From: Streptomyces liliiviolaceus
GTDB taxonomy: Bacteria; Actinomycetota; Actinomycetes; Streptomycetales; Streptomycetaceae
Assembly: GCF_018070025.1 (NCBI RefSeq)
Contig: NZ_JAGPYQ010000001.1
Span: 2,046,001-2,110,000, forward strand
DNA: 64,000 bases
Direction: 5' to 3'
The translations under genes were made by a program, and so were the position numbers. Of the stretch, positions 1 through 64,000 are shown piece after piece; position 1 is the first letter of the stretch, and every line of letters starts with the position of its first letter. The notes under the pieces are model-generated. The model worked only from the letters and a program-made list of their open reading frames with translations, ran no database searches and was not told the origin of the DNA.

Positions 1-735
1 ACGGTCGCGATGGTCGGGCTGCGGACCTTCGCGATGGCCGTGAACCGGATCATCGACCGGGAGATCGACGCCCGCAATCCCCGTACGGCCCACCGGGAGC
101 TGGTCACCGGCGCGATGTCGGTGAAGCACGCCTGGACGGGCGCGCTGGTGGCCCTGGTGTTCTTCCTCGGCGCGGCGGCCCTGCTCAACCCGCTCTGCCT
201 GGCGCTGGCGCCCATCGCGGTGATCCCGATGGTGGTCTACCCGTACGGCAAGCGGTTCACGAACTTCCCGCAGGCCATCCTGGGTCTCGCCCAGGCGATG
301 GGCCCGATCGGCGGCTGGCTGGCGATCACCGGCGAGTGGTCGTGGGACGCCGTCATCCTGGGCCTCGCGGTCGGCGTCTGGATCGGCGGCTTCGACCTGA
401 TCTACGCCTGCCAGGACGTGCGGACGGACCGCGAGGTCGGCGTGAAGTCGGTACCGGCGCGCTTCGGCGTCCCGGCCGCGATCTGGGGCGCGCGCGGCTG
501 CCACGCCGTGACGACCGGCCTCCTGGTCTGGTACGCGCTGGCCACCGACGCGGAGATCTTCTTCTGGCTGGGCCTGCTGATCGTGGCGGGCGCGTTCCTG
601 TACGAGCACACGATCGTCCGCCCGACGGACCTGTCCCGGCTGAACCGGGCGTTCTTCCAGGTCAACGGATTCATCGGCATCGCGCTGTTCGTGTGCGCGC
701 TGCTCGACCTGCTGGTGCGGGGGCTCACGGTCTGA
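1..735 (+). CDS. mqnP: UbiA-family prenyltransferase, menaquinone (futalosine) pathway, 5' truncated by window edge
   Basis: Integral-membrane aromatic prenyltransferase that would attach the polyprenyl chain to the naphthoate ring late in menaquinone synthesis. The reading frame is open from base 1, so the true start and the first part of the protein lie outside the window. Visible are the first prenyl-diphosphate aspartate motif (NRIIDREIDARNPRT, the NxxxDxxxD type), the second motif (YACQDVRTDREVG) and at least five hydrophobic segments, as in UbiA proteins. A UbiX-type gene follows 154 bp downstream, and mqnE and mqnA lie nearby, which fits the futalosine route better than heme or ubiquinone synthesis. 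The UbiD-type decarboxylase expected in this pathway is not in the window and may lie just upstream. Confidence 0.88.
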   Translation, partial: TVAMVGLRTFAMAVNRIIDREIDARNPRTAHRELVTGAMSVKHAWTGALVALVFFLGAAALLNPLCLALAPIAVIPMVVYPYGKRFTNFPQAILGLAQAMGPIGGWLAITGEWSWDAVILGLAVGVWIGGFDLIYACQDVRTDREVGVKSVPARFGVPAAIWGARGCHAVTTGLLVWYALATDAEIFFWLGLLIVAGAFLYEHTIVRPTDLSRLNRAFFQVNGFIGIALFVCALLDLLVRGLTV

Positions 736-889
736 CCGGTTCGAGGGGCCCGACCGCCTCGACCGGTCCGGCGGCGGTCGCCACGCCCGGCCGGCGGCCG
801 GCCCCGACCGCCCCCGCTTCACGGGCGGGGTCCGCCGACCGGCCCGTGCTGCCGCTCGGCCGATGTCGTCGCGCCGGTAGGCTCAAGGT

Positions 890-1564
890 GTGAACGCAGG
901 AGAAACAGAGCGTCGGCCTTGGATCGTGGGGGTCTCGGGCGCGTCCGGAACGCCGTATGCCGCTGCCGTGCTGCGTGCGCTCCTCGCGGCCGGTGAGAGC
1001 GTCGACCTCGTCGTCTCACGGGCCTCGCGGCTCACCCTGCTCGACGAGACCGGGATCAGTTTCCGGGACGCCCACTGGCAGGACGACCTGCGGGAGTGGC
1101 TCGGCCGGGGGGCCGACGGCAAGCCCGGCACGTTCGCGGTGGACGTCGACGCCGTACGGCACTGGAGCGCGGGGGACCTGGCGGCGGGGCCGTCCTCCGG
1201 CTCGTACCCTTCCAAGGGCATGCTCATCGTGCCCGCCTCCACCGCCTGTGTCGCCGGAGTCGCGCTCGGCCTCTCCAAGGATCTGCTCCAGCGCGCCGCG
1301 AGCGTCGTCCTCAAGGAGCGGCGGAAGCTGGTGGTCGCCGTCAGGGAGACCCCGCTGAACGGGCAGACCCTGCGTCACCTGGTGACCCTCGACGACGCGG
1401 GCGCGACCGTACTGCCGGCCTCCCCGGCGTTCTACGCGGGGGCCACGCACATCCAGGACCTGGTGGACTTCGTCGCCGGGCGCGTGCTGGACGCGGCGGG
1501 CGTCGGGCACACGCTCTACCGCCGCTGGGAGGGCGAACTCGGCGGCGGCTCCCGCACCACCTGA
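890..1564 (+). CDS. ubiX: UbiX-family flavin prenyltransferase
   Basis: Makes prenylated FMN, the cofactor of UbiD-type decarboxylases, from FMN and dimethylallyl phosphate; it probably serves the decarboxylation step of menaquinone synthesis here. The 224-residue protein begins with the flavin-binding GVSGASGTPYA segment, has the conserved serine-rich stretch SSGSYPSKGML and the phosphate-binding VRETPL near residue 150. Length is typical of the family. GTG at 890 is chosen because the conserved Rossmann strand starts about 14 residues later. It lies between the prenyltransferase and an AsnC regulator. In Streptomyces futalosine nomenclature it may be called mqnM, which I recall only from memory. 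A phenolic-acid decarboxylase partner role is the alternative. Confidence 0.86.
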   Translation: MNAGETERRPWIVGVSGASGTPYAAAVLRALLAAGESVDLVVSRASRLTLLDETGISFRDAHWQDDLREWLGRGADGKPGTFAVDVDAVRHWSAGDLAAGPSSGSYPSKGMLIVPASTACVAGVALGLSKDLLQRAASVVLKERRKLVVAVRETPLNGQTLRHLVTLDDAGATVLPASPAFYAGATHIQDLVDFVAGRVLDAAGVGHTLYRRWEGELGGGSRTT

Positions 1565-1646
1565 GCACGGCACCACCCGAGCACAGAGCAACGCTGCAGT
1601 ACTCACCCATCACTTCAGGAACTTTCAGCGGAAGGCTATCGATCGC

Positions 1647-2105
1647 ATGGACGCGGTGGACAGGCAGCTCATCCAGGCTCTCAGGGAGAACGGCCGGGCC
1701 TCCTACGCGGAGCTGGGACGCCTCGTCGGACTGTCGGGGCCCAGCGTCACCGACCGCATCAACCGCCTGGAGGCGGCCGGTGTGATCACCGGCTACCGCG
1801 CGACGGTCGACTCGGCCTCGCTCGGACTCGGCGTCATCGCCCTCATCGGCATCTCCCTCTCCGACGCCGCCGACCACGAGGACGTGGCGCGCCGGATGAA
1901 GGACCTCGGCGAGATCGAGGACTGCTGGTTCATCGCCGGCGACGACTCCTACATGCTCAAGGTGCGGGCGTCGGACGTGGACGGCCTGGAGCGGACCATC
2001 CGCCGGCTGTCCGGGACCAAGGGCGTCTCCAGGACCCGTACCACCATCGTGCTCTCCACGAAGTGGGAGAACCGGGTGGGCGAGCTGCCCGAGGAGGAGC
2101 AGTAG
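1647..2105 (+). CDS. Lrp/AsnC-family transcriptional regulator
   Basis: Cytoplasmic DNA-binding regulator of 152 residues. The N-terminal winged-helix region (MDAVDRQLIQALRENGRASY, then ELGRLVGLSGPSVTDRI) is typical AsnC/Lrp. The C-terminal part has the ligand-binding RAM fold pattern, with GxxD-like SDVDGLERTIRRLSG near residues 110-125. It sits between ubiX and mqnE on the same strand, 82 bp after the former and 64 bp before the latter. Co-regulation with menaquinone genes is possible but not shown. The ligand is probably an amino acid, by family. Confidence 0.9.
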   Translation: MDAVDRQLIQALRENGRASYAELGRLVGLSGPSVTDRINRLEAAGVITGYRATVDSASLGLGVIALIGISLSDAADHEDVARRMKDLGEIEDCWFIAGDDSYMLKVRASDVDGLERTIRRLSGTKGVSRTRTTIVLSTKWENRVGELPEEEQ

Positions 2106-2169
2106 GGGCGCCGGAGTACGGTTGAGCGGTTGACACGAATAGGCGCAGGTCACAGGGAGAGGTACACGC

Positions 2170-3333
2170 ATGGACGTCGGGCTCAAGCGCGAGCTGGAGG
2201 ACAAGGTCCGGGCCGGTGAGCGGCTGACCCGCGAGGACGGCATCGCGCTCTACGAGTCGGACGACCTGGCCTGGCTGGGCGGGCTCGCCCACGAGGTGCG
2301 CACCCGCAAGAACGGTGACGTCGTCCACTTCAACGTCAACCGCCACCTCAACATGACGAACGTGTGCACCGCGTCGTGCGCCTACTGCTCGTTCCAGCGC
2401 AAGCCGGGCGAGAAGGACGCGTACACGATGCGCATCGAGGAGGCGGTGAAGCTCGCCAAGGCGATGGAGGGCGAGAACCTCACCGAGCTGCACATCGTCA
2501 ACGGGCTGCACCCGAACCTGCCGTGGCGCTACTACCCGCGCTCGCTCAGCGAGCTGAAGAAGGCCCTCCCGAACGTCTCCCTGAAGGCCTTCACCGCCAC
2601 GGAGATCCACCACTTCGAGACGATCTCCGGGCTCAGCGCCTCCGAGATCCTCGACGAGCTGATCGACGCGGGCCTCGAATCCCTCACCGGCGGCGGCGCG
2701 GAGATCTTCGACTGGGAGGTCCGCCAGCACATCGTCGACCACCGCACCCACTGGGAGGACTGGTCGCGCATCCACCGCCTCGCGCACGAGAAGGGTCTGA
2801 AGACCCCGTGCACGATGCTGTACGGGCACATCGAGGAGCCCCGCCACCGCGTCGACCACGTCCTGCGGCTGCGTGAGCTCCAGGACGAGACCGGCGGTTT
2901 CCAGGTTTTCATCCCGCTGCGCTACCAGCACGACTTCGTCGACATGAAGGACGGGAAGGTACGCAACCGGCTCCAGGCCCGTACGCAGATGGCGACCGGC
3001 GCGGAGGCCCTGAAGACCTTCGCGGTCTCGCGGCTGCTCTTCGACAACGTGCCGCACGTCAAGGTCTTCTGGGTCATGCACGGCGTCCAGACCGCGCAGC
3101 TCGCGCTGCAGCACGGCGCGGACGACATGGACGGGTCGGTCGTCGAGTACAAGATCACGCACGACGCCGACAACTACGGCACGCCGAACAAGCTGACCCG
3201 GGAGGATCTGCTCGATCTGATCCGGGACGCGGGGTTCCGGCCGGTGGAGCGGAACACGCGGTACGAGATCATTCGCGAGTACGAAGGCGCGGACGCGGGG
3301 CGGCGGGAGACTCCGCAGCCCATGCGGCTTTGA
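2170..3333 (+). CDS. mqnE: Aminofutalosine synthase MqnE (radical SAM)
   Basis: Radical SAM enzyme that joins the enolpyruvyl-benzoate product of MqnA to the adenosyl group of SAM, giving aminofutalosine, the second step of the futalosine menaquinone route. The 387-residue protein has the 4Fe-4S motif CTASCAYC near residues 68-75 (CxxxCxxC), the GGGAEIFD segment near residue 177 and the conserved FIPLRYQHD near residue 254. ATG 2170 follows a GGGAGAGG ribosome site. MqnA and MqnC are encoded elsewhere in this window, which supports the assignment over F420 synthase or ThiH. A strong hairpin follows the stop codon. Confidence 0.95.
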   Translation: MDVGLKRELEDKVRAGERLTREDGIALYESDDLAWLGGLAHEVRTRKNGDVVHFNVNRHLNMTNVCTASCAYCSFQRKPGEKDAYTMRIEEAVKLAKAMEGENLTELHIVNGLHPNLPWRYYPRSLSELKKALPNVSLKAFTATEIHHFETISGLSASEILDELIDAGLESLTGGGAEIFDWEVRQHIVDHRTHWEDWSRIHRLAHEKGLKTPCTMLYGHIEEPRHRVDHVLRLRELQDETGGFQVFIPLRYQHDFVDMKDGKVRNRLQARTQMATGAEALKTFAVSRLLFDNVPHVKVFWVMHGVQTAQLALQHGADDMDGSVVEYKITHDADNYGTPNKLTREDLLDLIRDAGFRPVERNTRYEIIREYEGADAGRRETPQPMRL

Positions 3334-3347
3334 GCTGTTGTTGACCT

Positions 3348-3365
3348 TGGGGGCTGCCGCCCCCA
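3348..3365. terminator. Hairpin terminator after mqnE
   Basis: TGGGGGC - TGCC - GCCCCCA forms a perfect 7-bp GC stem with a 4-base loop starting 15 bases past the mqnE stop. It lacks a long T-run, as is usual for Streptomyces terminators. It could also serve the convergent TetR gene. Confidence 0.65.
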
Positions 3366-3424
3366 GGCCCCTGCCCTGCCCAGCCCTTCGCTTTCGCGGT
3401 CTTCTGCGGGTGCGTGGGGGCTGG

Positions 3425-3538
3425 GCGCGCCGTTCCCCGCGCCCCTCTGGGGCGCCGTTGCCGTGCGCCTCAAGGCAAAAGATTGCGCCGTTCCCCGCGC
3501 CCCTGAAAGCGAAAGACTGCGCCGTTCCCCGCGCCCCT
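3425..3538. repeat. Three copies of a 20-bp GC-rich intergenic repeat
   Basis: Copies at 3425-3446, 3485-3504 and 3519-3538 read GCGCCGTTCCCCGCGCCCCT or a near variant, in one orientation, the last two 34 bp apart. The same 20-mer, on either strand, recurs at 7.7-8.0 kb, 55.75 kb and 57.24-57.33 kb. No gene is visible in this stretch between mqnE and the convergent TetR gene. Confidence 0.8.
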
Positions 3539-3561
3539 TTGGGGCTTGGGCCCTGGGTGGG

Positions 3562-4152
3562 TCAGGTGGTGCGGACTCTGATGATTCCCTCCACGCCCTG
3601 CATGAAGGTTTCCGAGATCAGGTTCGGGTCGAAGAGGCAGCCCGCCGCCATCGCGCCGTCCCGGAGCATGACGAGGTGCCGGGCGCCCGCCTCCGCGGGT
3701 TCGTCGCCGGTGTCGGCCAGCAGCTCCGTCACCGTGTTCAGGAACCACTGCCGGTGAGCCAGTACGGCCTGGTGGATGGGCTGGGTCGCGTCGGGATACT
3801 CGGCCGCCGCGTTGAGGAAGGCGCAGCCGCGGAACCCGGGGGACCGGATGCCGTCCGTGATGGACCTGCCCACGGCCCGGACCCGCTCGACCGGTGACTC
3901 GCTGCTCGCCCGGGCCGCGTCGATCTGGGCCCGGATGCCCCGGTCCGCCAGGTCGAGATACGCGAGGACGAGTTCCTCCTTGCCCGCGAAGTGCCGGTAC
4001 AGCGTGGCCCGGGTCACCTTGGCCTCCGAGGTGATCCGGTCGATGCCTACCGAGTGGATGCCTTCCGCGTAGAAGATCCTCGTCGCCGTGTTCAGCAGCC
4101 GCGTACGCGCTTCGGATGTGCCTGCGCCGCCGCCCTCTGGGTTCCTGCTCAT
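3562..4152 (-). CDS. TetR/AcrR-family repressor
   Basis: 196-residue one-component regulator. The N-terminal helix-turn-helix is clear (TRIFYAEGIHSVGIDRITSE, then VTRATLYRHFAGKEELVLAYL). The C-terminal half is the helical ligand-binding domain, containing GFRGCAFLNAAAEYPD, which resembles the YcdC/BetI-like TetR C-terminal group. It is divergently transcribed from a small membrane-protein gene at 4281. The 128-bp gap between them has two exact inverted copies of a 13-bp palindrome-containing site flanking a TTGACA promoter, so the regulator very probably represses both itself and that gene. The inducer is unknown. Confidence 0.92.
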   Translation of the reverse strand: MSRNPEGGGAGTSEARTRLLNTATRIFYAEGIHSVGIDRITSEAKVTRATLYRHFAGKEELVLAYLDLADRGIRAQIDAARASSESPVERVRAVGRSITDGIRSPGFRGCAFLNAAAEYPDATQPIHQAVLAHRQWFLNTVTELLADTGDEPAEAGARHLVMLRDGAMAAGCLFDPNLISETFMQGVEGIIRVRTT

Positions 4153-4179
4153 GCCTTCAGCGTATCAAGGTGAAGGGGT

Positions 4180-4242
4180 AGAACGTTCGGTCTTGACAGT
4201 AGACCCCGGTTGCCTCTTAGCTGTGATGGGACCGAACGTTCT
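4180..4242. promoter_or_regulatory. Twin TetR operators flanking a promoter
   Basis: AGAACGTTCGGTC at 4180-4192 and its exact reverse complement GACCGAACGTTCT at 4230-4242 enclose a plus-strand promoter-like pair, TTGACA (4193-4198) and TTAGCT (4217-4222), 18 bp apart. Each site has GAACGTTC at its core. The arrangement between a TetR gene and a divergent target is the classic self-repressed layout. What is seen is the sequence symmetry; repressor binding is inferred. Confidence 0.8.
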
Positions 4243-4280
4243 CCCTCACTCTCGTACCGCCCTCGCTGAAAGGCACTTCC

Positions 4281-4865
4281 ATGGACACCTCCGTGAACTC
4301 CCACGCGGCACCCTTCGCCGCAACCGCCCCCACCACCGTCCCCGCGGCCCTGCGCAAGCTGTACTTCGTGCGCTTCGCCTTCGCCGCGGTGTGGGCCGCC
4401 CTGCTCTTCGCGACCGCCGACACGCTGGGGCCGGTGAGCGTGACGCTGCTCGTGCTGTACCCGCTGTTCGACGTGGCGGCGGCGGTCGTCGACCTCCGGG
4501 CCGCCCGGGCCGACGGCGGCACGGCTCCGGTGCTGCTCGTGAACATCGCGATCAGCTCGCTCACGGTCATCGGGATCGCCGTCGCCGCCACGTCCGGCAT
4601 CCCGGCCGTGCTGCGGGTCTGGGGAGCCTGGGCGGTCCTGTCCGGAATCGTCCAGCTCGTCGCGGGCGCCCTCCGCCGGAAGCTGGGCGGTCAGTGGCCG
4701 ATGATCGTCAGCGGCGCCATCTCGACCCTCGCCGGCTCGTCCTTCTTCGCCTCGGCCGCCGGCGACGACGCCTCGCTGTCGAACCTCGCCGGTTACGCCT
4801 TCCTCGGCGGCGTCTTCTTCCTCGCCTCCGCGCTGCGTCTGGGCCGCGCCCGCGACGGGGTGTGA
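4281..4865 (+). CDS. Small multi-pass membrane protein, DUF308/HdeD-like
   Basis: 194 residues with about five to six hydrophobic segments (for example FAFAAVWAALLFATADTL, VSVTLLVLYPLFDVAAAVV, VWGAWAVLSGIVQLVAGAL), small loops and a short charged C-terminus, resembling HdeD/DUF308 membrane proteins. No catalytic motif is visible. Its promoter lies between two operators of the divergent TetR gene, so it is the likely regulated target. Small TetR-controlled membrane proteins of this type are often involved in stress or efflux; that is inference only. Confidence 0.75.
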   Translation: MDTSVNSHAAPFAATAPTTVPAALRKLYFVRFAFAAVWAALLFATADTLGPVSVTLLVLYPLFDVAAAVVDLRAARADGGTAPVLLVNIAISSLTVIGIAVAATSGIPAVLRVWGAWAVLSGIVQLVAGALRRKLGGQWPMIVSGAISTLAGSSFFASAAGDDASLSNLAGYAFLGGVFFLASALRLGRARDGV

Positions 4866-4982
4866 TCCCGTCCGCCTCCGCCGTGAGGGTCGTGAGGGGG
4901 CGGGACGGGTTCGGGAGGGCCGCGAGGCTTGTGTCACGGCAGCCACTTGAGTCACAGGCCGAGTAATAGGTAATCTGCTCGC

Positions 4983-5516
4983 ATGGCCCTTACGTTCGAG
5001 CTCGACCCCTCCGTCGGTCCCGCCCTGCGGGACGGCATCACCGACCTGTGGGCCGACGTGTCCAACGCGGGCGGCTCCGTCGGCTTCGTACCGCCCGTCT
5101 CGCGCGAGACCGTACGGCCGGAGCTCGTGAAGCACTTCGTCGCGATGGCCGAGGGCCGCACCCGGCTCCTGGTCGGCCGCGACGAGGACGGAACCGTCGC
5201 CGCGACCGCCTTCCTCACCCACAACACCCACCGCCTGATGAAGCACTGGCTGTGGCTGTACACGGTGATGGTGCACCCGAGGCACCAGGGCAAGGGCTAC
5301 GGCCGCGACCTGCTCACGGCCGCCGCCGACGCCGCCCGCGGACTCGACGGCATAGAGGCGATACGGCTGACCTGCCGGGGCGGCGAGGGCCTGGAGCGGT
5401 TCTACGAGTCGTGCGGCTACAAGGAGGTCGGCCGCGTGCCGGACGCGATCAGGGTGTCCCCGGGCGACGGCCGGGACGACATCACGATGCTGCTGTCCCT
5501 GGGCCGCGTCGACTGA
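4983..5516 (+). CDS. GNAT-family N-acetyltransferase
   Basis: 177-residue cytoplasmic acetyltransferase. The acetyl-CoA binding motif A is visible near residues 98-110 (VHPRHQGKGYGRDLL, the Q/RxxGxG/A pattern), followed by the motif B region ERFYESCGYKEVGR near residues 138-152. The N-terminus (LDPSVGPALRDGITDLWADV) is typical of one actinobacterial GNAT group. Acceptor unknown. It stands alone, about 115 bp after a membrane-protein gene and about 90 bp before the next small membrane-protein gene. Confidence 0.88.
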   Translation: MALTFELDPSVGPALRDGITDLWADVSNAGGSVGFVPPVSRETVRPELVKHFVAMAEGRTRLLVGRDEDGTVAATAFLTHNTHRLMKHWLWLYTVMVHPRHQGKGYGRDLLTAAADAARGLDGIEAIRLTCRGGEGLERFYESCGYKEVGRVPDAIRVSPGDGRDDITMLLSLGRVD

Positions 5517-5578
5517 GGCCCGCGCACCCCCCTACAAGATCGCGGCGCGCCCGTGCTTCACTGGACGGTGCCCTTTGG

Positions 5579-5588
5579 GAACGTTCGG
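5579..5588. promoter_or_regulatory. Possible third copy of the TetR operator core
   Basis: GAACGTTCGG here is identical over 10 bp to the core of the two operators at 4180-4242 and lies about 20 bp before the start at 5609. It lacks the last three bases of the 13-bp site. It may bring the downstream gene under the same repressor, or be chance. Confidence 0.35.
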
Positions 5589-5608
5589 AACGGGAAGAGT
5601 GGATTGAG

Positions 5609-5971
5609 ATGCTCCGCTACACACTGATGCGCCTGGGGATCTTCGTGGGCTGCCTCGTGGTCGTCTGGGGCCTCGTCTACTCCGGCGTCGCCCCGCGCGG
5701 CCTCGGCGACTCGAACGGCATGTGGGTCGTCATGCTGGCCCTGGTCGTCTCGGCGCCCATCAGCTTCGTGGTCCTGCGCAAGGAGCGCGACCGCGCCTCG
5801 ATCCAGGTCGTCCAGCGCGTCGACCGCATGAAGTCCAACCTGGAGGCGAACCGCAACCAGGAGGACGAGGCGGCGGACGCGGCATCGGGCACGACGTCCG
5901 GAGAGGTGCCGAGCGAGGCGGCGGGCAAGGTGGCGGGCGACGTGTCCGGCGCCCGGAGCCGGACGGCCTGA
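5609..5971 (+). CDS. DUF4229 small membrane protein
   Basis: 120 residues: two transmembrane helices (LGIFVGCLVVVWGLVYSGVA and MWVVMLALVVSAPISFVVL) followed by a conserved cytoplasmic stretch starting RKERDRASIQ and a low-complexity Ala/Gly/Ser/Glu tail. This is the DUF4229 pattern, known only as an actinobacterial membrane family of unknown function. The start was set at ATG 5609 because the first membrane helix starts there; the frame is open far upstream. A GGGAAGAG ribosome site precedes it. A TetR operator-like core lies just upstream. Confidence 0.85.
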   Translation: MLRYTLMRLGIFVGCLVVVWGLVYSGVAPRGLGDSNGMWVVMLALVVSAPISFVVLRKERDRASIQVVQRVDRMKSNLEANRNQEDEAADAASGTTSGEVPSEAAGKVAGDVSGARSRTA

Positions 5972-6039
5972 AGGCGACGGCGGGCCGTACCCCGGCCCCG
6001 GTGCGGGCGCACCTCGCCCCGGCGTGAGCGTCGGCAGAA

Positions 6040-6057
6040 CATACTCTTTCCTGTATG
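6040..6057. promoter_or_regulatory. Palindrome overlapping a TetR gene start
   Basis: CATAC - 8 bases - GTATG; the right arm contains the ATG start codon of the TetR gene at 6055. Such placement suggests self-repression. The arms are short, so it could be chance. Confidence 0.4.
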
Positions 6058-6729
6058 GGTGCAGTGAAGAGCAAGCGGATGCCCCGTGCCGTGCGCGAAC
6101 AGCAGATGCTGGACGCCGCCGTACGGACCTTCGGGCAGCGGGGCTACCGGGCCGCCTCGATGGACGAGATCGCCGATCTGGCGGGCGTGTCCAAGCCGTT
6201 GGTCTACCTGTACCTGAACAGCAAGGAAGACCTCTTCACCGCGTGCATCCGGCGTGAGGCCGCCGCCCTGACCGCGGCGGTACGCGCCGGAGTCCGGCCG
6301 GACCTGCCCGCCGACCGCCAACTCTGGGAAGGGCTGCGGGCGTTCTTCACCCACACCGCGCAGAACCCGGACGGCTGGGCGGTGCTGCACCGTCAGGCGC
6401 GTACGCACGGGGAGCCCTTCGCCGCCGAGATCACCTCGATGCGCGAGGAGATCGTGGCGTTCGTCACCCAGCTGATCGTGGTCGCGGCGCGGGAGGCCCA
6501 CCGTGACCCCTCCCTGCCCGAGCGGGAGGTCGCGGGCCTCGCGGAAGCCCTCGTCGGCGCCGCCGAGTCCCTCGCCGCCTGGGCCAACGCCACCCCGGGA
6601 GTCTCCGCCCGGCAGGCCGCCGCGACCCTGATGAACTTCGCGTGGGCGGGCCTGGGCGACCTGATGGAGGGGCAGCCGTGGGTGGAGGCCCCGGAGACCG
6701 CCCCCGCCCCGGAGGGCGCGGCGCCCTGA
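6055..6729 (+). CDS. TetR-family regulator, probable fatty-acid/lipid module regulator
   Basis: 224 residues. The helix-turn-helix is standard (RTFGQRGYRAASMDEIADLA, then VSKPLVYLYLNSKEDLF). The rest is the helical ligand-binding domain. It ends exactly where the convergent MaoC-type gene ends (stops adjacent at 6729/6730) and lies next to the FabG4-type reductase and thiolase genes, whose shared promoter has two palindromes. By position it is a candidate regulator of that lipid module; binding is not shown. Confidence 0.88.
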   Translation: MGAVKSKRMPRAVREQQMLDAAVRTFGQRGYRAASMDEIADLAGVSKPLVYLYLNSKEDLFTACIRREAAALTAAVRAGVRPDLPADRQLWEGLRAFFTHTAQNPDGWAVLHRQARTHGEPFAAEITSMREEIVAFVTQLIVVAAREAHRDPSLPEREVAGLAEALVGAAESLAAWANATPGVSARQAAATLMNFAWAGLGDLMEGQPWVEAPETAPAPEGAAP

Positions 6730-7632
6730 TCAGGTGAGCGGCAGCACTTCCCCCGTCAGGTGCAGCCGGCCGCCGTCGGCTCCGCGCAGCTCGAAACGGC
6801 TGCTCCCCGCCCCGTAGGACACCGTTCCCGGCAGCAGCACCGGCGCCTTGAACTCCGCCCGGACCCGGGCCGCCTGGGGTGTCCCGCGCTCGGCGAGGCA
6901 GCGCGCCACGGTCCACATGCCGTGCGCGACGGTCCGGGGGAAGCCGAACATGCGGGCGGTGAGGGGGTGCAGATGGATCGGATTGCGGTCTCCGGACGCG
7001 GCTCCGTACCGCCGCCCGACGTCCTGCGCGAGATGCCACTCGGCGAGCACGGGCAGCGGCTCGGGCTCCGCCGCCGTGGCCTGCCCGGCAGCGCCTCCGT
7101 CTTCCGGGGGCCGCCCGACGGCGTGCCGTGCCAGATACGTGCTGCGTGACTCCCACACGAGTTCGCCGGCCGCTCGCATCTCGGTCACGACGACGGCCTC
7201 GGTCCCGCGCCTGTGGGGCACCAGGGCGTCGACGCACACGGTGAGTTCGTACTCCCCGGTGGCCGTGAGCGCCCTGTGCCGGGTGATCCCGATGGAGGTG
7301 TGCACCAGGCCGAGCAGCGGCAGGGGGAACGTGCGCGCGCTCATCAGCCGCATGGCCGCGGGGAAGCCGAGCACGTGCGGGTAGGTCGGGGGCAGTTCGT
7401 CCGCCCCCACGCCGAACCCGCAGGCGCGCTCGTACGCGGCGAGCCTGCCCAGGTCGACCCGGACCCCGGGGAGGGTCAGCCGGGTGCGGGGCGCGGTGAC
7501 CCCGGCCCGGGGCCGCTTGAACGGGGAGAACACCGCTCCCCGGGCCAGCAGCGGCCACAACGCCGGCGACCGCCCGAGGGTCCGCGTCCGGGTCCCACTG
7601 TCCCCGACATCCACCAGGTCACCCATCTCCAA
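6730..7632 (-). CDS. MaoC-family (R)-hydratase/dehydratase
   Basis: 300-residue hot-dog-fold enzyme, predicted to hydrate enoyl-CoA/ACP or to act as the dehydratase of an FAS-II-like cycle. The C-terminal domain has the MaoC signature, with DVGRRYGAASGDRNPIHLHP near residues 215-235 (the catalytic Asp and His are in GDRNPIH) and FGFPRTVAHGMW. The N-terminal part looks like a second, degenerate hot dog (YPHVLGFPAAMRLM). It fits with the nearby 3-oxoacyl reductase, thiolase and acyl-CoA ligase. A CACAAC-GGG-GTTGTG inverted repeat lies just before its start. Confidence 0.88.
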   Translation of the reverse strand: MEMGDLVDVGDSGTRTRTLGRSPALWPLLARGAVFSPFKRPRAGVTAPRTRLTLPGVRVDLGRLAAYERACGFGVGADELPPTYPHVLGFPAAMRLMSARTFPLPLLGLVHTSIGITRHRALTATGEYELTVCVDALVPHRRGTEAVVVTEMRAAGELVWESRSTYLARHAVGRPPEDGGAAGQATAAEPEPLPVLAEWHLAQDVGRRYGAASGDRNPIHLHPLTARMFGFPRTVAHGMWTVARCLAERGTPQAARVRAEFKAPVLLPGTVSYGAGSSRFELRGADGGRLHLTGEVLPLT

Positions 7633-7643
7633 CTCTCCTCCTC

Positions 7644-7658
7644 CACAACGGGGTTGTG
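7644..7658. promoter_or_regulatory. Inverted repeat upstream of the MaoC gene
   Basis: CACAAC-GGG-GTTGTG, a perfect 6-bp inverted repeat 12 bp before the GTG/ATG region of the minus-strand MaoC gene. It may be an operator or a leader hairpin. Confidence 0.35.
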
Positions 7659-7689
7659 CTCAGCGATCGACGCCGGGTGCGGTCCGGTG

Positions 7690-7990
7690 GGGGCTGGCCG
7701 CGCAGTTCCCCGCGCCCCTAAAAGACAAGGGCCGCGCCCTTGAGGGGGCGCGCCGCCAAGGGGCGCGGGGAACGGCGCGCCCAGCCACGACGCACCCGCA
7801 CCCGACAACGGCGCATTCAAGGGGCGCGGGGAACTGCGCAACCAGCCACAGCGGACCCGCACCCGACAACGGCCTGCTTTTCAGGGGCGCGAGGAACTGC
7901 GCGATCAGCCCCCACCGGCCCGCACCTGACAACGGCGGCTTTCAAGGGGCGCGGGGAACTGCGCGACCAGCCACAGCGCACCCGCACCAC
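7690..7990. repeat. Array of the 20-bp GC-rich intergenic repeat
   Basis: The gene-free stretch 7633-8001 is filled by this array. One inverted copy (7700-7719, GCGCAGTTCCCCGCGCCCCT) is followed by four direct copies of AGGGGCGCGGGGAACTGCGC at 7759, 7820, 7883 and 7945. The direct copies are about 62 bp apart, and the spacers are themselves similar (ACCAGCCACAGCGCACCC, CACCCGACAACGGC). Open frames crossing this array are artefacts of the repeat. Confidence 0.88.
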
Positions 7991-8001
7991 AAAACGCACC
8001 G

Positions 8002-9342
8002 TTACGCCCCCAACAGGCTCTGCCCACAGACCCGCACCACCTGTCCATTGACCGCCCCGGACCCCGGACTCGCGAACCACGCCGTCGTCTCCGCGACATC
8101 CACCGGCAGCCCACCCTGGGAGAGGGAGTTCATCCGCCGCCCCGCCTCACGGATGAACAACGGCACCGCGGCCGTCATCCGCGTCTCGATGAAGCCGGGC
8201 GCGACGGCGTTCACGGTCACGCCGTACTCCGACAGCGCCCGCGGCCCGAGGGCTCGTACGAGCCCCACGATCCCCGCCTTGGACGCCGCGTAGTTCGTCT
8301 GGCCGGCGTTCCCCGCGATCCCGGCGATGGACGCGGTCGCCACGACCCGCCCGCCCGGCCGCAGCGTGCCGCCGGCCAGCAGCGCGTCGGTCGTGCGCAG
8401 CACACTGGCGAGGTTGACGTCGAGCACCGAACTCCACCGCTCGGCAGGCATGTTGACCAGCCGCCGGTCCCGCGTGATGCCCGCGTTGTGGACGAGGACG
8501 TCCAGCCCTTCGGGCAGCGCGTCGGCGATCCGCGCCCCCGCGTCGTCCGCGGTGATGTCCAGCGCGAGGGCGACCCCGCCGAGCCGTCCGGCGACCGCGG
8601 CCAGGTCGGCCTCCGCGGCGGGCACGTCCAGGCACACCACCCGCGCCCCGTCCCGCGCGAGCGTCGCGGCGACGGCCTCGCCGATCCCGCGCGCGGCCCC
8701 GGTGACCAGCGCGGTCCGCCCGGCGAGCGGCTTGCTCCAGTCCGCGGGCGCCCCCTTCTCGGCCTCACCGTCGCCGACCTCGATCACCTGCCCGCCGACG
8801 TACGCCGACCGGGGCGAGAGCAGGAACCGGAACGTCGACTCCGCGGCGCGCGCGTCCGTGAGCCGTACGAGGTTCACGGTCCTGCCCCGCCCGATCTCCT
8901 TGCCGAGGGACCGTACGAACCCTTCGAGGCCCTGCTGCACGGCGGCCTGGTGGTGGTCGGTGGGGTCCGGGGGCGAGCCGAGCACGACGATCCGCCCGCT
9001 GTCGGCGACCGACCGGACGACGGGGTGGAGCGCCGCGTGGACCTCGGAGAGGGTGTCGACGTCACGGACACCGGTGGCGTCGAGGACGACGGCGACCGGG
9101 TTCTCCGTGCTCAGGTCCAGCGCCGAGCCGGCCGGTACGAGGTCCAGGTCCAGCCCCGCGAGGGCGAGGACGGGTGCTAGGTCGAGGTCGGACTTGCCCG
9201 CCGTGAGATGCAGCAACCGGCCCTGCAGGGAGGGTTGTTCGGCGCTCCATCGCCTCAGCCGCGCCGGCTGGGGCAGGCCGAGCCGCCGGGTCAGGAAGCG
9301 GCCGGGCGAGGTGCCGGTGAGGCTCAGATAGCGGTCGGCCAT
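8002..9342 (-). CDS. fabG: 3-oxoacyl-ACP/CoA reductase, FabG4 type
   Basis: 446 residues, long for FabG, matching the high-molecular-weight FabG4 group. The N-terminal half is a degenerate Rossmann/flavodoxin-like domain. The C-terminal SDR domain starts near residue 208 with the cofactor loop VTGAARGIGEA and has HNAGITRDR and the catalytic TNYAASKAG (Tyr and Lys) near residues 355-365. It reduces 3-ketoacyl groups using NAD(P)H. It is divergent from a thiolase, sharing a promoter region with two palindromic sites, and belongs with the MaoC and acyl-CoA ligase genes in a fatty-acid module. Confidence 0.92.
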   Translation of the reverse strand: MADRYLSLTGTSPGRFLTRRLGLPQPARLRRWSAEQPSLQGRLLHLTAGKSDLDLAPVLALAGLDLDLVPAGSALDLSTENPVAVVLDATGVRDVDTLSEVHAALHPVVRSVADSGRIVVLGSPPDPTDHHQAAVQQGLEGFVRSLGKEIGRGRTVNLVRLTDARAAESTFRFLLSPRSAYVGGQVIEVGDGEAEKGAPADWSKPLAGRTALVTGAARGIGEAVAATLARDGARVVCLDVPAAEADLAAVAGRLGGVALALDITADDAGARIADALPEGLDVLVHNAGITRDRRLVNMPAERWSSVLDVNLASVLRTTDALLAGGTLRPGGRVVATASIAGIAGNAGQTNYAASKAGIVGLVRALGPRALSEYGVTVNAVAPGFIETRMTAAVPLFIREAGRRMNSLSQGGLPVDVAETTAWFASPGSGAVNGQVVRVCGQSLLGA

Positions 9343-9406
9343 GGTTCAGCTCCCAGCTCGGTCGGATGCGCTCGGGCGCAGGCTCGCGCGGGCGCCCACC
9401 CCATGC

Positions 9407-9435
9407 TTACTCTGGAGTAAGGTTACCCGAGGTAA
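9407..9435. promoter_or_regulatory. Two palindromic operators between fabG4 and thiolase
   Basis: TTACTCTGGAGTAA (9407-9420, arms TTACTC/GAGTAA) is followed two bases later by TTACCCGAGGTAA (9423-9435, arms TTACC/GGTAA). They share the TTACnC...GnGTAA form and lie between divergent genes, about 30 bp from the thiolase start. Probable binding sites of a TetR-type lipid regulator, perhaps the one at 6055; that link is inference. Confidence 0.72.
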
Positions 9436-9465
9436 TGCTACGTCACCGTGAGGGAGCAGGTCGAG

Positions 9466-10881
9466 ATGAGCCCCGTCGAACCCCGTCGCGAGCCCCGGCC
9501 GCTCCGCGCCGTCGGCCCCGCACCCGCATCCGGATCCGTCCCCGCAGCCGGATCCGGACCTGTCCCCGCACCTGGCCCCGCCCCCGCCTCCGCCGTCGGC
9601 CCCCTCCGTATGCCGGAGCCGCGCCGCGTCGCGGTCGTCGGCGGTACGCGCATCCCCTTCGCCCGCTCCGACGGCCCGTACGCCACCGCCTCGAACCAGG
9701 AGATGCTGGCTGCGGCCCTCGACGGTCTCGTGGACCGTTTCGGGCTCGAAGAGCCGGGCGCGGTGGGGGAGTTGGTGGCCGGCGCCGTTCTCAAGCACAG
9801 CCGCGACTTCAACCTCGCGCGCGAGACCGTGCTCGGTTCACGGCTCGACGCCCGCACCCCCGCGTACGACATCCAGCAGGCCTGCGGCACCGGCCTCCAG
9901 GCCGTCGTCGCGGCGGCCAACAAGATCATGCTCGGGCAGACCGAGTCCGCCGTCGCGGGCGGCGCGGACACGGCCAGCGACGCCCCGCTCGGCGTCAACG
10001 ACCAGCTGCGGCGCATCCTCCTGGAGGTCCGGCGCGCGAAGTCGGCGGGCGCCCGGCTGAAGGCGCTCGCCCGCGTCCGCCCCGGCCACCTGGTCCCGGA
10101 GATCCCGCGCAACGCGGAGCCGCGTACCGGACTGTCGATGGGGGAGCACGCGGCGGTCACCGCCCGGACGTTGGCCGTCACGCGCGAGGCGCAGGACGAA
10201 CTGGCGGCGGCCAGCCACCAGCGGCTCGCCGCCGCCTACGAACGCGGCTTCTTCGACGACCTGGTCGTGCCCTTCCGCGGGCTGGCGCGCGACCAGAACC
10301 TCCGGCCCGGCTCGACGGTCGCCAAACTGGCCACCCTGAAGCCCGTGTTCGGTGTCCAGGGCCCCGACCCCACCATGACGGCCGGTAATTCGACGCCCCT
10401 GACCGACGGCGCCGCCACCGTGCTCCTCGCGAGCGACGCGTGGGCTGCGGGGCGCGGCCTGACTCCTCTCGCGTACCTGACGGCGTACGAGACGGCGGCC
10501 GTCGACTTCGTGGCGGGGGACGTGGCCGGCGGCGCGGACGGGCTGCTCATGGCGCCTGCCCACGCGGTGCCGCGCATGCTGGAACGGGTCGGACTCGGCC
10601 TCGACGACTTCGACTTCGTCGAGGTGCACGAGGCGTTCGCGTCGCAGGTGCTCGCCACCCTGGCGGCCTGGGAGAAGCAGGGTCTCGGCCAGGTCGACCG
10701 GGCCCGGCTCAACGTGGCGGGCTCGTCACTGGCGACCGGCCACCCCTTCGCGGCCACCGGGGCGAGGATCGTGGCGACCCTGGCGAAGCTGCTCGCGGAG
10801 CGGCAGGGCCCCGGCCGCGGCCTGATCTCGATCTGCGCGGCGGGCGGCCAGGGCGTGACGGCGATCCTCGAACGCCCGTGA
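9466..10881 (+). CDS. Acetyl-CoA C-acyltransferase (thiolase, FadA/FadI type)
   Basis: 471 residues from ATG 9466. Cleaves or forms 3-ketoacyl-CoA in fatty-acid turnover. The nucleophilic cysteine is in QQACGTGLQAV near residue 142; the C-terminal catalytic His and Cys are in SSLATGHPFAATG and SICAAGGQG. The first 50 residues are an unusual low-complexity Ala/Pro/Ser/Gly stretch before the thiolase fold begins at PRRVAVVGGTRIPFARS. GTG 9448 is an alternative start, but AGGGAG at 9451-9456 is well placed for ATG 9466. Divergent from fabG4 with shared operators. Confidence 0.92.
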   Translation: MSPVEPRREPRPLRAVGPAPASGSVPAAGSGPVPAPGPAPASAVGPLRMPEPRRVAVVGGTRIPFARSDGPYATASNQEMLAAALDGLVDRFGLEEPGAVGELVAGAVLKHSRDFNLARETVLGSRLDARTPAYDIQQACGTGLQAVVAAANKIMLGQTESAVAGGADTASDAPLGVNDQLRRILLEVRRAKSAGARLKALARVRPGHLVPEIPRNAEPRTGLSMGEHAAVTARTLAVTREAQDELAAASHQRLAAAYERGFFDDLVVPFRGLARDQNLRPGSTVAKLATLKPVFGVQGPDPTMTAGNSTPLTDGAATVLLASDAWAAGRGLTPLAYLTAYETAAVDFVAGDVAGGADGLLMAPAHAVPRMLERVGLGLDDFDFVEVHEAFASQVLATLAAWEKQGLGQVDRARLNVAGSSLATGHPFAATGARIVATLAKLLAERQGPGRGLISICAAGGQGVTAILERP

Positions 10882-11016
10882 CCAGGCGGGGCGCGCGACC
10901 CTCCGCGCGATTCGCGCGCCCCGCCCCCGTGCGCCCAGCCCCCGTGCGACGCCCCTCCATGCCCACACCTTCGGCAAAAGATGAACAGCCGTCCGAACGC
11001 GCACCAACCTCTCACT

Positions 11017-11030
11017 CTTGTGCACACAAG
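11017..11030. promoter_or_regulatory. Inverted repeat upstream of acyl-CoA ligase
   Basis: CTTGTG-CA-CACAAG, a perfect 6-bp inverted repeat about 75 bp before the ligase start. Its arms resemble the CACAAC/GTTGTG repeat before the MaoC gene but are not the same. Possible operator. Confidence 0.3.
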
Positions 11031-11104
11031 CCCCCCAGTTTCCAGGGTGAACCTGCCCCTTCACGGGTCCGTAATGGGAGCAGTACGAGAGTAAGGAGCC
11101 GCCC

Positions 11105-13021
11105 GTGTCCCGCGATCCCTCATCCCGCCCCCAGCCCGCACTACCGGAACCCGAGGTCAGGCGGCTGGACGGGGTCGTACGAGAGGTCTCGGTCCCGCCG
11201 CTGATCCTGCCCGTGACACACGGCTCGCTCGCGGACATCCCGTTCGACAACGCGGACCAGGTGCCGAACGACCCGGTGCTCAGCCGCAAGGGCCCCGACG
11301 GCCGCTGGCAGGACGTCACGGCGGCCGAGTTCGCCGACCAGGTGCTCGCCGTCGCCAAGGGGCTGATCGCCGAGGGCCTGATGCCCGGCGACCGGCTCGC
11401 GATCATGGCGCGTACGACGTACGAGTGGACGCTGCTGGACTTCGCCGCGTGGGCCGCGGGCCTGGTGACCGTCCCCGTCTACCCGACCTCGTCCGTCTTC
11501 CAGACGCGCTGGATCCTCCAGGACTCGGGCGCGGTGGCGATCGCCGTCGAGCATGTGTCGCAGGCCGCCGCGCTCGGCCCCGAACGCGACCGGCTGCCCG
11601 ACGTCCAGCACGTGTGGATCTTCGAGAAGGGGCACACGGACCGGCTCGCCGAGCTGGGCCGGGGCGTCCCCGACCAGGAGGTCGCCGTACGCCGCGGGGT
11701 ACTCGGCCCCGACTCGCTCGCGACGGTCATGTACACCTCCGGCACCACCGGGCGCCCCAAGGGCTGCGCGCTGACCCACGGCAACTTCTTCGCCGAGGTC
11801 GACAACGCCGTCGAACTGCTCCACCCCGTCTTCAAGTCCACCTTCAAGGAGCCCGCGTCCACGCTCCTCTACCTCCCGCTGTCGCACGTCTTCGGCCGGA
11901 TGGTCGCCGTCGCCTGCATGCGCGCCCGGGTACGCCTGGGCCATGCGCCGAGCATCCGTACGGAGGAACTGCTCACGGACCTCGCGGGGTTCGCCCCGAC
12001 CTTCCTGCTGGCCATCCCGTACGTCCTGGAGAAGGTCTACAACAGCGGCCGCGCGACCGCCGAGAGGATGGGCCGCGCCGCCTCCTTCGACCGCGCCGCC
12101 CGGGTGGCCCGCGGCTACGGGGAGGCGCTGGAGGCCCAGCAGCACGGCACCGGCTCCGGGCCGAGCGCGAAACTCAGAGCGGCCCGCGCCCTCTACGACC
12201 CCCTCGTCTACCGCCGTATCCGCGCGGCCCTCGGCGGCAAGGTCCGCCAGGTGGTCTGCGGCGGCTCCCCCCTCGGCCGCCGCCTCGCCTCCTTCTACGC
12301 GGGCGCCGGCATCCAGGTGTACGAGGGCTACGGCCTGACCGAGACGACGGCCGCGGCGACCCTCACCTACCCGCACCGGCCGCGTCTGGGCACGGTCGGC
12401 TGGCCGCTGCCCGGCACCCGGGTGCGGATAGCCCAGGACGGCGAGATCCTGCTGAACGGCAACCAGGTGTTCCGCGGCTACTGGGACCCGCAGGCGGGCG
12501 GACTGGTCCCGGCCGCCCAGGACGGCTGGTTCGCCACCGGCGACATCGGTGAGCTGGACGACGACGGCTACCTCACGATCACCGGCCGCAAGAGGGACAT
12601 CCTGATCACCACCAGCGGCAAGAACGTCGCGCCCGCGCCGCTGGAGGACTGGCTCCGCGCGCATCCCCTCATCAGCCAGTGCGTCGTCATCGGCGACAAC
12701 CGCCCGTACATCACCGCGCTGGTCACCCTGGACGGCGAGGGCATGGCCCACTGGTGCCGGATGACCGGCAGGGCGGAGGTCCCGCCGGCCACGCTGGTCA
12801 CCGACCCCGATCTGCTCACCGTCCTGCAGCGGGCGATCGACGACGCCAACCGCCTGGTCTCCCGCGCGGAATCGATCCGCCGCTTCACCGTCCTGCCCCT
12901 CAACTTCACGGAGACGGCCGGCCATCTGACCCCGACGATGAAACTGCGCCGGGCGGTGGTGACCCGGGAGTTCGCCGGGGAGATCGAGACGATGTACGAC
13001 GGGGCACTCGGCAGCGAGTAG
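11105..13021 (+). CDS. Long-chain fatty-acid-CoA ligase (AMP-forming)
   Basis: 638-residue ANL-superfamily enzyme that activates fatty acids to acyl-CoA through acyl-AMP. The AMP-binding P-loop YTSGTTGRPKG is near residues 203-213, then the GYGLTETTA motif near 411, the TGDIGELDDDGYL motif near 478 and the hinge/C-terminal lysine region TSGKNVAPAPLEDWL near 503. Length and order match the FadD15/FAA1 type. GTG 11105 follows AAGGAG at the right spacing. It forms a lipid module with the reductase, hydratase and thiolase genes upstream, and ends at a strong hairpin. Confidence 0.93.
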   Translation: MSRDPSSRPQPALPEPEVRRLDGVVREVSVPPLILPVTHGSLADIPFDNADQVPNDPVLSRKGPDGRWQDVTAAEFADQVLAVAKGLIAEGLMPGDRLAIMARTTYEWTLLDFAAWAAGLVTVPVYPTSSVFQTRWILQDSGAVAIAVEHVSQAAALGPERDRLPDVQHVWIFEKGHTDRLAELGRGVPDQEVAVRRGVLGPDSLATVMYTSGTTGRPKGCALTHGNFFAEVDNAVELLHPVFKSTFKEPASTLLYLPLSHVFGRMVAVACMRARVRLGHAPSIRTEELLTDLAGFAPTFLLAIPYVLEKVYNSGRATAERMGRAASFDRAARVARGYGEALEAQQHGTGSGPSAKLRAARALYDPLVYRRIRAALGGKVRQVVCGGSPLGRRLASFYAGAGIQVYEGYGLTETTAAATLTYPHRPRLGTVGWPLPGTRVRIAQDGEILLNGNQVFRGYWDPQAGGLVPAAQDGWFATGDIGELDDDGYLTITGRKRDILITTSGKNVAPAPLEDWLRAHPLISQCVVIGDNRPYITALVTLDGEGMAHWCRMTGRAEVPPATLVTDPDLLTVLQRAIDDANRLVSRAESIRRFTVLPLNFTETAGHLTPTMKLRRAVVTREFAGEIETMYDGALGSE

Positions 13022-13060
13022 CCGGCAGGGAGGAAACGGGGGAGCGCGGGGGAAAAAGGC

Positions 13061-13093
13061 AGGAGCCCCTTCACCTGACGGTGTGGGGCTCCT
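13061..13093. terminator. Bidirectional terminator between acyl-CoA ligase and cold-shock gene
   Basis: AGGAGCCCC - TTCACCTGACGGTGT - GGGGCTCCT: a perfect 9-bp stem whose loop has a second inner stem (CACC/GGTG). It lies between two convergent genes. Confidence 0.85.
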
Positions 13094-13157
13094 TGGGTCT
13101 TGCTTCTAGTTCCGGATCAGAGTGCCGGGCTCGCGGAGCCCGGACTCAGCCGAAGGA

Positions 13158-13361
13158 TCAGACGGGGGTGACGTTCTCCGCCTGCGGGCCCTTCGGACCC
13201 TGGGTCACGTCGAAGGTAACCGCCTGGTTCTCTTCGAGGGAGCGGAATCCGCTCGCGTTGATCGCGGAGTAGTGGACGAAGACGTCCGGGCCGCCGCCTT
13301 CCTGGGCGATGAAACCAAAGCCCTTTTCGGCGTTGAACCACTTCACGGTTCCGGTAGCCAT
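13158..13361 (-). CDS. Cold-shock protein, CspA family
   Basis: 67-residue single-domain nucleic-acid chaperone. The RNA-binding motifs are intact: [15 protein letters not shown] (RNP1-like) and DVFVHYSAI (RNP2). The start is ATG 13361, preceded by GGAGGG; the frame is open upstream, but the conserved family starts at [11 protein letters not shown] leader of up to about 370 bp, with A/T-rich repeats and a hairpin, precedes it, as is common for temperature-regulated csp genes. It ends at a hairpin shared with the ligase gene. Confidence 0.95.
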
Positions 13362-14614
<1,253 letters not shown>

Positions 14615-14763
14615 GCTGCCTGGCCCTGAGTGCGCGGGGCGTGCGGCACTACCCTGCAGGAGTGCGTGCGGCTCGTCCGGGGGACGACACCCGGGGACGA
14701 CGGACAGACGCACACGGGTTTACGGGGCCATGGGTCCACGGGGGACGGGGGAGGTGCGGGCGC

Positions 14764-16563
14764 ATGCGGCCGCTCGATGTCGATGAACCCACGGTGGTGG
14801 GGCCCTACCGGCTGCTCGGCCGGCTCGGCTCCGGCGGGATGGGCCGCGTCTATCTGGGCCGCAGCGCGGGCGGCCGTACCGTCGCGGTCAAGATCGTGCA
14901 CCCGCATTTCGCGCTCGACGAGGAGTTCCGCGCCCGGTTCCGCCGCGAGGTGGAGGCGGCGCGGCGGGTGGGCGGCGCGTACACGGCCCCGGTCCTGGAC
15001 GCCGACCCGGACGCCCGGATCCCGTGGGTGGCGACCGGTTACGCCGCCGGCCCCACACTGACCGCCGCGGTCACCGACAACGGCGCCCTCGCGGACCACT
15101 CGGTACGCGTCCTCGGCGCCGGCCTCGCCGAGGCGCTGACCGCCGTGCACGGCCTGGGCCTGGTCCACCGCGACGTCAAACCGTCGAACGTGCTGCTGAC
15201 CCTCGACGGCCCCCTCCTCATCGACTTCGGCATCGCCCGCGCGACCGACGGCACGGCGTCCCTCACCTCGACGGGCGTCTCCATCGGCTCGCCCGGCTAC
15301 ATGTCGCCCGAGCAGATCCTCGGCAAGGGTGTCACCGGCGCGGCCGACGTCTTCTCCCTCGGCGCGGTGCTGGCGTACGCGGCGACGGGCTCGTCCCCGT
15401 TCCCCGGCGACTCCTCGGCCGCACTGCTCTACAAGGTGGTCCACGAGGAGCCCGAACTGGGCGCGCTGTCCGGCGCGTTGCGGGAGACGGTGGCCGGCTG
15501 CCTCGCCAAGGACCCGTCGGCCCGCCCCTCCCCGGCGGACCTCGCGACCGCACTGGCCCCTCAGGGCGCGGCCCGGCTGGTGGCGGCGGGATGGCTGCCG
15601 GGCCCCTTGGTGGAACAGGTCAGCCGCAGCGCCGTACGCCTGCTGAACCTGGAGGTGGCGGAGGGGGCGGCGGAGGGGGCGCCTTCGGGGGTGGTGGACT
15701 TCAGCAGGCCTTCGGTGGACAGCGCTTCGGAGGACGGTCCTTCGGCGGCCGGGGCACCCGAGGCACCCGAGGTGCCTGGGGTCTTCGGCCCGCCGGACCC
15801 CTCGTACGCGTCCTACTCGCCCTCGCCCTCCCCGTACTCGCCTTACGTCCCCGGTTCCCACAACGGGCCGCACACCCCGTACCCGGGCGCCGCCTCCACG
15901 TACGTACCGGAGCCGCGGGACGCCCCCGCTCCCGCCGCCGCTCCCGGCAAGGTGTCCGTCAGTGTGGCCGCGACCTCCGTGCCGGGGGCGGGCGGCCGGG
16001 GACGCAGGCTGAGCTGCACGGTCGCGCTCGCGGTGGCCGGTGCGCTGGCGGCGGTGACGTTCGGCTCGGTGTTCGTGTTCGACCTGCTGCCGGGCAGCGG
16101 CTCGGACGACACCAGCGACGCGGGGCCCGCCGGGACACCGCCCACGGCCAGCGCCGGGCCCTCGGCCGGGCGCAGCGCCGGCCCCAGCGGCAGCCCCACC
16201 ACCGGTGAGGGCGCGATCCCGACGTCGTACCTCGGCACCTGGGAAGGCGACGGCTACGCCCTCGACGGGAAACTCCCCATGGGCACGTTCCGGGTGACGG
16301 TCGGCCAGGCGGCGAAGGGCGACCGGCTCGGCACGTTCCGCCAGACCGACCTCATCGGCGGCACCTGCGACACCGACCTCTACCTCAAGAAGGTGGCGGC
16401 CGGACAGCTGATCGCCACGAGCGTGGCCAAGCCGTCCACCACGTCCGAGTGCACGACGGGCCGCCACGAGGTCCGCCTGATCCCGGTCGGCGACGACCTG
16501 CGCTACGAGACGGACAACGCGGACGCGGGCGATCCGGTGGCTCGGATGTCGAAGGTGGGGTAG
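14764..16563 (+). CDS. Transmembrane Ser/Thr protein kinase (Hanks type)
   Basis: 599 residues from ATG 14764, chosen because the kinase fold starts about 12 residues later. The N-terminal kinase domain (about 1-280) has the glycine loop GSGGMGRVYLG, the ATP-binding Lys in TVAVKIV, catalytic HRDVKPSN near residue 135, DFG near 156 and the GSPGYMSPEQ activation-loop end. A Pro/Ser/Tyr-rich linker (about 315-400) leads to one transmembrane helix (VALAVAGALAAVTFGSVFVF, about 420-440). An extracellular 140-residue domain with two cysteines follows. No PASTA repeats. It is convergent with the FHA-containing eccC gene, a plausible phospho-signalling pair. Confidence 0.93.
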   Translation: MRPLDVDEPTVVGPYRLLGRLGSGGMGRVYLGRSAGGRTVAVKIVHPHFALDEEFRARFRREVEAARRVGGAYTAPVLDADPDARIPWVATGYAAGPTLTAAVTDNGALADHSVRVLGAGLAEALTAVHGLGLVHRDVKPSNVLLTLDGPLLIDFGIARATDGTASLTSTGVSIGSPGYMSPEQILGKGVTGAADVFSLGAVLAYAATGSSPFPGDSSAALLYKVVHEEPELGALSGALRETVAGCLAKDPSARPSPADLATALAPQGAARLVAAGWLPGPLVEQVSRSAVRLLNLEVAEGAAEGAPSGVVDFSRPSVDSASEDGPSAAGAPEAPEVPGVFGPPDPSYASYSPSPSPYSPYVPGSHNGPHTPYPGAASTYVPEPRDAPAPAAAPGKVSVSVAATSVPGAGGRGRRLSCTVALAVAGALAAVTFGSVFVFDLLPGSGSDDTSDAGPAGTPPTASAGPSAGRSAGPSGSPTTGEGAIPTSYLGTWEGDGYALDGKLPMGTFRVTVGQAAKGDRLGTFRQTDLIGGTCDTDLYLKKVAAGQLIATSVAKPSTTSECTTGRHEVRLIPVGDDLRYETDNADAGDPVARMSKVG

Positions 16564-16577
16564 CGGGGGCGGCTGAA

Positions 16578-16631
16578 ACGGCGGTGGGCCGGAGCGGTGT
16601 CCTGTGCGACACCCCTCCGGCCCACCGCCGT
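16578..16631. terminator. Long bidirectional terminator between kinase and eccC
   Basis: ACGGCGGTGGGCCGGAG and CTCCGGCCCACCGCCGT pair almost perfectly. An inner GGTGTC/GACACC stem extends the hairpin and leaves the 6-base loop CTGTGC. It separates two convergent genes. Confidence 0.9.
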
Positions 16632-16648
16632 CTCCGGCCACCCGTCGT

Positions 16649-19600
16649 CTACAGCGGCACGGTGACCGTGATCGTCTCGCCGTTGCCCAGGTGCAGCATG
16701 CCCTTGCCGGGGGTGACCGGGCCGCCGACCATGCTGCGGGTCGTCCGGATGCCGATCAGTTCACCGGCGCCGGAGTCCTGCGGGGAGAGCAGCAGGCCGC
16801 GGCGGCCCTTCTTGGCCTCGACCTGCCAGCCGGAGAAGCCGCTGCACACCTCCTCCTCGTCACCGCCGATGACCAGCGCGAGGCCGCGGTCGGCGCCGCG
16901 CTGGACGAGCCGCTTCAGCTCGCGCTCGCAGTCCGCGTCCTCCAGGACCTCGCCGTCGTCGACGATGAGCACGACGGGCTCCTCGGGGCTCGCCGACTCG
17001 ATCGCCTCGTTGAAGTCGTCGCTCTCGATGTCGTCGTCGGTGAAGACCTTCAACACGCCGTCCTGGCCGTCGAGTTCGCGCAGCGGGGACGGGCGCGGGG
17101 CCGCGATGACGAGCCGTACGCCCTGGAGGAGGTACGAGCGGGCGAGGTTCAACAGGGCCGTGCTGCGGCCGGACTTCGCCGGGCCCGCGACGACGAACGT
17201 CGGTACGCCCTGTGAGAGGTCCGGGCCGAACGCCATGATGTCGTCGCCGCCGATGCCCGCCAGACCCCACAGCCTGGACCGGGCGACCGCCGGATCCCGC
17301 ATCTCCCAGGCCTCGGCGAAACCGATCCGGGAGGGCAGCGAGTCCACCCTGAACGGCCGTCGCGCACGCGGCACTTCGGTGTCCCGGGCCGTGGCCGCCT
17401 CACCGATCGTGGCGAGCGCGGCGGCCTGCCCCTGACCGCTCACGTCGTCGGAGAGCAGCGCGAACTGCGTCTCGATGGCCGACTCGTTCTTGAAGCCGCG
17501 GCCGGGCGGGATCTCCTCCGGCACCTTGCGCGCGTTGATGCCGAGCATCGTGAAGTCGGAACGGTCGGCGAGCCGCAGACCGTACTTCTCCTCGGTGAGC
17601 GAGGCCATCCGGCCGAGCAGCACCTGCCGGTCACCGGTGACGACGAGGTGGATGCCGACGCTCGCGCCCTCGCGCATCATCGTCTGCAACTCGTCGGTCA
17701 GCTCACCGTGGTTGTACTCGCCGAGCGTCGGCAGCCAGCCCTCCCACCGGTCGAGCAGCACGACGACGTGCGGCAGCCGCTCCTCCTCGGTGACGGACGC
17801 CCGCTGTTCGCCGATGTCGGCGAACCCCTTGTCGGACAGCAGGTCCTGACGCCGGGTCAGCTCGCCCTTGAGGCGGGTGATCAGCCGTACGGCCCGCTCC
17901 GTCTGGTTGCGCGCGACGACGGCTCCGCAGTGCGGCAGCCGCGTCAGGGCGTTGAGGGCGCCGTTGCCGCAGTCGATGCCGTAGAGGTGCACGTCCGCCG
18001 AGGAGTGCGTACGGGCGATCGAGCCGGCCAGGGTCCGCAGGATCTGCGAACGGCCGCTGCGGGGCGCGCCGCCCACGATGAGATGCCCGAAGGAGGAGAA
18101 GTCGACGACGACAGGGCGGCGGGCCTGGTCGGCGGGGATGTCCTCGACGCCGTACGGGGCCGGGGGGAGCTTCCCCGGTGCGAGCGCCGCGGCGGCGGGC
18201 ACCTCGACCTCGTCGAGCAGCAGCGTCTCGGAGAGCGCGGGCAGCCAGGGGCTGTGCTGCGAGGGGATGCCGAGCGAGCGGTTGGCGTCCCGGACGGCGT
18301 CGACGAGCACCTTGAGGTCGGTGATCTCCTCTTCCTCCCGCGCCTCGACCTTGGGCTTGACCAGCGCGGCCCGTCCCAGGTCCGCCCACTCCAGCGGGCC
18401 CGCCCAGGGCGCGAGGAGCCGGGGGTCGGCGGCTCCGGGCCGCCGGCCGCCGACCCGTCCGGACTGGAAGGGCACGAGCGAGGCGTGGCCGAGCCGGACG
18501 TACGCGCGGCCGGGCGTGTTCTTGGAGATGTGTCCGGCCTCGGGGGAGTCGATGACGTCGCTCGACTCGCCGCCGTCCGTGACGCGCAGCGCGATACGGA
18601 GGTTGGTGTTGGCGCGGATCTCAGGGGAGACGACACCGCTCGGCCGCTGGGTGGCGAGCAGCAGGTGGATGCCGAGCGAACGGCCCCGCTGAGCGATGTT
18701 GACGAGCCCCGTCACGAAGTCGGGCAGATCGCGCACCATCGAGGCGAACTCGTCGATGACGATGAGCAGACGCGGCAGCGGCCGGTGGGACGGCTCCCGG
18801 CGTACGAGGTCCTGGTAGTCCTCGATGTCCTTGGCGTCGGCGGCCGCCAGGATGTGCTCGCGGCGGTGCAGTTCGGCGCCGAGGGACTCCAGCGCGCGCT
18901 CGACGAGGTGGGCGTCGAGGTCGGTGACCATGCCGACGGTGTGCGGCAGGTTGACGCAGTCCTTGAAGGCCGCGCCGCCCTTGTAGTCGACGAGGACGAA
19001 CGTCATGTTCTCCGGCGTGTTGGCCACGGCGAGGGCCGCCACGATGGTCTGCAGCAGCTCCGACTTTCCGGAACCGGTCGTACCGGCGATCAGGCCGTGC
19101 GGCCCGTCCCGCCGGATGTCGATGCCGAAGGGTCCGTCGTACGACTCACCGACGACGGCCATCGTCGACTGCCCGCCCATGCGCCAGCGTGCGGCGACCG
19201 CGTCGCTCGTCGGCGGCTCCAGCTGGAGGACGTCGAGCAGCCGGCTGGAGCCGGGCAGCGCCGAGTCCTCCGTCTCGCCGCTGATGTCCCGGATGGGGGA
19301 CAGGGCGCGGGACAGGCGCGCGCACCAGGCGGACGACACGAAGTCCGGCCGTACGTTCCTGACCCGGGCGGTGCCTGTCTGCTCGACGCGCAGCCGCAGT
19401 TCGAGCGGCTTCTCCTCGCCCTCCTGCCGGTCGTCGGCCTCGGCGGTGTGCCAGGCCTGGAAGGAGGGGAAGCCACCTGGGCCCGCCTGATAGCCGAGGC
19501 CGGCCGGGGCGGCCGGGACGCCCCCGGAGGCGCCGCGGTCCTGCGACTTCTCCCGTTCCCTGGGCTTCGGTTCGGCGATGACGATGGCCTGGCACTCGCC

Positions 19601-21268
19601 GGGCAGGAACCGCTCCTCCGCGTCCAGGCAGATCGCGTACATGCTGACGGCGGGGCCCTCGCGCAGCAGCCGTACGACGCCGGGCATGGACCGCAGACGG
19701 CGGGAGCCGTCCCAGACGACGACGATGTCCGGGTCGGTGAAGTTGGTCTGGCGGCCGTTCTCCTTGGCCGCCTTCTGGCGGGCGTCGAGGAGCTGGGTCA
19801 GCTCGCCGATGCGGGCGCCGACGGTCTCGGCGTCCGTACCGATCAGGACGTTGGTGTCCTGGGCGCCGGAGGGCCGGGAGTGCGGCAGCCACCGGACCCA
19901 GTCCCAGGTCTGCTGGGCGCTGTTCTCGGTGAGGACGTAGAACTGGACGTCGAGGGGGCTGTGCAGGACGGCGCTCTGCGCGACGATCCACCGCCCGATC
20001 GCCTGCGCCGAGTCGCCGGGTCCCGCGATGCCGACGACACCGCGTTCGCGCAGCGGTACGGCGACGGGGGCGTCCTCGATCTGCCAGGTGACCTCGCGCT
20101 TGTGGTCGTCCTGCTCGGGGTCGTCGAGCACGACCTCGGAGGGCAGCTGGCCCGTGCCGACCCTGAGGAGCAGATGGTCGGCGTCGGTGCGGCGCCGTTC
20201 CCACAGGCGGGTGCGAGGGCCGGTGCTCAGCGACAGCACGGAGGCCGGGTCGGGCACGGCCTGCCGTCGGTCGAGGCGTTCGTCGAGGAGGGCGTCCTGG
20301 GCGTCCTTCTCGATCCGCTCCTTGTGCTCCTTGTACTCCTTGACCTGCTTCGCATGGGACTTGCGCCCGTGCTTCTTGTCCATGAAGTAGTTGCCGAACA
20401 GGATGACCGGGCTCAGCAACGCCATGATCAGGTAGTACCAGCGCCCGAAGATCATCACGGCCACGACGGCGCCGACGAGCGGGGTCACCGCCATCAGCCA
20501 GGGCAGCGGCCGGGCCTCGAAGTCACGTGGCTTCGCCGGCAGCTTGAACCGGGTCTGGCGCTCGGGGGGCTGGAGCCGGGGCGGCCGGTTGTAGTCGAGG
20601 CCGGTGCCGTCCTCGGACCACTTCAGGGCGGCGTTCGGCGGGGAGTAGCGGTCGAGCTCGAAGAGGGTGTTGCCGACGGCGATCTGAGCGCCGAGAGGCC
20701 AGTCGGTCTTGGTCTTCCCGTCCTTCTCCTCAAGGGGCTCACCGTCGAGGGTGATGTTCCCCTTGTCCTCCCCGTGGAGGGCGACCTGGCAGGTTCCGTC
20801 CGTTGCAACTGACAACGTGAGCGCTCGCGCGGCCAGCTCGGGGTCGTCGACGCGGATGGAGGAGGCGGGGCCGCTGCCGATGTCGTACCGCCCGATGCCG
20901 AGCCGGTGCACGGCGCCCGCGGTGGGCCCGCTCGCCACGCGCAGTTCGACGAGCCCGGTCGGCTCGCCGGGCAGGCAGCCGGCGGGGTCGTACAGGCTGA
21001 CGACGGCGCCTTCGCGCAGTGCGGAGGTCCCGACGGTGGCGCCCGGGTCGACGGGATGGCCGTCGACGTAGACGATCGGCGAGCCGCCGCCGGCCGGGGG
21101 CGTCCCGTGCTGCTGGCCGATGGGGATGATCTGGGCCCCACCGCTGTAGCCGACGTGTGAGGCCAGCTCCTTCGCTATGTCCCCCATGGAGGACTCAGGA
21201 TCCGCGTCGAGCACCACGTCGGCGCTGGCGCCGCCGAGCGGATCGACGACGGTCAGAGTCAGGCGCAC
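16649..21268 (-). CDS. eccC: Type VII secretion ATPase EccC/EssC (FtsK/SpoIIIE) with N-terminal FHA
   Basis: 1539-residue motor of the ESX/WXG100 secretion system at the inner membrane. GTG 21268 follows GGGAGGA and begins the conserved RLTLTVVDPLGG. Order: an ubiquitin/FHA-like segment (1-100), an FHA domain (about 110-215, with RYDIGSG), two membrane helices (about 255-300), then three FtsK-type ATPase domains. Domain 1 has canonical Walker A GTTGSGKSE near 729 and Walker B LLIVIDEFAS near 836. Domains 2 and 3 have GAPRSGRS (near 1069) and GPAKSGRS (near 1364), with Arg replacing the Walker lysine. The FHA plus one-chain layout resembles Firmicutes EssC more than split mycobacterial EccCa/EccCb. 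Divergent from the first Esx-like gene. Confidence 0.93.
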   Translation of the reverse strand: MRLTLTVVDPLGGASADVVLDADPESSMGDIAKELASHVGYSGGAQIIPIGQQHGTPPAGGGSPIVYVDGHPVDPGATVGTSALREGAVVSLYDPAGCLPGEPTGLVELRVASGPTAGAVHRLGIGRYDIGSGPASSIRVDDPELAARALTLSVATDGTCQVALHGEDKGNITLDGEPLEEKDGKTKTDWPLGAQIAVGNTLFELDRYSPPNAALKWSEDGTGLDYNRPPRLQPPERQTRFKLPAKPRDFEARPLPWLMAVTPLVGAVVAVMIFGRWYYLIMALLSPVILFGNYFMDKKHGRKSHAKQVKEYKEHKERIEKDAQDALLDERLDRRQAVPDPASVLSLSTGPRTRLWERRRTDADHLLLRVGTGQLPSEVVLDDPEQDDHKREVTWQIEDAPVAVPLRERGVVGIAGPGDSAQAIGRWIVAQSAVLHSPLDVQFYVLTENSAQQTWDWVRWLPHSRPSGAQDTNVLIGTDAETVGARIGELTQLLDARQKAAKENGRQTNFTDPDIVVVWDGSRRLRSMPGVVRLLREGPAVSMYAICLDAEERFLPGECQAIVIAEPKPREREKSQDRGASGGVPAAPAGLGYQAGPGGFPSFQAWHTAEADDRQEGEEKPLELRLRVEQTGTARVRNVRPDFVSSAWCARLSRALSPIRDISGETEDSALPGSSRLLDVLQLEPPTSDAVAARWRMGGQSTMAVVGESYDGPFGIDIRRDGPHGLIAGTTGSGKSELLQTIVAALAVANTPENMTFVLVDYKGGAAFKDCVNLPHTVGMVTDLDAHLVERALESLGAELHRREHILAAADAKDIEDYQDLVRREPSHRPLPRLLIVIDEFASMVRDLPDFVTGLVNIAQRGRSLGIHLLLATQRPSGVVSPEIRANTNLRIALRVTDGGESSDVIDSPEAGHISKNTPGRAYVRLGHASLVPFQSGRVGGRRPGAADPRLLAPWAGPLEWADLGRAALVKPKVEAREEEEITDLKVLVDAVRDANRSLGIPSQHSPWLPALSETLLLDEVEVPAAAALAPGKLPPAPYGVEDIPADQARRPVVVDFSSFGHLIVGGAPRSGRSQILRTLAGSIARTHSSADVHLYGIDCGNGALNALTRLPHCGAVVARNQTERAVRLITRLKGELTRRQDLLSDKGFADIGEQRASVTEEERLPHVVVLLDRWEGWLPTLGEYNHGELTDELQTMMREGASVGIHLVVTGDRQVLLGRMASLTEEKYGLRLADRSDFTMLGINARKVPEEIPPGRGFKNESAIETQFALLSDDVSGQGQAAALATIGEAATARDTEVPRARRPFRVDSLPSRIGFAEAWEMRDPAVARSRLWGLAGIGGDDIMAFGPDLSQGVPTFVVAGPAKSGRSTALLNLARSYLLQGVRLVIAAPRPSPLRELDGQDGVLKVFTDDDIESDDFNEAIESASPEEPVVLIVDDGEVLEDADCERELKRLVQRGADRGLALVIGGDEEEVCSGFSGWQVEAKKGRRGLLLSPQDSGAGELIGIRTTRSMVGGPVTPGKGMLHLGNGETITVTVPL

Positions 21269-21540
21269 GATCGTCCTCCCGTATACCCCTGCTGCCAGCT
21301 CGGGGCTGCCGAATACCGCCCCGTGCACTGACCCGCGTACTGACCCGTGACGATATCCGCTCCACCCTTCCCACAGGCAACGGCGTATGTGCCGGTTCCC
21401 TGAAGGCTCTTGCCGGAACCGGGGTGTGCTGCTGCAAGCGTCCTGCGTAAGCTGCATGCTCAGCGGACGATCGCATCATCCGCAACGGGAGCCACGGGGG
21501 TTGGCCCTGCGGCAAGTCGAGTTGTTTCGGAGGACGCCAC

Positions 21541-21846
21541 ATGGCCGGCGGCAAAGATGCAGATATCACTTATGACGAGATGCACAAGGCGGCTACCAAG
21601 CTGACCGACGCCAAGGACAAGATCGACGAGAAGCTCGACGCCCTTGAGCGCTACATCCAGGGCCTCGTCAAGGACGGCTACACCACCCGCAAGGGCTCGC
21701 AGGCCTTCGAGGACTCCTTCACGGAGTTCAAGAAGGGCGCGAAGGACACGATCGACGGCCTGACGGGCATGTCCAAGTTCCTCACGAGCGCCGCGAAGGC
21801 GTACCAGGACCTGGATGACGAGCTGGCCAAGGGTGTCAAGGGCTGA
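21541..21846 (+). CDS. WXG100-like (Esx) small helical protein without the WXG motif
   Basis: 101 residues, helix-turn-helix hairpin composition, Lys/Asp-rich. At the turn, where WxG is expected, it reads KDGYTTRKGSQAF, so the tryptophan is missing. Near the C-terminus AYQDLDDEL has the YxxxD secretion signal. Size and signal fit an ESX-secreted protein or partner. It is divergent from eccC (272-bp gap) with a GGAGG ribosome site, and is followed by a strong terminator, so it is its own transcription unit. It could pair with the next protein as a heterodimer; this is not shown. Confidence 0.8.
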   Translation: MAGGKDADITYDEMHKAATKLTDAKDKIDEKLDALERYIQGLVKDGYTTRKGSQAFEDSFTEFKKGAKDTIDGLTGMSKFLTSAAKAYQDLDDELAKGVKG

Positions 21847-21904
21847 GGCTGCTTTTGGGTGGTTTGCCGCCTTCGGGTGGCTGGGACAGCCCGGTGATCG
21901 TGTG

Positions 21905-21947
21905 AACTGGTGCGGTTGGGGCACGACAGTGCCCTGCCGCACCAGTT
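21905..21947. terminator. Strong hairpin after the first Esx-like gene
   Basis: AACTGGTGCGG (21905-21915) pairs with CCGCACCAGTT (21937-21947), and an inner GGGCAC/GTGCCC stem sits inside. It isolates the Esx-like gene from the next cluster. Confidence 0.88.
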
Positions 21948-21990
21948 TGCGTTGGGGACGATGCGTTGACGGCAGGGCGCGAAGCAGGGG

Positions 21991-22314
21991 GTGACTGTGG
22001 GCGAATATACGCGAATCGAAGACCTTGAGGTGATTCGCGGCATGGGTCGAGGGCTCGGCAGCATCAAGAAGTCATTCGACGGCCTTGAGGATCTCAAAGG
22101 AAAGTATGACGAAGATTTCGGGGAGAACGATCTCAAGGAAAAGTTCGAAGATTTCGTCGACAACTGGAAGCTCAGCCGGAAAGAGCTGACGGAAGAGATC
22201 GACGCGCTGTCCCAGATCGCGAAAGCTGCTGCGGAGGCGTACGAGGCCATCGATCAGCAGTTGGCGGATGCGATTCGCGGTGCAGAGGAACCGAAGAAGA
22301 GTAAGCGGGGGTAG
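21991..22314 (+). CDS. WXG100-like small helical partner protein
   Basis: 107 residues, all-helical and charged. VDNWKLSRKEL carries a tryptophan at the middle turn but no WxG. AYEAIDQQL near the C-terminus is a YxxxD signal. The gene lies 5 bp before the long T7SS-signal protein at 22320. The same order (small helical protein then long protein) occurs at 27.98 kb and 33.85 kb, so it is probably the dedicated partner of that protein. GTG 21991 or GTG 21997 could be the start. Codon use is A/T-richer than in the neighbours. Related small proteins at 27679, 33550 and 49383 share the central FxDxW pattern. Confidence 0.78.
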   Translation: MTVGEYTRIEDLEVIRGMGRGLGSIKKSFDGLEDLKGKYDEDFGENDLKEKFEDFVDNWKLSRKELTEEIDALSQIAKAAAEAYEAIDQQLADAIRGAEEPKKSKRG

Positions 22315-22319
22315 CGAAG

Positions 22320-23684
22320 ATGAGTGGGCGACCGCGCGATTGGCATCCTCTGGCGGATGCCGACCCTGTTCCCGGCGATCCGGATCAGCTCGTGGGGCTC
22401 GGAAAGAAGCTGCGGAAGACAGCGGACGAGCTCGGTCGACAGGTCAGAAACCTCAAAGCGATCTCGAAGGTCGACTCGTGGGATTCTGATGCCGGAAAGG
22501 AGTTCCGAAAAAAGGCCGAGGGCAGCCAAGGGAAGCTGGAGGCCGCCTATAAAAGGTACGATGCGGCGGCCGTCGCAATCGGTTCCACCATCCACGAGGT
22601 GGGTGGCGGCTATCAGGACCAGTTGCATGCCCCGTCGACGAACTATGCATCCGATCTGAATCGAGCGCAGAAGATCGCCGATTCGGCGTTGAGGGAAGCG
22701 CGAGAAGCGGATGAGAGGAGGAGTGCGACCCGGAAGAGTATCGACGGTCTCTCGGGCAGTAACGTAAAAGAGGACAAGGAAAAGCTGGAAGGCAAGCTGG
22801 ATCTGGCGTCCGGAGAAATCGAGGCGGCGCGAGAGAAGGTCGAGTCTGCGAAACAAATTCGAGATGATGCGGCAAGGAAAGCTCGTGAGGCCATCGATGG
22901 CATCATCTCTCACGATTCTTTGAAGGATGGCTATTGGGACAGCTTCCTTGATGAAGTGAACAACTGGTCGGCGAAAATTGCAACGGCTTGCGGTGTCGCT
23001 GCCATGCTTGTGGGCTGGATTCCGATCATCGGGCAGGCGCTTGCCGGGGTTCTGGGGACGATTGCCATGACTGCGAGCCTTATCGGGCTCGTCTGCACGG
23101 TGATTCAATTTGCCAGAGGTGACGCGGACTGGATGGACCTTGGGGTTGCCGCTCTCGGGTTTCTCGCGGCAGGTATCGGTAAGGCTTTCAGCAAGTATGC
23201 CGGAAAGTATCTCGCCAAGACGCTGCCCAGACTTCAGAGAGCCGTCAGCAGGCCAGGAGCGCGTGCAGCGGGAAATATCGCCAAGCGAGACAGGCAGAAG
23301 CTGAACCGACTTGCCGGACAGAGATCAAGCCTCACTGCCAGGGAAAAACTCAAGGCATTCGGAGAGCCTTTCAAGGATCATCTTCTCTCGCCGTCCGGAC
23401 TCAAGGACTCTTGGAGCAACATCAAGGTTGTAGGAAGGCCTGAGTCGTGGAGAGGCATGAGACAGACTTTCGGAGCGCAAGGAGGATTCAAATCTTTCAC
23501 GTTCCTGGATTCCGGAGTGGCCGCTGAGGTGAACGCGGCAAAAATTGCCGCGAAGGAGCTTCCAGAGATCTCTGCCATCAATAAAATCTCCAGTAAAGCA
23601 AGTGCTATTTCTCTTACTGGATCCGTGATCACTGTCGGTGGCCTTGCGGCCGACCCGGAAATCAACCCCCTACTGCCCGGCTGA
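22320..23684 (+). CDS. Putative T7SS-secreted protein with signal-like N-terminus and hydrophobic hairpin (1 of 3)
   Basis: 454 residues. The N-terminus (WHPLADADPVPGDPDQL..., about 1-100) matches the T7SS-signal type domain, with SWDSDAGKEF as a WXG-like turn. Residues 100-200 are coiled-coil. A long hydrophobic segment around 220-270 includes LVGWIPIIGQALAGVLGTIA, followed by a basic variable region and a short Leu/Pro end (PEINPLLPG). No nuclease, NADase or other toxin motif was recognised, and the tail is short. Low G+C codon use suggests recent acquisition. It lies between its helical partner (5 bp upstream) and two family B genes downstream. Membrane-acting effector or structural substrate are both possible. 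Confidence 0.72.
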   Translation: MSGRPRDWHPLADADPVPGDPDQLVGLGKKLRKTADELGRQVRNLKAISKVDSWDSDAGKEFRKKAEGSQGKLEAAYKRYDAAAVAIGSTIHEVGGGYQDQLHAPSTNYASDLNRAQKIADSALREAREADERRSATRKSIDGLSGSNVKEDKEKLEGKLDLASGEIEAAREKVESAKQIRDDAARKAREAIDGIISHDSLKDGYWDSFLDEVNNWSAKIATACGVAAMLVGWIPIIGQALAGVLGTIAMTASLIGLVCTVIQFARGDADWMDLGVAALGFLAAGIGKAFSKYAGKYLAKTLPRLQRAVSRPGARAAGNIAKRDRQKLNRLAGQRSSLTAREKLKAFGEPFKDHLLSPSGLKDSWSNIKVVGRPESWRGMRQTFGAQGGFKSFTFLDSGVAAEVNAAKIAAKELPEISAINKISSKASAISLTGSVITVGGLAADPEINPLLPG

Positions 23685-23700
23685 GAGCTGAGAGGCGTAC

Positions 23701-24324
23701 ATGAGTAGCGACGACCTTGAGTACAGGTATTCACTTGACCTTGCGCCGGGCTGGGTGGACCTTACTTTGCCCGATGGATCCAAGGCGACAGCCCAGAAAT
23801 TGGCTGCTGCTCGGGTTGCTCAGTTTAATCCGTTGAGTCTTGCTGTTCAGAAGACGTCGCTGGTCGACAGTATGGCTCGCGTGGCGATGAAGGCCCACGA
23901 GAGCGGCGCGGTCGTAGCGGGGACTTACTATACGGACTCGGGGGTCAGTATCGCCGATCTGGAACTCGCCGTCTTCGGTGATGATGGGGTGCAGCCCACG
24001 CCCGGGGATATTCAGCCCATGCTTCTCGAATGGGAAAACATGGAGGTGGTCGGCGATTCGGACGTGCGTTACGTGGATCTGTCGGCCGGGCCCGCGGTGC
24101 GGGTGCAAGCGGCCATGAAGGAGAAAAAGCTTTTCGGGCGAGGTCGGTTGTCCGAGTTCATCAGGTACGCCGTGTGCCCTGCGGTCAATGACGACGTGGT
24201 GTTGGTGACGGTTCGATGGACGACGGTCCAGTATTCCGAGGAGCTCGCACGCATGGTGGACAGCATGATTGACTCACTGAGTGTCGCACCGGTGCAGTCC
24301 GACGGGGAAGATTTCTGTGCCTGA
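23701..24324 (+). CDS. Family B protein (PsbP/Mog1-like pattern), T7SS-locus associated
   Basis: 207 residues of unknown function. It has the outline shared with five other genes here: an N-terminal LAPGWVDL-type strand, a mixed middle, a disulfide-free core and a C-terminal VTVRWTTVQYSEELARMVDS helix that ends in a beta strand. This resembles the PsbP/Mog1/LpqN pattern (lPxGW at the start, helix plus strand at the end) and lacks a signal peptide, so it is cytoplasmic. It lies 16 bp after the long substrate-like protein and overlaps the next family B gene. A role as substrate chaperone or immunity protein is inference. Confidence 0.6.
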   Translation: MSSDDLEYRYSLDLAPGWVDLTLPDGSKATAQKLAAARVAQFNPLSLAVQKTSLVDSMARVAMKAHESGAVVAGTYYTDSGVSIADLELAVFGDDGVQPTPGDIQPMLLEWENMEVVGDSDVRYVDLSAGPAVRVQAAMKEKKLFGRGRLSEFIRYAVCPAVNDDVVLVTVRWTTVQYSEELARMVDSMIDSLSVAPVQSDGEDFCA

Positions 24325-24916
24325 CGCAATCGAATGGGATTCCCCTCCCAAAGACTATGGTCTGATCGTCCCGGACGGCTGGTTCAAAATCCGGCTGGAG
24401 CCCGAACTCCGAGACCAGGGAATTGTTGCCCTTGCCGATCAGCAGTTCCGCGGTGTGGACAATGCTCCGCACGTCAAGGAACGGGTGATGCGTGATCTGC
24501 AGAAGCAGGCGAAGACGGCATTCCGGCGCGGCGGAATCGAGCTATACATTTCGACTCTGACGGTAGGAGATGTCCCTCTGGCCTCCTCGCTTCTGGTATC
24601 CATTTGCCCGCCTGATTCCTGGCCTCGCAACGCGACCGTTCATCAGCTGGCGGAATATCTGGAGGCGCCCGCCAAACACGTCGCACTGGTCGACCTTCCG
24701 GTGGCCGGAAAGGCTGCACGGGAAAGATACCGGGAGGATCCCGACCCTGAGGTGCAGATGGGTAACACCTTGCCCACCACAACCGTCGCCTTCCATATTC
24801 CCATCCCTGCCACCCGCAACGTGCTCAGCATGACCTTCTCGACGCCTGTCGATCCTTTGGCCGACCAGATGGTGGAGCTGTTCGACGCGGTGGCGGAAAC
24901 GCTGCACTGGATCTGA
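24317..24916 (+). CDS. Family B protein (PsbP/Mog1-like pattern), second in operon
   Basis: 199 residues from GTG 24317, which overlaps the end of the previous gene by 8 bp, with GGGGAAG as ribosome site; translation is probably coupled. The N-terminal YGLIVPDGWFKIRLEPEL and C-terminal PLADQMVELFDAVAETLHW closely match the protein at 28060 (FGLITPEDWYRIPLQPED and PIADAMAELFDAVASTLRW), so the two are paralogues. No catalytic motif is visible and there is no signal peptide. The pattern suggests a PsbP/Mog1-type fold. It lies downstream of substrate-like protein 1. Confidence 0.65.
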   Translation: MPDAIEWDSPPKDYGLIVPDGWFKIRLEPELRDQGIVALADQQFRGVDNAPHVKERVMRDLQKQAKTAFRRGGIELYISTLTVGDVPLASSLLVSICPPDSWPRNATVHQLAEYLEAPAKHVALVDLPVAGKAARERYREDPDPEVQMGNTLPTTTVAFHIPIPATRNVLSMTFSTPVDPLADQMVELFDAVAETLHWI

Positions 24917-25111
24917 CGTCAAAAGGTGAACGTGTAGGGCAGTTCTGTTGGTGCGCTGACGACGTCGGCTCGGCAACCCGACTGTCCAGTCCGTCCGTCG
25001 ACTGGTGGTCGGCCAATGTTCGGTGGCGACGTCCCTGTCGCCGACGGCCCTGCCTCATGGTCGCCCTGGCCAGTTATCCTCGTCCGAACCCCGTGAGGAA
25101 TGGGAGAGTCC

Positions 25112-25690
25112 ATGTCTGTCGGATCAGGGGCCGGGAAGCCCCGGGCGCAAAGCTCCGGGCGGTCGGTCGCGGGGAACGTCGCCTTCGGCGCCGGGCTGCT
25201 GCTCGTGCTGGCGACCATGACGCTCGGTGGCTATGCGGGCGTCGCCCTGGCCCTCGGCCTGGCCGACGACTCGTTCCTGTCGGCGGCGGTGCCGGACGAC
25301 GGACGCAACGCCCTGGTCGTCGGCGGCATCGGCGCCGGCGGTCTGGCGGGCCTGCTGGTGCCGCTGATCCTGTTCGCGGCGGTCCGCGGGACCGAGGAGA
25401 AGCCCAGGACCGGACCCGGCGAGGCTCTCTTCAAGGTGATCGGCACCCTCCTCCTCGGCGTCTATCTGCTGCTGGTCTCCTTCGTCGTGGCGCAGCTCGG
25501 CCGGCTCCTGCCCGAGGGAGCGACCACCCTGGTGAGCGTCTTCGTCGTCGGCTTCAGCTGGATGCCGCTGGCGCTCGTGCCGTGGGAGCGGTTCGGGCTC
25601 GACGGCGTACAGGGACTGCTGGGTACGTCGCAGGGCACTTCCCGGGGCCGGGGGCGCGGGCAGGGCGACGCTTCAGACGAGTCGCACTGA
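25112..25690 (+). CDS. Membrane protein, four predicted helices
   Basis: 192 residues from ATG 25112, chosen over ATG 25100 because GGGAGAG at 25102-25108 is the ribosome site. Four hydrophobic stretches are clear (AFGAGLLLVLATMTLGGYAG, ALVVGGIGAGGLAGLLVPLI, LFKVIGTLLLGVYLLLVSFV, TLVSVFVVGFSWMPLALVPW), with a basic Gly/Arg/Ser-rich tail. Function unknown. It is convergent with, and overlaps by 18 bp, a family B gene. A TATCCT box at 25075-25080 could be its -10. It may be a membrane part of the secretion locus, by position only. Confidence 0.78.
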   Translation: MSVGSGAGKPRAQSSGRSVAGNVAFGAGLLLVLATMTLGGYAGVALALGLADDSFLSAAVPDDGRNALVVGGIGAGGLAGLLVPLILFAAVRGTEEKPRTGPGEALFKVIGTLLLGVYLLLVSFVVAQLGRLLPEGATTLVSVFVVGFSWMPLALVPWERFGLDGVQGLLGTSQGTSRGRGRGQGDASDESH

Positions 25691-26287
25691 CTGCGCCAAC
25701 TCGTCCGCCATCCGGCCCAGTTCCTCACCCAGCCCCAGGGCTCCCCAGAGCAGGCGGCACTCCAGTGCCGTGGGATGCGCCCGCGGCAGGACGTAGTGCG
25801 CCACACCCTCCAGTACCGTGCCGCTGTCGGCGCCCGGATCCGTCGGCTCCAGGCGGTGCACCCGCAGTGCGGCCCCCAGCGGCAGCTCCACCTCCGTGAT
25901 CTCCGGCGGCCGGAAGAACGGCCCCTCGGCGCTCTCCGCCTCCGCGCGCAGCACGTCCAGGCGCAGCGACCCGGCGGGGATGCCCGCCAGTTCCCGTACG
26001 CAGTAGAAGGCGGCCACGCCACCGTCCTGAGGCGCGAGGAGCGCGGCGCAGAGCGCTTTCTGGCGGGCGGCGACATCGCGGTACCAGAGCACGTCCTGGG
26101 CGAACGCCGTACGCAGGTCGTCGGGTACGTCCGCCGCGAAGTGCTCGTCGGCCGCGGACCGGGCCCACTCACCGGGGCGTGGGGTGGCGAGGTCCAGTAC
26201 GAGCCAGTTGTGCGCGGCGGGCAGCGTGACGCGGCACTGGTGCCAGTCGGCCGCCGCGGTCTCCGTGGCCGTGTCGGTGGTGGGCAT
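25673..26287 (-). CDS. Family B-like protein (PsbP/Mog1-like, divergent member)
   Basis: 204 residues, no signal peptide. It begins with a Thr/Ala-rich stretch, then WHQCRVTLPAAHNWLVLDLA. It ends LLWGALGLGEELGRMADELA... before a final hydrophobic strand, like the ends of the other family B proteins. Similarity is weak and based on pattern, not on long identity. It is the last gene of a minus-strand unit: helical partner (27679), long substrate-like protein (26294), this gene, with 6 bp between the last two. Its 3' end overlaps the convergent membrane-protein gene. Confidence 0.55.
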   Translation of the reverse strand: MPTTDTATETAAADWHQCRVTLPAAHNWLVLDLATPRPGEWARSAADEHFAADVPDDLRTAFAQDVLWYRDVAARQKALCAALLAPQDGGVAAFYCVRELAGIPAGSLRLDVLRAEAESAEGPFFRPPEITEVELPLGAALRVHRLEPTDPGADSGTVLEGVAHYVLPRAHPTALECRLLWGALGLGEELGRMADELAQSVRLV

Positions 26288-26293
26288 CGGTGG

Positions 26294-27682
26294 CTACCTT
26301 CCCGCCAGTGAGGCGTCGGGGCCGGTCACGTCGATGTCGTCGCCCCCGAAGAGGCCGATGAAGCTCTTGGTGTCGGAGGTCGCCCCCGTTCCCGTCGCCC
26401 CGAGCGCCCACGAGTTGTACTGCATGGCCTGCTTGAACGCGTCGGGCGTACCGATGATGCTCAGGTCCGACGGGTCGATGTTCTTGATCCGGGAGAGCTC
26501 GTCGACCATTCCCGGGCCCACGTACATGCTGGCCAGGCCACGCGCACCGCCCGCGCGCCAGGCGTCACGGACGGCGGAGACGTTGTCGCCGACCTTGAGC
26601 AGGTCCCGCCAGTTGCCCCGGATCGTGCCGAGGTCGTCGGCGAAGGAGGTGCCGAGGCCCCTGAAGGCGGCTCCGAGGCCCACGTTGGGCGCGGCGGCCG
26701 ACGCGGTCGCTCCGGCGCGCGCACCGACCATCTCGACGACCAGCGCGCGCCGCGCGGCCGCGTTGAGACCGGGGTTCCAGCCGCGTACGTACTGGGCCGC
26801 CGCGGTCCACACACGGCTGCGGCCGGCCGTGGCGGCGAGTTTGGCGCCGGCGGAGAAGACCCGGCCGATGCCGAAGGTCGCGAGGCCCAGTACGTCCATG
26901 GCGACGTCGCCCCACGATCCGTCGCCGTTGATGGCGAGGAGCAGATGACAGACCAGGGAGATGGCGGTCGCGATCAGTGCGATGGTGCCGAGGACACCTG
27001 CGATCGCCTGCCCGATGACCGGGATCCAGCCGACCAGGAGCGCCACCAGCCCGCAGACGGCCGCGACGGCTCCCGCGATGTCGGCGACGATCTTCAGGGT
27101 GTCGCGCAGCTCGTCCAGCCAGGAGTCGTTGAGGTCGTCGCCCTCGGTGATCTGGTGGATGCGTTTGGCGGCGGTGTTGCCCGCCGTGTCGTGACGGGTC
27201 TTGAGCGGGGCGAGTTTGTCGCGCAGGCCGTCGAGGTCGCCCTGCAGATCCGTCACTGCTCCGTCGAGCTTCTTCTGCCCGGCCTCGTCGGTGTCCTTGG
27301 GCGGGGTGTCGGCCTTCGACCTGGCGGTCGTCAGGTCTCCGCTCTTCGTCTCGGCCTGTCCGAGGAGCCGGTCCGCGTCCTCCTGGATCTCCTCAAGGGC
27401 CGTGTGGTACTCCTTCAGCGCGATACCGGCTTCCTCGTACCGCTTGTGCGCCTTGCTCACCGTCTTCGCGGTGTCGTCGGCCTTCTCGGCGAACTCCCGG
27501 CCCGCCTTGGAGTCCCAGCTCTTCTGGTCGCCGAGGCGGCGCAGCGCGGCGGCGGAGTCCGAGATCGTCTTCGCGGTGGCGGTGAAGCGCTTGGCGAGCG
27601 CCTTGAGGTCGTCCACGTCGCCGGGCACCGGGTCCCCGCTCTCGCCCAGCGCCTCCCAGCGGTGGTCGGCGGGGCGCGTCAC
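26294..27682 (-). CDS. Putative T7SS-secreted protein with hydrophobic hairpin (2 of 3)
   Basis: 462 residues. The N-terminal domain (about 1-95, WEALGESGDPVPGDVDDLKA...SWDSKAGREF) parallels that of the protein at 22320, as does the hydrophobic segment near 193-240 (LVGWIPVIGQAIAGVLGTIA differs by two residues from its counterpart). The C-terminus differs (SDLSIIGTPDAFKQAMQ, then a Gly/Asp-rich end), giving a conserved-front, variable-end layout. No enzyme motif was recognised. GTG start at 27682 overlaps the stop of the helical partner gene (GTGA), so the two are translationally coupled. GC is normal for the genome, unlike copy 1. Confidence 0.72.
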   Translation of the reverse strand: MTRPADHRWEALGESGDPVPGDVDDLKALAKRFTATAKTISDSAAALRRLGDQKSWDSKAGREFAEKADDTAKTVSKAHKRYEEAGIALKEYHTALEEIQEDADRLLGQAETKSGDLTTARSKADTPPKDTDEAGQKKLDGAVTDLQGDLDGLRDKLAPLKTRHDTAGNTAAKRIHQITEGDDLNDSWLDELRDTLKIVADIAGAVAAVCGLVALLVGWIPVIGQAIAGVLGTIALIATAISLVCHLLLAINGDGSWGDVAMDVLGLATFGIGRVFSAGAKLAATAGRSRVWTAAAQYVRGWNPGLNAAARRALVVEMVGARAGATASAAAPNVGLGAAFRGLGTSFADDLGTIRGNWRDLLKVGDNVSAVRDAWRAGGARGLASMYVGPGMVDELSRIKNIDPSDLSIIGTPDAFKQAMQYNSWALGATGTGATSDTKSFIGLFGGDDIDVTGPDASLAGR

Positions 27683-27981
27683 TTCTTGTCCTTGCCGATG
27701 AGGGCTTTGTAGAGCTGATCGTCGATCTCGGTGTACGCCTCGCCCGCCGTCTTGGCCACCTCGCCGAGCCCCTTGATCTCCTCGATCATCTTCTCGCGGT
27801 TGTCGTTCCAGCCGTCGGAGAACTCCTGCAGCCGTTCCTGCAGCAGTTTGTGGCCGACGGTCCGGCGGTCGTACGCGTCCAGGAGCTTGTCGAGCCCCTC
27901 GAACTCCGTGGCCACCGACCGCAGTCCCACGCCTGCCGTGTGCAGATCGTCGGTGGAGACTCTGAGCCGCTCGTCACCCAT
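27679..27981 (-). CDS. WXG100-like small helical partner protein
   Basis: 100 residues, helical and charged. Central FSDGWNDNREKM provides the turn tryptophan without a strict WxG, and AYTEIDDQL near the end has YxxxD. It precedes and overlaps by 4 bp the long protein at 26294, the same order as 21991/22320 and 33550/32267. Its FxDxW and YxxxD segments are close to those of the 21991 and 49383 proteins. Probable co-secreted or chaperone partner. Confidence 0.78.
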   Translation of the reverse strand: MGDERLRVSTDDLHTAGVGLRSVATEFEGLDKLLDAYDRRTVGHKLLQERLQEFSDGWNDNREKMIEEIKGLGEVAKTAGEAYTEIDDQLYKALIGKDKK

Positions 27982-28022
27982 CCGTGCTACCCCCGTGCTT
28001 CCACTGTTTTGCCAGGTGTTTT

Positions 28023-28058
28023 GCCTGCTGATTCGCCTGCTGATTCGCCTGCTGTTCT
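28023..28058. repeat. 12-bp tandem repeat between small T7SS genes
   Basis: GCCTGCTGATTC occurs twice in tandem (28023 and 28035) and is followed by the variant GCCTGCTGTTCT (28047). It lies between the start of the helical partner gene and the end of a family B gene, upstream of the partner gene on the minus strand. Confidence 0.8.
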
Positions 28059-28059
28059 G

Positions 28060-28725
28060 TCAGGCCTTTTTCTGCCAGCGCAGAGTACTGGCGACCGCGT
28101 CGAAGAGTTCCGCCATCGCGTCGGCGATCGGCTCCAACGGGGTGCTGAACGTCAGCATGAGCACCTCGTCCCGGTCCGGTACGGGGACGAAGTACTCCAC
28201 GACGGTGTCCTCGAACTCGGAGCCGAGCCGCCGCGCTTCCCGGGTCCGTTCCGTACGCCGCCGACGGACGGCCCGCCCGGCGGCCGGCAGGCGCACCTGG
28301 GAGGTCTCGCCCTTGTCGGACAGCGCCGAGACCGTGTCGAGGGCGTCGAACCGCCGCTGCAGGCGCGAGATCAGTAGGGAGGCCGACAGCGGAATCCCCG
28401 CCGCCTCCAGGAACGACAGGTAGAGCACCACTCCGCCCTGCTCGACGCCCGCCTCGGCCGCGCCCAGCAGCTGCTCCTGCGCCTGCCGCCGAAGCGCGGG
28501 CTGGTCGTCCACGCCCGCGAACTGCCTTTTGACCAGTGCGCTCACGGACGCTTCCCGACGGTCCTCGGGCTGGAGCGGGATGCGATACCAGTCCTCGGGC
28601 GTGATGAGCCCGAAGACGTTCTCACTCCCGGCGGCTTCGTTGCCGTCGTCGCTCCCGGGATTCTCTGCGCTGTCGGGGCTCTCGGCGCTCACGGCACTCC
28701 GGCTGGACGGCGGGGTCTGCTGCAT
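28060..28725 (-). CDS. Family B protein (PsbP/Mog1-like pattern)
   Basis: 221 residues from ATG 28725, preferred over an upstream ATG at 28791 because a promoter-like TAGCGT lies 8 bases before it and the extra residues would cover the promoter motif at 28757-28770. After a Ser/Asp/Glu-rich 35-residue lead come FGLITPEDWYRIPLQPED and, at the end, PIADAMAELFDAVASTLRW, nearly matching the 24317 protein. No signal peptide. It heads the minus-strand unit carrying the helical partner and long substrate-like protein, so it is likely part of module 2. Confidence 0.66.
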   Translation of the reverse strand: MQQTPPSSRSAVSAESPDSAENPGSDDGNEAAGSENVFGLITPEDWYRIPLQPEDRREASVSALVKRQFAGVDDQPALRRQAQEQLLGAAEAGVEQGGVVLYLSFLEAAGIPLSASLLISRLQRRFDALDTVSALSDKGETSQVRLPAAGRAVRRRRTERTREARRLGSEFEDTVVEYFVPVPDRDEVLMLTFSTPLEPIADAMAELFDAVASTLRWQKKA

Positions 28726-28731
28726 GCCGAC

Positions 28732-28780
28732 CGACGCTAGCCGTGGGGGGTGTGTTTTCGCCACAGCGAACTTTCCCGCG
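28732..28780 (-). promoter_or_regulatory. Promoter region with TTCGC-N4-GCGAA palindrome (copy A)
   Basis: On the minus strand, a TTCGC-N4-GCGAA palindrome (28757-28770) is followed by a conserved CCACGG and a TAGCGT -10-like box 8 bases before the ATG. The same elements with the same spacing occur at 35.7 kb upstream of the lipoprotein gene. The mRNA may be leaderless. Confidence 0.6.
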
Positions 28781-28797
28781 AGGAACCGCATAACGGC

Positions 28798-29424
28798 TCA
28801 ATTCGGACTGGCAGGGCTGGTGGGGCTGGTGGGGCTGGGATCACCGTTCCGCGTACGCCGCCCGTCGAGGACCATGGCCACGGTGATCCACAGCGCGGCC
28901 GTGACGACAGTCGCCACCAACCCGACGGCCCACAGCCACGGCTGGGTACGGAAGGTCCAACTGGGCGGACTCGATACCCCGCGGCCCCACTTGCCCGTGT
29001 CCTGGGCGACGAAGATCAGCGATACGAGTTGCAGCATCACCGCTCCGCACGCGACGGCCAGCAGCGTGCGGCCGATCGAGCGGGCGGTGTGAGCCTTCCA
29101 GAACTGCCTGTTCAGCGGGGAGAGGGCCTTGATGAAGAGCACCAGGACGCAGGGCACGAGCGCTCCCATGAACACTGCGAAGCCGTACGTACCGCCCGGC
29201 CACTCGTCGGCGGCCCACTTTCATGTGTCGTCGCCCCAGTAACCGCTCGAAAGGGCGAGCAGGACGAACACGGCGGTGCAGGAGAGGAACACGAGGCACC
29301 CGAACAGTGTGCTGCTCTTGCCGGATCCCTTTTCCTCGCGCACCGACCTGCTGCCGGGGCGGTGTTCGTACTGCAGCGAGGCGGCGGCCGCTCTGCGTCG
29401 GCGGGGTTTGGCGGATCCTGCCAT
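28798..29424 (-). pseudogene. Membrane protein gene split by an in-frame TGA
   Basis: Read through, the frame gives about 208 residues: a basic Ala/Arg-rich start, a first membrane helix (LFGCLVFLSCTAVFVLLALS), then GYWGDDT-stop-KWAADEWPGG, three more hydrophobic segments and a Ser/Pro tail. The stop is TGA at 29221-29223, exactly where TGG (Trp) would continue the sequence in a Trp-rich stretch. No convincing ribosome site precedes the downstream ATG at 29175. A nonsense mutation or a base-call error is the simplest reading; two separate small membrane proteins is the alternative. It is in the T7SS locus, between family B and family A genes. Confidence 0.6.
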
Positions 29425-29471
29425 CTTGTTTCCCCCTGGATTGAATTCGTTGGAGAAGCGTCCTTGGAGGC

Positions 29472-30362
29472 TTACAAGTCGCCGGGAGCCGGTTCCGCCG
29501 CCTCTCCGGAGGCGTCCATCAGGATCGTTGACGTACTGAATACACCTTTTCCGGCTTTGGAGCGGGTTGGGACTTCGACGAGGACGATGCCGCTGGGCAG
29601 CCTGATGTACACGGGCGGGTGTGCGGTGCCGCGCAGGTGCGCCACGAATCGTGAGACCCGCTGGCGCTGTGCTTCCGTCAGGGCGCTTTCGGGTAGCGCC
29701 TCCATTTTTCCGCTGAGGATTCCGGCGAGTTTTTCGGCGCTTGTCGGGTTGCCGGTGAAGAGGCGGATCCAGGACTGGTCGGCGAAGGTGATGCGCACAT
29801 CCGCGTTGATCTCGCTGAACGTCATCTGCCGGGCCGCGGTGACGGATTCCCGCGGAAAATCGCCCAGCACCTCGGCCTCGTCAGAAGCGCCGCTTCGGAC
29901 GCCGAGGATGAGCAGTCGCCTGTTGGTCAGAACGAGATGTGTGCTGTATCCGTCCGGGCGGCGGCCGGGGTCCAGTTGCCACGGCACCGTACGTGCGAGG
30001 GTGCCGGGGGCGGCCCACAGCACGGGGAAGTCGTGGACCTCATTCTCCGGTTCCTCGGGTTCTCCTTGCCCGGACACGCCGCCGAACGGTGAACCCAGGG
30101 CTCCACCGATGTTGGCTACGAGGTTTGCAATGGCAGGGATGACGGTGAGGAAGCCACGGCCGGCACGCCGGGCGGTCCGGGCGCCCGCCGTACAGGGGGT
30201 GAAGACTGGGCCGGTGGGCCATCCCGTCAGCTCATTCTGGATGTCGTTGCGCTCGGTGTCCCGGAACCATCTGCTGCCGGACACCGCGGGTGACACACCG
30301 CTGGCGAACTTGACGGGGATACGGAAAAGAAGGTCTTCGTCGGGGGCGACATGCCAGTCCAT
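29472..30362 (-). CDS. Family A protein: PH/GRAM-like, membrane-associated (1 of 3)
   Basis: 296 residues from ATG 30362 (AGGAGAG upstream). N-terminal DWHVAPDEDLLFRIPVKFAS and SRWFRDTERNDIQNELTGWP define a conserved block shared with the proteins at 31267 and 38471. A hydrophobic stretch (TVIPAIANLVANIGGALGSP) follows, then VPWQLDPGRRPDGYSTH and VLTNRRLLILGV...FPRESVTAA...VRITFADQSWIRLF, the pattern of a bacterial PH or GRAM-like domain. No signal peptide or enzyme motif. Its role is unknown; a membrane-surface component of the secretion locus is inferred from position and copy number. Confidence 0.62.
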   Translation of the reverse strand: MDWHVAPDEDLLFRIPVKFASGVSPAVSGSRWFRDTERNDIQNELTGWPTGPVFTPCTAGARTARRAGRGFLTVIPAIANLVANIGGALGSPFGGVSGQGEPEEPENEVHDFPVLWAAPGTLARTVPWQLDPGRRPDGYSTHLVLTNRRLLILGVRSGASDEAEVLGDFPRESVTAARQMTFSEINADVRITFADQSWIRLFTGNPTSAEKLAGILSGKMEALPESALTEAQRQRVSRFVAHLRGTAHPPVYIRLPSGIVLVEVPTRSKAGKGVFSTSTILMDASGEAAEPAPGDL

Positions 30363-30486
30363 CAGTGCGTCTCTCCTGCGTTGTCCCACAGTTCCGTGGA
30401 TGAACTTTCGAAAATCTCGGAAAGAGGCCCGACGGAGACTGCGACGTAACTGAATCGGGTGGTGACGAGACCTACCGCCTCACCGC

Positions 30487-31227
30487 TCAGCCTGCTTCAA
30501 CCGCGCTCCCCGGTGAATCCGCGAGCGGATCCGTGAAGGACACTGTCCGGAGCACGGCCCCCATCAGGTCGCAGAACTCCGCCCAGTAGTCCGTGGACGC
30601 CGTGTGGAGTGTGAAGACCGCAGTGAAGGGACCTGTGGGGAAAGGAACATGGACCTGGATCTGTCCCGTGAGGAGATCCACCGGCTCTCCGCTCTCTGTC
30701 AGTTCCGGCTTGATCTTGTACTCGCGCAGAGTTACGCAGGACACAGCAGGTCCACACGGCAGGTCGAGCCAACGGGCGTCGTTATGCGGGTCACCGGAGA
30801 GAATCGCGAGAATGCCCTGGGCCACGACATCGGTGTCGTCACTGTCCTGGTCCGTGGGTACCGCCGCGACAGTGAGGGCACACTGGGCGACACCGGCCGA
30901 GCCCTCGTGCCTGATCACCTCGGCGTCCGGCTCCTCGCTGTCTTCCTCCACCGTGGAGAACAGCCCCATCGCCGAGTACGAGATTCCTGTACCGGCCATG
31001 AGTTCGGCCATCGCCGCATAGTAGGGAGCGGCGGGCTCCCAGATGTTCTCGTTGCCGCGGGAATAGAGCTCCCGGACGAAGGAATGGGAGAGTTCGGCCC
31101 GCTCTTCGGGAGTGGCGGCGAGGGGGAGGGCGAAAAAACCTTCCGGTGCCAGGAACCAGATGGGTGGGGGTTCCTGGGCGTCGGAAGTACCGGGAAGGAT
31201 GTCGGCGGGGCCGCTGGGCTGGGTCAT
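30487..31227 (-). CDS. Family B-like protein (PsbP/Mog1-like pattern)
   Basis: 246 residues from ATG 31227; a TTG at 31251 is the alternative start. IWFLAPEGFFALPLAATPEERAEL parallels the IVPDGW and ITPEDW openings of other members, and the end (FTAVFTLHTASTDYWAEFCD, then LMGAVLRTVSF) fits the closing helix and strand. It contains an acidic middle (SEEPDAEV, DQDSDDTDV). No signal peptide. It lies between two family A genes in a minus-strand run; the gap to the upstream family A gene is about 40 bp, so they may be co-transcribed. Confidence 0.58.
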   Translation of the reverse strand: MTQPSGPADILPGTSDAQEPPPIWFLAPEGFFALPLAATPEERAELSHSFVRELYSRGNENIWEPAAPYYAAMAELMAGTGISYSAMGLFSTVEEDSEEPDAEVIRHEGSAGVAQCALTVAAVPTDQDSDDTDVVAQGILAILSGDPHNDARWLDLPCGPAVSCVTLREYKIKPELTESGEPVDLLTGQIQVHVPFPTGPFTAVFTLHTASTDYWAEFCDLMGAVLRTVSFTDPLADSPGSAVEAG

Positions 31228-31266
31228 ACGGGGCGAGGCCGTTCTGTTCAAGTACGCAGGTGAGGG

Positions 31267-32181
31267 TCAGAAGTCTTCCGGGTGGTATTCCTCGGTATTC
31301 AGTTTCTTGCCGTCGGAATCCATGCTCAGAGAGCGACTGCCCGCGCCGAAAAGGGAAGTGAGCTCGCTGGGCACCAGAGCCTCGGCCCTGAAGTGACCAC
31401 AGGGCCGACGAGTCACCACGGGCGTCCCGATGTCCGGCGCATGGGCAGTAGCCAAGAAGTCCTCGACAGCGCTGCGCTGAGCTGGTGTCAGGGCGTCCAG
31501 CGGGATCACTTCGAGAGGGCGCCGAAGATACCGAGTGAGTCTGGCCCGCTGGAAGCTGCTCAGCCTGCACCACGAGGCGTCCGTGAAAGTGATCTTTACA
31601 TCGTGCCCGTCCTTGAAGTCCCGGTGCTCCACCCCGCTGATCGCGGACAGAGGCGTCTCCCAGAGAACTTCGTCCTCAATGATTTTGTCGTTCTTCTTCA
31701 GGTGAGGAAGGCCCACGATGACCAGTCGGCGGTCCGTGACAATCGCGTGCGTCCGGTAGTGCTTCTCGTCAGATCGGCCGGGATCCAGCTGCCAGGGCAA
31801 TGTGCGGGCCGTCGTGCCGAGAGCGGCCCACATGACCGGAAAGTCCTCGACCTCGTTCTCGTGGTCGTCCGGCGTGTCCTTCCCGGAGTCGGGGCCGGAG
31901 CTGCCGCTGACGTTTCCGCCGGCGGAGCTGAGCACTGCCATGACGGCGACACCCAGAGCTGTTGCCGCGCCCTTGACGCCGATGCGCCCGATCGACTCGC
32001 CCGTTGAGCGGGGCACGTACACCGGACCCTCTGGCCAACCGGGCAACTCGCCCTGGATGTCTTTGCGGTCGGTGTCGCGGAACCAGCGCATGCCTTTGAC
32101 GCGCGTGGCCGCACCGGACGCAAAGGTGACCGAAGAACGACTGAGGAGTGTCTCATCCGGTTCTGGCTGCCAGACGTTCAT
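31267..32181 (-). CDS. Family A protein: PH/GRAM-like, membrane-associated (2 of 3)
   Basis: 304 residues from ATG 32181, where the family start NVWQPEPDETLL begins; the frame is open upstream without support. It shares FASGAATRVKGMRWFRDTD, the IQGELPGWP block, a hydrophobic segment (GAATALGVAVMAVLSSAGG) and the PH-like part (HAIVTDRRLVIVGLP, then VLWETPLSAISGVE and VKITFTDASWCRLSSF). It is closer to the 38471 copy than to the 29472 copy. No catalytic motif visible. It lies downstream of the third long substrate-like protein. Confidence 0.65.
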   Translation of the reverse strand: MNVWQPEPDETLLSRSSVTFASGAATRVKGMRWFRDTDRKDIQGELPGWPEGPVYVPRSTGESIGRIGVKGAATALGVAVMAVLSSAGGNVSGSSGPDSGKDTPDDHENEVEDFPVMWAALGTTARTLPWQLDPGRSDEKHYRTHAIVTDRRLVIVGLPHLKKNDKIIEDEVLWETPLSAISGVEHRDFKDGHDVKITFTDASWCRLSSFQRARLTRYLRRPLEVIPLDALTPAQRSAVEDFLATAHAPDIGTPVVTRRPCGHFRAEALVPSELTSLFGAGSRSLSMDSDGKKLNTEEYHPEDF

Positions 32182-32266
32182 GTTCGTACGCGCCCTCTCA
32201 CCTGGCTTGCTCGGCGAAACTGAGTCCGCTGTCCTGTGGGCCACTCTGCCATCCGCCGCAGGCGGC

Positions 32267-33547
32267 TCATCCACCCGAGGCTGATTTCTCGAACTGGTCA
32301 CCGGGGAAGAGAGCCTCGCCGACATGCTGATGGATACTGGTGACCTTGGGCAAGATTTTCGCTCCGGCATCGATCGCGATTCCGGCGCCCAGCGGATTGA
32401 TCGCCACTCCGGGCAGCAGGTTGAGTCCCTTGGAACCGAGCCACTGCCCCTCGTGATAGCCCGCGGCGGCAAGGCCCCCCATGCGGGATTTCAAACCGCT
32501 GGTCGCATGTTCGACTTTCCATACGTCGCCGGATTTTCCGCCGATCTTGATCAGACCGGCTTTGCCGAGACCGTGTTCAAGGCCCCGCGAGTTCTTGCCG
32601 AAAGCCATCAGGATGCGCGAGCTGCCGATTTCAGTGTATTGAAATCCCTTGCCGAGAGCGCCGGCGACTTCCACGGCTTTGGAGCCACCGACCACTTTGA
32701 TGCCCTTGCTGAACATGCCGATACCCGGCATCATCCCCACCGCGTCGAGCCCCATTTGCATCCAGCTCACATCTGCACCGCCCCACTTGGCCAGCCCGTG
32801 GGCCGCCAACGCCAGGCCACTCGCGATGAGTGCCGCAGTACCGAAGATCGCCGCGAGCGGAGGGAAGGGAAGCGTGATGATGGCGAGCAGTCCCAGAACC
32901 GCGCTCAGGTCGCTCAGTAGGTCGCCGATCAGTTTGATCATGTCGGCGTGGTCCTTGACCCACTGACCGGTGGCGTCCCAAGCGTCGGCGACCCCCTTCG
33001 TGAGCTTGTCCCAGAAGCCCGGCTCGTCCGGGGCGATGTCGCCCGCCTTGTCGAGTTCCTTGCTGATCGCGCCGGCGGCCCGCTTGTAGCGGTCCTCCAG
33101 GTCGTGGACCTTGCCCGTGACCTCGTCGACCGCGCCGGAGGCCTTGCCCAGGTCCTCGCTGCCCTTGCCGTCGCCCTTCGCGTCGGCCTTCTGCTGGGCC
33201 GTCTCGCGTGCCTCCAGCTTCTCGCCGGCCGACTTCTCCAGGCGGTTCGCCTCGTCCTGGAAGTCCTGGAGTTCGTTCGCCCACCGGTGCAGGGCGCGCG
33301 AGGCCTTGTCGAAGGAGTCGTGGCTCTTGCTGATGAGCGGCGTGACGTCCTGGCCGACGTACTCGGTGAAGGCGACCGCGGTCTTGCCCTTCCAAGCCCC
33401 CGCCTCGATCCGCTCCAACTCCCGCAGAGTCGTGCTCAGATCGCTTGCCAGGCCCCCGAGCTTCTTCGCGAGGTCCCGGGTGTCGTCGACGTCTCCCGGC
33501 GTCGGATCCCAGCCTATGTGGGGGAAGGCGGGTCGCTTGCCGGCCAC
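32267..33547 (-). CDS. Putative T7SS-secreted protein with hydrophobic segment (3 of 3)
   Basis: 426 residues. The N-terminal signal-like domain (IGWDPTPGDVDDTRDLAKKL...EAGAWKGKTAVAF) has a true WxG (WKG). A coiled-coil follows, rich in Lys/Glu/Ala (about 95-190), then a hydrophobic region at about 205-245 (AIITLPFPPLAAIFGTAALI), less similar than in copies 1 and 2. The C-terminus (EHATSGLKSRMGGLAAAG...ALFPGDQFEKSASGG) is unlike theirs. GTG 33547 lies 2 bp after the stop of its helical partner gene. No enzyme motif was found. The start of the protein matches T7SS-signal type sequences better than LXG. Confidence 0.7.
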   Translation of the reverse strand: MAGKRPAFPHIGWDPTPGDVDDTRDLAKKLGGLASDLSTTLRELERIEAGAWKGKTAVAFTEYVGQDVTPLISKSHDSFDKASRALHRWANELQDFQDEANRLEKSAGEKLEARETAQQKADAKGDGKGSEDLGKASGAVDEVTGKVHDLEDRYKRAAGAISKELDKAGDIAPDEPGFWDKLTKGVADAWDATGQWVKDHADMIKLIGDLLSDLSAVLGLLAIITLPFPPLAAIFGTAALIASGLALAAHGLAKWGGADVSWMQMGLDAVGMMPGIGMFSKGIKVVGGSKAVEVAGALGKGFQYTEIGSSRILMAFGKNSRGLEHGLGKAGLIKIGGKSGDVWKVEHATSGLKSRMGGLAAAGYHEGQWLGSKGLNLLPGVAINPLGAGIAIDAGAKILPKVTSIHQHVGEALFPGDQFEKSASGG

Positions 33548-33549
33548 GT

Positions 33550-33849
33550 CTACTTGTCCTTCTTCTTCGTCTTGAGGGACTCGGCGAGGTCGTGGTCGAG
33601 CTTGCCGAACTCCTCGCCGATCTTGTTGATCATCTTCACGGCGCCCTGGGTGTGCTTGCCGAGCTGCTTGATGCCGTACCCCCAGTCGTCGGCGAACTCG
33701 TGCACGTCCTCGATGAGCCCGCTCTCGCCGACCGAGGAGCCGTCGGCCCCGCGGAGCGTGCGGCGCGCGCTGTCCATCCGGTCGCTGATCGTCGAGAAAG
33801 TCTTCTTCAGATCCTCGAAGACGGTGTCCTCAAGGCGCAGGTCACTCAT
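33550..33849 (-). CDS. WXG100-like small helical partner protein
   Basis: 99 residues, helical. FADDWGYGI at the turn carries tryptophan and a nearby Gly, and EFGKLDHDL near the end has Phe where Tyr is expected in YxxxD. It ends in a Lys-rich tail. It directly precedes the long protein at 32267. Same module order as at 21991 and 27679. Likely partner/chaperone of that protein. Confidence 0.76.
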   Translation of the reverse strand: MSDLRLEDTVFEDLKKTFSTISDRMDSARRTLRGADGSSVGESGLIEDVHEFADDWGYGIKQLGKHTQGAVKMINKIGEEFGKLDHDLAESLKTKKKDK

Positions 33850-33911
33850 GGGTACTCATAGCCCTTCACAGCCACTCATGTGGGGATGGACGGTCGGGCG
33901 GGGGAAGAGAG

Positions 33912-34997
33912 TCAGCGGTTCACCGACTGGATCTCCTCCACCGTGATGTTCTGCGTGGCCTCGATCGTGCCGTCCGGCATGCCGACCGCTCCCGCCTGGC
34001 CGGTGCCCGTCCAGCTGATCTCCCAGGTGAGGGCTGCCTTGAGGGGGAGCGTCTCGCCACCGGAGGAGCGGCGGTAGATGATCCCGCAGGGCGGTGTCTC
34101 CCCGGCCTTGCCCTTGGCGTAGGGCTCGCCGATCCTGCCGTCGACTATGGGGCAGCCGCCGTCGGCCGGGATCGTCGTCGCGTCCGCCGTACCCGGGCTG
34201 AGCGTCAGCGACTTCGGCTTCGCCGTCGTGGTCGCCTGGATGTTGAAGCCGGGGACGTTGATCGCGGCCGTCGCCTGGACCTCGTCGAACACCGCCTCGT
34301 CCAGCCACGCCCACGTCGGCAGATTCACCTTGGTGATCGCCTCAGGGGCGAGCGTCACCTTGGTGCCGGGCAGTTCCATGTGCTGGTACGCGAGTGCCGC
34401 CAGCATCTCCGGAGTGATGGCCTCCTCGTACTGCGGCGGCGGGGCCTCGCCGTTGTCGACCCAGAAGGGCAGGTCGCTGCACGAGGTGCGCTTGAGGTAG
34501 TCCGGCTCGTTCGGGTTCTCGACGCCGGCCCAGAACATCCCCTCGCCGTCCTTGTCGACGTTGTAGTCCTTGTAGCCGGGGGTGTCGGTCCAGCCGTAGT
34601 CGTCCTCGTAGTGGCGTTGCGTCTCACCGAGCGCCGCGCCCGCGTGACCGGTCATGCCGGGCTTGCCCATCTCGGTCTTGAGGTTCTCGGACATCTCCTT
34701 CTTGAAGTCCTTCGCACCCAGGTACGGGGCGTACCAGCAGGAAGGGGGCGTCCAGTTGACGTCGGCGGACGATACGTTGCCGGTGCCGCCGCTCTTGGTC
34801 ACGGCTCCGGAGAACTGGACGCTGGCGGCGGCGTAGATGCCAGTGGAGTCCTTCCCGCCTTTTTCATCGGCGCTGGCGCCGGTGCCATCGCGGGGTCCTC
34901 CCGCCGCATGGGCCGGTGCCGCGAGGACAAGAGTGCCAAAGACCAGAGTCAAGGCCGTCGAACTGATGCCGAGGGATGTGCGCCGCGCTGCGTTCAC
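33912..34997 (-). CDS. Secreted protein with Sec signal peptide, T7SS-locus associated
   Basis: 361 residues from GTG 34997, which overlaps the lipoprotein stop codon (GTGA). An N-terminal basic patch and hydrophobic core (TALTLVFGTLVLAAPAHA) form a signal peptide with an AHA-type cleavage site. The mature protein is rich in Trp, Tyr, Pro and charged residues and contains at least four Cys (SCWYAPYL, TSCSDLPFW, GGCPIVDG, PPCGIIYRR), probably disulfide-linked outside the cell. No enzymatic motif recognised. Coupled with the lipoprotein gene upstream, it may be a surface or cell-wall component of the secretion locus. Confidence 0.8.
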   Translation of the reverse strand: MNAARRTSLGISSTALTLVFGTLVLAAPAHAAGGPRDGTGASADEKGGKDSTGIYAAASVQFSGAVTKSGGTGNVSSADVNWTPPSCWYAPYLGAKDFKKEMSENLKTEMGKPGMTGHAGAALGETQRHYEDDYGWTDTPGYKDYNVDKDGEGMFWAGVENPNEPDYLKRTSCSDLPFWVDNGEAPPPQYEEAITPEMLAALAYQHMELPGTKVTLAPEAITKVNLPTWAWLDEAVFDEVQATAAINVPGFNIQATTTAKPKSLTLSPGTADATTIPADGGCPIVDGRIGEPYAKGKAGETPPCGIIYRRSSGGETLPLKAALTWEISWTGTGQAGAVGMPDGTIEATQNITVEEIQSVNR

Positions 34998-35665
34998 TGG
35001 CACTTCGTCGCCTCCTCCACGAACACCTTGGACGCCTGCCACAACTGGTCGCTCGTCGGGTACTTGACCATGATGATCTTGAAATAGCTGAAGTCCTCAA
35101 GACTGGGTTCGGTCTTCAGAACCTTTCCCGTCTTGACCTCTTTGGCGTAAAACTTGCTGGAATCAGTACAAAAGGCTACTTCTACGGAATTGCCATTGGC
35201 GGTGGAGCGCGTAGTGGCGTCGTAGTTACGTCGGGTGCCGGTAGCGGTCCAGTCGCCCTTGAGCCACTCGTTGATCTGGACTTCCGCGTAGCGCAGTCCC
35301 TCACCGGTGGAGTAGGCGGTTACGGCTGCATCCTCGGCGGTGCGCTTGCCTACGCCCCGGTAGAGGGCGCGAACGTAGTTGGCGGCGTCGTCCATCGCCG
35401 CTACCTCGTTCTTCGCCTTCGGTTCGTCCCAGTCGAAGACCAGGTTCAGCTTCATGTCCTTGGGCAGGGACACGTCCACCCCGTCGGGGCTGTCCTCGCT
35501 CGACCCCGCCGGCTCCGCCGACTTCGTCGGCTTCTTCGATTCCTGGTCGGCGCCCGCGATCTTGTCGTTGTCGCTGGACTTGTCGTCCCCGCCGCCGCAC
35601 GCCGTGAGCAGCAGGGCTGCGGTTGCGGCGAGCGCGGCAGCAACGGGCAAAGAGCGGCGCGTCAC
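34994..35665 (-). CDS. Lipoprotein, NTF2-like pattern
   Basis: 223 residues with a lipoprotein signal peptide (GTG start, RRSLPVAAALAATAALLLT, lipobox LLTAC), then an acidic Ser/Lys/Asp linker of about 50 residues and a globular part. NYVRALYRGVGKR and ETNEWLKG-like segments followed by strands suggest an NTF2-type fold. It is anchored on the outer face of the membrane and translationally coupled to the next secreted protein. Upstream lies the second copy of the TTCGC-N4-GCGAA promoter element, so it probably starts the operon. Confidence 0.8.
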   Translation of the reverse strand: MTRRSLPVAAALAATAALLLTACGGGDDKSSDNDKIAGADQESKKPTKSAEPAGSSEDSPDGVDVSLPKDMKLNLVFDWDEPKAKNEVAAMDDAANYVRALYRGVGKRTAEDAAVTAYSTGEGLRYAEVQINEWLKGDWTATGTRRNYDATTRSTANGNSVEVAFCTDSSKFYAKEVKTGKVLKTEPSLEDFSYFKIIMVKYPTSDQLWQASKVFVEEATKCQ

Positions 35666-35704
35666 AGTGAACCCCCGTGAGATTTAGATGCATTCAAGAG
35701 CCAC

Positions 35705-35750
35705 GACGGTATCCGTGGGGTGCACGCTTTCGCTACCGCGAACTTCCCGG
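35705..35750 (-). promoter_or_regulatory. Promoter region with TTCGC-N4-GCGAA palindrome (copy B)
   Basis: The palindrome at 35729-35742 (TTCGC-TACC-GCGAA), the flanking AACTT and CCCG, the CCGTGG block and a TACCGT -10-like box match copy A at 28.75 kb with identical spacing from palindrome to CCGTGG. It lies about 64 bp upstream of the lipoprotein GTG. Confidence 0.6.
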
Positions 35751-35893
35751 TGCGGACGGTCGGACCTGGAGGAACCGGGGCAAGTCGATGGTTCGAGTGA
35801 CCCGATCGTGTCTGAGTGCACAGCGGACCCGGACGTGCTCCCGGGTACGCCTCGGGCCCCGGACGCCGGCCTGCGTCCGGGGCCCGACGCGCC

Positions 35894-36268
35894 TCAGTTC
35901 TGCTGAGCCGCTCCGCGCTCCGGCGCCCGGCAGCGCGGGCACCCGCACGGCGGATACGCCGACGTCTGCGGCAGTGGCGGCGGCAGCGGGCCCGCTCCTC
36001 CGCCGGTCCGGATCTCGACCCTGCTCCGCTCTCCGGTCACGGCGCCCCGCGCGTCGACCGTGTACACGCGCAGGGTGAGGCGCGCGCTCCGGTGAGGGGG
36101 TCGCGTGAGTTCCGGTACGTCCGTCGTCGGCGGGTACTGGTCCGCGCACTCCGGGCACGCGTACACGTTGAAGCCGGGTCCCGTCGCCGCGTATACCTCG
36201 TGGACCAGTACCGGCTGGGCCGTCACCCGGTGGCAGCGGGCGCACATCCGCACCGCGGGGCGCGTCAT
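35894..36268 (-). CDS. Small Cys-rich protein with zinc-ribbon-like motifs
   Basis: 124 residues from ATG 36268. CARCH near residue 9, CPECAD near 38 and CGCPRC near 108 form three CxxC-type pairs, suggesting zinc binding. The middle has VYTVDARGAVTGERSRVEIR, a beta-like stretch. Function unknown. The start codon overlaps the stop of the small gene upstream (ATGA), indicating coupled translation. The pair is divergent from a GntR-type regulator. Confidence 0.66.
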   Translation of the reverse strand: MTRPAVRMCARCHRVTAQPVLVHEVYAATGPGFNVYACPECADQYPPTTDVPELTRPPHRSARLTLRVYTVDARGAVTGERSRVEIRTGGGAGPLPPPLPQTSAYPPCGCPRCRAPERGAAQQN

Positions 36269-36456
36269 CGGGCGGCCACCGGGACGCCGTGAATGCCGTG
36301 TTCCGCTGCGCGGCGGCTGCGGACCGAGGCGAAGCGGGGCGGGGGGACCGGGATGAATCGGAGGGGTGGGAGTGACCCCAGGCGGTGACGGCCGCTCGGG
36401 CGCGGGGTGCACAGGTTCAGCACCCGGGCGAGGAGGCGGAGAGTAGGGTCCAGCAC
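36265..36456 (-). CDS. Small basic hypothetical protein
   Basis: 63 residues from GTG 36456, preceded by AAGGAG at good spacing; an upstream start is less supported. Arg/Pro-rich (LDPTLRLLARVLNLC near the start), no known domain recognised. It overlaps by 4 bp with the Cys-rich protein gene, so the two form a coupled pair, divergent from the GntR gene at 36619. I recall similar short proteins next to single-domain GntR regulators in Streptomyces, from memory. Confidence 0.5.
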   Translation of the reverse strand: MLDPTLRLLARVLNLCTPRPSGRHRLGSLPPLRFIPVPPPRFASVRSRRAAEHGIHGVPVAAR

Positions 36457-36541
36457 GTTGACGCTCCTTGGAGGCGTTGGCCAAGCCCCGGGACGGTTGC
36501 CGCCGTCGCCGGGGTTCTTCACGTAACAAGCACGCTACAGG

Positions 36542-36563
36542 GTATAGCTGGGCAGTGTATAGC
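36542..36563 (+). promoter_or_regulatory. GTATAGC direct repeat between divergent genes
   Basis: GTATAGC occurs at 36542-36548 and 36557-36563, 15 bp apart, 56 bp upstream of the GntR start. It may be an operator or overlapping -10 boxes (TATAGC). Confidence 0.45.
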
Positions 36564-36618
36564 GGTTTGCAGTGCTCCAAGGAGCCGTGCAGTTGCCTGC
36601 TGTCGTACGTTGTTCGAT

Positions 36619-36900
36619 ATGACACCAGAGGCAGGGCAGTCGCCGATCGACCCGACGAAGATTGCTTACGTCTATATGCAGATGGCGGACCACATCGAGG
36701 CCCGCATCCGCTCCGGGGAACTGTCGCCCGGGGCGCGCCTGCCGGGTGAGCGTGACCTGGCGGAGGAGTACGGGGTCGCGCACCTGACCGCTCGCCGGGC
36801 GACGCGCGAACTCCGCGAACGCGGCCTCGTCGTCACCCTCCCCGCCAAGGGCACCTTCGTCGCGTACCCCGAGACGACAGGCGACGGCCAGGAGCCGTAG
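36619..36900 (+). CDS. Short GntR-family regulator (winged helix only)
   Basis: 93 residues from ATG 36619. It has only the GntR DNA-binding domain (YVYMQMADHIEARIRSGELS, then LPGERDLAEEYGVAHLTARR and REL...GLVVTLPAKGTFVA), without the effector-binding domain found in full-length members. Upstream are two GTATAGC boxes. Divergent from two coupled small genes which are its likely targets. Such stand-alone GntR proteins in Streptomyces act as simple repressors in conjugation-like or small-protein modules. Confidence 0.85.
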   Translation: MTPEAGQSPIDPTKIAYVYMQMADHIEARIRSGELSPGARLPGERDLAEEYGVAHLTARRATRELRERGLVVTLPAKGTFVAYPETTGDGQEP

Positions 36901-36947
36901 GGGAGCCGGAGGAGTTCGCGTTCACCGCACGTGGGCACAAAACAGGC

Positions 36948-38444
36948 ATGCCATGCTGCCTCGCCGCCCCGCACGCCCTCCTCCGAGCCCTCCACTCCGC
37001 AGCCCGCCGCGGTACGGCGCAGGCGCGCCACCTTCACGACCCCGACCCCGACCCCGATCACGCCCCCGACGCCGTCTCCGCCGTCAATCTGGAACTCGTG
37101 ACCCTCACCGAGGACCGGGCCGTCATCACCTGGCACACCGGTGTGGCGGGCAGCGACGACGGGTTCGGGCGGATGCTCCCCGCGGTGACCGAGGGCGAGG
37201 TCGTCTACGGCACCCATCCCGCCCACCTGAACCGGACCGCCGCCGAGGACCGCGACACCGCACACCACTACGTGGAGCTGACGGACCTCGAACCCGGCCA
37301 GACGTACTACTACCAGGCCCGTTCCCGCGGATCGGCGGCCACGCCCACACCCCTGCACCTGGTGAAGGGGAACGCCGTCGGCACCTCCCTCCACGGCTTC
37401 GGCACCCACGCGGGCCCGTACTCCTTCACCACGCCCCAACCCCCTCCCGGCCGTCACCTGTTGTCGATCGCCCTCTGCAACGACCTCCACCTCGGCGAGA
37501 CCACCGCCGGACTGGTGACGGGCATGCCGTTGATGCGCGGCATCTCCCAGCGGCTCGGCCTCGGCCCGTACCCGGAGATCATGGGCAGGGCCCTGGTGGA
37601 GGAGGCGCACCGGCGCGGTGCCCGCCTTCTGCTGGCCGCCGGGGACATATCCGCTGGCGGGGCGCCGCGCGATCTGTCGGAGGCCCGGCGGCTCCTGGAC
37701 GGATTCGGCACGCACGGACAGGACTACTTCGTCGTACGCGGAAACCACGACCGGCGCGGTCGACAGGGCCTTCATGAAGAGGGCGGGGACAACTTCCTGG
37801 ACGCCTTCCCCGCCTCCGACGGCGGCTCGGGCGACGGGCCCGCGTACTTCGCCCGCGACCTCGGCGGCCTGCGCGTCCTCGGACTGGACACGTACGAGAA
37901 GAGAGGGAACGGGGCCGGGTCGGGCGGGCTCTCCGACGAGCAACTCGCCTGGTTCCGGGCCGACGTGCGGGCGCACAAGGACCAGCCCACCGTGGTCTTC
38001 GGGCACCACCCGCTGACCGTACGCAACTCGCCGTTCCCCGTGACGAGCGGACAGCGCCTCAACCGCCGCCAGGCCCGCGCGATCCTCGACGCGTACGCCG
38101 CCGCCCCCGGCGTCTTCCTCCACCACGCGGGCCACACCCACCGCAACAAGCGCACGCTCCTCCCGCAGGCGCGGCACGTCACCCTGCAGGAGGTGGGCGC
38201 CGTGAAGGAGTACCCGGGCGGTTTCTGCCTGCTGCGGATCCACACGGGCGGCTACGCCCTCAACTACTACAAGACCAGCAGCGCCCCGGCCCGCGAATGG
38301 AGCGAACGCAGCCGCCGCGTGGCGGCTGGCCTGTGGCCGCAGTACGCGCTGGGCCGCTCGGTCCGCGACCGCAACAGCGTCACACCCCGCGACCTGTCGG
38401 GCATCACACCGGCGGCGGCGAGGATCTCCGCCGCACAGGGCTGA
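36948..38444 (+). CDS. Metallophosphoesterase with N-terminal FnIII-like domain
   Basis: 498 residues. Residues about 45-160 form a purple-acid-phosphatase-type FnIII-like domain (LELVTLTEDRAVITWHTG, HYVELTDLEPGQTYYYQ). The catalytic calcineurin-like part follows with CNDLHLGE (DxH), LLLAAGDISAGG (GD), FVVRGNHDRR (GNHD), VVFGHHPLT and HHAGHTHRNK (GHTH), a complete metal-binding set. No classical signal peptide is clear at the chosen ATG; the first 30 residues are unusual and a later start is possible. Substrate unknown; a phosphodiesterase or phosphatase is likely. Confidence 0.88.
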   Translation: MPCCLAAPHALLRALHSAARRGTAQARHLHDPDPDPDHAPDAVSAVNLELVTLTEDRAVITWHTGVAGSDDGFGRMLPAVTEGEVVYGTHPAHLNRTAAEDRDTAHHYVELTDLEPGQTYYYQARSRGSAATPTPLHLVKGNAVGTSLHGFGTHAGPYSFTTPQPPPGRHLLSIALCNDLHLGETTAGLVTGMPLMRGISQRLGLGPYPEIMGRALVEEAHRRGARLLLAAGDISAGGAPRDLSEARRLLDGFGTHGQDYFVVRGNHDRRGRQGLHEEGGDNFLDAFPASDGGSGDGPAYFARDLGGLRVLGLDTYEKRGNGAGSGGLSDEQLAWFRADVRAHKDQPTVVFGHHPLTVRNSPFPVTSGQRLNRRQARAILDAYAAAPGVFLHHAGHTHRNKRTLLPQARHVTLQEVGAVKEYPGGFCLLRIHTGGYALNYYKTSSAPAREWSERSRRVAAGLWPQYALGRSVRDRNSVTPRDLSGITPAAARISAAQG

Positions 38445-38470
38445 CCGTCCGGGCCGAGGGCGTCGTTGGC

Positions 38471-39445
38471 CTACTTCGGCGAACCGCCGAGCGCGGAGGG
38501 CGGGAAGTGGCGCAACCTCCGCAGCTCCTCCTGTTCGTCGGGCGAGTAGTCCTCCCAGTGGTACTCGACGGGCTCGACCTCAGCGCCTTCGGCGTCGATG
38601 AGTACGTCCCGCTCGGAGATTCCGAAGAACCCGTGAGCGGTGCTCGGCGCGACCGCGGCCACCCGGTAGCAGCCGCACAGGTTCCGAGTGATCACCGGAG
38701 CTCCGGCATCCGGTGCCCGCGCGGCCACGAAGGCTTCGGCCGTGTCGCGCTGGGCCGGCGTGAGCGAGTCCAGCGGTACGAGGTCGGGCTGGTCGACGAT
38801 GTGACGGGTGAGGCCCTCGCGCTTGAAGCTGTTGAGCCGGCACCAGGAGCCGTCGGCGAAGACGATCTTCACGTCGTGGCTGCCCTTGAAGTTCCGTCGC
38901 TCGATCGTGCTGATGGCGGACAGCGGGGTCTCCCACAGCACCTCGTCCTCGACGGTTTCCGAGTTCCTCTCCTCGAAGGGCAGGCCCACGACGACCAGAC
39001 GGCGGTCGGTGACGATCGCGTGGGTGCGGTAGTGCTTCTGCTTCGCGCGACCGGGGTCCAGCTGCCAGGGGAGAGTGCGGGCGACGGTGCCGGGAGCGGC
39101 CCACATCACGGGGAAGTCGTCGATCTCGTCGGCGCGGTCGTCGGTACGGTTCGAGCTTGGGCTCCCGTCCACGGTCAGTCCTCCGAAGGAGCTGATGACG
39201 CCCACGACGAGGTTGCCCAGGGTGAGCGCGACAGCCCTGAGAATGCCGAGCCCCAGCGCGCCGCCACCCGAACGCGCCGCGTACCCCCGGCCTGCGGGCC
39301 AGCCCGGTAGCTCGTTCTGGATGTCATTGCGCTCGGTGTCGCGGAACCACCGCATGCCTCTGACGCGCATGGCGGCACCCGAGGCGAAGGTGACCGGGGT
39401 ACGGGTCAGCAGGACTTCTCCCGGACCGGGCTGCCAGTAGTCCAT
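38471..39445 (-). CDS. Family A protein: PH/GRAM-like, membrane-associated (3 of 3)
   Basis: 324 residues from ATG 39445 (family start DYWQPGPGEVLL). FASGAAMRVRGMRWFRDTER and IQNELPGWPAG match the other two copies closely, as do the PH-like HAIVTDRRLVVVGLP, VLWETPLSAISTIE and VKIVFADGSWCRLNSF. A hydrophobic stretch (ILRAVALTLGNLVVGVISSF) may anchor it. It has an extra charged tail (YSPDEQEELRRLRHFPPSAL). It is separated from the T7SS block by the phosphoesterase and GntR genes, about 7 kb from the second copy, which supports a family expanded within the locus. Function unknown. Confidence 0.64.
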   Translation of the reverse strand: MDYWQPGPGEVLLTRTPVTFASGAAMRVRGMRWFRDTERNDIQNELPGWPAGRGYAARSGGGALGLGILRAVALTLGNLVVGVISSFGGLTVDGSPSSNRTDDRADEIDDFPVMWAAPGTVARTLPWQLDPGRAKQKHYRTHAIVTDRRLVVVGLPFEERNSETVEDEVLWETPLSAISTIERRNFKGSHDVKIVFADGSWCRLNSFKREGLTRHIVDQPDLVPLDSLTPAQRDTAEAFVAARAPDAGAPVITRNLCGCYRVAAVAPSTAHGFFGISERDVLIDAEGAEVEPVEYHWEDYSPDEQEELRRLRHFPPSALGGSPK

Positions 39446-39655
39446 CTCCGTGCGCACGCATCCTCGGGTTCGCGGTCGACGGTCCGGGGCCCCCGGACCT
39501 CGCCTCACTCTGACACTTCGCCCGGTACGTCGCCGGGGCCGGGTCCGGACCGGCACACGACCTCGTAGGCTCTCCCGGGGTTACGGACGTCAGTTCGCGT
39601 CGTGGCCTTCGCAGACTTCGTGACCGTCATGCCCGACCGGGGGAGTACAGCCGAC

Positions 39656-40303
39656 ATGGCCCGCTACATGGAAACGCTCACCATCGAGCGCGGTGGTTTT
39701 CGGATCAAGGTGCCGGAGTCGTGGTGGGAGTTCGACGTGCGGCCCGAGTCGCGGGGCGACTCGATCCGGCGCATGGTCGACGAACGCGTGCGGCAGCAGC
39801 CCGAGGTGCGCAAGTACAAGGACACTTACACCGCCTTCCTGCAGAAGGCCGCGGCGGACGCCTGGAAGTCGGGCGCGCTGTACTGCGGCTGCATGGCCGA
39901 GAGCTTCGGCGGTGACGTCCCGATCACCGGGTCGATCACGGTCTCCCTCGTCGGCGGCCGTACGAAGGACGGCGAGCCCCTCTCCACCGACCCGCAGGTC
40001 ATGGCGGGCCAGCTCGCCGTGCGCGAGGCCAAGAAGGAGGGTGACGCGTGGCGCAAGGTGACCACGGTCGACATTCCGGACGTCGGCCCGGCCGCGAGGA
40101 CGTACGGCATCGAGGACATCCCCGTACCCGACGACGCCCTCAAGCGCACCATCCGTGCCGTGCTGATGCAAACGTTCATTCCCGTCCCCGGCCAGGAGGG
40201 CAAGGTCGCCCTCGTCGCCGGAAGCAGCCAGGTGCTCGACCTCGCCGACTCCTTCTTCGACATCTTCGACGCGATCACGTCGACGTTCCGCTTCGCGGAG
40301 TAG
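39656..40303 (+). CDS. Family B protein (PsbP/Mog1-like pattern), outlying member
   Basis: 215 residues from ATG 39656, chosen because GGGGGAG lies 10 bases before it; earlier starts at 39602 and 39629 lack this. FRIKVPESWWEFDVRPES opens it and DLADSFFDIFDAITSTFRF closes it, both matching the family in the T7SS block. No signal peptide. It is next to the third family A gene, divergent, as A and B genes also lie side by side at 29.5-32.2 kb. The shared company argues that A and B act together. Confidence 0.65.
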   Translation: MARYMETLTIERGGFRIKVPESWWEFDVRPESRGDSIRRMVDERVRQQPEVRKYKDTYTAFLQKAAADAWKSGALYCGCMAESFGGDVPITGSITVSLVGGRTKDGEPLSTDPQVMAGQLAVREAKKEGDAWRKVTTVDIPDVGPAARTYGIEDIPVPDDALKRTIRAVLMQTFIPVPGQEGKVALVAGSSQVLDLADSFFDIFDAITSTFRFAE

Positions 40304-40367
40304 GGCGACTCCCGGCAGACATCGTGGCCTTTTCACCGAACGCCTGGATCGATGTGGGTCGGAGAGC

Positions 40368-40688
40368 ATGAACTCGGAAGTCTTCGTCAGCCTTGTTCGG
40401 CGTACTACACAGGAAGACCCACGGCTGCGTGAAAGGGCGGCCGATGAGGTCACTGACCGGGTGAACGGCTATTCGGAGGCCGAGGCTGTGACACTTGCGA
40501 CGCTGCTTTCGGCGAGTGCGGCCCATGAAGCGAACGCCACCGTCCTTGAGGCCCAGCTCCACGCGATTGTGGAACTCACCTCTACGGGGCATGTGAAGGT
40601 GGAGCATCTCCACTATCTGCGTGAGATCGACTGTTCCAAAATTCCCACTTCTCTTGGGGAATATGTTGTAGATCTGCTTGAAGAGTAA
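40368..40688 (+). CDS. Hypothetical protein, A/T-richer
   Basis: 106 residues, predicted all-helical (VTLATLLSASAAHEANATVLEA), acidic, no motif recognised. ATG 40368 follows GGAGAG. The codons are less GC-biased than in neighbours (for example AAAATTCCCACTTCTCTT), hinting at transfer. It lies 5 bp before the next plus-strand gene, so a two-gene unit is likely. It could be an immunity-type protein; this is a guess from size and position only. Confidence 0.6.
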   Translation: MNSEVFVSLVRRTTQEDPRLRERAADEVTDRVNGYSEAEAVTLATLLSASAAHEANATVLEAQLHAIVELTSTGHVKVEHLHYLREIDCSKIPTSLGEYVVDLLEE

Positions 40689-40692
40689 TGAG

Positions 40693-41316
40693 ATGATGCG
40701 TGACTTGAATGCCGAACTGAGTCGGATGTCCGACCTCGGCCAGCTCACCGGGCAGGCCGTGGAGTCGGTTCTCGTTGCCTGCGGCTGGGCGGGGGAGCGC
40801 AGGAATCCGGCGAAGGAATGGGCGACCACCTGGAGTCGTGATGGCGCCGCCGCGTGGATTCAGAGTGACGGGCCGTCCGTGGAAGTGGAGTTCACGCTCT
40901 GGTACCGCGAGGTCGGCGAGGAGCGGCTTGACCTCGACGCGTACATGGACGAGTTGTACGACGCCGCTGTCGCCGAACTGCCGCCCGTCGTGGAGCGACT
41001 GCTGTCCGGGGCACTCGTGCCCCGGCTCGAAGCCTCCGACGAGGACCTGACCGGTGGCGCGGACTTCATCGAGCACTCCGCGTGGAGAGTCGCGGACAAG
41101 GTCGTGCTGGCCGGAGTGAAGCAGGACGACACGGATACTCCCGTGCAACTGGTCGTCGTGCTGCGCGAATACGGCACGGACCAGGTCCGCCGCTCGCGTG
41201 GCGGCGTCCGTGCCGCTTCGGTCAGCCCCGCTCCCGCGCCGCCTCCTCCTCCAGCAACCCCCGCAACGGCGCCGACAGTTCCGGTACGGGCGTGCCCGTC
41301 GACTGGGCCGCTGTGA
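40693..41316 (+). CDS. Hypothetical protein overlapping a convergent gene
   Basis: 207 residues from ATG 40693 (GAAGAG upstream). The first 165 residues look like a normal globular protein (SRDGAAAWIQSDGPSVEVEF, TLWYREVGEERLDLDAYMDE). The last 45 residues are low complexity (SPAPAPPPPPATPATAP) and lie over the end of the convergent gene at 41222-42223, overlapping by 95 bp. That part may be a shadow of the other gene, with an original stop lost. Function unknown. Confidence 0.55.
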   Translation: MMRDLNAELSRMSDLGQLTGQAVESVLVACGWAGERRNPAKEWATTWSRDGAAAWIQSDGPSVEVEFTLWYREVGEERLDLDAYMDELYDAAVAELPPVVERLLSGALVPRLEASDEDLTGGADFIEHSAWRVADKVVLAGVKQDDTDTPVQLVVVLREYGTDQVRRSRGGVRAASVSPAPAPPPPPATPATAPTVPVRACPSTGPL

Positions 41317-42223
41317 GGGTCCGTACGTACTCCAGTGCCGCTTCCCGGAGGCGTTGGCGTTCGCGGCCCTGTCTCGCTCCTGCCAGCCAGGTCGTCAGTG
41401 CGAAAGCGGTGGCGAGGGTCGCGGCCAGGTAGCCGGCCGGGTTCTCCTCGGAGTAGGCCCAGGCCGCGCCGCCGATGGCTGCTAGCAGCAGCAGGCAGCC
41501 CGTCTCGTCGTGCCAGCCGCCCTCGTCCGCCATCGCCTCGTACGCCGCGACCGCCGCGGGCTTCGCGGGCACGGCCGCGGGCACCGGAGGGGTATCCGGC
41601 ACCGCGACCGGCGGCGTCACCCTTTCGACTGGTTGGGCGGACGCCGACTCCGTCGGCAGCGTCGCCACCTCCCCGTACACCGGAACCGGCACCGTCTCCC
41701 GGTTCCCGCTCAGTGGGCGGCCCACCAGCCAGTGTGGGACGTGTGTCACCGGGACCCCGTGTGCGCGGGCCAGGCCCAGGACGTGGCGGTAGCCCGTCAG
41801 TCGCGGGTGCAGCAGCTCGCGCTTCCAGCGGCGCCGTACGTACGTCAGGCACGCCACGGCCGTCACGAGCAGCGGGCCCGCCGGGCCGTACGCCAGTTCC
41901 GGGCGGCCGTCGAAGGCGGGCATCGCAGAGCCCGCGAACGGCCACACGACAGCCGCGACCAGCAACAGCGCGCCCAGCCACATCAGGGGCCCGTGTTCCG
42001 CGGCGGCCACCGTGCGCCGGTGGCGCTCCAGCAGGGCCGCCGTCGCCGCGTCGTCCGTGTAGTCGAAGTCGATGCCCGGCCGGGTCCCGACGTCACGCAC
42101 GGAGGCGAGGAGCCGGGGGTCCCTGGACAGGGCCGCACCACTCACGGGCAGAAGTCCCGTCACCGCCACCGCACACCAACTCCCCGTCTCCCCGTCACCG
42201 GCGGACACCCGCCGGCCACCCAT
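41222..42223 (-). CDS. Membrane protein, hypothetical
   Basis: 333 residues from ATG 42223; the frame is open upstream without support. At least four hydrophobic segments: MWLGALLLVAAVVWPFAGS, AYGPAGPLLVTAVACLTYV, TGCLLLLAAIGGAAWAY and YLAATLATAFALTTWLAGA. Between them lies a cytoplasmic or external stretch with HGVPVTHVPHWLVGRPLSG and a Pro/Val-rich linker. No domain recognised. It lies convergent to two small hypothetical genes and upstream of the pilus-like operon on the other strand. Confidence 0.7.
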   Translation of the reverse strand: MGGRRVSAGDGETGSWCAVAVTGLLPVSGAALSRDPRLLASVRDVGTRPGIDFDYTDDAATAALLERHRRTVAAAEHGPLMWLGALLLVAAVVWPFAGSAMPAFDGRPELAYGPAGPLLVTAVACLTYVRRRWKRELLHPRLTGYRHVLGLARAHGVPVTHVPHWLVGRPLSGNRETVPVPVYGEVATLPTESASAQPVERVTPPVAVPDTPPVPAAVPAKPAAVAAYEAMADEGGWHDETGCLLLLAAIGGAAWAYSEENPAGYLAATLATAFALTTWLAGARQGRERQRLREAALEYVRTLTAAQSTGTPVPELSAPLRGLLEEEAARERG

Positions 42224-42676
42224 GGCTGAAGATCGTCCCACGGCCCCCGCCAGCCCCCCGTGAGCATGTCGTGCAGGGACCATGGACACAGCGTGACCGG
42301 GACCCGGCGGGGCGGGGGCGGGTGATTCGCTGGTGCACAGCGGTGGTCCGGGATGCGATCCCGTGCGCGGCACCTCGCGTGACCTGGAACCGAACGCCCC
42401 GCGTTGCGCGTGGACAACGTCGTGGAGTGTGAGGTTCGCGGTCGTGGTCGAGCCTTGAGGGGCTTATGTGCTGCTGATACGGTGCGGTGGCTTGACACTC
42501 GTTCCGGCCATGGCTATTCGGCAGCATTTCGACGGCTGTCCGACCAGGTCGGGCGGTACGCCCGGTGAGGGCCCAGTGCTCGAAGTGCGTCAAGCGTGCC
42601 AGATGTGCCAAGTGTGCCAAGTGTGCCAAGTGTCCTGAATGACGAAAACCTTCTTGGGTGTACGGGGAGCGGTTGC
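42224..42676. promoter_or_regulatory. Gene-free stretch before the pilus-like operon, with promoter and tandem repeats
   Basis: No gene is seen here. It holds a good promoter pair, TTGACA (42492-42497) and TATTCG (42515-42520) with a 17-bp spacer. Beyond it is a 9-bp tandem repeat at 42574-42635 (separate entry), which would lie in the 5' untranslated region of the operon. The first 260 bp (42224-42490) show nothing I can name. Confidence 0.6.
42574..42635. repeat. 9-bp tandem repeat in the leader of the Tad-like operon
   Basis: Seven graded 9-bp units. The last few read AAGTGTGCC almost exactly, with GTGCCAAGT perfect three times in a row at 42605-42631; earlier units diverge (AGTGCTCGA, AGTGCGTCA). 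It lies about 75 bp past the promoter -10 and about 40-100 bp before the first gene. Confidence 0.85.
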
Positions 42677-43402
42677 GTGAAGATCCAAGAGCGTACGGGG
42701 GCGGGCAACAACCGTTCCTCCGCGCCGGTTCAGCCGACGATGGGGGAGCGCCTTCCCTCGCCGCCTCGCGAGCGCAAACCGGCACTGGCCGCGCTCGCGG
42801 TGCTGCTGATCCTCGTGGGTGCGCTCGGGGCGACCATGCTCGTACTGCGCGCCGGTGACCGCATCGAGGTCGTCAAGGTGACCGCCGACATCCAGGCCGG
42901 TGAGTCCGTCGGCAACAAGGTGGAATCGGTGCTGGTGGCCGACGACGCCGGGGTCAACTACGTCAAGTGGAACCAGATCAACGCCCTCAAGAAGCTCAAG
43001 GCCAAGTCCACGATCTACGCGGGCACCCTCGTCATCGGCCAGATGTTCGGCACCGAGGCCAGCGTCCCGGCCGGCAAGGCCGTCGTCGGTCTCTCCCTCA
43101 AGGAGGGGCAGTACCCGGAGGGCATCGAGGTCGGTGATCTCGTGGCCGCCTACCAGGTCGGCAACAACTCCTCCTCGAACTCCGGCTCGGACGACAAGAC
43201 GGGCTCCGGCGCCACCGGTTCCACCGACACCGCGATCGTCGACGACGCCCGCGTCACCAAGGTGCCGGACGGCAGCGGCGACAGCACCATCAGCAGCACC
43301 AACCAGCGCGTCACCGTGACCGTCGACGAGAGCGATGCCGCCGCGCTGACCCGCGCCGCCGCGGCGAACCAGGTCGCCCTCGTCAAGGTCCCCGGCAACT
43401 AG
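42677..43402 (+). CDS. SAF-domain membrane protein, CpaB/RcpC-like (Tad pilus)
   Basis: 241 residues from GTG 42677, with GGGGAG 7 bases upstream. One transmembrane helix near residues 36-56 (ALAALAVLLILVGALGATML) leads to an external SAF domain (VVKVTADIQAGESVGNKV, then IYAGTLVIGQMFG and AGKAVVGLSL). A Ser/Gly/Asp-rich loop interrupts the C-terminal half. This is the CpaB/RcpC pattern, the periplasmic or membrane-side factor of Tad systems. It is the first gene of the operon behind a TTGACA promoter and a tandem-repeat leader; TadZ- and TadA-like genes follow. Confidence 0.82.
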   Translation: MKIQERTGAGNNRSSAPVQPTMGERLPSPPRERKPALAALAVLLILVGALGATMLVLRAGDRIEVVKVTADIQAGESVGNKVESVLVADDAGVNYVKWNQINALKKLKAKSTIYAGTLVIGQMFGTEASVPAGKAVVGLSLKEGQYPEGIEVGDLVAAYQVGNNSSSNSGSDDKTGSGATGSTDTAIVDDARVTKVPDGSGDSTISSTNQRVTVTVDESDAAALTRAAAANQVALVKVPGN

Positions 43403-43423
43403 CGGCGGAGAGTCACACACACC

Positions 43424-44275
43424 ATGGCCCTCATCGCCCTCGCCGCGGACAAAGGCTCCCCCGGCGTCACCACGACCGCCGTCGCCCTCGCGGCGGTATG
43501 GCCGCGCCGCGTGCTGCTCGCCGAGACCGACCCGGCCGGCGGCGACCTCGTGTACCGCAGCGCCGCGGCCCACGGCGGACCGCTGAACCCGAACACCGGC
43601 ATGCTGTCCATAGCCGCCACGGCCCGCCGCGGCCTCGTACCGGACCAGATCTGGGACCACGTACAGCCGTTGAGCGGTGGGCTCGACGTGCTCGTCGGGC
43701 TCGCGCACGCCGAGCAGGCGGCCGGACTCGCCGGGCTGTGGCCCACCCTCGGCCGCGCCTTCGCACAGCTCGCCGACTCCGAGCACGCGCCCGCCGACGT
43801 CATCGCGGACTGCGGACGGATCAGCGGGGACTCCCCGGCCGTCGAGATGTTCTCGCAGGCCGCGCTCGTCCTGCTGGTGTCGCGCACCGAGCCGGAGGCC
43901 ATCGCGCGGGTGCGCGACCGGGCCGCCGCGCTCACCGTCAAGCTGCACGGCGGACCGCGTGGCGCGGGCGCGCTCGGCACGCCCCTCATCGGCGTCCTGC
44001 TGATCACCGACCCGGGCGACTCCGCCAAGATCGTCCACCAGGTCGACGACATGCTGATGGCCTCGCAGGCCGGCGCCCGCGTCGTCGGCACGATCGCCGC
44101 GGACGCCACCGGCGCCGACCAGTTGGCCGGCCGCAAGCGCGGACGCCTCGACAAGTCGCTGCTCATCCGCTCGGCGCGCAAGGTGACCTCGGACCTCTAC
44201 CAGCAGTTCGGCGCGGCCTGGTCCGTACCGGCGGGCGGTTCCCACGGGCAGCCCACCGCCGGAGCCGGCCGATGA
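43424..44275 (+). CDS. TadZ/CpaE-like ParA-family ATPase (Tad pilus)
   Basis: 283 residues. The N-terminus (ALIALAADKGSPGVTTTAVAL) has a deviant Walker A with KGSPGVTTT, typical of MinD/ParA-type positioning proteins, and a later DCGRISGDSPAVEMF (Walker B/switch) fits. By family it marks where the pilus assembles in the cell. It overlaps the TadA gene by 4 bp (ATGA), so the two are coupled. No response-regulator domain of CpaE type is present, so TadZ-like is the more careful name. Confidence 0.82.
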   Translation: MALIALAADKGSPGVTTTAVALAAVWPRRVLLAETDPAGGDLVYRSAAAHGGPLNPNTGMLSIAATARRGLVPDQIWDHVQPLSGGLDVLVGLAHAEQAAGLAGLWPTLGRAFAQLADSEHAPADVIADCGRISGDSPAVEMFSQAALVLLVSRTEPEAIARVRDRAAALTVKLHGGPRGAGALGTPLIGVLLITDPGDSAKIVHQVDDMLMASQAGARVVGTIAADATGADQLAGRKRGRLDKSLLIRSARKVTSDLYQQFGAAWSVPAGGSHGQPTAGAGR

Positions 44276-45582
44276 CCGCCGTCGACCATCAGCTCGTCAA
44301 GCGGTTCCGGCAGGACGCCGGTGACCGGATCGCCGAGCAGCGCCGCCTCGACCAGGTCTCCGGCGTCACGCCGATGTCCAACGAGGACGAGCGGCAGTAC
44401 GCCCGCGCGGTCATCGCCCAGATCCTGGAGGACTACGCCCGCACGGAGATCAACTCCGGGCGTACGCCGCTGGACGCCGAGACCGAGGAGCAGTACGCGG
44501 CCGCCGTGCACGCCGCGCTCTTCGGGGTCGGCCGCCTGCAGCCCCTGCTGGACAACCCCGAGGTCGAGAACATCGACATCAACGGGTACGACCAGGTCTT
44601 CGTCGGCTACGCGAACGGCGAGGAGGTCAAGGCCGAGCCGGTCGCCGAGACCGACGAGGAGCTCATCGAGCTGATCCAGATCCTCGGCGCGTACTCGGGT
44701 CTGTCCTCCCGGCCCTTCGACTCCGCGAACCCGCAGCTCGACCTGCGGCTGCCGGACGGTTCGCGACTGTCCGCCGTCATGGACGTGACCCGCAGACCCG
44801 CGCTGTCCATCCGCCGTGCCCGCCTGGGCAAGGTCTTCATGTCGGACCTCGTCGGCAACGGCACGCTCACCCCCGAGGTCGGGCACTTCCTCGCCTGCGC
44901 GGTCCGGGCCCGTAAGAACATCATGATCGCGGGGGCCACCAACGCGGGAAAGACGACGCTCCTGCGCGCGCTCGCCAACGAGATCCCGCCGCAGGAACGC
45001 CTCATCACCGTCGAGCGCGCCCTGGAGCTGGGCCTCGACACCTTCGCCGATCTGCACCCGAACGTCGTCGCGTTCGAGGAGCGGCTGCCCAACTCCGAGG
45101 GTCAGGGCATGATCTCGATGGCCGAACTGGTCCGGCGGTCGCTGCGTATGAACCCCTCGCGCGTCATCGTCGGTGAGGTCCTCGGCGACGAGATCGTGAC
45201 CATGCTGAACGCGATGTCGCAGGGCAACGACGGTTCGCTGTCCACGATCCACGCCAACAGCTCCCACGAGGTCTTCAACCGCATCTCCACCTACGCGCTC
45301 CAGGCCACCGAACGCCTGCCCATCGAGGCCAGCCAGATGCTCGTCGCGGGCGCGGTGAACTTCGTCGTCTTCGTCCAGCGGCGCAACAACTTCGAGTCGG
45401 GCGGCCGCCTCCAGCGCGTGGTCACCTCCATCCGCGAGGTCAACGGCGTCGACGGACGCGTCCTGTCCAGCGAGGTGTTCGCCGAGACACCGGACGGCCG
45501 GGTCCTGCCGCACGCGCCCATCGCCTGCCTCGAAGACCTGATCCAGTACGGCTATCGCCTGCCCGGCGGGAACTGGGGGTGA
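44272..45582 (+). CDS. tadA: TadA/CpaF-family secretion ATPase
   Basis: 436 residues from ATG 44272. Hexameric ATPase that powers pilus assembly. The signatures are clear: Walker A GATNAGKTT near 223-231, Walker B-like RVIVGEVLGDE near 299 and the His box LSTIHANSSHE near 326, plus the Arg-rich RRPALSIRRARLGK before them. The N-terminal half is the CpaF-type helical region. It sits between TadZ-like and TadB-like genes in the usual Tad order. Confidence 0.93.
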   Translation: MTAVDHQLVKRFRQDAGDRIAEQRRLDQVSGVTPMSNEDERQYARAVIAQILEDYARTEINSGRTPLDAETEEQYAAAVHAALFGVGRLQPLLDNPEVENIDINGYDQVFVGYANGEEVKAEPVAETDEELIELIQILGAYSGLSSRPFDSANPQLDLRLPDGSRLSAVMDVTRRPALSIRRARLGKVFMSDLVGNGTLTPEVGHFLACAVRARKNIMIAGATNAGKTTLLRALANEIPPQERLITVERALELGLDTFADLHPNVVAFEERLPNSEGQGMISMAELVRRSLRMNPSRVIVGEVLGDEIVTMLNAMSQGNDGSLSTIHANSSHEVFNRISTYALQATERLPIEASQMLVAGAVNFVVFVQRRNNFESGGRLQRVVTSIREVNGVDGRVLSSEVFAETPDGRVLPHAPIACLEDLIQYGYRLPGGNWG

Positions 45583-45589
45583 CCTGACC

Positions 45590-46642
45590 ATGCACGAACC
45601 GACCATGACACCGGCCATGACCACGGGGCGGCCGAGCATGACGCTGGCCGCTCTCGACTCGCTCGGCTCCATGGGCGGACTGTTCTCCACGACCGTCCTG
45701 TACGCGCTCGCGTGCGGGATCGCGGTGGGCGGCGGCCTCGCCCTGCTCGCCGTCGCGGTCCGCGGCCTGCCCGCCAAGCCCGAGCACGAGAAGCAGAAGG
45801 CGAGCGAACGGGCCTCCGAGCTCGTACGGTTCGCCGGCCGGCGCGGTTCGATCGCCGCCATCGCGGGCATCGTCGTCCTGCTGCTCACCCGGTGGGCCGT
45901 CGCCGGAATCGCGACCGCCGTCCTCGTCTTCTTCTGGGACAAGCTCTTCGGCGGCGCCTCCGAGGAGAAGGCCGCCATGAAGCGCGTGGAGGCCCTCGCG
46001 TCCTGGACCGAGTCGCTGCGCGACACCATCGCGGGCGCGGTCGGCCTCGAACAGGCCATCCCCGCCTCCGCCCGCGCCTCCGCGCCGGTCCTGCGCCCGC
46101 ACCTCGACGCCCTCGTGGACCGCCTGCGCTCCCGTACGCCGCTGCCCGAAGCCCTGCAGCAGCTCGCCGACGAGATCGACGACGCGTCCGCCGACATCAT
46201 CGTGGCCGCGCTGATCCTCAACGCGCGGCTGCGCGGCCCGGGTCTGCGCCAGGTCCTCGGCGCGCTCGCCAAGTCGGCGCGCGAAGAGGTCGACATGCGC
46301 CAGCGCGTGATGGCCCAGCGCGCCTCGACCCGCCGCTCGGTGCAGATCGTCGTGGCCGTGTCGATCGCCTTCGTGCTCGGTCTGTCCATCTTCAACCGCG
46401 AGTTCGTCGAACCGTACGGAACGGCCGTCGGCCAGCTCGTACTCGCGTGTGTCTGCGGTCTGTTCGCCCTCGGCTTCTGGTGGCTGCGCAAGCTGTCGAC
46501 GATCGAGACGCCGGAGCGGTTCCTGGTGCGGGACGAGTCGTCGGTCCAGTTCGTCCGCCCCCGCACCGCTCCCGGCTCCCAGCCGCCGTCCCCGCAGCAG
46601 TCGCTGCCGCTGTCGTCGCCGGAGGAGGGGGTACGCCGATGA
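45590..46642 (+). CDS. TadB-like inner-membrane platform protein (GspF family)
   Basis: 350 residues. It has four hydrophobic segments (FSTTVLYALACGIAVGGGLA; AGIVVLLLTRWAVAGIATAV; IVVAVSIAFVLGLSIF; LVLACVCGLFALGFWWL) with a central cytoplasmic GspF-type domain of about residues 125-270. Its first 17 residues contain three Met codons (45590, 45605, 45635), so the start is uncertain. The end overlaps TadC by 4 bp. Part of the Tad assembly platform. Confidence 0.86.
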   Translation: MHEPTMTPAMTTGRPSMTLAALDSLGSMGGLFSTTVLYALACGIAVGGGLALLAVAVRGLPAKPEHEKQKASERASELVRFAGRRGSIAAIAGIVVLLLTRWAVAGIATAVLVFFWDKLFGGASEEKAAMKRVEALASWTESLRDTIAGAVGLEQAIPASARASAPVLRPHLDALVDRLRSRTPLPEALQQLADEIDDASADIIVAALILNARLRGPGLRQVLGALAKSAREEVDMRQRVMAQRASTRRSVQIVVAVSIAFVLGLSIFNREFVEPYGTAVGQLVLACVCGLFALGFWWLRKLSTIETPERFLVRDESSVQFVRPRTAPGSQPPSPQQSLPLSSPEEGVRR

Positions 46643-47571
46643 GCTCGACCCTGACCCTGCCCATCCTGGTCGGTGCCGTCCTGGGCCTGGGCCTCTACGT
46701 CCTGGTCCGCGCGCTCATGCCGACCAGGCGCAGCGCGGTCGCCCAGGTCGCCCGCATCGACGCGATGAGGGCGCGGGGAGCGGCGTACGAGTCCGCGCAC
46801 CGCACCTCGGACGGCGACGGCGGACGGCTCGCCGGCGTACGGGCCCGGGTCGGACAGCGCGTCGCCGAGCTGTACCTGCAACAGGGCTGGGAACAGCGCT
46901 CGCTGCGGGCCGACCTCGCGGTGCTCGACCGGAGCTGGGAGAACTTCCTCGCCACGAAGGTCCTCCTCGGGGCCGCGGGGGTGTTCTTCGGGCCGCTCAT
47001 GTTCGCGGTGGTCTGGACGCTCGGCTTCGGCCGCAGCCCCGCCATCCCGGTCTGGCTCGCCCTGCTCTTCGCGCTCGTCTTCTTCTTCCTGCCGGACCTC
47101 GAAGTGCGGCGGGACGCGGCCGAGAAGCGGCGCGACCTGCGGCGCGTGATCGGCGCGTACCTCGACCTGGTGTCGATGAGCCTGGCGGGCGGACGGGGTC
47201 TGCCCGAGGCCCTGATGGCGGCGGCCGAGGTCTCCGACGGCTGGGCCACGCAGCGCATCCGCAACGCGCTCGCGGACGCCCGGATCACCGGCATCAGCCA
47301 GTGGCAGGCCCTCGGATCGCTGGGGGAGGAGATCGGCGTCGAGGAGCTGAAGGACCTGTCGGCGTCGCTGGCACTGGTCGCGGACGACGGCGCGAAGGTG
47401 CGCGAGTCGCTCGCCTCGCGCGCCGAGACCATGCGGCACCGCGAACTCGCCGAGATCGAGGGCAGCGCGGGCGAGAAGTCGCAGTCGATGCTCGTGGCGC
47501 AGCTGCTGCTCTGCGCCGGTTTCCTGGTCTTCCTGATCTTCCCGGCGGCGATGCGCGTGTTCCAGGTCTGA
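46639..47571 (+). CDS. TadC-like inner-membrane platform protein (GspF family)
   Basis: 310 residues from ATG 46639, overlapping the TadB-like gene by 4 bp. Hydrophobic segments at the start (LPILVGAVLGLGLYVLVRAL), middle (VFFGPLMFAVVWTLGFG; VWLALLFALVFFFLPDLEV) and end (LLLCAGFLVFLIFPAAMRV) flank a T2SF domain (VIGAYLDLVSMSLAGGRGL...GSLGEEIGVEELKDLSAS). This is typical TadC. Gap of 80 bp to the pilin gene, where a stronger ribosome site may raise its expression. Confidence 0.87.
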   Translation: MSSTLTLPILVGAVLGLGLYVLVRALMPTRRSAVAQVARIDAMRARGAAYESAHRTSDGDGGRLAGVRARVGQRVAELYLQQGWEQRSLRADLAVLDRSWENFLATKVLLGAAGVFFGPLMFAVVWTLGFGRSPAIPVWLALLFALVFFFLPDLEVRRDAAEKRRDLRRVIGAYLDLVSMSLAGGRGLPEALMAAAEVSDGWATQRIRNALADARITGISQWQALGSLGEEIGVEELKDLSASLALVADDGAKVRESLASRAETMRHRELAEIEGSAGEKSQSMLVAQLLLCAGFLVFLIFPAAMRVFQV

Positions 47572-47651
47572 GCCCGGCAACCGCTTCCGCGACAACTGCA
47601 TCCGTGAACTGCCCCGCACTGTCTTGAACTGTTTCGAGAGGACAACTCACC

Positions 47652-47903
47652 ATGAACGGACGGAACTACAGCACCGGGATCCCGGGGGTGGACTTCCTGA
47701 TCACCTTCCTCCAGGGCCGGGTGCAGCGCGCCCGCTCCGGCGAACTCGACCGCGGTGCGTCCGCGGTGGAGTGGGTCATCATCTCGGCGGTCGTCGTGGC
47801 GATCGTCGGCGTGGTCGCCGCGATCATCAACGCCGCGCTCAGCGACGGCGCCAACAAGGTCGGCGACTGCATCAAGGGCGCGGACGCGGGCAGCACCTGC
47901 TGA
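47652..47903 (+). CDS. Flp-type pilin (class IVb-like)
   Basis: 83 residues. One N-terminal-half hydrophobic helix (ASAVEWVIISAVVVAIVGVV) is preceded by DRG; the Glu in SAVEW is at the +5-like position typical of type IVb pilins (Gly-Ala-Ser-Ala-Val-Glu). The tail is short with two Cys (GDCIKGADAGSTC), possibly a disulfide. A prepilin peptidase gene is at 53126, and TadA-C lie upstream. It is the most probable structural pilin. Confidence 0.82.
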   Translation: MNGRNYSTGIPGVDFLITFLQGRVQRARSGELDRGASAVEWVIISAVVVAIVGVVAAIINAALSDGANKVGDCIKGADAGSTC

Positions 47904-47964
47904 TCCGGTTGCCGCCGATCGGCAGCTCTCGCTGCCGACTTCTCTCACGTACACGGGGTTGCTG

Positions 47965-48417
47965 GTGAGCGCACGACGCCTGGTCCGCTGGGTACGCCGC
48001 CGGGTGGAGGCCGCCTCCGCCCGCGGTGACTCCGGCATGACCGCGATCGAGTTCGTGCTGCTCACGCCGGTCCTCTTCTTCATGATCTTCGCGACGGTGC
48101 AGTTCGCGCTGTACTTCTTCGCCGACCACGTGGCCCAGGCGGCGGCCCAGGCCGGTGCGCGCAAGGCCCGTGCCACGGCCGACGAGTCCCCGGGCGCGTG
48201 GCGCGGCGACGCGCGGGACGTCGTGGACAGCTACATCGCGCAGCTGGGGCCGCAGCTGGTGCTCGGACCGGACGTGAAGACGCTTCAGCCGGACCCGGAC
48301 TCGGTCGGGGTGGAGATCACGGCGAAGGTGCCGTCGGTGTTCCCCGGGCTGGATCTGACCGTGCACGCGCAGTCGGTGGGACCGGTGGAGCGGTTCGTCG
48401 AGGATGACGGGAACTAG
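47965..48417 (+). CDS. TadE-like pseudopilin
   Basis: 150 residues from GTG 47965. SGMTAIEFVLLTPVLFFMIF is the TadE signature, a pilin-like helix with Glu, followed by a 100-residue globular domain (VAQAAAQAGARKARATADES...VHAQSVGPVERF). Tad minor pseudopilin assembled with the Flp pilin. The next gene starts at the base after its stop, so the two are probably co-translated. Confidence 0.85.
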   Translation: MSARRLVRWVRRRVEAASARGDSGMTAIEFVLLTPVLFFMIFATVQFALYFFADHVAQAAAQAGARKARATADESPGAWRGDARDVVDSYIAQLGPQLVLGPDVKTLQPDPDSVGVEITAKVPSVFPGLDLTVHAQSVGPVERFVEDDGN

Positions 48418-48852
48418 ATGCGTCCAGTGGTGAGGCGACTGCTGTCGCGCGGCGCCGACCTCGGTGACCGGGGGCTGTCCACCGTGGAGGTGGTGATCCT
48501 CGCCCCGGTGATGATCCTCTTCATCCTGGTGCTGGTGGCCTTCGGGCAACTGGTGGACGGGCGTGGGGCACTGGACGGGGCGGCCAGGGACGCGGCCCGC
48601 TCCGGTTCGCTCCAGCGCGACCAGGGTTCCGCGATGGCGGAGGCGCAGAAGGCCGCGGACGCCGACCTGGCGGACGTGTGCGCGGGTCCGGTGACGGTGA
48701 ACAAGACCAGCGCCGGTTTCGAGGACGCGGACCTCTTCACGGTGGAGGTCAGCTGCGAGGTGCGGGGGCTCGCGATGCTGGGTCTGGACGTACCGACCCG
48801 CCTTGAGGCGTCGTTCACCTCGCCGCTGGACCCCTTCAAGAGGAAGGCGTGA
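48418..48852 (+). CDS. TadE/TadF-like pseudopilin
   Basis: 144 residues. RGLSTVEVVILAPVMILFIL is the TadE/F-type helix with Glu, then a globular domain with GALDGAARDAARSGSLQRDQ and two Cys (DVCAGP, EVSCEV), possibly disulfide-linked. It starts immediately after the preceding stop and overlaps the following TadG-like gene by 4 bp (GTGA). Confidence 0.85.
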   Translation: MRPVVRRLLSRGADLGDRGLSTVEVVILAPVMILFILVLVAFGQLVDGRGALDGAARDAARSGSLQRDQGSAMAEAQKAADADLADVCAGPVTVNKTSAGFEDADLFTVEVSCEVRGLAMLGLDVPTRLEASFTSPLDPFKRKA

Positions 48853-49322
48853 CGGTGCGCGTGAAGGACACCTTGGGCGCGTGGGCGGCGGCGCGCCGCG
48901 CGCGCCTCGACGACCGCGGGTCGGGCGCCGGCGCGGTCATCATCTTCGCGCTCGTGTTCCTGTCCCTGTCGGCCTTCGTCATCGACGGCGGCCTGTCCAT
49001 CTCCAAGCGCGAACGCGCCGCCGACATCGCGGAACAGGCCGCCCGGTACGCGGCCCAGGACGTCGACCTCGACGCGCTGTACGAGAACGAGGGCGGCGGC
49101 GCCCCGATCCTCTTCGAGAACTGCGGCGCCCGTGTGAAGGCCTTCGCCCAGGAGATGGGCATGACCGGCGCCGACATAGCCGCCACGAACTGCGTCGCCG
49201 CCAACGCCGACCAGGTGGAGGTGGAGGTCCAGCTCACCTACTCACCGGTCTTCACCGGCATGTTCTACGGCGGCGACGTGACGGTCCGGGGGCGGGCCGT
49301 GGCGGAGAACGAGGTGGGCTGA
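48849..49322 (+). CDS. TadG-like (pilus assembly, short form)
   Basis: 157 residues. The N-terminal helix (GAGAVIIFALVFLSLSAFVI) is followed by DGGLSISKRERAADIAEQAA, typical of TadG/Rv3660c-type helicase-associated pilin proteins, and then a small domain with two Cys (FENCGARVK, ATNCVAAN). It lacks the long VWA part of full TadG, so short TadG-like is the right name. It ends near a pair of hairpins that separate it from the minus-strand WXG100-like gene. Confidence 0.8.
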   Translation: MTVRVKDTLGAWAAARRARLDDRGSGAGAVIIFALVFLSLSAFVIDGGLSISKRERAADIAEQAARYAAQDVDLDALYENEGGGAPILFENCGARVKAFAQEMGMTGADIAATNCVAANADQVEVEVQLTYSPVFTGMFYGGDVTVRGRAVAENEVG

Positions 49323-49334
49323 CCCGGCGGAGGA

Positions 49335-49383
49335 CGCCCGCCGGGCCGGCGGGCGGCACCCCTCGGCCGCCCCGCGGGGCGGC
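49335..49383. terminator. Double hairpin between TadG-like and WXG100-like genes
   Basis: Two stems occur in series: CGCCCGCCGG/CCGGCGGGCG (49335-49355) and GCCGCCCC/GGGGCGGC (49366-49383, touching the stop of the minus-strand gene). Likely bidirectional termination between convergent genes. Confidence 0.82.
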
Positions 49384-49724
49384 TACTCGCCGCCGTCCTT
49401 CTTGCCGCCCTCGCCGCCCTTGCCGTCGGACTTCACACCCTCGGAGACCTGCTTCGCCAGGTCGTCGTCGAGCTTCTTGAACTCGCGGACGATCGCCTCG
49501 GACATCTGGGCCAGGGCGTCGAGCTGCTGGTTGATGTCCTCGCGGCCGTCCTCCCAGTTGGACTCGAAGTCCTCCAGCTTGTCGTAGACGCCGCCGTCGC
49601 CGATGTCGTCCCTGTAGGACTCGAAGAGCTTCTTGGTGTGGTTCATCCGCGTCTTGATGTCACGCAGCCGGGTGCCGTAGTCCTCCAGGTCACTGAGCGG
49701 CAGCGCGAGGTCGGGCTTTCCCAT
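49383..49724 (-). CDS. WXG100-like small helical protein inside the Tad locus
   Basis: 113 residues, charged and helical. The central FESNWEDGREDINQQLDA has the turn Trp, and near the end FKKLDDDLAKQV matches the end of the T7SS partner proteins with Phe in place of Tyr of YxxxD. A Lys/Gly-rich tail follows. No long T7SS-signal protein is adjacent, unlike the other copies. It lies between the TadG-like gene and the LysM-BTAD gene, transcribed the other way. It may be secreted by the T7SS 30 kb away or be a helical protein of the pilus locus. Confidence 0.72.
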   Translation of the reverse strand: MGKPDLALPLSDLEDYGTRLRDIKTRMNHTKKLFESYRDDIGDGGVYDKLEDFESNWEDGREDINQQLDALAQMSEAIVREFKKLDDDLAKQVSEGVKSDGKGGEGGKKDGGE

Positions 49725-50120
49725 GAACGATCCCCCTGTCGTGTCCGTGCCTCGGCGTCACGCGTCCGTGCGCCGTCCGACGCCTGCGCACGAGGTGACG
49801 CCTGCGCACGAGGTGACGCCTGTGCACGAGGTGATGCCCGTGCACGGTCCGACTATACGAAGCGGAGGCGCACCGGCTCCGGGGGATTGTGTGGGGATCG
49901 TGAGGGGTGCGCCCGTGGCAGTTGCGAAGCCGTACCGATTCGGACGGCGTCGGACAGGTCGCCGACCGGGCGAATCGGGCTTAGGTCGCAGATGGTGATG
50001 AACCCGCCGCGGTGGGGGCTCGCTCCCTCTCCTTACCCTTCGACAGGCTCAATACGATCTAAGTAGGCTCAGCACACCCCCGTTCTCCCTCCCTCCCCAC
50101 ACGACATCAGGACACCCGCC
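49725..50120. promoter_or_regulatory. Gene-free stretch with an 18-bp tandem repeat
   Basis: No gene is visible. Three units of an 18-bp repeat (GCGCACGAGGTGACGCCT and variants) occupy 49786-49839, partly continuing to 49847. Farther on, AGGCTC appears twice, 20 bp apart (50045 and 50065), flanking TACGAT, close to the LysM-BTAD gene start. Confidence 0.7.
49786..49847. repeat. 18-bp tandem repeat upstream of the WXG100-like gene
   Basis: Units start at 49786, 49804 and 49822, the first two identical (GCGCACGAGGTGACGCCT), the third with three changes; a partial fourth follows. As a frame it would read AHEVTP repeated, but no start or gene supports translation. Confidence 0.85.
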
Positions 50121-53100
50121 ATGGCGCGACGTACCACTTCCAACTCGTCGGGAAGCTCGCCGGGCTCGGCGGGCTCGCCGGGTCCGAGGAATCGGACGCC
50201 GCAGCCCCTGCCCCGGCGCCGCCGCACGGCGGGGGACTTCGTCAAGGCGTTCCTCGCCTTCGTCGCCCTGCTCGTGCTGCTCGTCGGCGTGCCCGGCGCG
50301 CTCGCCCTGCAGATCGGCTGGCCGCTGCCCTCCGGGGCGCCGTCGACGGAGTGGCTCCAGCAGGAGATCACCGTCGGCACGTTCATCAACGTGCTGACCG
50401 TGGTCGTCTGGCTGGCCTGGGCCCAGTTCACCGCCTGTGTGCTCGTCGAGATGAAGGCCGCGCTGTCCGGTGTGGGCCTGCCCAACCGCGTGCCCGGGGC
50501 CGGCCCGAGCCAGCTGCTCGCACGGCAGCTCGTCGCCGCGCTGCTGCTGGTCGGCGCCGCCGCGGCGAGCTTCACGCCGGGGCTGTCGCAGCTGGGCCAG
50601 CAGTTGGAGGGGAACCAGCGGCCCGCCGTCGCCGCGGCGGCCCAGCAGACCCCGGGCGGGCTGCTGGCGCAGCAGCAGGCGCAGACCGCCGCGAGCGCCG
50701 CCGCGCTGGCCGAGCAGGCCGCCGACGCCGCCGCGCACGCGGAGAGCGGCAGCGGCCAGGTGTCCGAGGACGCCACGAAGTTCTACCGGATCCAGCCGCC
50801 CGAGGGCCGCCATCACGACTCCCTCTGGGAGGTCGCCGAGCGCCACCTCGGTGACGGACGCCGGTACAAGGAGATCTACCAGCTCAACAAGGACCGCGCG
50901 CAGCCCGACGGTTCGAAGCTCTCCGAGGCCAGTCTCATCCGGCCCGGCTGGATCATGGAGATGCCCGGCGACGCCCGCGGCGGCGAACTGGTCGAGATGC
51001 CCGACGAGGCCCCGAAGGTCTCGCCGGACGTCCAGCGGCAGATCTCCGACTACGCGAGGACCGGCGCGCAGGAGCAGGGCAGGCCCGGCCAGCAGGGGGC
51101 GGGACAGCAGGGCGGCGGGTCCGGTGCGCAGGACCGCGACACCGCGCACATCAGCCTTCCCGAGCAGCGCCCCGGTCAGGGACAGCAGGGACAGCAGGGC
51201 GGGCAGGAGCACGCCGCGCCCGCCGCCGGTGAGGGCAGCGGGTTCGGGCTGCCGCAGGCACTCCTCGGCGCGCCCCTCCTCGCCGCCGGGCTGCTCGGCG
51301 CCCTCGGCAGGCGCCGCCGCCAGGCGCTGTGGCAGTCCGCGCTCGGTGCCGTCGGCGGGCGCCGCGGCATGGAGCCGCCCACGCCCACCGGTGCCGCCGC
51401 CGACGCGCAGGACGCGCTGCTGGTGGGGGCCGACCCCGAGGGCGTACGGCTGCTGGACCGGTCGTTGCGCGGGCTCGCCGCGTCGCTGGCGGGGGAGTCC
51501 CGTCCGCTGCCGACCGTGTACGCGGCCTGGATGGGCGGCAACGGCGATCTGCACCTCCAGCTCGCCCAGCCGGCCGGCCGACCGCCCTCGCCGTGGCAGC
51601 TCGGGCAGGACCAGACGTTCTGGATGCTGGCCCGCGCCGACGCCGAGCGGTACGAGGACGTGGACACGGCCGCCCCCTACCCCGGGCTCGTCAGCCTCGG
51701 CACGATGGACGACTCGCGGCTGCTGCTCAACCTGGAGTCGGTGCCCGGCATCGTCTCGCTGAGCGGCCGCAAGCAGGACCGGGCGGGCGTCTTCGCCTCC
51801 GTGGCCGCCGAGCTGGCGACCAACGGCTGGTCCGACCGCATGACCATCACCCTCGTCGGCTTCGGCGAGGACCTGACGCCGCTCGCCCCCAACCGGCTCC
51901 GCCACCTCGACGACGTCGAGGCGCTGGTGGAGACCATGGAGGCCGAGACGCGCCAGCGGCGCGGCGCGCTGGGAGCGGCCGGTCAGGACTCGGTGCTCAC
52001 CGGACGTACGGGCCCGGCCCAGCACACCCGTTGGGCCCCGCACCTCGTCCTGCTCGCCGCCGAGCCGTCCGCCGAGGACGCCGTCAAGCTCGCCGAACTC
52101 GCCGCCGACGCCAGCCGGCTGGGCATCGGCTACCTCGTCGGCACGCAGTCGGGCGACCTGCCCGGCGCCGCCTGGGAGATGGAGATCACCAGCGAGGGCA
52201 AGCTCCTCGCACCGCTCCTCGGCCTCGAACTCGACGCGCAGCTCCTGCCGGTGTCCCAGCAGCGTGCCGTCGTCGAGCTGTTCACCGACGCCGACCCCGA
52301 GCGCGACGACGACCGCCCGGCCACCGCGCCGCCGTTCCTCGTCGACATCAGCGAGCAGGGGCGTCCCGCGGTGTACGCGCGACTCGTCGGCCCGTACGAG
52401 ATCATCGGGCTCGACACACCGGACGGTGAGCGCAGCCCGCTGCTCCACGAGGCGCTGGCGCTGCTGCTCCTGCACCGCGAGGGCGTGCACCCGCGGGTGC
52501 TGTCCTCCGCGCTGTGGCCGCGCGGGGTCACCGACGACGTACGGGACGCGCTCGTCGAGCGGCTGCGCGCCTGGCTCGGCGCCGACCCCGACGGCACCCC
52601 GCGGCTCGCCGCCGACGCGACCGGGCGGCTCAAGCTCGCCAAGTCCGTGGTGTCCGACCTGGACGTGCTGCGCTCGCTCTACCACGAGGCCACCCAGGGC
52701 CGGGGCGCCGGCAGCCGTGCGGTGCGCGGCCGGCTGCTCACCGACGCGCTGGTGCTCGTACGGGGTCCGCTGCTGGCCGAGCGGCCCGAGGGGCGGTACG
52801 GCTGGCTGACCCACGAGATCATCGACGCCCAACTGCCGCTGCTCGTCGCCGACATCGGCCTCGCCCTCTCCGCGTTCCACCTGGAGAAGGACCGGGCCGA
52901 GAAGGCGATCGAGGCGCTCGACGCGGCGCTTGGCTCCGCGCCCGGCGACGAGCGGCTGTGGCACGAGCTGCTGCGGGCCACGCACGCGACCGGCGACAGT
53001 GACCGGCTGAAGCGGCGCGCGGCGGACCTCGTCGCCCGCAGCGGCGCGCGCGGGCTGCCGCCGCGGACCGAGGCGCTCCTCGACGAACTGCTGCCGACCT

Positions 53101-53129
53101 GGCGCAGCGGCGTCGCCGCCGCGGGATGA
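50121..53129 (+). CDS. Membrane-bound LysM and BTAD-domain regulator-like protein
   Basis: 1002 residues. After a basic start come three hydrophobic helices in about residues 40-155 (FLAFVALLVLLVGVPGALAL; INVLTVVVWLAWAQFTACVL; LVAALLLVGAAAASFTPGL), then a LysM-like domain near 220-275 (HHDSLWEVAERHLGDGRRYK), a Gln/Gly-rich linker, another helix near 375-395, and a long soluble part ending in a BTAD-type helical domain (LHEALALLLLHREGVHPRVL, LTDALVLVRGPLLAERPEGR). BTAD domains are known in SARP regulators, but no DNA-binding winged helix of OmpR type is evident at the expected place. It overlaps the prepilin peptidase gene by 4 bp, so it belongs to the Tad locus. Confidence 0.85.
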   Translation: MARRTTSNSSGSSPGSAGSPGPRNRTPQPLPRRRRTAGDFVKAFLAFVALLVLLVGVPGALALQIGWPLPSGAPSTEWLQQEITVGTFINVLTVVVWLAWAQFTACVLVEMKAALSGVGLPNRVPGAGPSQLLARQLVAALLLVGAAAASFTPGLSQLGQQLEGNQRPAVAAAAQQTPGGLLAQQQAQTAASAAALAEQAADAAAHAESGSGQVSEDATKFYRIQPPEGRHHDSLWEVAERHLGDGRRYKEIYQLNKDRAQPDGSKLSEASLIRPGWIMEMPGDARGGELVEMPDEAPKVSPDVQRQISDYARTGAQEQGRPGQQGAGQQGGGSGAQDRDTAHISLPEQRPGQGQQGQQGGQEHAAPAAGEGSGFGLPQALLGAPLLAAGLLGALGRRRRQALWQSALGAVGGRRGMEPPTPTGAAADAQDALLVGADPEGVRLLDRSLRGLAASLAGESRPLPTVYAAWMGGNGDLHLQLAQPAGRPPSPWQLGQDQTFWMLARADAERYEDVDTAAPYPGLVSLGTMDDSRLLLNLESVPGIVSLSGRKQDRAGVFASVAAELATNGWSDRMTITLVGFGEDLTPLAPNRLRHLDDVEALVETMEAETRQRRGALGAAGQDSVLTGRTGPAQHTRWAPHLVLLAAEPSAEDAVKLAELAADASRLGIGYLVGTQSGDLPGAAWEMEITSEGKLLAPLLGLELDAQLLPVSQQRAVVELFTDADPERDDDRPATAPPFLVDISEQGRPAVYARLVGPYEIIGLDTPDGERSPLLHEALALLLLHREGVHPRVLSSALWPRGVTDDVRDALVERLRAWLGADPDGTPRLAADATGRLKLAKSVVSDLDVLRSLYHEATQGRGAGSRAVRGRLLTDALVLVRGPLLAERPEGRYGWLTHEIIDAQLPLLVADIGLALSAFHLEKDRAEKAIEALDAALGSAPGDERLWHELLRATHATGDSDRLKRRAADLVARSGARGLPPRTEALLDELLPTWRSGVAAAG

Positions 53130-53881
53130 ACGGTCTCGCGCCGATCGACCTGATGGTGATCGCCGGCGCCGTCCTGTGGGGCGGCGCCGCCGGTCTGTTC
53201 GTGCCCCGCCCCGCGTACCGCTTCTCCGTCGACCCCGACGAGCCGTGGGCGGACCGGTGCCCCGAGGGGCATCCCGTCGCCGGACGGTTCGGCGGCTGGA
53301 TCGGCCTCGCCCGCTGCCGGGAGTGCGGCGGGCGTACGTACGGGCCCGGCACCCTCCCCGTCGCCCTCGCGACCGCGCTCGTGTGCGGTGCCCTCGCCGC
53401 GGCCACCGGTACCCGGCCCGAACTGGCCGTCTGGCTGCTGCTCGCGCCCCTCGGCGTCCTCCTCGCCGTCGTCGACTTCCGCGTCCAGCGCCTGCCGGAC
53501 GTGCTGACGCTGTCCCTCGCGGGCGCCGCGCTGGTGCTGCTCGCGGGCGCCTGGGCCGCGCCCGAGCACGCGGGCCACTGGCCGACCGCGCTGTACGGCT
53601 CCCTGGCCCTCGGCGGCGGCTACTTCGTCCTCTTCCTGATCAGCCCCAACGGCATGGGCTTCGGCGATGTGAAACTCGCCCTCGGCCTCGGCGCCGTCCT
53701 CGGCTGGTACGGCTGGGGGACCGTGCTGCTCGGCACGTTCGCGGGATTCCTGTACGGCGGGCTGTACGGGATGGCGCTCGTCGTGGTCCGCAGAGCCGGA
53801 CGCAAGACGTCCATCCCCTTCGGCCCCTTCCTGATCGCGGGCGGCTTCACGGGCCTGCTCATCGGGGCCTTCGCCGCCTGA
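53126..53881 (+). CDS. Prepilin peptidase (TadV/CpaA-like, type IV A24)
   Basis: 251 residues, integral-membrane aspartic protease that cleaves pilin leaders. Two catalytic Asp are visible in AVVDFRVQRLPDVLT and in GMGFGDVKLALGLG (GxGD). About six hydrophobic segments. The N-terminal region has CPEGHPV...CRECGG, a zinc-binding-like pair as in longer TFPP peptidases. It overlaps the LysM-BTAD gene by 4 bp. It is likely to process the Flp pilin and TadE-like proteins encoded here. Confidence 0.9.
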   Translation: MNGLAPIDLMVIAGAVLWGGAAGLFVPRPAYRFSVDPDEPWADRCPEGHPVAGRFGGWIGLARCRECGGRTYGPGTLPVALATALVCGALAAATGTRPELAVWLLLAPLGVLLAVVDFRVQRLPDVLTLSLAGAALVLLAGAWAAPEHAGHWPTALYGSLALGGGYFVLFLISPNGMGFGDVKLALGLGAVLGWYGWGTVLLGTFAGFLYGGLYGMALVVVRRAGRKTSIPFGPFLIAGGFTGLLIGAFAA

Positions 53882-53933
53882 CGTCGAGTGATCGTTCGGG
53901 TGTGCACCGCCTGACGTCGGATGATCGTTCGGG
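53874..53933. repeat. 33-bp direct repeat at the peptidase end
   Basis: CCGCCTGACGTCG followed by TGATCGTTCGGG occurs at 53874-53900 and again at 53907-53933 (33 bp apart, with one short variation). The first copy includes the peptidase stop codon. A TACGCT box at about 53940 is close to the second copy, upstream of mqnC. Confidence 0.8.
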
Positions 53934-53985
53934 CTGGCGTACGCTGGATCAGTCCGTCCACACCCCTATGAAAGGGACCGCTCCG

Positions 53986-55185
53986 GTGACCGAGAAGGCC
54001 GACCTCCAGTCCGTCCTCGACCGTGCCGCCGAGGGTGGGCGGATCACCCCGGAAGAGGCGCTCGACCTCTACCGCGACGCCCCGCTGCACGCGCTCGGCT
54101 CCGCGGCCGACGCCGTACGCCGCCGCAGGTACGCCGGTACGGAGCACATCGCGACGTACATCATCGAGCGGAACATCAACTACACGAACGTCTGCGTCAC
54201 GGCGTGCAAGTTCTGCGCGTTCTACGCCCCGCCGAAGGCCAAGGACAAGGGCTGGACGCGCGACCTCGACGACATCCTGCGCCGCTGCGCGGAGACCGTC
54301 GAGCTGGGCGGCACGCAGATCATGTTCCAGGGCGGGCACCACCCGGACTTCGGCGTCGAGTACTACGAGGAGCACTTCTCCGCGATCAAGGCCGCGTACC
54401 CGCAGCTCGTCATCCACAGCCTGGGGGCGAGCGAGGTCGAGCACATGGCCCGGATCTCCAAGGTCAGCGCGAAGGAGGCGATCGAGCGCATCCACGCCGC
54501 CGGTCTCGACTCCTTCGCCGGCGCGGGCGCGGAACTGCTTCCGGCCCGTCCCCGTAAGGCCATCGCCCCGCTCAAGGAGAGCGGCGAGCGCTGGCTGGAG
54601 ATCATGGAGATCGCGCACAACCTGGGTGTGGAGTCCACGTCCACCATGCTCATGGGCACCGGCGAGACCAACGCCGAGCGCATCGAGCACCTGCGGATGA
54701 TCCGCGACGTACAGGACCGGACAGGCGGCTTCCGCGCCTTCATCCCGTACACGTACCAGCCCGAGAACAACCACCTCAAGGGCCGTACGCAGGCCACGCT
54801 CTTCGAGTACCTGCGGATGATCGCCATCGCGCGGCTGTTCATGGACAACGTGGCCCACATCCAGGGCTCCTGGCTCACCACCGGCAAGGAGGTCGGCCAG
54901 CTGTCGCTGCACTACGGCGCGGACGACCTCGGCTCGATCATGCTGGAGGAGAACGTCGTCTCGTCGGCCGGTGCCAAGCACCGCTCGAACCGCATGGAGA
55001 TCATCGACCTGATCCGCAAGGCGGGTCGCGTCCCGGCGCAGCGGGCCACGACGTACGAGCACCTGGTCGTCCACGACGACCCGGCGAACGACCCCGTCGA
55101 CGACCGGGTGCAGTCGCACATCTCGTCGACCGCGATCGCGGGCGGGACCGCTCACCCCGAGCTGAAGCTGCTCGCCTCCAACTAG
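53986..55185 (+). CDS. mqnC: Cyclic dehypoxanthinyl futalosine synthase MqnC (radical SAM)
   Basis: 399 residues from GTG 53986, with AAAGGGA as ribosome site; ATG 53968 is the alternative. Radical SAM enzyme that cyclises dehypoxanthinyl futalosine in menaquinone synthesis. The cluster motif CVTACKFC (CxxxCxxC) is near residue 70, then FQGGHHPDFG near 110 and the conserved FIPYTYQPENN near 250. It is clearly related to MqnE but closer to MqnC by these motifs. It is separated from the other mqn genes by the T7SS and Tad loci. Confidence 0.95.
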   Translation: MTEKADLQSVLDRAAEGGRITPEEALDLYRDAPLHALGSAADAVRRRRYAGTEHIATYIIERNINYTNVCVTACKFCAFYAPPKAKDKGWTRDLDDILRRCAETVELGGTQIMFQGGHHPDFGVEYYEEHFSAIKAAYPQLVIHSLGASEVEHMARISKVSAKEAIERIHAAGLDSFAGAGAELLPARPRKAIAPLKESGERWLEIMEIAHNLGVESTSTMLMGTGETNAERIEHLRMIRDVQDRTGGFRAFIPYTYQPENNHLKGRTQATLFEYLRMIAIARLFMDNVAHIQGSWLTTGKEVGQLSLHYGADDLGSIMLEENVVSSAGAKHRSNRMEIIDLIRKAGRVPAQRATTYEHLVVHDDPANDPVDDRVQSHISSTAIAGGTAHPELKLLASN

Positions 55186-55211
55186 GTCCGCGGCGGAGGG
55201 GTTTCGGTCCG

Positions 55212-55688
55212 GTGGCGCTGACCATCCACGCGGCGGACGAGCTGCGGTACAGCTGGGACGACTCCGGTCCCGGCTCCGGCTCCGGTCCCGGTTCCGTCAT
55301 GGGTGGGGCCGTCGCGGTGAAGGGGGACCGGGTCGCCGCGACGGGTTCCCTGGCGGAGCTGCGTGAGCGGTTTCCCGGTGCGCGGGTGCGGGTGTGGCCC
55401 GGGGTGCTCGGGCCGGGGCTGGTTCACCTGGGGCCCGTGCCGGACGCGCCGACCCCGCGTGAGCGGGTGCATGCTCTGCTGAAGTCGGGGGCGGTGGCCG
55501 TGCTGGCCGAGTATGCCGATGCGGCGGGGTTGCGGGCGGCGGCCGAGCGCACGGACGTGGTCGTGCTGGCCGGTGCCGTGCCGTGCGTGATCCGGCCGGC
55601 GGGGCGGGCCGATCTCGCGGTCTTCGGCGAGGACGGGGAGTGTCTGGCGACTGTGTGCGCGGGGCGGCTTGTGCATCGGCGCCGTTAG
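55212..55688 (+). CDS. Imidazolonepropionase-like composite-domain protein
   Basis: 158 residues from GTG 55212. A beta-rich N-terminus (LTIHAADELRYSW...GGAVAVKGDRVAATGSLAEL) resembles the small composite domain of amidohydrolases such as HutI. No metal-binding TIM barrel (HxH) follows; the rest is a small alpha/beta part (HALLKSGAVAVLAEYADAAG, DVVVLAGAVPCVIRPAG). So it lacks the catalytic part and may be a leftover or a small stand-alone protein. It follows mqnC by 26 bp and may be co-transcribed. Confidence 0.65.
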   Translation: MALTIHAADELRYSWDDSGPGSGSGPGSVMGGAVAVKGDRVAATGSLAELRERFPGARVRVWPGVLGPGLVHLGPVPDAPTPRERVHALLKSGAVAVLAEYADAAGLRAAAERTDVVVLAGAVPCVIRPAGRADLAVFGEDGECLATVCAGRLVHRRR

Positions 55689-55744
55689 CTCCGCGGTGCG
55701 CTCCGCTGGTTGGGCCTGTGTGTTGGCTGCGGGTGCGTCGTGGC

Positions 55745-55775
55745 TGGTCGCGCAGTTCCCCGCGCCCCTGAAGGC
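55745..55775. repeat. Single copy of the 20-bp GC-rich intergenic repeat
   Basis: GCGCAGTTCCCCGCGCCCCT at 55750-55769, identical to the copy at 7700-7719, next to GGCTGGTC. It lies between two gene ends (convergent). Confidence 0.85.
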
Positions 55776-55781
55776 GCGCCC

Positions 55782-56162
55782 CTAGGGGGCCTCTGTCGGC
55801 GGGGTGAAGAAGTTGATGAGGTTGCCGTCCGGGTCTCGGAGCAGGAGGGAGCGATTGCCCCAGGGCATCGTCGTGGGCTCGGTCACGAAGTCGGTGACGT
55901 ACCCGGTCAGGTTCTTGTGGACGGCGTCCACGTCGTCGACGAGGAACTCGGTGATCACGCTGTGGTTCTCCGCCGGGCGCGCCGACCCCGGGGCGAACAG
56001 CGGAACCGTGCGGGTGCTCGCGATCGCGAGGGTGGCAGTGGGCGTGCTCAGCTCGGCGAAGTCGTCGTTGGCCCAGGCCGCCTTCAGCCCCGTGACCCGT
56101 TCGTAGAACGCGACGAGGCGGGCCACGTCGCCGGTGATGATGCGGATCGAGACGAAGTTCAC
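55782..56162 (-). CDS. VOC-family (glyoxalase-like) protein
   Basis: 126 residues from GTG 56162 (GAGGAGA upstream); an upstream frame is open but unsupported. FVSIRIITGDVARLVAFYER opens a vicinal-oxygen-chelate fold and LLLRDPDGNLINFFTPP closes it, with possible metal ligands in the beta strands. Function (lactoylglutathione lyase-like or resistance protein) cannot be fixed. It is divergent from the WYL regulator at 56259, a common pair. Confidence 0.85.
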   Translation of the reverse strand: MNFVSIRIITGDVARLVAFYERVTGLKAAWANDDFAELSTPTATLAIASTRTVPLFAPGSARPAENHSVITEFLVDDVDAVHKNLTGYVTDFVTEPTTMPWGNRSLLLRDPDGNLINFFTPPTEAP

Positions 56163-56258
56163 GGGGGTCTCCTCAGGTGTGCTGCCGGGGCGGTACGTCT
56201 CGCAGGCTAGGACAGATAGAGGACAGATTCGGCCCGGTATCGGCGCTAGGCTGCGGAC

Positions 56259-57221
56259 ATGCCCAGACCCGCCGGCCGTGTACTGACCCTCCTGGAGCTG
56301 CTGCAGTCCGGCGGCACCCGGACCGTGGCCGAACTGGCCGAGCGGCTCGGCGTCGACGGACGTACCGTGCGGCGGTACGTGGGTCAGCTGATCGACCTCG
56401 ACGTGCCGGTGGAGTCGGTGCGCGGCCGGTACGGCGGCTACCGGCTGGGCCCCGGACATCGCCTCCCGCCGCTCATGCTCAGCGACGACGAGGCGCTGGC
56501 CGTGCTGCTCGGCCTGGTCGCCGGCCGCCGGACGGGGCTGGTGACGGCGGGGCGCACCGCGAGCGAGACGGCGTCGGCGAAGATCCGCCGGGTGCTGCCC
56601 CGGCAGGTGGCCCGCCGGCTCGACGTACTCCTGGACTCGCTGGCCTTCACGGACCGGCCCGGTGAGTTCGACACCCCGGACGCCGACGTCCTGCTCACCC
56701 TCGCCGACGCGGTGGGCCACCGCCGGCCGGTCGCGATGAGATACACCGGCGGCGACGGCCGGCGCAGCGAACGCACGCTGCACGCCTACGGGATCGTCGC
56801 CCACGCGGGCCGGTGGTACGTCACGGGGCAGGACGCGGCCGGCGGCGAGGACCGTACGTTCCGGCTCGACCGCATCGCGGACGCGCGGACGCTGCCGGGC
56901 TCGTTCGAACCGCCCGAGGGGGCGGACCCGGCCCAGCGGGTGGTGTCCGGGTTCGCGACGGCCGAGTACCGCTACGAGGTGGCCCTGCGGATCCAGGGGA
57001 CGACCGAGCAGATCCGCGCCCGCCTTCCCGCGAGCGTGGCCACCCTGGAGGAGGCCGACGAGGGCTGGCTACGGGTCCGGATCCGGGCAGAGCACCTCGA
57101 CTGGCTCCCCCCGGTCCTGGCCTCCCTCGACCGCCCCTTCGTCATCGAGACCCCGGATGAACTACGCACCCTCACCACCGAATTCGCCGCCCGCCTGACC
57201 TCTTACGCCGGTCACCCCTGA
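56259..57221 (+). CDS. WYL-domain transcriptional regulator (YafY type)
   Basis: 320 residues. N-terminal HTH (GRVLTLLELLQSGGTRTVAE, LAERLGVDGRTVRRYV), then the WYL domain with RPVAMRYTGGDGRRSERTLH and RWYVTG near residues 150-190, and a C-terminal WCX part. WYL proteins act as regulators responding to nucleotides or DNA intermediates. It is divergent from the VOC gene; likely regulates it. Confidence 0.9.
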   Translation: MPRPAGRVLTLLELLQSGGTRTVAELAERLGVDGRTVRRYVGQLIDLDVPVESVRGRYGGYRLGPGHRLPPLMLSDDEALAVLLGLVAGRRTGLVTAGRTASETASAKIRRVLPRQVARRLDVLLDSLAFTDRPGEFDTPDADVLLTLADAVGHRRPVAMRYTGGDGRRSERTLHAYGIVAHAGRWYVTGQDAAGGEDRTFRLDRIADARTLPGSFEPPEGADPAQRVVSGFATAEYRYEVALRIQGTTEQIRARLPASVATLEEADEGWLRVRIRAEHLDWLPPVLASLDRPFVIETPDELRTLTTEFAARLTSYAGHP

Positions 57222-57235
57222 CCCAAGGGGCGCAG

Positions 57236-57340
57236 CCCTGAAGGGGCGCGGGGAACGGCGCAGTCTTTCGGTTTTCAGGGGCGCGGGAAACGGCGCGATC
57301 TTTTGTCTTTCAGGGGCGCGGGGAACTGCGCGACCAGCCA
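57236..57340. repeat. Three copies of the 20-bp GC-rich intergenic repeat
   Basis: AGGGGCGCGGGGAACGGCGC (57242), AGGGGCGCGGGAAACGGCGC (57277) and AGGGGCGCGGGGAACTGCGC (57312), each 35 bp apart, in the gap between two convergent genes. No gene visible in this gap. Confidence 0.88.
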
Positions 57341-57390
57341 CAGCGCACCCGCACCCGAAGAACCACGCCCAGCCGCCCCAAGACCCCGGC

Positions 57391-58428
57391 TCACCCCGTG
57401 AACGCCTCCGCGAACGCCCCCGCCTCCTGCTCGACCCCGCTGCAGTTGGTCGCCGCGTCGTCCGAGTCGGCGTCGTCCCCCTCGCATCGCTGGTCCCGGA
57501 ACGTCGACCACATCGACACCCACGCGATCCCCTTCTCCTCCGCGAACGCCCGTACCTCCGCGGCGTCCGCCAGGGAGAACGTCTCGTTGTCCACGTCGTT
57601 GACGCCGAGCATCGAGGTGAGGGCGAGCCCCTTCCACGCGCCCTCGTCCGACAGCCCGAAGACCTCCTCCAGCTGGTCGTGTGCCGCCCGCGCCGACGTC
57701 TTCGCGTAGTCGCCCATGTCCTCGTCGTACGAACTGCCGTAGTTCATGGTCATGATGTTGACCGTGGAGACCACGACACCCTTGTCGTTGGCGGACTCCA
57801 GCAGCGCCACGCTGTCGTCGTCGAGGCCGGACGGCATGACGGGTAGCGTGAAGGTGACCGACAGGTCCTCGCGCTCCTTCTGCAGCAGCGCGATCGCCTC
57901 GGAGCGCAGCGCCACCGAGGCGGAGTCGGTCAACTGCGTGCCCTCCACGTCGAAGTCGGCCTCCGTGGCCCCGGCCGCGTCGAGCGCCTTCCCATAGGCG
58001 GCGGCCAGCTCCGAGGCGCTGTCACAGGTGGAGGCCAGCTCCTTCCCGGACGCCCCGCCGAAGGAGACCCGCACGGCCGAACCCGCATCCGTCAGCGCAG
58101 AGATACGGGATTTCACCGCCGGGTCGCCGATCGCGGTCGTGCCGTTCCACGAAGGCGTACAGGCGCTGCCGTCCGCGATGACGAAGGCGAGGTTGTACGT
58201 CGACGGGGAGCCGGCCGAGTCGTTGTCGGAGGCGGTGGTGGCGCTGACGTACGGGGCGTACGCGGTCCCCGACGAGCCGGCCGATGCGCTCCCGGAGGGT
58301 GACGGGCTGCTCTGCGGACGGCTCGTGGAGGACGAGCCGGAGGAGTCGTCCGTCCCCGAGGAACACCCCGCGGTGGCCAGGGCGATCACACAGACGAGCC
58401 CGGCAGCCGGCTTCAGGAAAGTCCTCAT
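57391..58428 (-). CDS. GH18-like (chitinase-type) lipoprotein
   Basis: 345 residues from ATG 58428. Lipoprotein signal (FLKPAAGLVCVIALATAGC lipobox, then a Ser/Gly-rich linker), so attached outside. A TIM-barrel type GH18 pattern follows: YAPYVSATTAS, STYNLAFVIADGSA, VRVSFGGASG, and at the active site ATEADFDVEG. The usual DGxDxDxE is reduced to ..xDxDxE, with the first Asp position Thr here. Later strands VNIMTMNYG and VSMWSTF are typical. May cleave GlcNAc polymers or have a modified substrate. The neighbouring NodB-GT2 gene suggests a role in exopolysaccharide turnover. Confidence 0.82.
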   Translation of the reverse strand: MRTFLKPAAGLVCVIALATAGCSSGTDDSSGSSSTSRPQSSPSPSGSASAGSSGTAYAPYVSATTASDNDSAGSPSTYNLAFVIADGSACTPSWNGTTAIGDPAVKSRISALTDAGSAVRVSFGGASGKELASTCDSASELAAAYGKALDAAGATEADFDVEGTQLTDSASVALRSEAIALLQKEREDLSVTFTLPVMPSGLDDDSVALLESANDKGVVVSTVNIMTMNYGSSYDEDMGDYAKTSARAAHDQLEEVFGLSDEGAWKGLALTSMLGVNDVDNETFSLADAAEVRAFAEEKGIAWVSMWSTFRDQRCEGDDADSDDAATNCSGVEQEAGAFAEAFTG

Positions 58429-58736
58429 CGCGCATGCTCCCACTCTCGTGATTCTCGTCTCAGGATGGAAACAAACCGCGTTTCCGAAAGGGAAATGTCT
58501 CACGGGCGGCCCCGCCGCACGAAGACAGCGAATTCAGGGGAAGCGCACGGAAACGGCCCGGCAAAAAGGATCAACCGGGCATCTATATGCGGACATTGGG
58601 CATCTTCTCGGCGGGCCACGCCCTGTCCGGCGATCAAGGATTCTCTCAGGGAAAAGACAGACTCGGTCGTTTCTCATGGCCGTCTCACAACAGAATCAGA
58701 GTTTCGGACACATAAAGGCTCCCTAATATCCGGGGA
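58429..58736. other. Gene-free stretch between divergent exopolysaccharide genes
   Basis: No gene is seen. It includes a GGAAAC-7 bases-GTTTCC inverted repeat (58467-58485) next to the lipoprotein start, and, on the other side, a TAATAT box (58724-58729) 7 bases before the ATG at 58737, consistent with a leaderless mRNA. The stretch is noticeably A/T-richer than the flanks. Confidence 0.45.
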
Positions 58737-59165
58737 ATGCATTCCGAGCCTGCCATCGAATCCCGCGCCGCCGTGCGCGGCCGCCGCCGCAAACGCGGCA
58801 ACGGGCCCGAGGACGGTCCCGTGTTCGTTGACAACTCCGGCCGCAGGGCCAGGTTTCTGCGCCGGATCGGCATCCTCCTCGGCGTCGTCTGTATCGGGTA
58901 CGCGGTCGTGCTCGGCATGGCGTTCATGGGGTGGGGCCCCTCGCTCACTCCGTCCTCGCTGCTGCCCTTCGGGGGCGGCGGGCCGAACGGCGGTCAGAAC
59001 TCCGGACCCGGCGGCGGGCTCCAGCCGCAGGGCGGTACCGGCAGTCCGCCCGCGCGGCCCACCGGCGCCCCGCCCTCGGGCGTCGCGACCGGCGCGGCAC
59101 CCACCGCCGCCCCGTCGGCGTCCGTCTCCGCCCCGTCCGCGTCCGCCTCCGCGGCCGCCAACTGA
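58737..59165 (+). CDS. Small single-pass membrane protein, Pro/Gly/Ala-rich
   Basis: 142 residues. Basic start (RAAVRGRRRKRGNG), one membrane helix (IGILLGVVCIGYAVVLGMAF) and an external tail of Pro/Gly/Ala/Ser. Function unknown. It lies 19 bp before the NodB-GT2 gene, which is probably transcribed with it, so it may help polysaccharide export or assembly. Confidence 0.75.
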   Translation: MHSEPAIESRAAVRGRRRKRGNGPEDGPVFVDNSGRRARFLRRIGILLGVVCIGYAVVLGMAFMGWGPSLTPSSLLPFGGGGPNGGQNSGPGGGLQPQGGTGSPPARPTGAPPSGVATGAAPTAAPSASVSAPSASASAAAN

Positions 59166-59184
59166 CCGGAACGGACCCACACCC

Positions 59185-61449
59185 ATGGCTACTACGACGC
59201 CCTCGCGCGGCCGCCGGCGGGCCCCCTCCCGCATGACCCGGGCCGCGGGCAAGGCAGCGGCGCTGCAGAAACCTCGTGTCATCCTCGCCCTGCTGCTCCT
59301 TCTCGCGCTCACCAGCGTGATGCTGCTGGACGGCTATCTGCGCTCGGAGGTCGGCGGCGACGAGCGCGTCCGCAGCGACGCCAGCTCCAGCGAGGTCCCG
59401 GACTCCGTCATCGACGGCGGTCCGATCCTCTCCTTCAGGAACGGCGAGGCCCGGTCCCGGTCCGTCCCGGAGAAGACCATCGCGCTCACCTTCGACGACG
59501 GCCCCAACCCCACGTGGACGCCGCAGATCCTGAAGATCCTGGAGGAGAACGACGTCCCGGGTACGTTCTTCCTGGTCGGCTCGATGGTCTCGCGCTACCC
59601 GTCGATCGTGAACGACCTGGTGGACCAGGGCAACGAGGTCGGCATCCACACCTTCACGCACGTCGACCTCTCGTACCAGAGCAGTGCCCGGATCGAGCGG
59701 GAGATGGACCAGACGCAGCTCGCCCTGGCGGGTGCGGCGGGCATCACGACGACGCTGTTCCGTGCCCCGTACTCCTCGGAGACGGACGCCATCGACAACT
59801 ACAGCTGGCCCGTCTACAAGAAGCTCGGTGCCGAGGGCTACACCAGCGTCTTCGTCGACACCGACAGCGACGACTGGAAGCGGCCCGGGGTCTCGAAGAT
59901 CATCAAGTGGGCCACTCCGTCGAAGAACAAGGGCGCCTCGGTGCTCTTCCACGACGCGGGCGGCGAGCGGTCGCAGACGGTGAAGGCGCTCGGTACGTAC
60001 ATCAAGAAGATGAAGGCGAAGGGCTACACCTTCACCACCATCAGCGGTGCCACCCAACTGGCGGACGCCGCCGAGGCGCCCGGCGGTCAGCAGGGTCAGG
60101 GGCCGGAGGGCCAGGGCCAGGGCCAGGGGCAGCAGGGCCAGGGCGGCAACGCGCTCCAGGCCGCCCACCGCACCGCCACCGGCACCACCCTCTACGAGGG
60201 CAAGGCGCTCGTCGCGGCGGTCGCCGTCGCCGAGTGGACCGTACCGGGGCTCGCGACCGGGCTCGCGATCGTCGGCGTCGCCGTCATGGGCCGCTTCGGG
60301 ATGATGCTGGTCCTCGCCCGCAGGCACTACCGCAAACGCAACAGACGCCGGTTCAGCTGGGGGGAGCCCGTCACCCGGCCGGTCAGCGTGATCGTGCCCG
60401 CGTACAACGAGAAGGAGTGCATCGCCAACACCCTGAGGTCGCTGGCGCAGAGCACCCATCCGATCGAGATCATCGTGGTGGACGACGGTTCCACGGACGG
60501 CACCAAGGAGATCGCCGAGGCGCTCGGCATGCCGAACGTGCGCGTCATCCGCCAGGAGAACGCGGGCAAACCGGCCGCCCTCAACAACGGGGTGCGCAAC
60601 GCTAGCTACGACATCGTCGTGATGATGGACGGCGACACCGTCTTCGAGGCGGACACCGTACGCCAGCTGGTCCAGCCCTTCGCCGACCCCGGCGTGGGCG
60701 CGGTCGCGGGCAACGCCAAGGTCGGCAACCGCAACACGATCATCGGCGCCTGGCAGCACATCGAGTACGTGATGGGCTTCAACCTCGACCGACGCATGTA
60801 CGACCTGCTGCGCTGCATGCCCACCATCCCGGGCGCGATCGGCGCGTTCCGCCGGGAGGCCGTGCTCGCGGTCGGCGGGATGAGCGAGGACACCCTCGCC
60901 GAGGACACCGACATCACCATCGCCATGCACCGCGAGGGCTGGCGGGTCGTCTACCAGGAGCACGCCAAGGCCTGGACCGAGGCGCCCGGCTCCCTCAAGC
61001 AGCTGTGGTCCCAGCGCTACCGCTGGTCGTACGGGACCATGCAGGCGCTGTGGAAGCACCGCAAGTCCCTGACCGACAAGGGGCCCTCGGGCCGCTTCGG
61101 CCGGGTCGGGATGCCGCTGGTGGTGATCTTCCAGATCGTCACGCCCGTCTTCGCCCCGCTGATCGACGTGTTCACCGTCTACTCGATGATCTTCATCGAC
61201 TTCAAGGCGTCGCTGCTCGCCTGGCTGGCCGTCCTCGCGGTCCAGCTCGTCTGCGCGGCGTACGCGTTCCGGCTCGACCGGGAGAAGTACAGGTATCTGC
61301 TGATGATGCCGCTGCAGCAGCTCGCGTACCGGCAGATGATGTACCTCGTCCTGATCCACTCCTGCATCACGGCCCTCACGGGCGGCCGGCTGCGCTGGCA
61401 GAAGCTGAAGCGCACCGGAGAGGTCGGCACACCGGCGGGGGTGGGCTGA
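59185..61449 (+). CDS. Bifunctional NodB polysaccharide deacetylase / GT2 glycosyltransferase
   Basis: 754 residues from ATG 59185. After a basic start and membrane helix (VILALLLLLALTSVMLLDGY) comes a NodB-type deacetylase (about 100-290): ALTFDDGPNPTW, HTFTHVDLSY (metal His) and RAPYSSETDAI. A Gln/Gly-rich linker and another helix lead to a GT2 domain: VIVPAYNEKECIA, VDDGSTDGT, MMDGDTVFEA (DxD), AEDTDITIAM and QRYRWSYG (QxxRW), plus C-terminal membrane segments. The fusion resembles MatB of the Streptomyces PNAG-type polysaccharide system, by memory. Likely makes a partially deacetylated beta-glucosamine polymer. Overlaps the acyltransferase by 1 bp. Confidence 0.9.
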   Translation: MATTTPSRGRRRAPSRMTRAAGKAAALQKPRVILALLLLLALTSVMLLDGYLRSEVGGDERVRSDASSSEVPDSVIDGGPILSFRNGEARSRSVPEKTIALTFDDGPNPTWTPQILKILEENDVPGTFFLVGSMVSRYPSIVNDLVDQGNEVGIHTFTHVDLSYQSSARIEREMDQTQLALAGAAGITTTLFRAPYSSETDAIDNYSWPVYKKLGAEGYTSVFVDTDSDDWKRPGVSKIIKWATPSKNKGASVLFHDAGGERSQTVKALGTYIKKMKAKGYTFTTISGATQLADAAEAPGGQQGQGPEGQGQGQGQQGQGGNALQAAHRTATGTTLYEGKALVAAVAVAEWTVPGLATGLAIVGVAVMGRFGMMLVLARRHYRKRNRRRFSWGEPVTRPVSVIVPAYNEKECIANTLRSLAQSTHPIEIIVVDDGSTDGTKEIAEALGMPNVRVIRQENAGKPAALNNGVRNASYDIVVMMDGDTVFEADTVRQLVQPFADPGVGAVAGNAKVGNRNTIIGAWQHIEYVMGFNLDRRMYDLLRCMPTIPGAIGAFRREAVLAVGGMSEDTLAEDTDITIAMHREGWRVVYQEHAKAWTEAPGSLKQLWSQRYRWSYGTMQALWKHRKSLTDKGPSGRFGRVGMPLVVIFQIVTPVFAPLIDVFTVYSMIFIDFKASLLAWLAVLAVQLVCAAYAFRLDREKYRYLLMMPLQQLAYRQMMYLVLIHSCITALTGGRLRWQKLKRTGEVGTPAGVG

Positions 61450-62651
61450 TGGGCTCGCACCGTCGGGGCGGCCCCCCGGTCGCCGGGTCCGCCGCGGTCG
61501 CGGACACGGCCCGCCTGCCGCGGGTGGAGCCGGAGCCCTTGCCGCAGTCCCCGTCGGAAGCCCCGTCGGAAGCCCCGTCGGAAGCCCGGTCGGAGGCCCC
61601 GCCCAAGGCGCGTACCGGGAAGGGGCGCGACCGGTACTTCGACACCCTCCGGGCCGTCGCCCTCGTCCGTGTCGTGACCTACCACACCTTCGGCTGGGCC
61701 TGGGCGGGCATGGTCCTGCCCTCCATGGGGATCATGTTCGCGCTCGCCGGCACCCTGATGGCGAAGTCCCTGGAGCGGCCCGCCCTCAAGGTGATCAGGA
61801 GCCGGATCCGCCGGCTCCTGCCGCCCTTCTGGTTCTGGGGCTTCTTCGTCGTCGTCGCGATGCTGATCCACGGCTGGATGCCGGGCCGGCAGATCGTGTA
61901 CTGGGTCGTGCCGCTCGGCGACCCGCCGGGCAACGCGTGGGGCGAGCAGGCCTGGGAGATCCTCTGGTACCTGCGCACCTACCTCTGGTTCGTCCTGCTG
62001 TCGCCCCTGCTGCTGAGGGTCTTCCGGCTGGCCCCGGTCGCCGTCCTGGTCCTCTCGCTCGCCCCGATCGTGGTCCTGCAGTTCCTCTGGGAGCCGCCGG
62101 ACGACCGCTTCGGCGTCGGGCTGCTCGACCTGGCCACGTACCTGTTCTGCTGGGTCCTCGGCTTCGCGCACCGCGACGGCGTCCTGGAGCGGCTGAAACC
62201 GTTCGCCGTCGTCGTCCTGTCGCTCGCCGCGATCGGGTACGGCGGCTGGTACGCCTTCACGCACCAGGCGGAGACCGGCTCGTACGACCTCGACGACATC
62301 CCGTACGCGCAGGCGTTCTGGTCGGCCGGGTTCGTGACCCTGCTGATGTACGCGAAGGCCCGCCTCGGGATCGACTTCGCGTGGCTGGCCCGCTTCAGGC
62401 GCCTCGACCGGATCGTGCGGATCTTCAACGCCCGCGCGGTGACCATCTACCTCTGGCACGAGCTGGCGCTGATCCTCGCCATCCCGCTGATCGACCAGTT
62501 CTGGAACGTCCCGGCCTTCGAGACGTATCTGCCGCTGGAGAGCCAGTGGTTCATGTTCGGCATCGGCTGGATCCTCATCGGCGTGTTCGTCCTGCTGTGC
62601 GGATGGGTGGAGGACGTGGCGGCGAAGGCGAAGCCGAGACTGCTGCCCTGA
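61449..62651 (+). CDS. Acyltransferase 3 family membrane protein
   Basis: 400 residues from ATG 61449, overlapping the previous stop by one base. The N-terminal 55 residues include a 12-bp repeated PSEA stretch ([18 protein letters not shown]). The core is a ten-helix-type integral membrane domain ([20 protein letters not shown] near 62, with the catalytic-type [17 protein letters not shown] near 92). Related to O-acetyltransferases that modify polysaccharides or cell-wall glycans. It probably decorates the product of the NodB-GT2 enzyme. Confidence 0.88.
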
Positions 62652-62688
62652 GCCGTGTTCCTGGGATGCGTACTGCCACAATGGGACC

Positions 62689-63384
62689 GTGACCCGCGCA
62701 TCCCTGAACAAACAGCCGCACGAAGTCGCCTCGATGTTCGACGACGTCGCGGAACGCTACGACCTGACGAACGACGTGCTGTCGCTGGGCCAGGACCGGG
62801 TGTGGCGCAAGGAGGTCGCGAAGGCGGTCGACGCGCGGCCCGCGCAGAAGATCCTGGACCTCGCGGCGGGCACCGCCACCTCCTCCCTGCCCTTCGCGCG
62901 CACGGGGGCGTACGTGGTCCCCTGCGACTTCTCCCTGGGGATGCTCAGGGTCGGCAAGAAGAACCACCCCTGGCTGCCGCTCACGGCGGGCGACGCGACG
63001 AAGCTGCCGTTCAAGGACGACACCTTCGACGCGGTGACGATCTCCTTCGGGCTGCGCAACGTGCAGGACACGGACACCGCGCTGCGGGAGCTGTACCGGG
63101 TGACGAAGCCCGGCGGACGTGTGGTGATCTGCGAGTTCTCGCACCCGACCTGGGCGCCGTTCCGCACGGTCTACACCGAGTACCTGATGCGCGCCCTGCC
63201 GCCGGTGGCCCGCGCGGTCTCCTCGAACCCCGAGGCGTACGTCTATCTCGCCGAGTCGATCCGTGAATGGCCCGACCAGCCCGCCCTCGCCGAGCGGCTG
63301 ATCAAGGCCGGCTGGTCCAAGGTGGCCTGGCGGAACCTCTCGGGCGGCATCGTCGCGCTGCACCGCGGCTTCAAGCAGGGCTAG
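62689..63384 (+). CDS. menG: Demethylmenaquinone methyltransferase MenG/UbiE
   Basis: 231 residues from GTG 62689. SAM-dependent last step of menaquinone synthesis. Signatures: [20 protein letters not shown] and [11 protein letters not shown] near the N-terminus, the SAM loop [12 protein letters not shown] near residue 55, [19 protein letters not shown] and [15 protein letters not shown], then LAGGxxA-like [14 protein letters not shown] at the end. Length and motifs match UbiE/MenG. The other mqn genes in the window give its context. Confidence 0.94.
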
Positions 63385-63410
63385 AGCTTCTCCGGGCGGC
63401 CGCCCGGCGC

Positions 63411-63758
63411 TCACCCGAGGAGTGCGAAGGGGTCGTGCGGGGGGTCGAGCTCGCGTTGCAGGCCGCCCGACGGCGGCTGGGGCAGTCGCGGTTCGCGCAC
63501 CCCCGCGCCCCCGCCGCCCTCACCCTCGCCGAGATCGAACCACACCGTCACGACTGCCCCGCGCGGCACCTCGGAACCGGGCAGCGGGTACTGGCGTACG
63601 ACGTAGTCGACGACCGTCAGGTCGAAGTCGGGCCGGTCGGGCGCGGCGAGGAACACCCCACGCGCCTCGGCCGTCTCGCGCGCGTCCACGGCCATCAGGC
63701 CGACGAGCCGCGGTACGCGCACTTCGGGTGTCTTGCGTGGTATGCGCACAGACGTCAC
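63411..63758 (-). CDS. Small PASTA-domain protein
   Basis: 115 residues, GTG start. RVPRLVGLMAVDARETAEA...FDLTVVDYVVRQYPLPGSEVP fits a single PASTA repeat, which binds muropeptides or the cell wall in other proteins. No signal peptide or membrane helix is clear, so its location is uncertain. A Gly/Glu-rich and Pro-rich tail follows. It is convergent with menG and about 80 bp before the convergent GNAT gene end. Confidence 0.75.
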   Translation of the reverse strand: MTSVRIPRKTPEVRVPRLVGLMAVDARETAEARGVFLAAPDRPDFDLTVVDYVVRQYPLPGSEVPRGAVVTVWFDLGEGEGGGGAGVREPRLPQPPSGGLQRELDPPHDPFALLG

Positions 63759-63841
63759 CCCCAGCGGTACCGGCAGGGTAAGCCCATGCCGGGCCCCGCC
63801 GGAAGGCGTCGTCAGGGCGGGCCGCCGGTGGCCCGGGCCCC

Positions 63842-64000
63842 TCAGAGAGCCAGCCGGTAGCAGTGCCCGAACTGCTTCGACGTCGGCGTGGTGAACGTTT
63901 CCGCCAGCTCCATGCCCAGGCGTCTGGTCACGGCGATCGAGCGTTCGTTGCGGGAGTTCACCATGGCCACCACGCTCGTGACGCCCGTCGCGCGCACCCG
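63842..64000 (-). CDS. GNAT-family acetyltransferase, C-terminal end (cut by window edge)
   Basis: The last 52 residues and stop of a minus-strand gene that continues past the window. VNSRNERSIAVTRRLGMELA matches the end of the acetyl-CoA-binding region of RimJ/RimL-type N-acetyltransferases (NxxSxxxxxrLGM), and the end TSKQFGHCYRLAL is a typical final strand. The start and remaining sequence lie outside. Confidence 0.8.
   Translation of the reverse strand, partial: RVRATGVTSVVAMVNSRNERSIAVTRRLGMELAETFTTPTSKQFGHCYRLAL

Follow-up and report, generated by a model that had tools for sequence, protein, structure and literature searches.

A Streptomyces type VII secretion locus with recurrent units and candidate chaperones for membrane-helix cargo

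A stretch of 64,000 nucleotides from the genome of Streptomyces liliiviolaceus (the window) contains a locus that is best read, from its sequence, as an actinobacterial type VII secretion (T7SS) locus that encodes both a kinase and an ATPase of EssC type. It carries three units, in each of which a small partner protein, P, is encoded directly upstream of a long protein, L. Nearby genes encode two families, A and B, with a predicted Mog1/PsbP fold. The unit recurs in other genomes with the same gene anatomy, including the hydrophobic segment of L and the [YF]xxxD motif of P. We give an even chance to the interpretation that this is a variant T7SS in which Eag-like chaperones serve cargo bearing membrane helices, the chaperone fold being predicted, and the binding and the export putative.

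According to this interpretation, each unit would yield an export protein L, whose N-terminal helical signal would pair with the WXG100/Lap-like P, and P would supply the export motif. The hydrophobic segment lies in the middle of L. The A and B proteins, presumed cytosolic and often encoded in twos, would grip this segment, so that it neither aggregates nor inserts into the membrane of the producing cell. They would be removed when the P-L pair is transferred to the ATPase. Once outside, the freed segment might insert into a membrane, either forming a pore or aiding the crossing of other cargo.

If this is true, type VII machines have a new way to handle greasy cargo. Restraint of a membrane-seeking T7 substrate before export is described, in the literature covered, for EsxX with ExiAB (PMC12744356) and for TelE with TipE. 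The superfamily has the predicted fold of the T6SS helix chaperones and is spread across the Actinomycetes, which makes the question testable in a further T7SS branch. A and B constitute a protein family that has no Pfam entry and is named here. Streptomyces may gain a candidate contact weapon beside its antibiotics.

Organization of the locus

Both hallmarks of type VII secretion, an EccC/EssC-type FtsK ATPase and a WXG100 protein encoded nearby, are present. The ATPase (1602 residues; 16649..21457, minus strand; FtsK_SpoIIIE, E = 2.3e-60) matches the solved EccC and YukB chains (4nh0, 7.8e-86; YukB, 1.3e-68). Its N-terminal extension contains an FHA-like domain (PF16697, 1.8e-7), scoring 31.7 bits against a Pfam cut-off of 33.2. 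A known domain was also considered for the first part of the chain, but residues 62 - 168 have no Pfam match. The WXG100 protein W1 (101 residues; 21541..21846, plus strand; WXG100, 1.4e-14) carries a YxxxD motif. A Ser/Thr protein kinase ORF (14299..16563, plus strand; Pkinase, 1.5e-35), with the kinase domain at residues 170 - 415, is arranged tail to tail with the ATPase gene. The true start of the kinase is probably downstream of the ORF start.

An earlier note on this DNA had described the ATPase gene followed by three modules, each a small gene directly upstream of a long one, with a gap of 2 to 5 bp or a 4 bp overlap. The ATPase gene, the WXG100 gene and the three pairs were confirmed with the same coordinates and spacings. 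The word 'followed' is true in coordinates only, because the ATPase gene, on the minus strand, points away from the WXG100 gene and from module 1; modules 2 and 3 are oriented back towards module 1. The note had ended the locus at 35665. It extends to about 40.3 kb, since a third copy of family C (38471..39556, minus strand; recognized by eye, with no Pfam match) and a sixth Mog1/PsbP-superfamily member (39602..40303, plus strand) lie beyond that position.

The locus does not fully fit any of the compared types, T7SSa, T7SSb or T7SSd, because EccB is absent from the locus, no EssB was found in the genome and a TsdI-sized gene is absent from the 14 - 50 kb region of the window. The sole genome match to EccB, a T7SSa (ESX) component, is on another contig (C2:392454). 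The T7SSb component EssB/YukC had no match in the whole genome, with a positive control in B. subtilis. Apart from the ATPase gene, no ORF within 14 - 50 kb of the window exceeds 1200 residues. The earlier note proposed an actinobacterial counterpart of the LXG systems of Firmicutes. The recurrent units of partner, long and chaperone-like genes are supported, but without an EssB match in the genome the locus cannot simply be equated with T7SSb of Firmicutes.

Partner proteins and long proteins

In the first unit, P1 (21991..22314, plus strand), with a YxxxD motif, lies 5 bp ahead of L1 (22320..23684, plus strand). In the second, P2 (27679..27981, minus strand), also with YxxxD, overlaps L2 (26294..27682, minus strand) by 4 bp, and in the third P3 (33550..33849, minus strand), with FxxxD, is 2 bp from L3 (32267..33547, minus strand). 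The partners are paralogs of one another (phmmer E-values: P1/P2, 1e-17; P1/P3, 7e-7; P2/P3, 3e-6). All three have the [YF]xxxD motif near their C termini, which W1 shares, but they are too divergent to reach the Pfam WXG100 cut-off (E = 0.045 and 0.071, with one not listed). Motifs of this type are reported to be the export motif of T7 partners (PMC9600955, available text). Of 102 distinct partners encoded beside related long proteins, some of these partners being close orthologs of one another, 86 carry the motif, and in 84 it is positioned 25 residues past the W; shuffled controls for the 102 partners gave a mean of 8.7 and a maximum of 18.

The L proteins are 426 - 462 residues long and are likewise paralogs (L1/L2, 7e-43; L2/L3, 6e-28; L1/L3, 4e-8). 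Their N termini resemble the T7SS_signal family PF21725, with E-values of 3.4e-5, 2.1e-5 and 1.6e-5 for L1, L2 and L3 and scores of 24.3, 25.0 and 25.3 bits, all just below the curated cut-off of 27. L3 also has a WXG100 match below cut-off (6.9e-5). The relatives L104, L067, L206 and L162 pass the PF21725 cut-off and L211 has no match; the LXG domain (PF04740) is not listed for L1 - L3 at E-values up to 1. Columns R3, P4, W9, D17, P18, P20 and G21 are among those invariant across 16 relatives in the N-terminal helical domain. This domain is followed by a strongly hydrophobic stretch, found by hydropathy within residues 195 - 266 or thereabouts (about 218 - 266 in L1, 195 - 254 in L2 and about 206 - 252 in L3).

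The same N terminus and stretch also head proteins of about 1500 residues, elsewhere in this genome and in other genomes. Pfam finds DUF6531 and RHS repeats on L104 and on L067 (from this genome), both of which have the stretch, and on L206, which does not; the class of 700 - 2000 residues is called Rhs-type on the basis of these three scanned proteins. Among 16 L2 orthologs, the last blocks are conserved at 0.76 - 0.82 and the rest at 0.68 - 0.90, with the hydrophobic part highest (0.85 - 0.90). L2 is thus unlike a polymorphic toxin, its C-terminal blocks being conserved to much the same degree as the remainder. The idea that L1 - L3 are ordinary polymorphic toxins was dropped: the L2 C terminus is conserved and L1 - L3 have no Pfam toxin domain.

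Proteins of the Mog1/PsbP superfamily

The A and B genes flank or come after the L gene, often two per unit, and encode proteins of about 200 residues. Next to L1 are X1, of B type (23701..24324, plus strand; 5e-8 with the B-only profile, and a row of the A1 profile), and X2, of A type (24281..24916, plus strand; phmmer E = 2e-37 with A2). The second unit is flanked by B2 (25673..26287, minus strand) and A2 (28060..28791, minus strand), the AlphaFold2 models of which (pLDDT 87.9 and 81.6, respectively) give fold matches. A3 (30487..31251, minus strand) is divergent; it scores 1.4e-37 with the A1 profile, of which it is itself a row, and 0.043 with the A-only profile. A4, the sixth member mentioned above, is not a row of the A1 profile and scores 5.7e-46 with it. 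The possibility that the remains of an Rhs gene follow A4 was considered, but the one Rhs query used matched only L1 - L3 in the window (E up to 1e-3).

Families A and B had been regarded as separate, but the models of A2 and B2 predict one common fold, Mog1/PsbP. The A-only and B-only profiles have no mutual match (hhalign probability 0.1), so the kinship is argued from the intermediates and the predicted fold, not from a direct profile match. Pfam has no family for A or B, and the Eag family (DUF1795) matches none of 38 members at E-values up to 1. Three other affiliations were dropped. SDF symporters match four of the 38 members, with a best E-value of 0.007, and GTP_cyclohydro2 matches one (0.016). 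The secreted LpqN-like lipoproteins provide a top fold match, but A and B lack an N-terminal hydrophobic stretch by hydropathy. A weak hydrophobic stretch of A2 (residues 121 - 141) falls within predicted strands.

Linkage to EssC and distribution

The genus survey comprised 150 Streptomyces genomes; the ATPase query was the N-terminal 736 residues and a close EssC was defined by a score of at least 750 bits. The first survey profile detected a superfamily member in 59 of the 150 genomes, namely in all 35 with a close EssC vs 24 of the 115 others. These counts are lower bounds because some members escaped the profile: a superfamily gene beside L turned up in at least 9 of 60 genomes scored negative, and the corrected count for genomes lacking a close EssC is at least 33 of 115. 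For most genomes 20 candidates were scored, and five of the nine missed genomes were recognized after the profile had been rebuilt. In the class survey, for which seven candidates were scored, the superfamily was found in at least 61 of 394 genomes and 22 of 137 genera of the Actinomycetes.

Of the 150 strongest copies listed, 101 have an EssC-type gene (at least 200 bits) no more than 50 kb away, and the distance is at most 20 kb for 82 copies and at most 10 kb for 57. This supports a linkage of the superfamily to such genes. The co-occurrence with EccC anticipated by the earlier note holds for these 101, so the homologs are not mostly found away from EccC/WXG100 genes, but it does not hold for the other 49, of which 22 are on contigs without an EssC-type gene among the matches listed.

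The partner, long and chaperone-like genes form recurrent units. The search via A2 gave 27 loci, and 20 of them have the complete set of A, P, L, B and T1 genes, with T1 adjoining the A2-P2-L2-B2 set. T1 is a polytopic membrane protein by hydropathy (25100..25690, plus strand; convergent with B2). EssC is present in 3 of these 20 cassettes within the stretch covered, which was up to 10 kb per side. The units therefore also occur standalone, given the 49 listed copies away from EssC and the low number of cassettes that include it.

Association with the hydrophobic segment

L was searched for in 150 genomes with its N-terminal 190 residues only, and 60 genomes with L but without a listed superfamily member were re-searched. 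The 160 regions taken gave 227 L hits, of which 219 remained after repeats and matches without the model start were dropped; 204 had enough flank and length. In the pooled set, a superfamily member is found within 3 kb of 104 of 164 L genes with the segment vs 0 of 40 without it, or 75 of 135 vs 0 of 40 when the 29 from loci fetched via A2 are subtracted. This pooled test is partly built in, because 39 of the 40 segment-less L stem from genomes that had been selected for the lack of a listed member; the remaining one is a cut fragment. Within the genomes first scored negative, the rebuilt profile finds a member beside 10 of the 19 L that have the segment and beside none of the 39 that lack it; the first profile found a member at 4 of the 19.

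All 94 short L with an upstream partner carry the segment, and 89 of them have an A or B gene no more than 3 kb away; if the loci fetched via A2 are left out, the count is 63 of 68. This proximity would also be expected if A and B were targeting chaperones of the EspG/EsaE type, which bind the helical P-L signal and not the hydrophobic segment; EspG-like and EsaE chaperones are known from other T7SS types (PMC11217815, available text). However, the six Pfam families matched among the 38 members include neither EspG nor EsaE, and none of the 39 L that have the signal but lack the segment in the first-negative genomes has A or B, a count that represents few independent events. We consider targeting chaperones improbable.

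Among larger relatives, 30 of 41 Rhs-type L with the segment (700 - 2000 residues) have no A or B inside 3 kb. Giant relatives of more than 2000 residues have the segment in seven of seven cases and A or B nearby in none. In the 700 - 2000 residue class, the segment occurs in 38 of 38 L from the regions of family-positive genomes vs 1 of 35 in others, the former being top-scoring hits and the latter mostly the best hit per genome.

A tree of L shows three changes of the segment, with two supported independent contrasts, too few for a test, and for this reason the association of A and B with the segment has little independent weight. Fisher tests of the above counts treat related genes as independent, where the tree leaves two to three contrasts. 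On the same tree, the presence of A or B near L switches 20 times, and neither is seen beside a segment-less L. The paucity of contrasts, the 49 copies remote from EssC and the dip in GC content to 0.57 at 22 - 24 kb, compared with about 0.70 in the surroundings, would suit a travelling toxin island, the genes of which do not constitute one machine and where A and B serve something else. Such an island appears very improbable, in view of the five-gene set conserved in 20 of 27 loci, the 20 changes of state and the lack of any A or B seen beside a segment-less L.

Six Rhs-type relatives, none cut by a region end and with L104 alone scanned against Pfam, have an A gene 91 - 262 bp upstream. Over their 15 pairs, the median identity is 0.79 (0.64 - 0.93) for the first 300 residues, 0.45 for residues 400 - 1200 and 0.23 (0.15 - 0.77) for the last 120, and that of the upstream A gene is 0.80 (0.68 - 0.91). 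In this small set a chaperone is favored, because the upstream gene tracks the signal and segment and not the toxin tip. The Mog1/PsbP fold is also used by immunity proteins, such as Tsi3, and in many other roles. A and B might accordingly be cytosolic immunity proteins that neutralize a pore-forming toxin L, as ExiAB does with EsxX, with T1 and T2 (28798..29175, minus strand; a small polytopic membrane protein by hydropathy, DUF6338 at 6e-5, below cut-off) as the membrane immunity proteins. This is rather unlikely, as the upstream A stays alike where the last 120 residues differ, and the 16 L2 orthologs are conserved over their full length, unlike a fast-changing toxin tip. In the short units, ExiAB-like cytosolic immunity would look much the same as a chaperone, and one protein could do both.

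Comparison with known systems

The chaperone reading finds its closest parallel in the Eag proteins (DUF1795; EagT6, SciW) of Rhs/prePAAR effectors, which hold the effector transmembrane helices in T6SS as a claw-like dimer (PMC7773334, available text). Eag and A/B have in common the predicted fold, a small soluble gene beside a membrane-helix effector, and Rhs cargo. They differ in that T6SS cargo has PAAR where a type VII signal is found here, Eag chains have about 140 - 150 residues compared to about 200, and A and B often occur as two paralogs per unit and have no Pfam Eag match. We tentatively suggest, with more doubt than belief, that T7SS has recruited the Mog1/PsbP fold for dedicated chaperones of exported helices, in parallel to Eag in T6SS. 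Two unrelated machines would then have met a general need, the shielding of exported helices, with one and the same fold. The paralogs may enclose the helices as a heterodimer, and the short, conserved L may be membrane-inserting aids for the entry of Rhs toxins into target cells.

In 2012, a PsbP/MOG1-like protein encoded in T6SS operons was proposed to act as an adaptor that connects toxin and machine (PMC3482391). It has the same fold as A and B but belongs to T6SS; in the available text, the sentence on T7SS names an FtsK-type ATPase and EsaC. Among the literature matches listed, covered by title and start of abstract and with few subscription journals, no paper links T7SS with the Mog1/PsbP fold.

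The S. aureus T7SSb substrate EsxX with ExiA/ExiB and ExiC/ExiD resembles the units described here in that a substrate with a membrane-active segment is accompanied by small helical partners, two soluble proteins and polytopic membrane genes (PMC12744356, available text). However, ExiA and ExiB are DUF5085 proteins with a GyrI-like SHS2 fold, whereas A and B have a predicted Mog1/PsbP fold, and the machine parts differ. The types T7SSc-j are described in PMC11217815, in the available text of which the word Streptomyces has no occurrence. One of these, T7SSd of Actinomycetota, likewise has a WXG100 protein, an EssC-type ATPase and a Ser/Thr kinase, but it includes TsdI, a large exported Ig-like protein with no gene of comparable size in the 14 - 50 kb region here. 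The T7SSd ATPase has N-terminal FHA domains; the FHA-like match here lies just under the cut-off (31.7 vs 33.2 bits). LXG toxins with Lap1/Lap2 of T7SSb share the small WXG100-like partner gene and an FxxxD/YxxxD-type motif (PMC9600955, available text); here a single partner gene lies upstream of L, and the signal is PF21725-like.

Other genes

Two members of family C lie between the second and third units. C2 (29472..30389, minus strand) is a paralog of C3 (5e-62). The C3 ORF (31267..32472, minus strand) overlaps L3 at its 5' end, and its product resembles C2 from around residue 91 onward. Upstream of P3 are S3 (33912..35042, minus strand), predicted to be exported and having a hydrophobic stretch at residues 22 - 44 by hydropathy, and Lp (34994..35665, minus strand), which is lipoprotein-like by hydropathy and has a lipobox recognized by eye.

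Accessory genes and relatives of the long proteins

Two recurrent neighbours of the genes for long proteins with a T7SS-signal-like N-terminus (L) occupy positions 33912-35665 of the window: S3, a predicted exported protein (33912-35042, minus strand), and Lp, which is lipoprotein-like (34994-35665, minus strand). In the survey neighbourhoods, S3 lies within 3 kb of 43 of the 122 short L genes. It is found within the same distance of 11 of the 41 Rhs-type relatives that carry the hydrophobic segment after the N-terminus, and of none of the 34 that lack it.

Seven giant relatives (L178, L184, L189, L190, L214, L223 and L225) are also of the T7SS-signal type and have the hydrophobic segment. Their lengths exceed 2700 aa, a minimum for six of the seven, as the frames run off the end of the sequence region. 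No gene of A/B, the predicted Mog1/PsbP-fold superfamily, was found within 3 kb of any of the seven, and an EssC-like ORF is present within this distance of five. The giants possibly represent a second mode of handling segment-bearing cargo.

The superfamily member A4 (39602-40303, plus strand) has no adjoining long-protein gene. No Rhs match was found near it; one Rhs query across the window matched only the window's three long proteins, L1-L3 (E up to 1e-3). Genome profile searches revealed a gene scoring similarly to A4 in one surveyed Streptomyces genome, G109; some 120 bp downstream of that gene begins a frame of 1589 codons whose N-terminus is of the L type.

Other features of the window

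Family C, which is undescribed, is represented three times in the window, at 29472-30389, 31267-32472 and 38471-39556. Its members have no match in Pfam. By eye the family looks like a bacterial PH-type domain. EsaC from T7SS loci is termed PH-like in PMC3482391.

Tad-type pilus genes (43498-48417; Pfam T2SSE, two T2SSF and TadE) start a few kilobases past the window's last superfamily gene. PMC11217815 describes T7SSh as accompanied by Tad genes.

The GC content is 0.572 at 22001-24000, in module 1 (the P1-L1 unit), compared to about 0.70 across much of the window, and module 1 may thus be a recent arrival.
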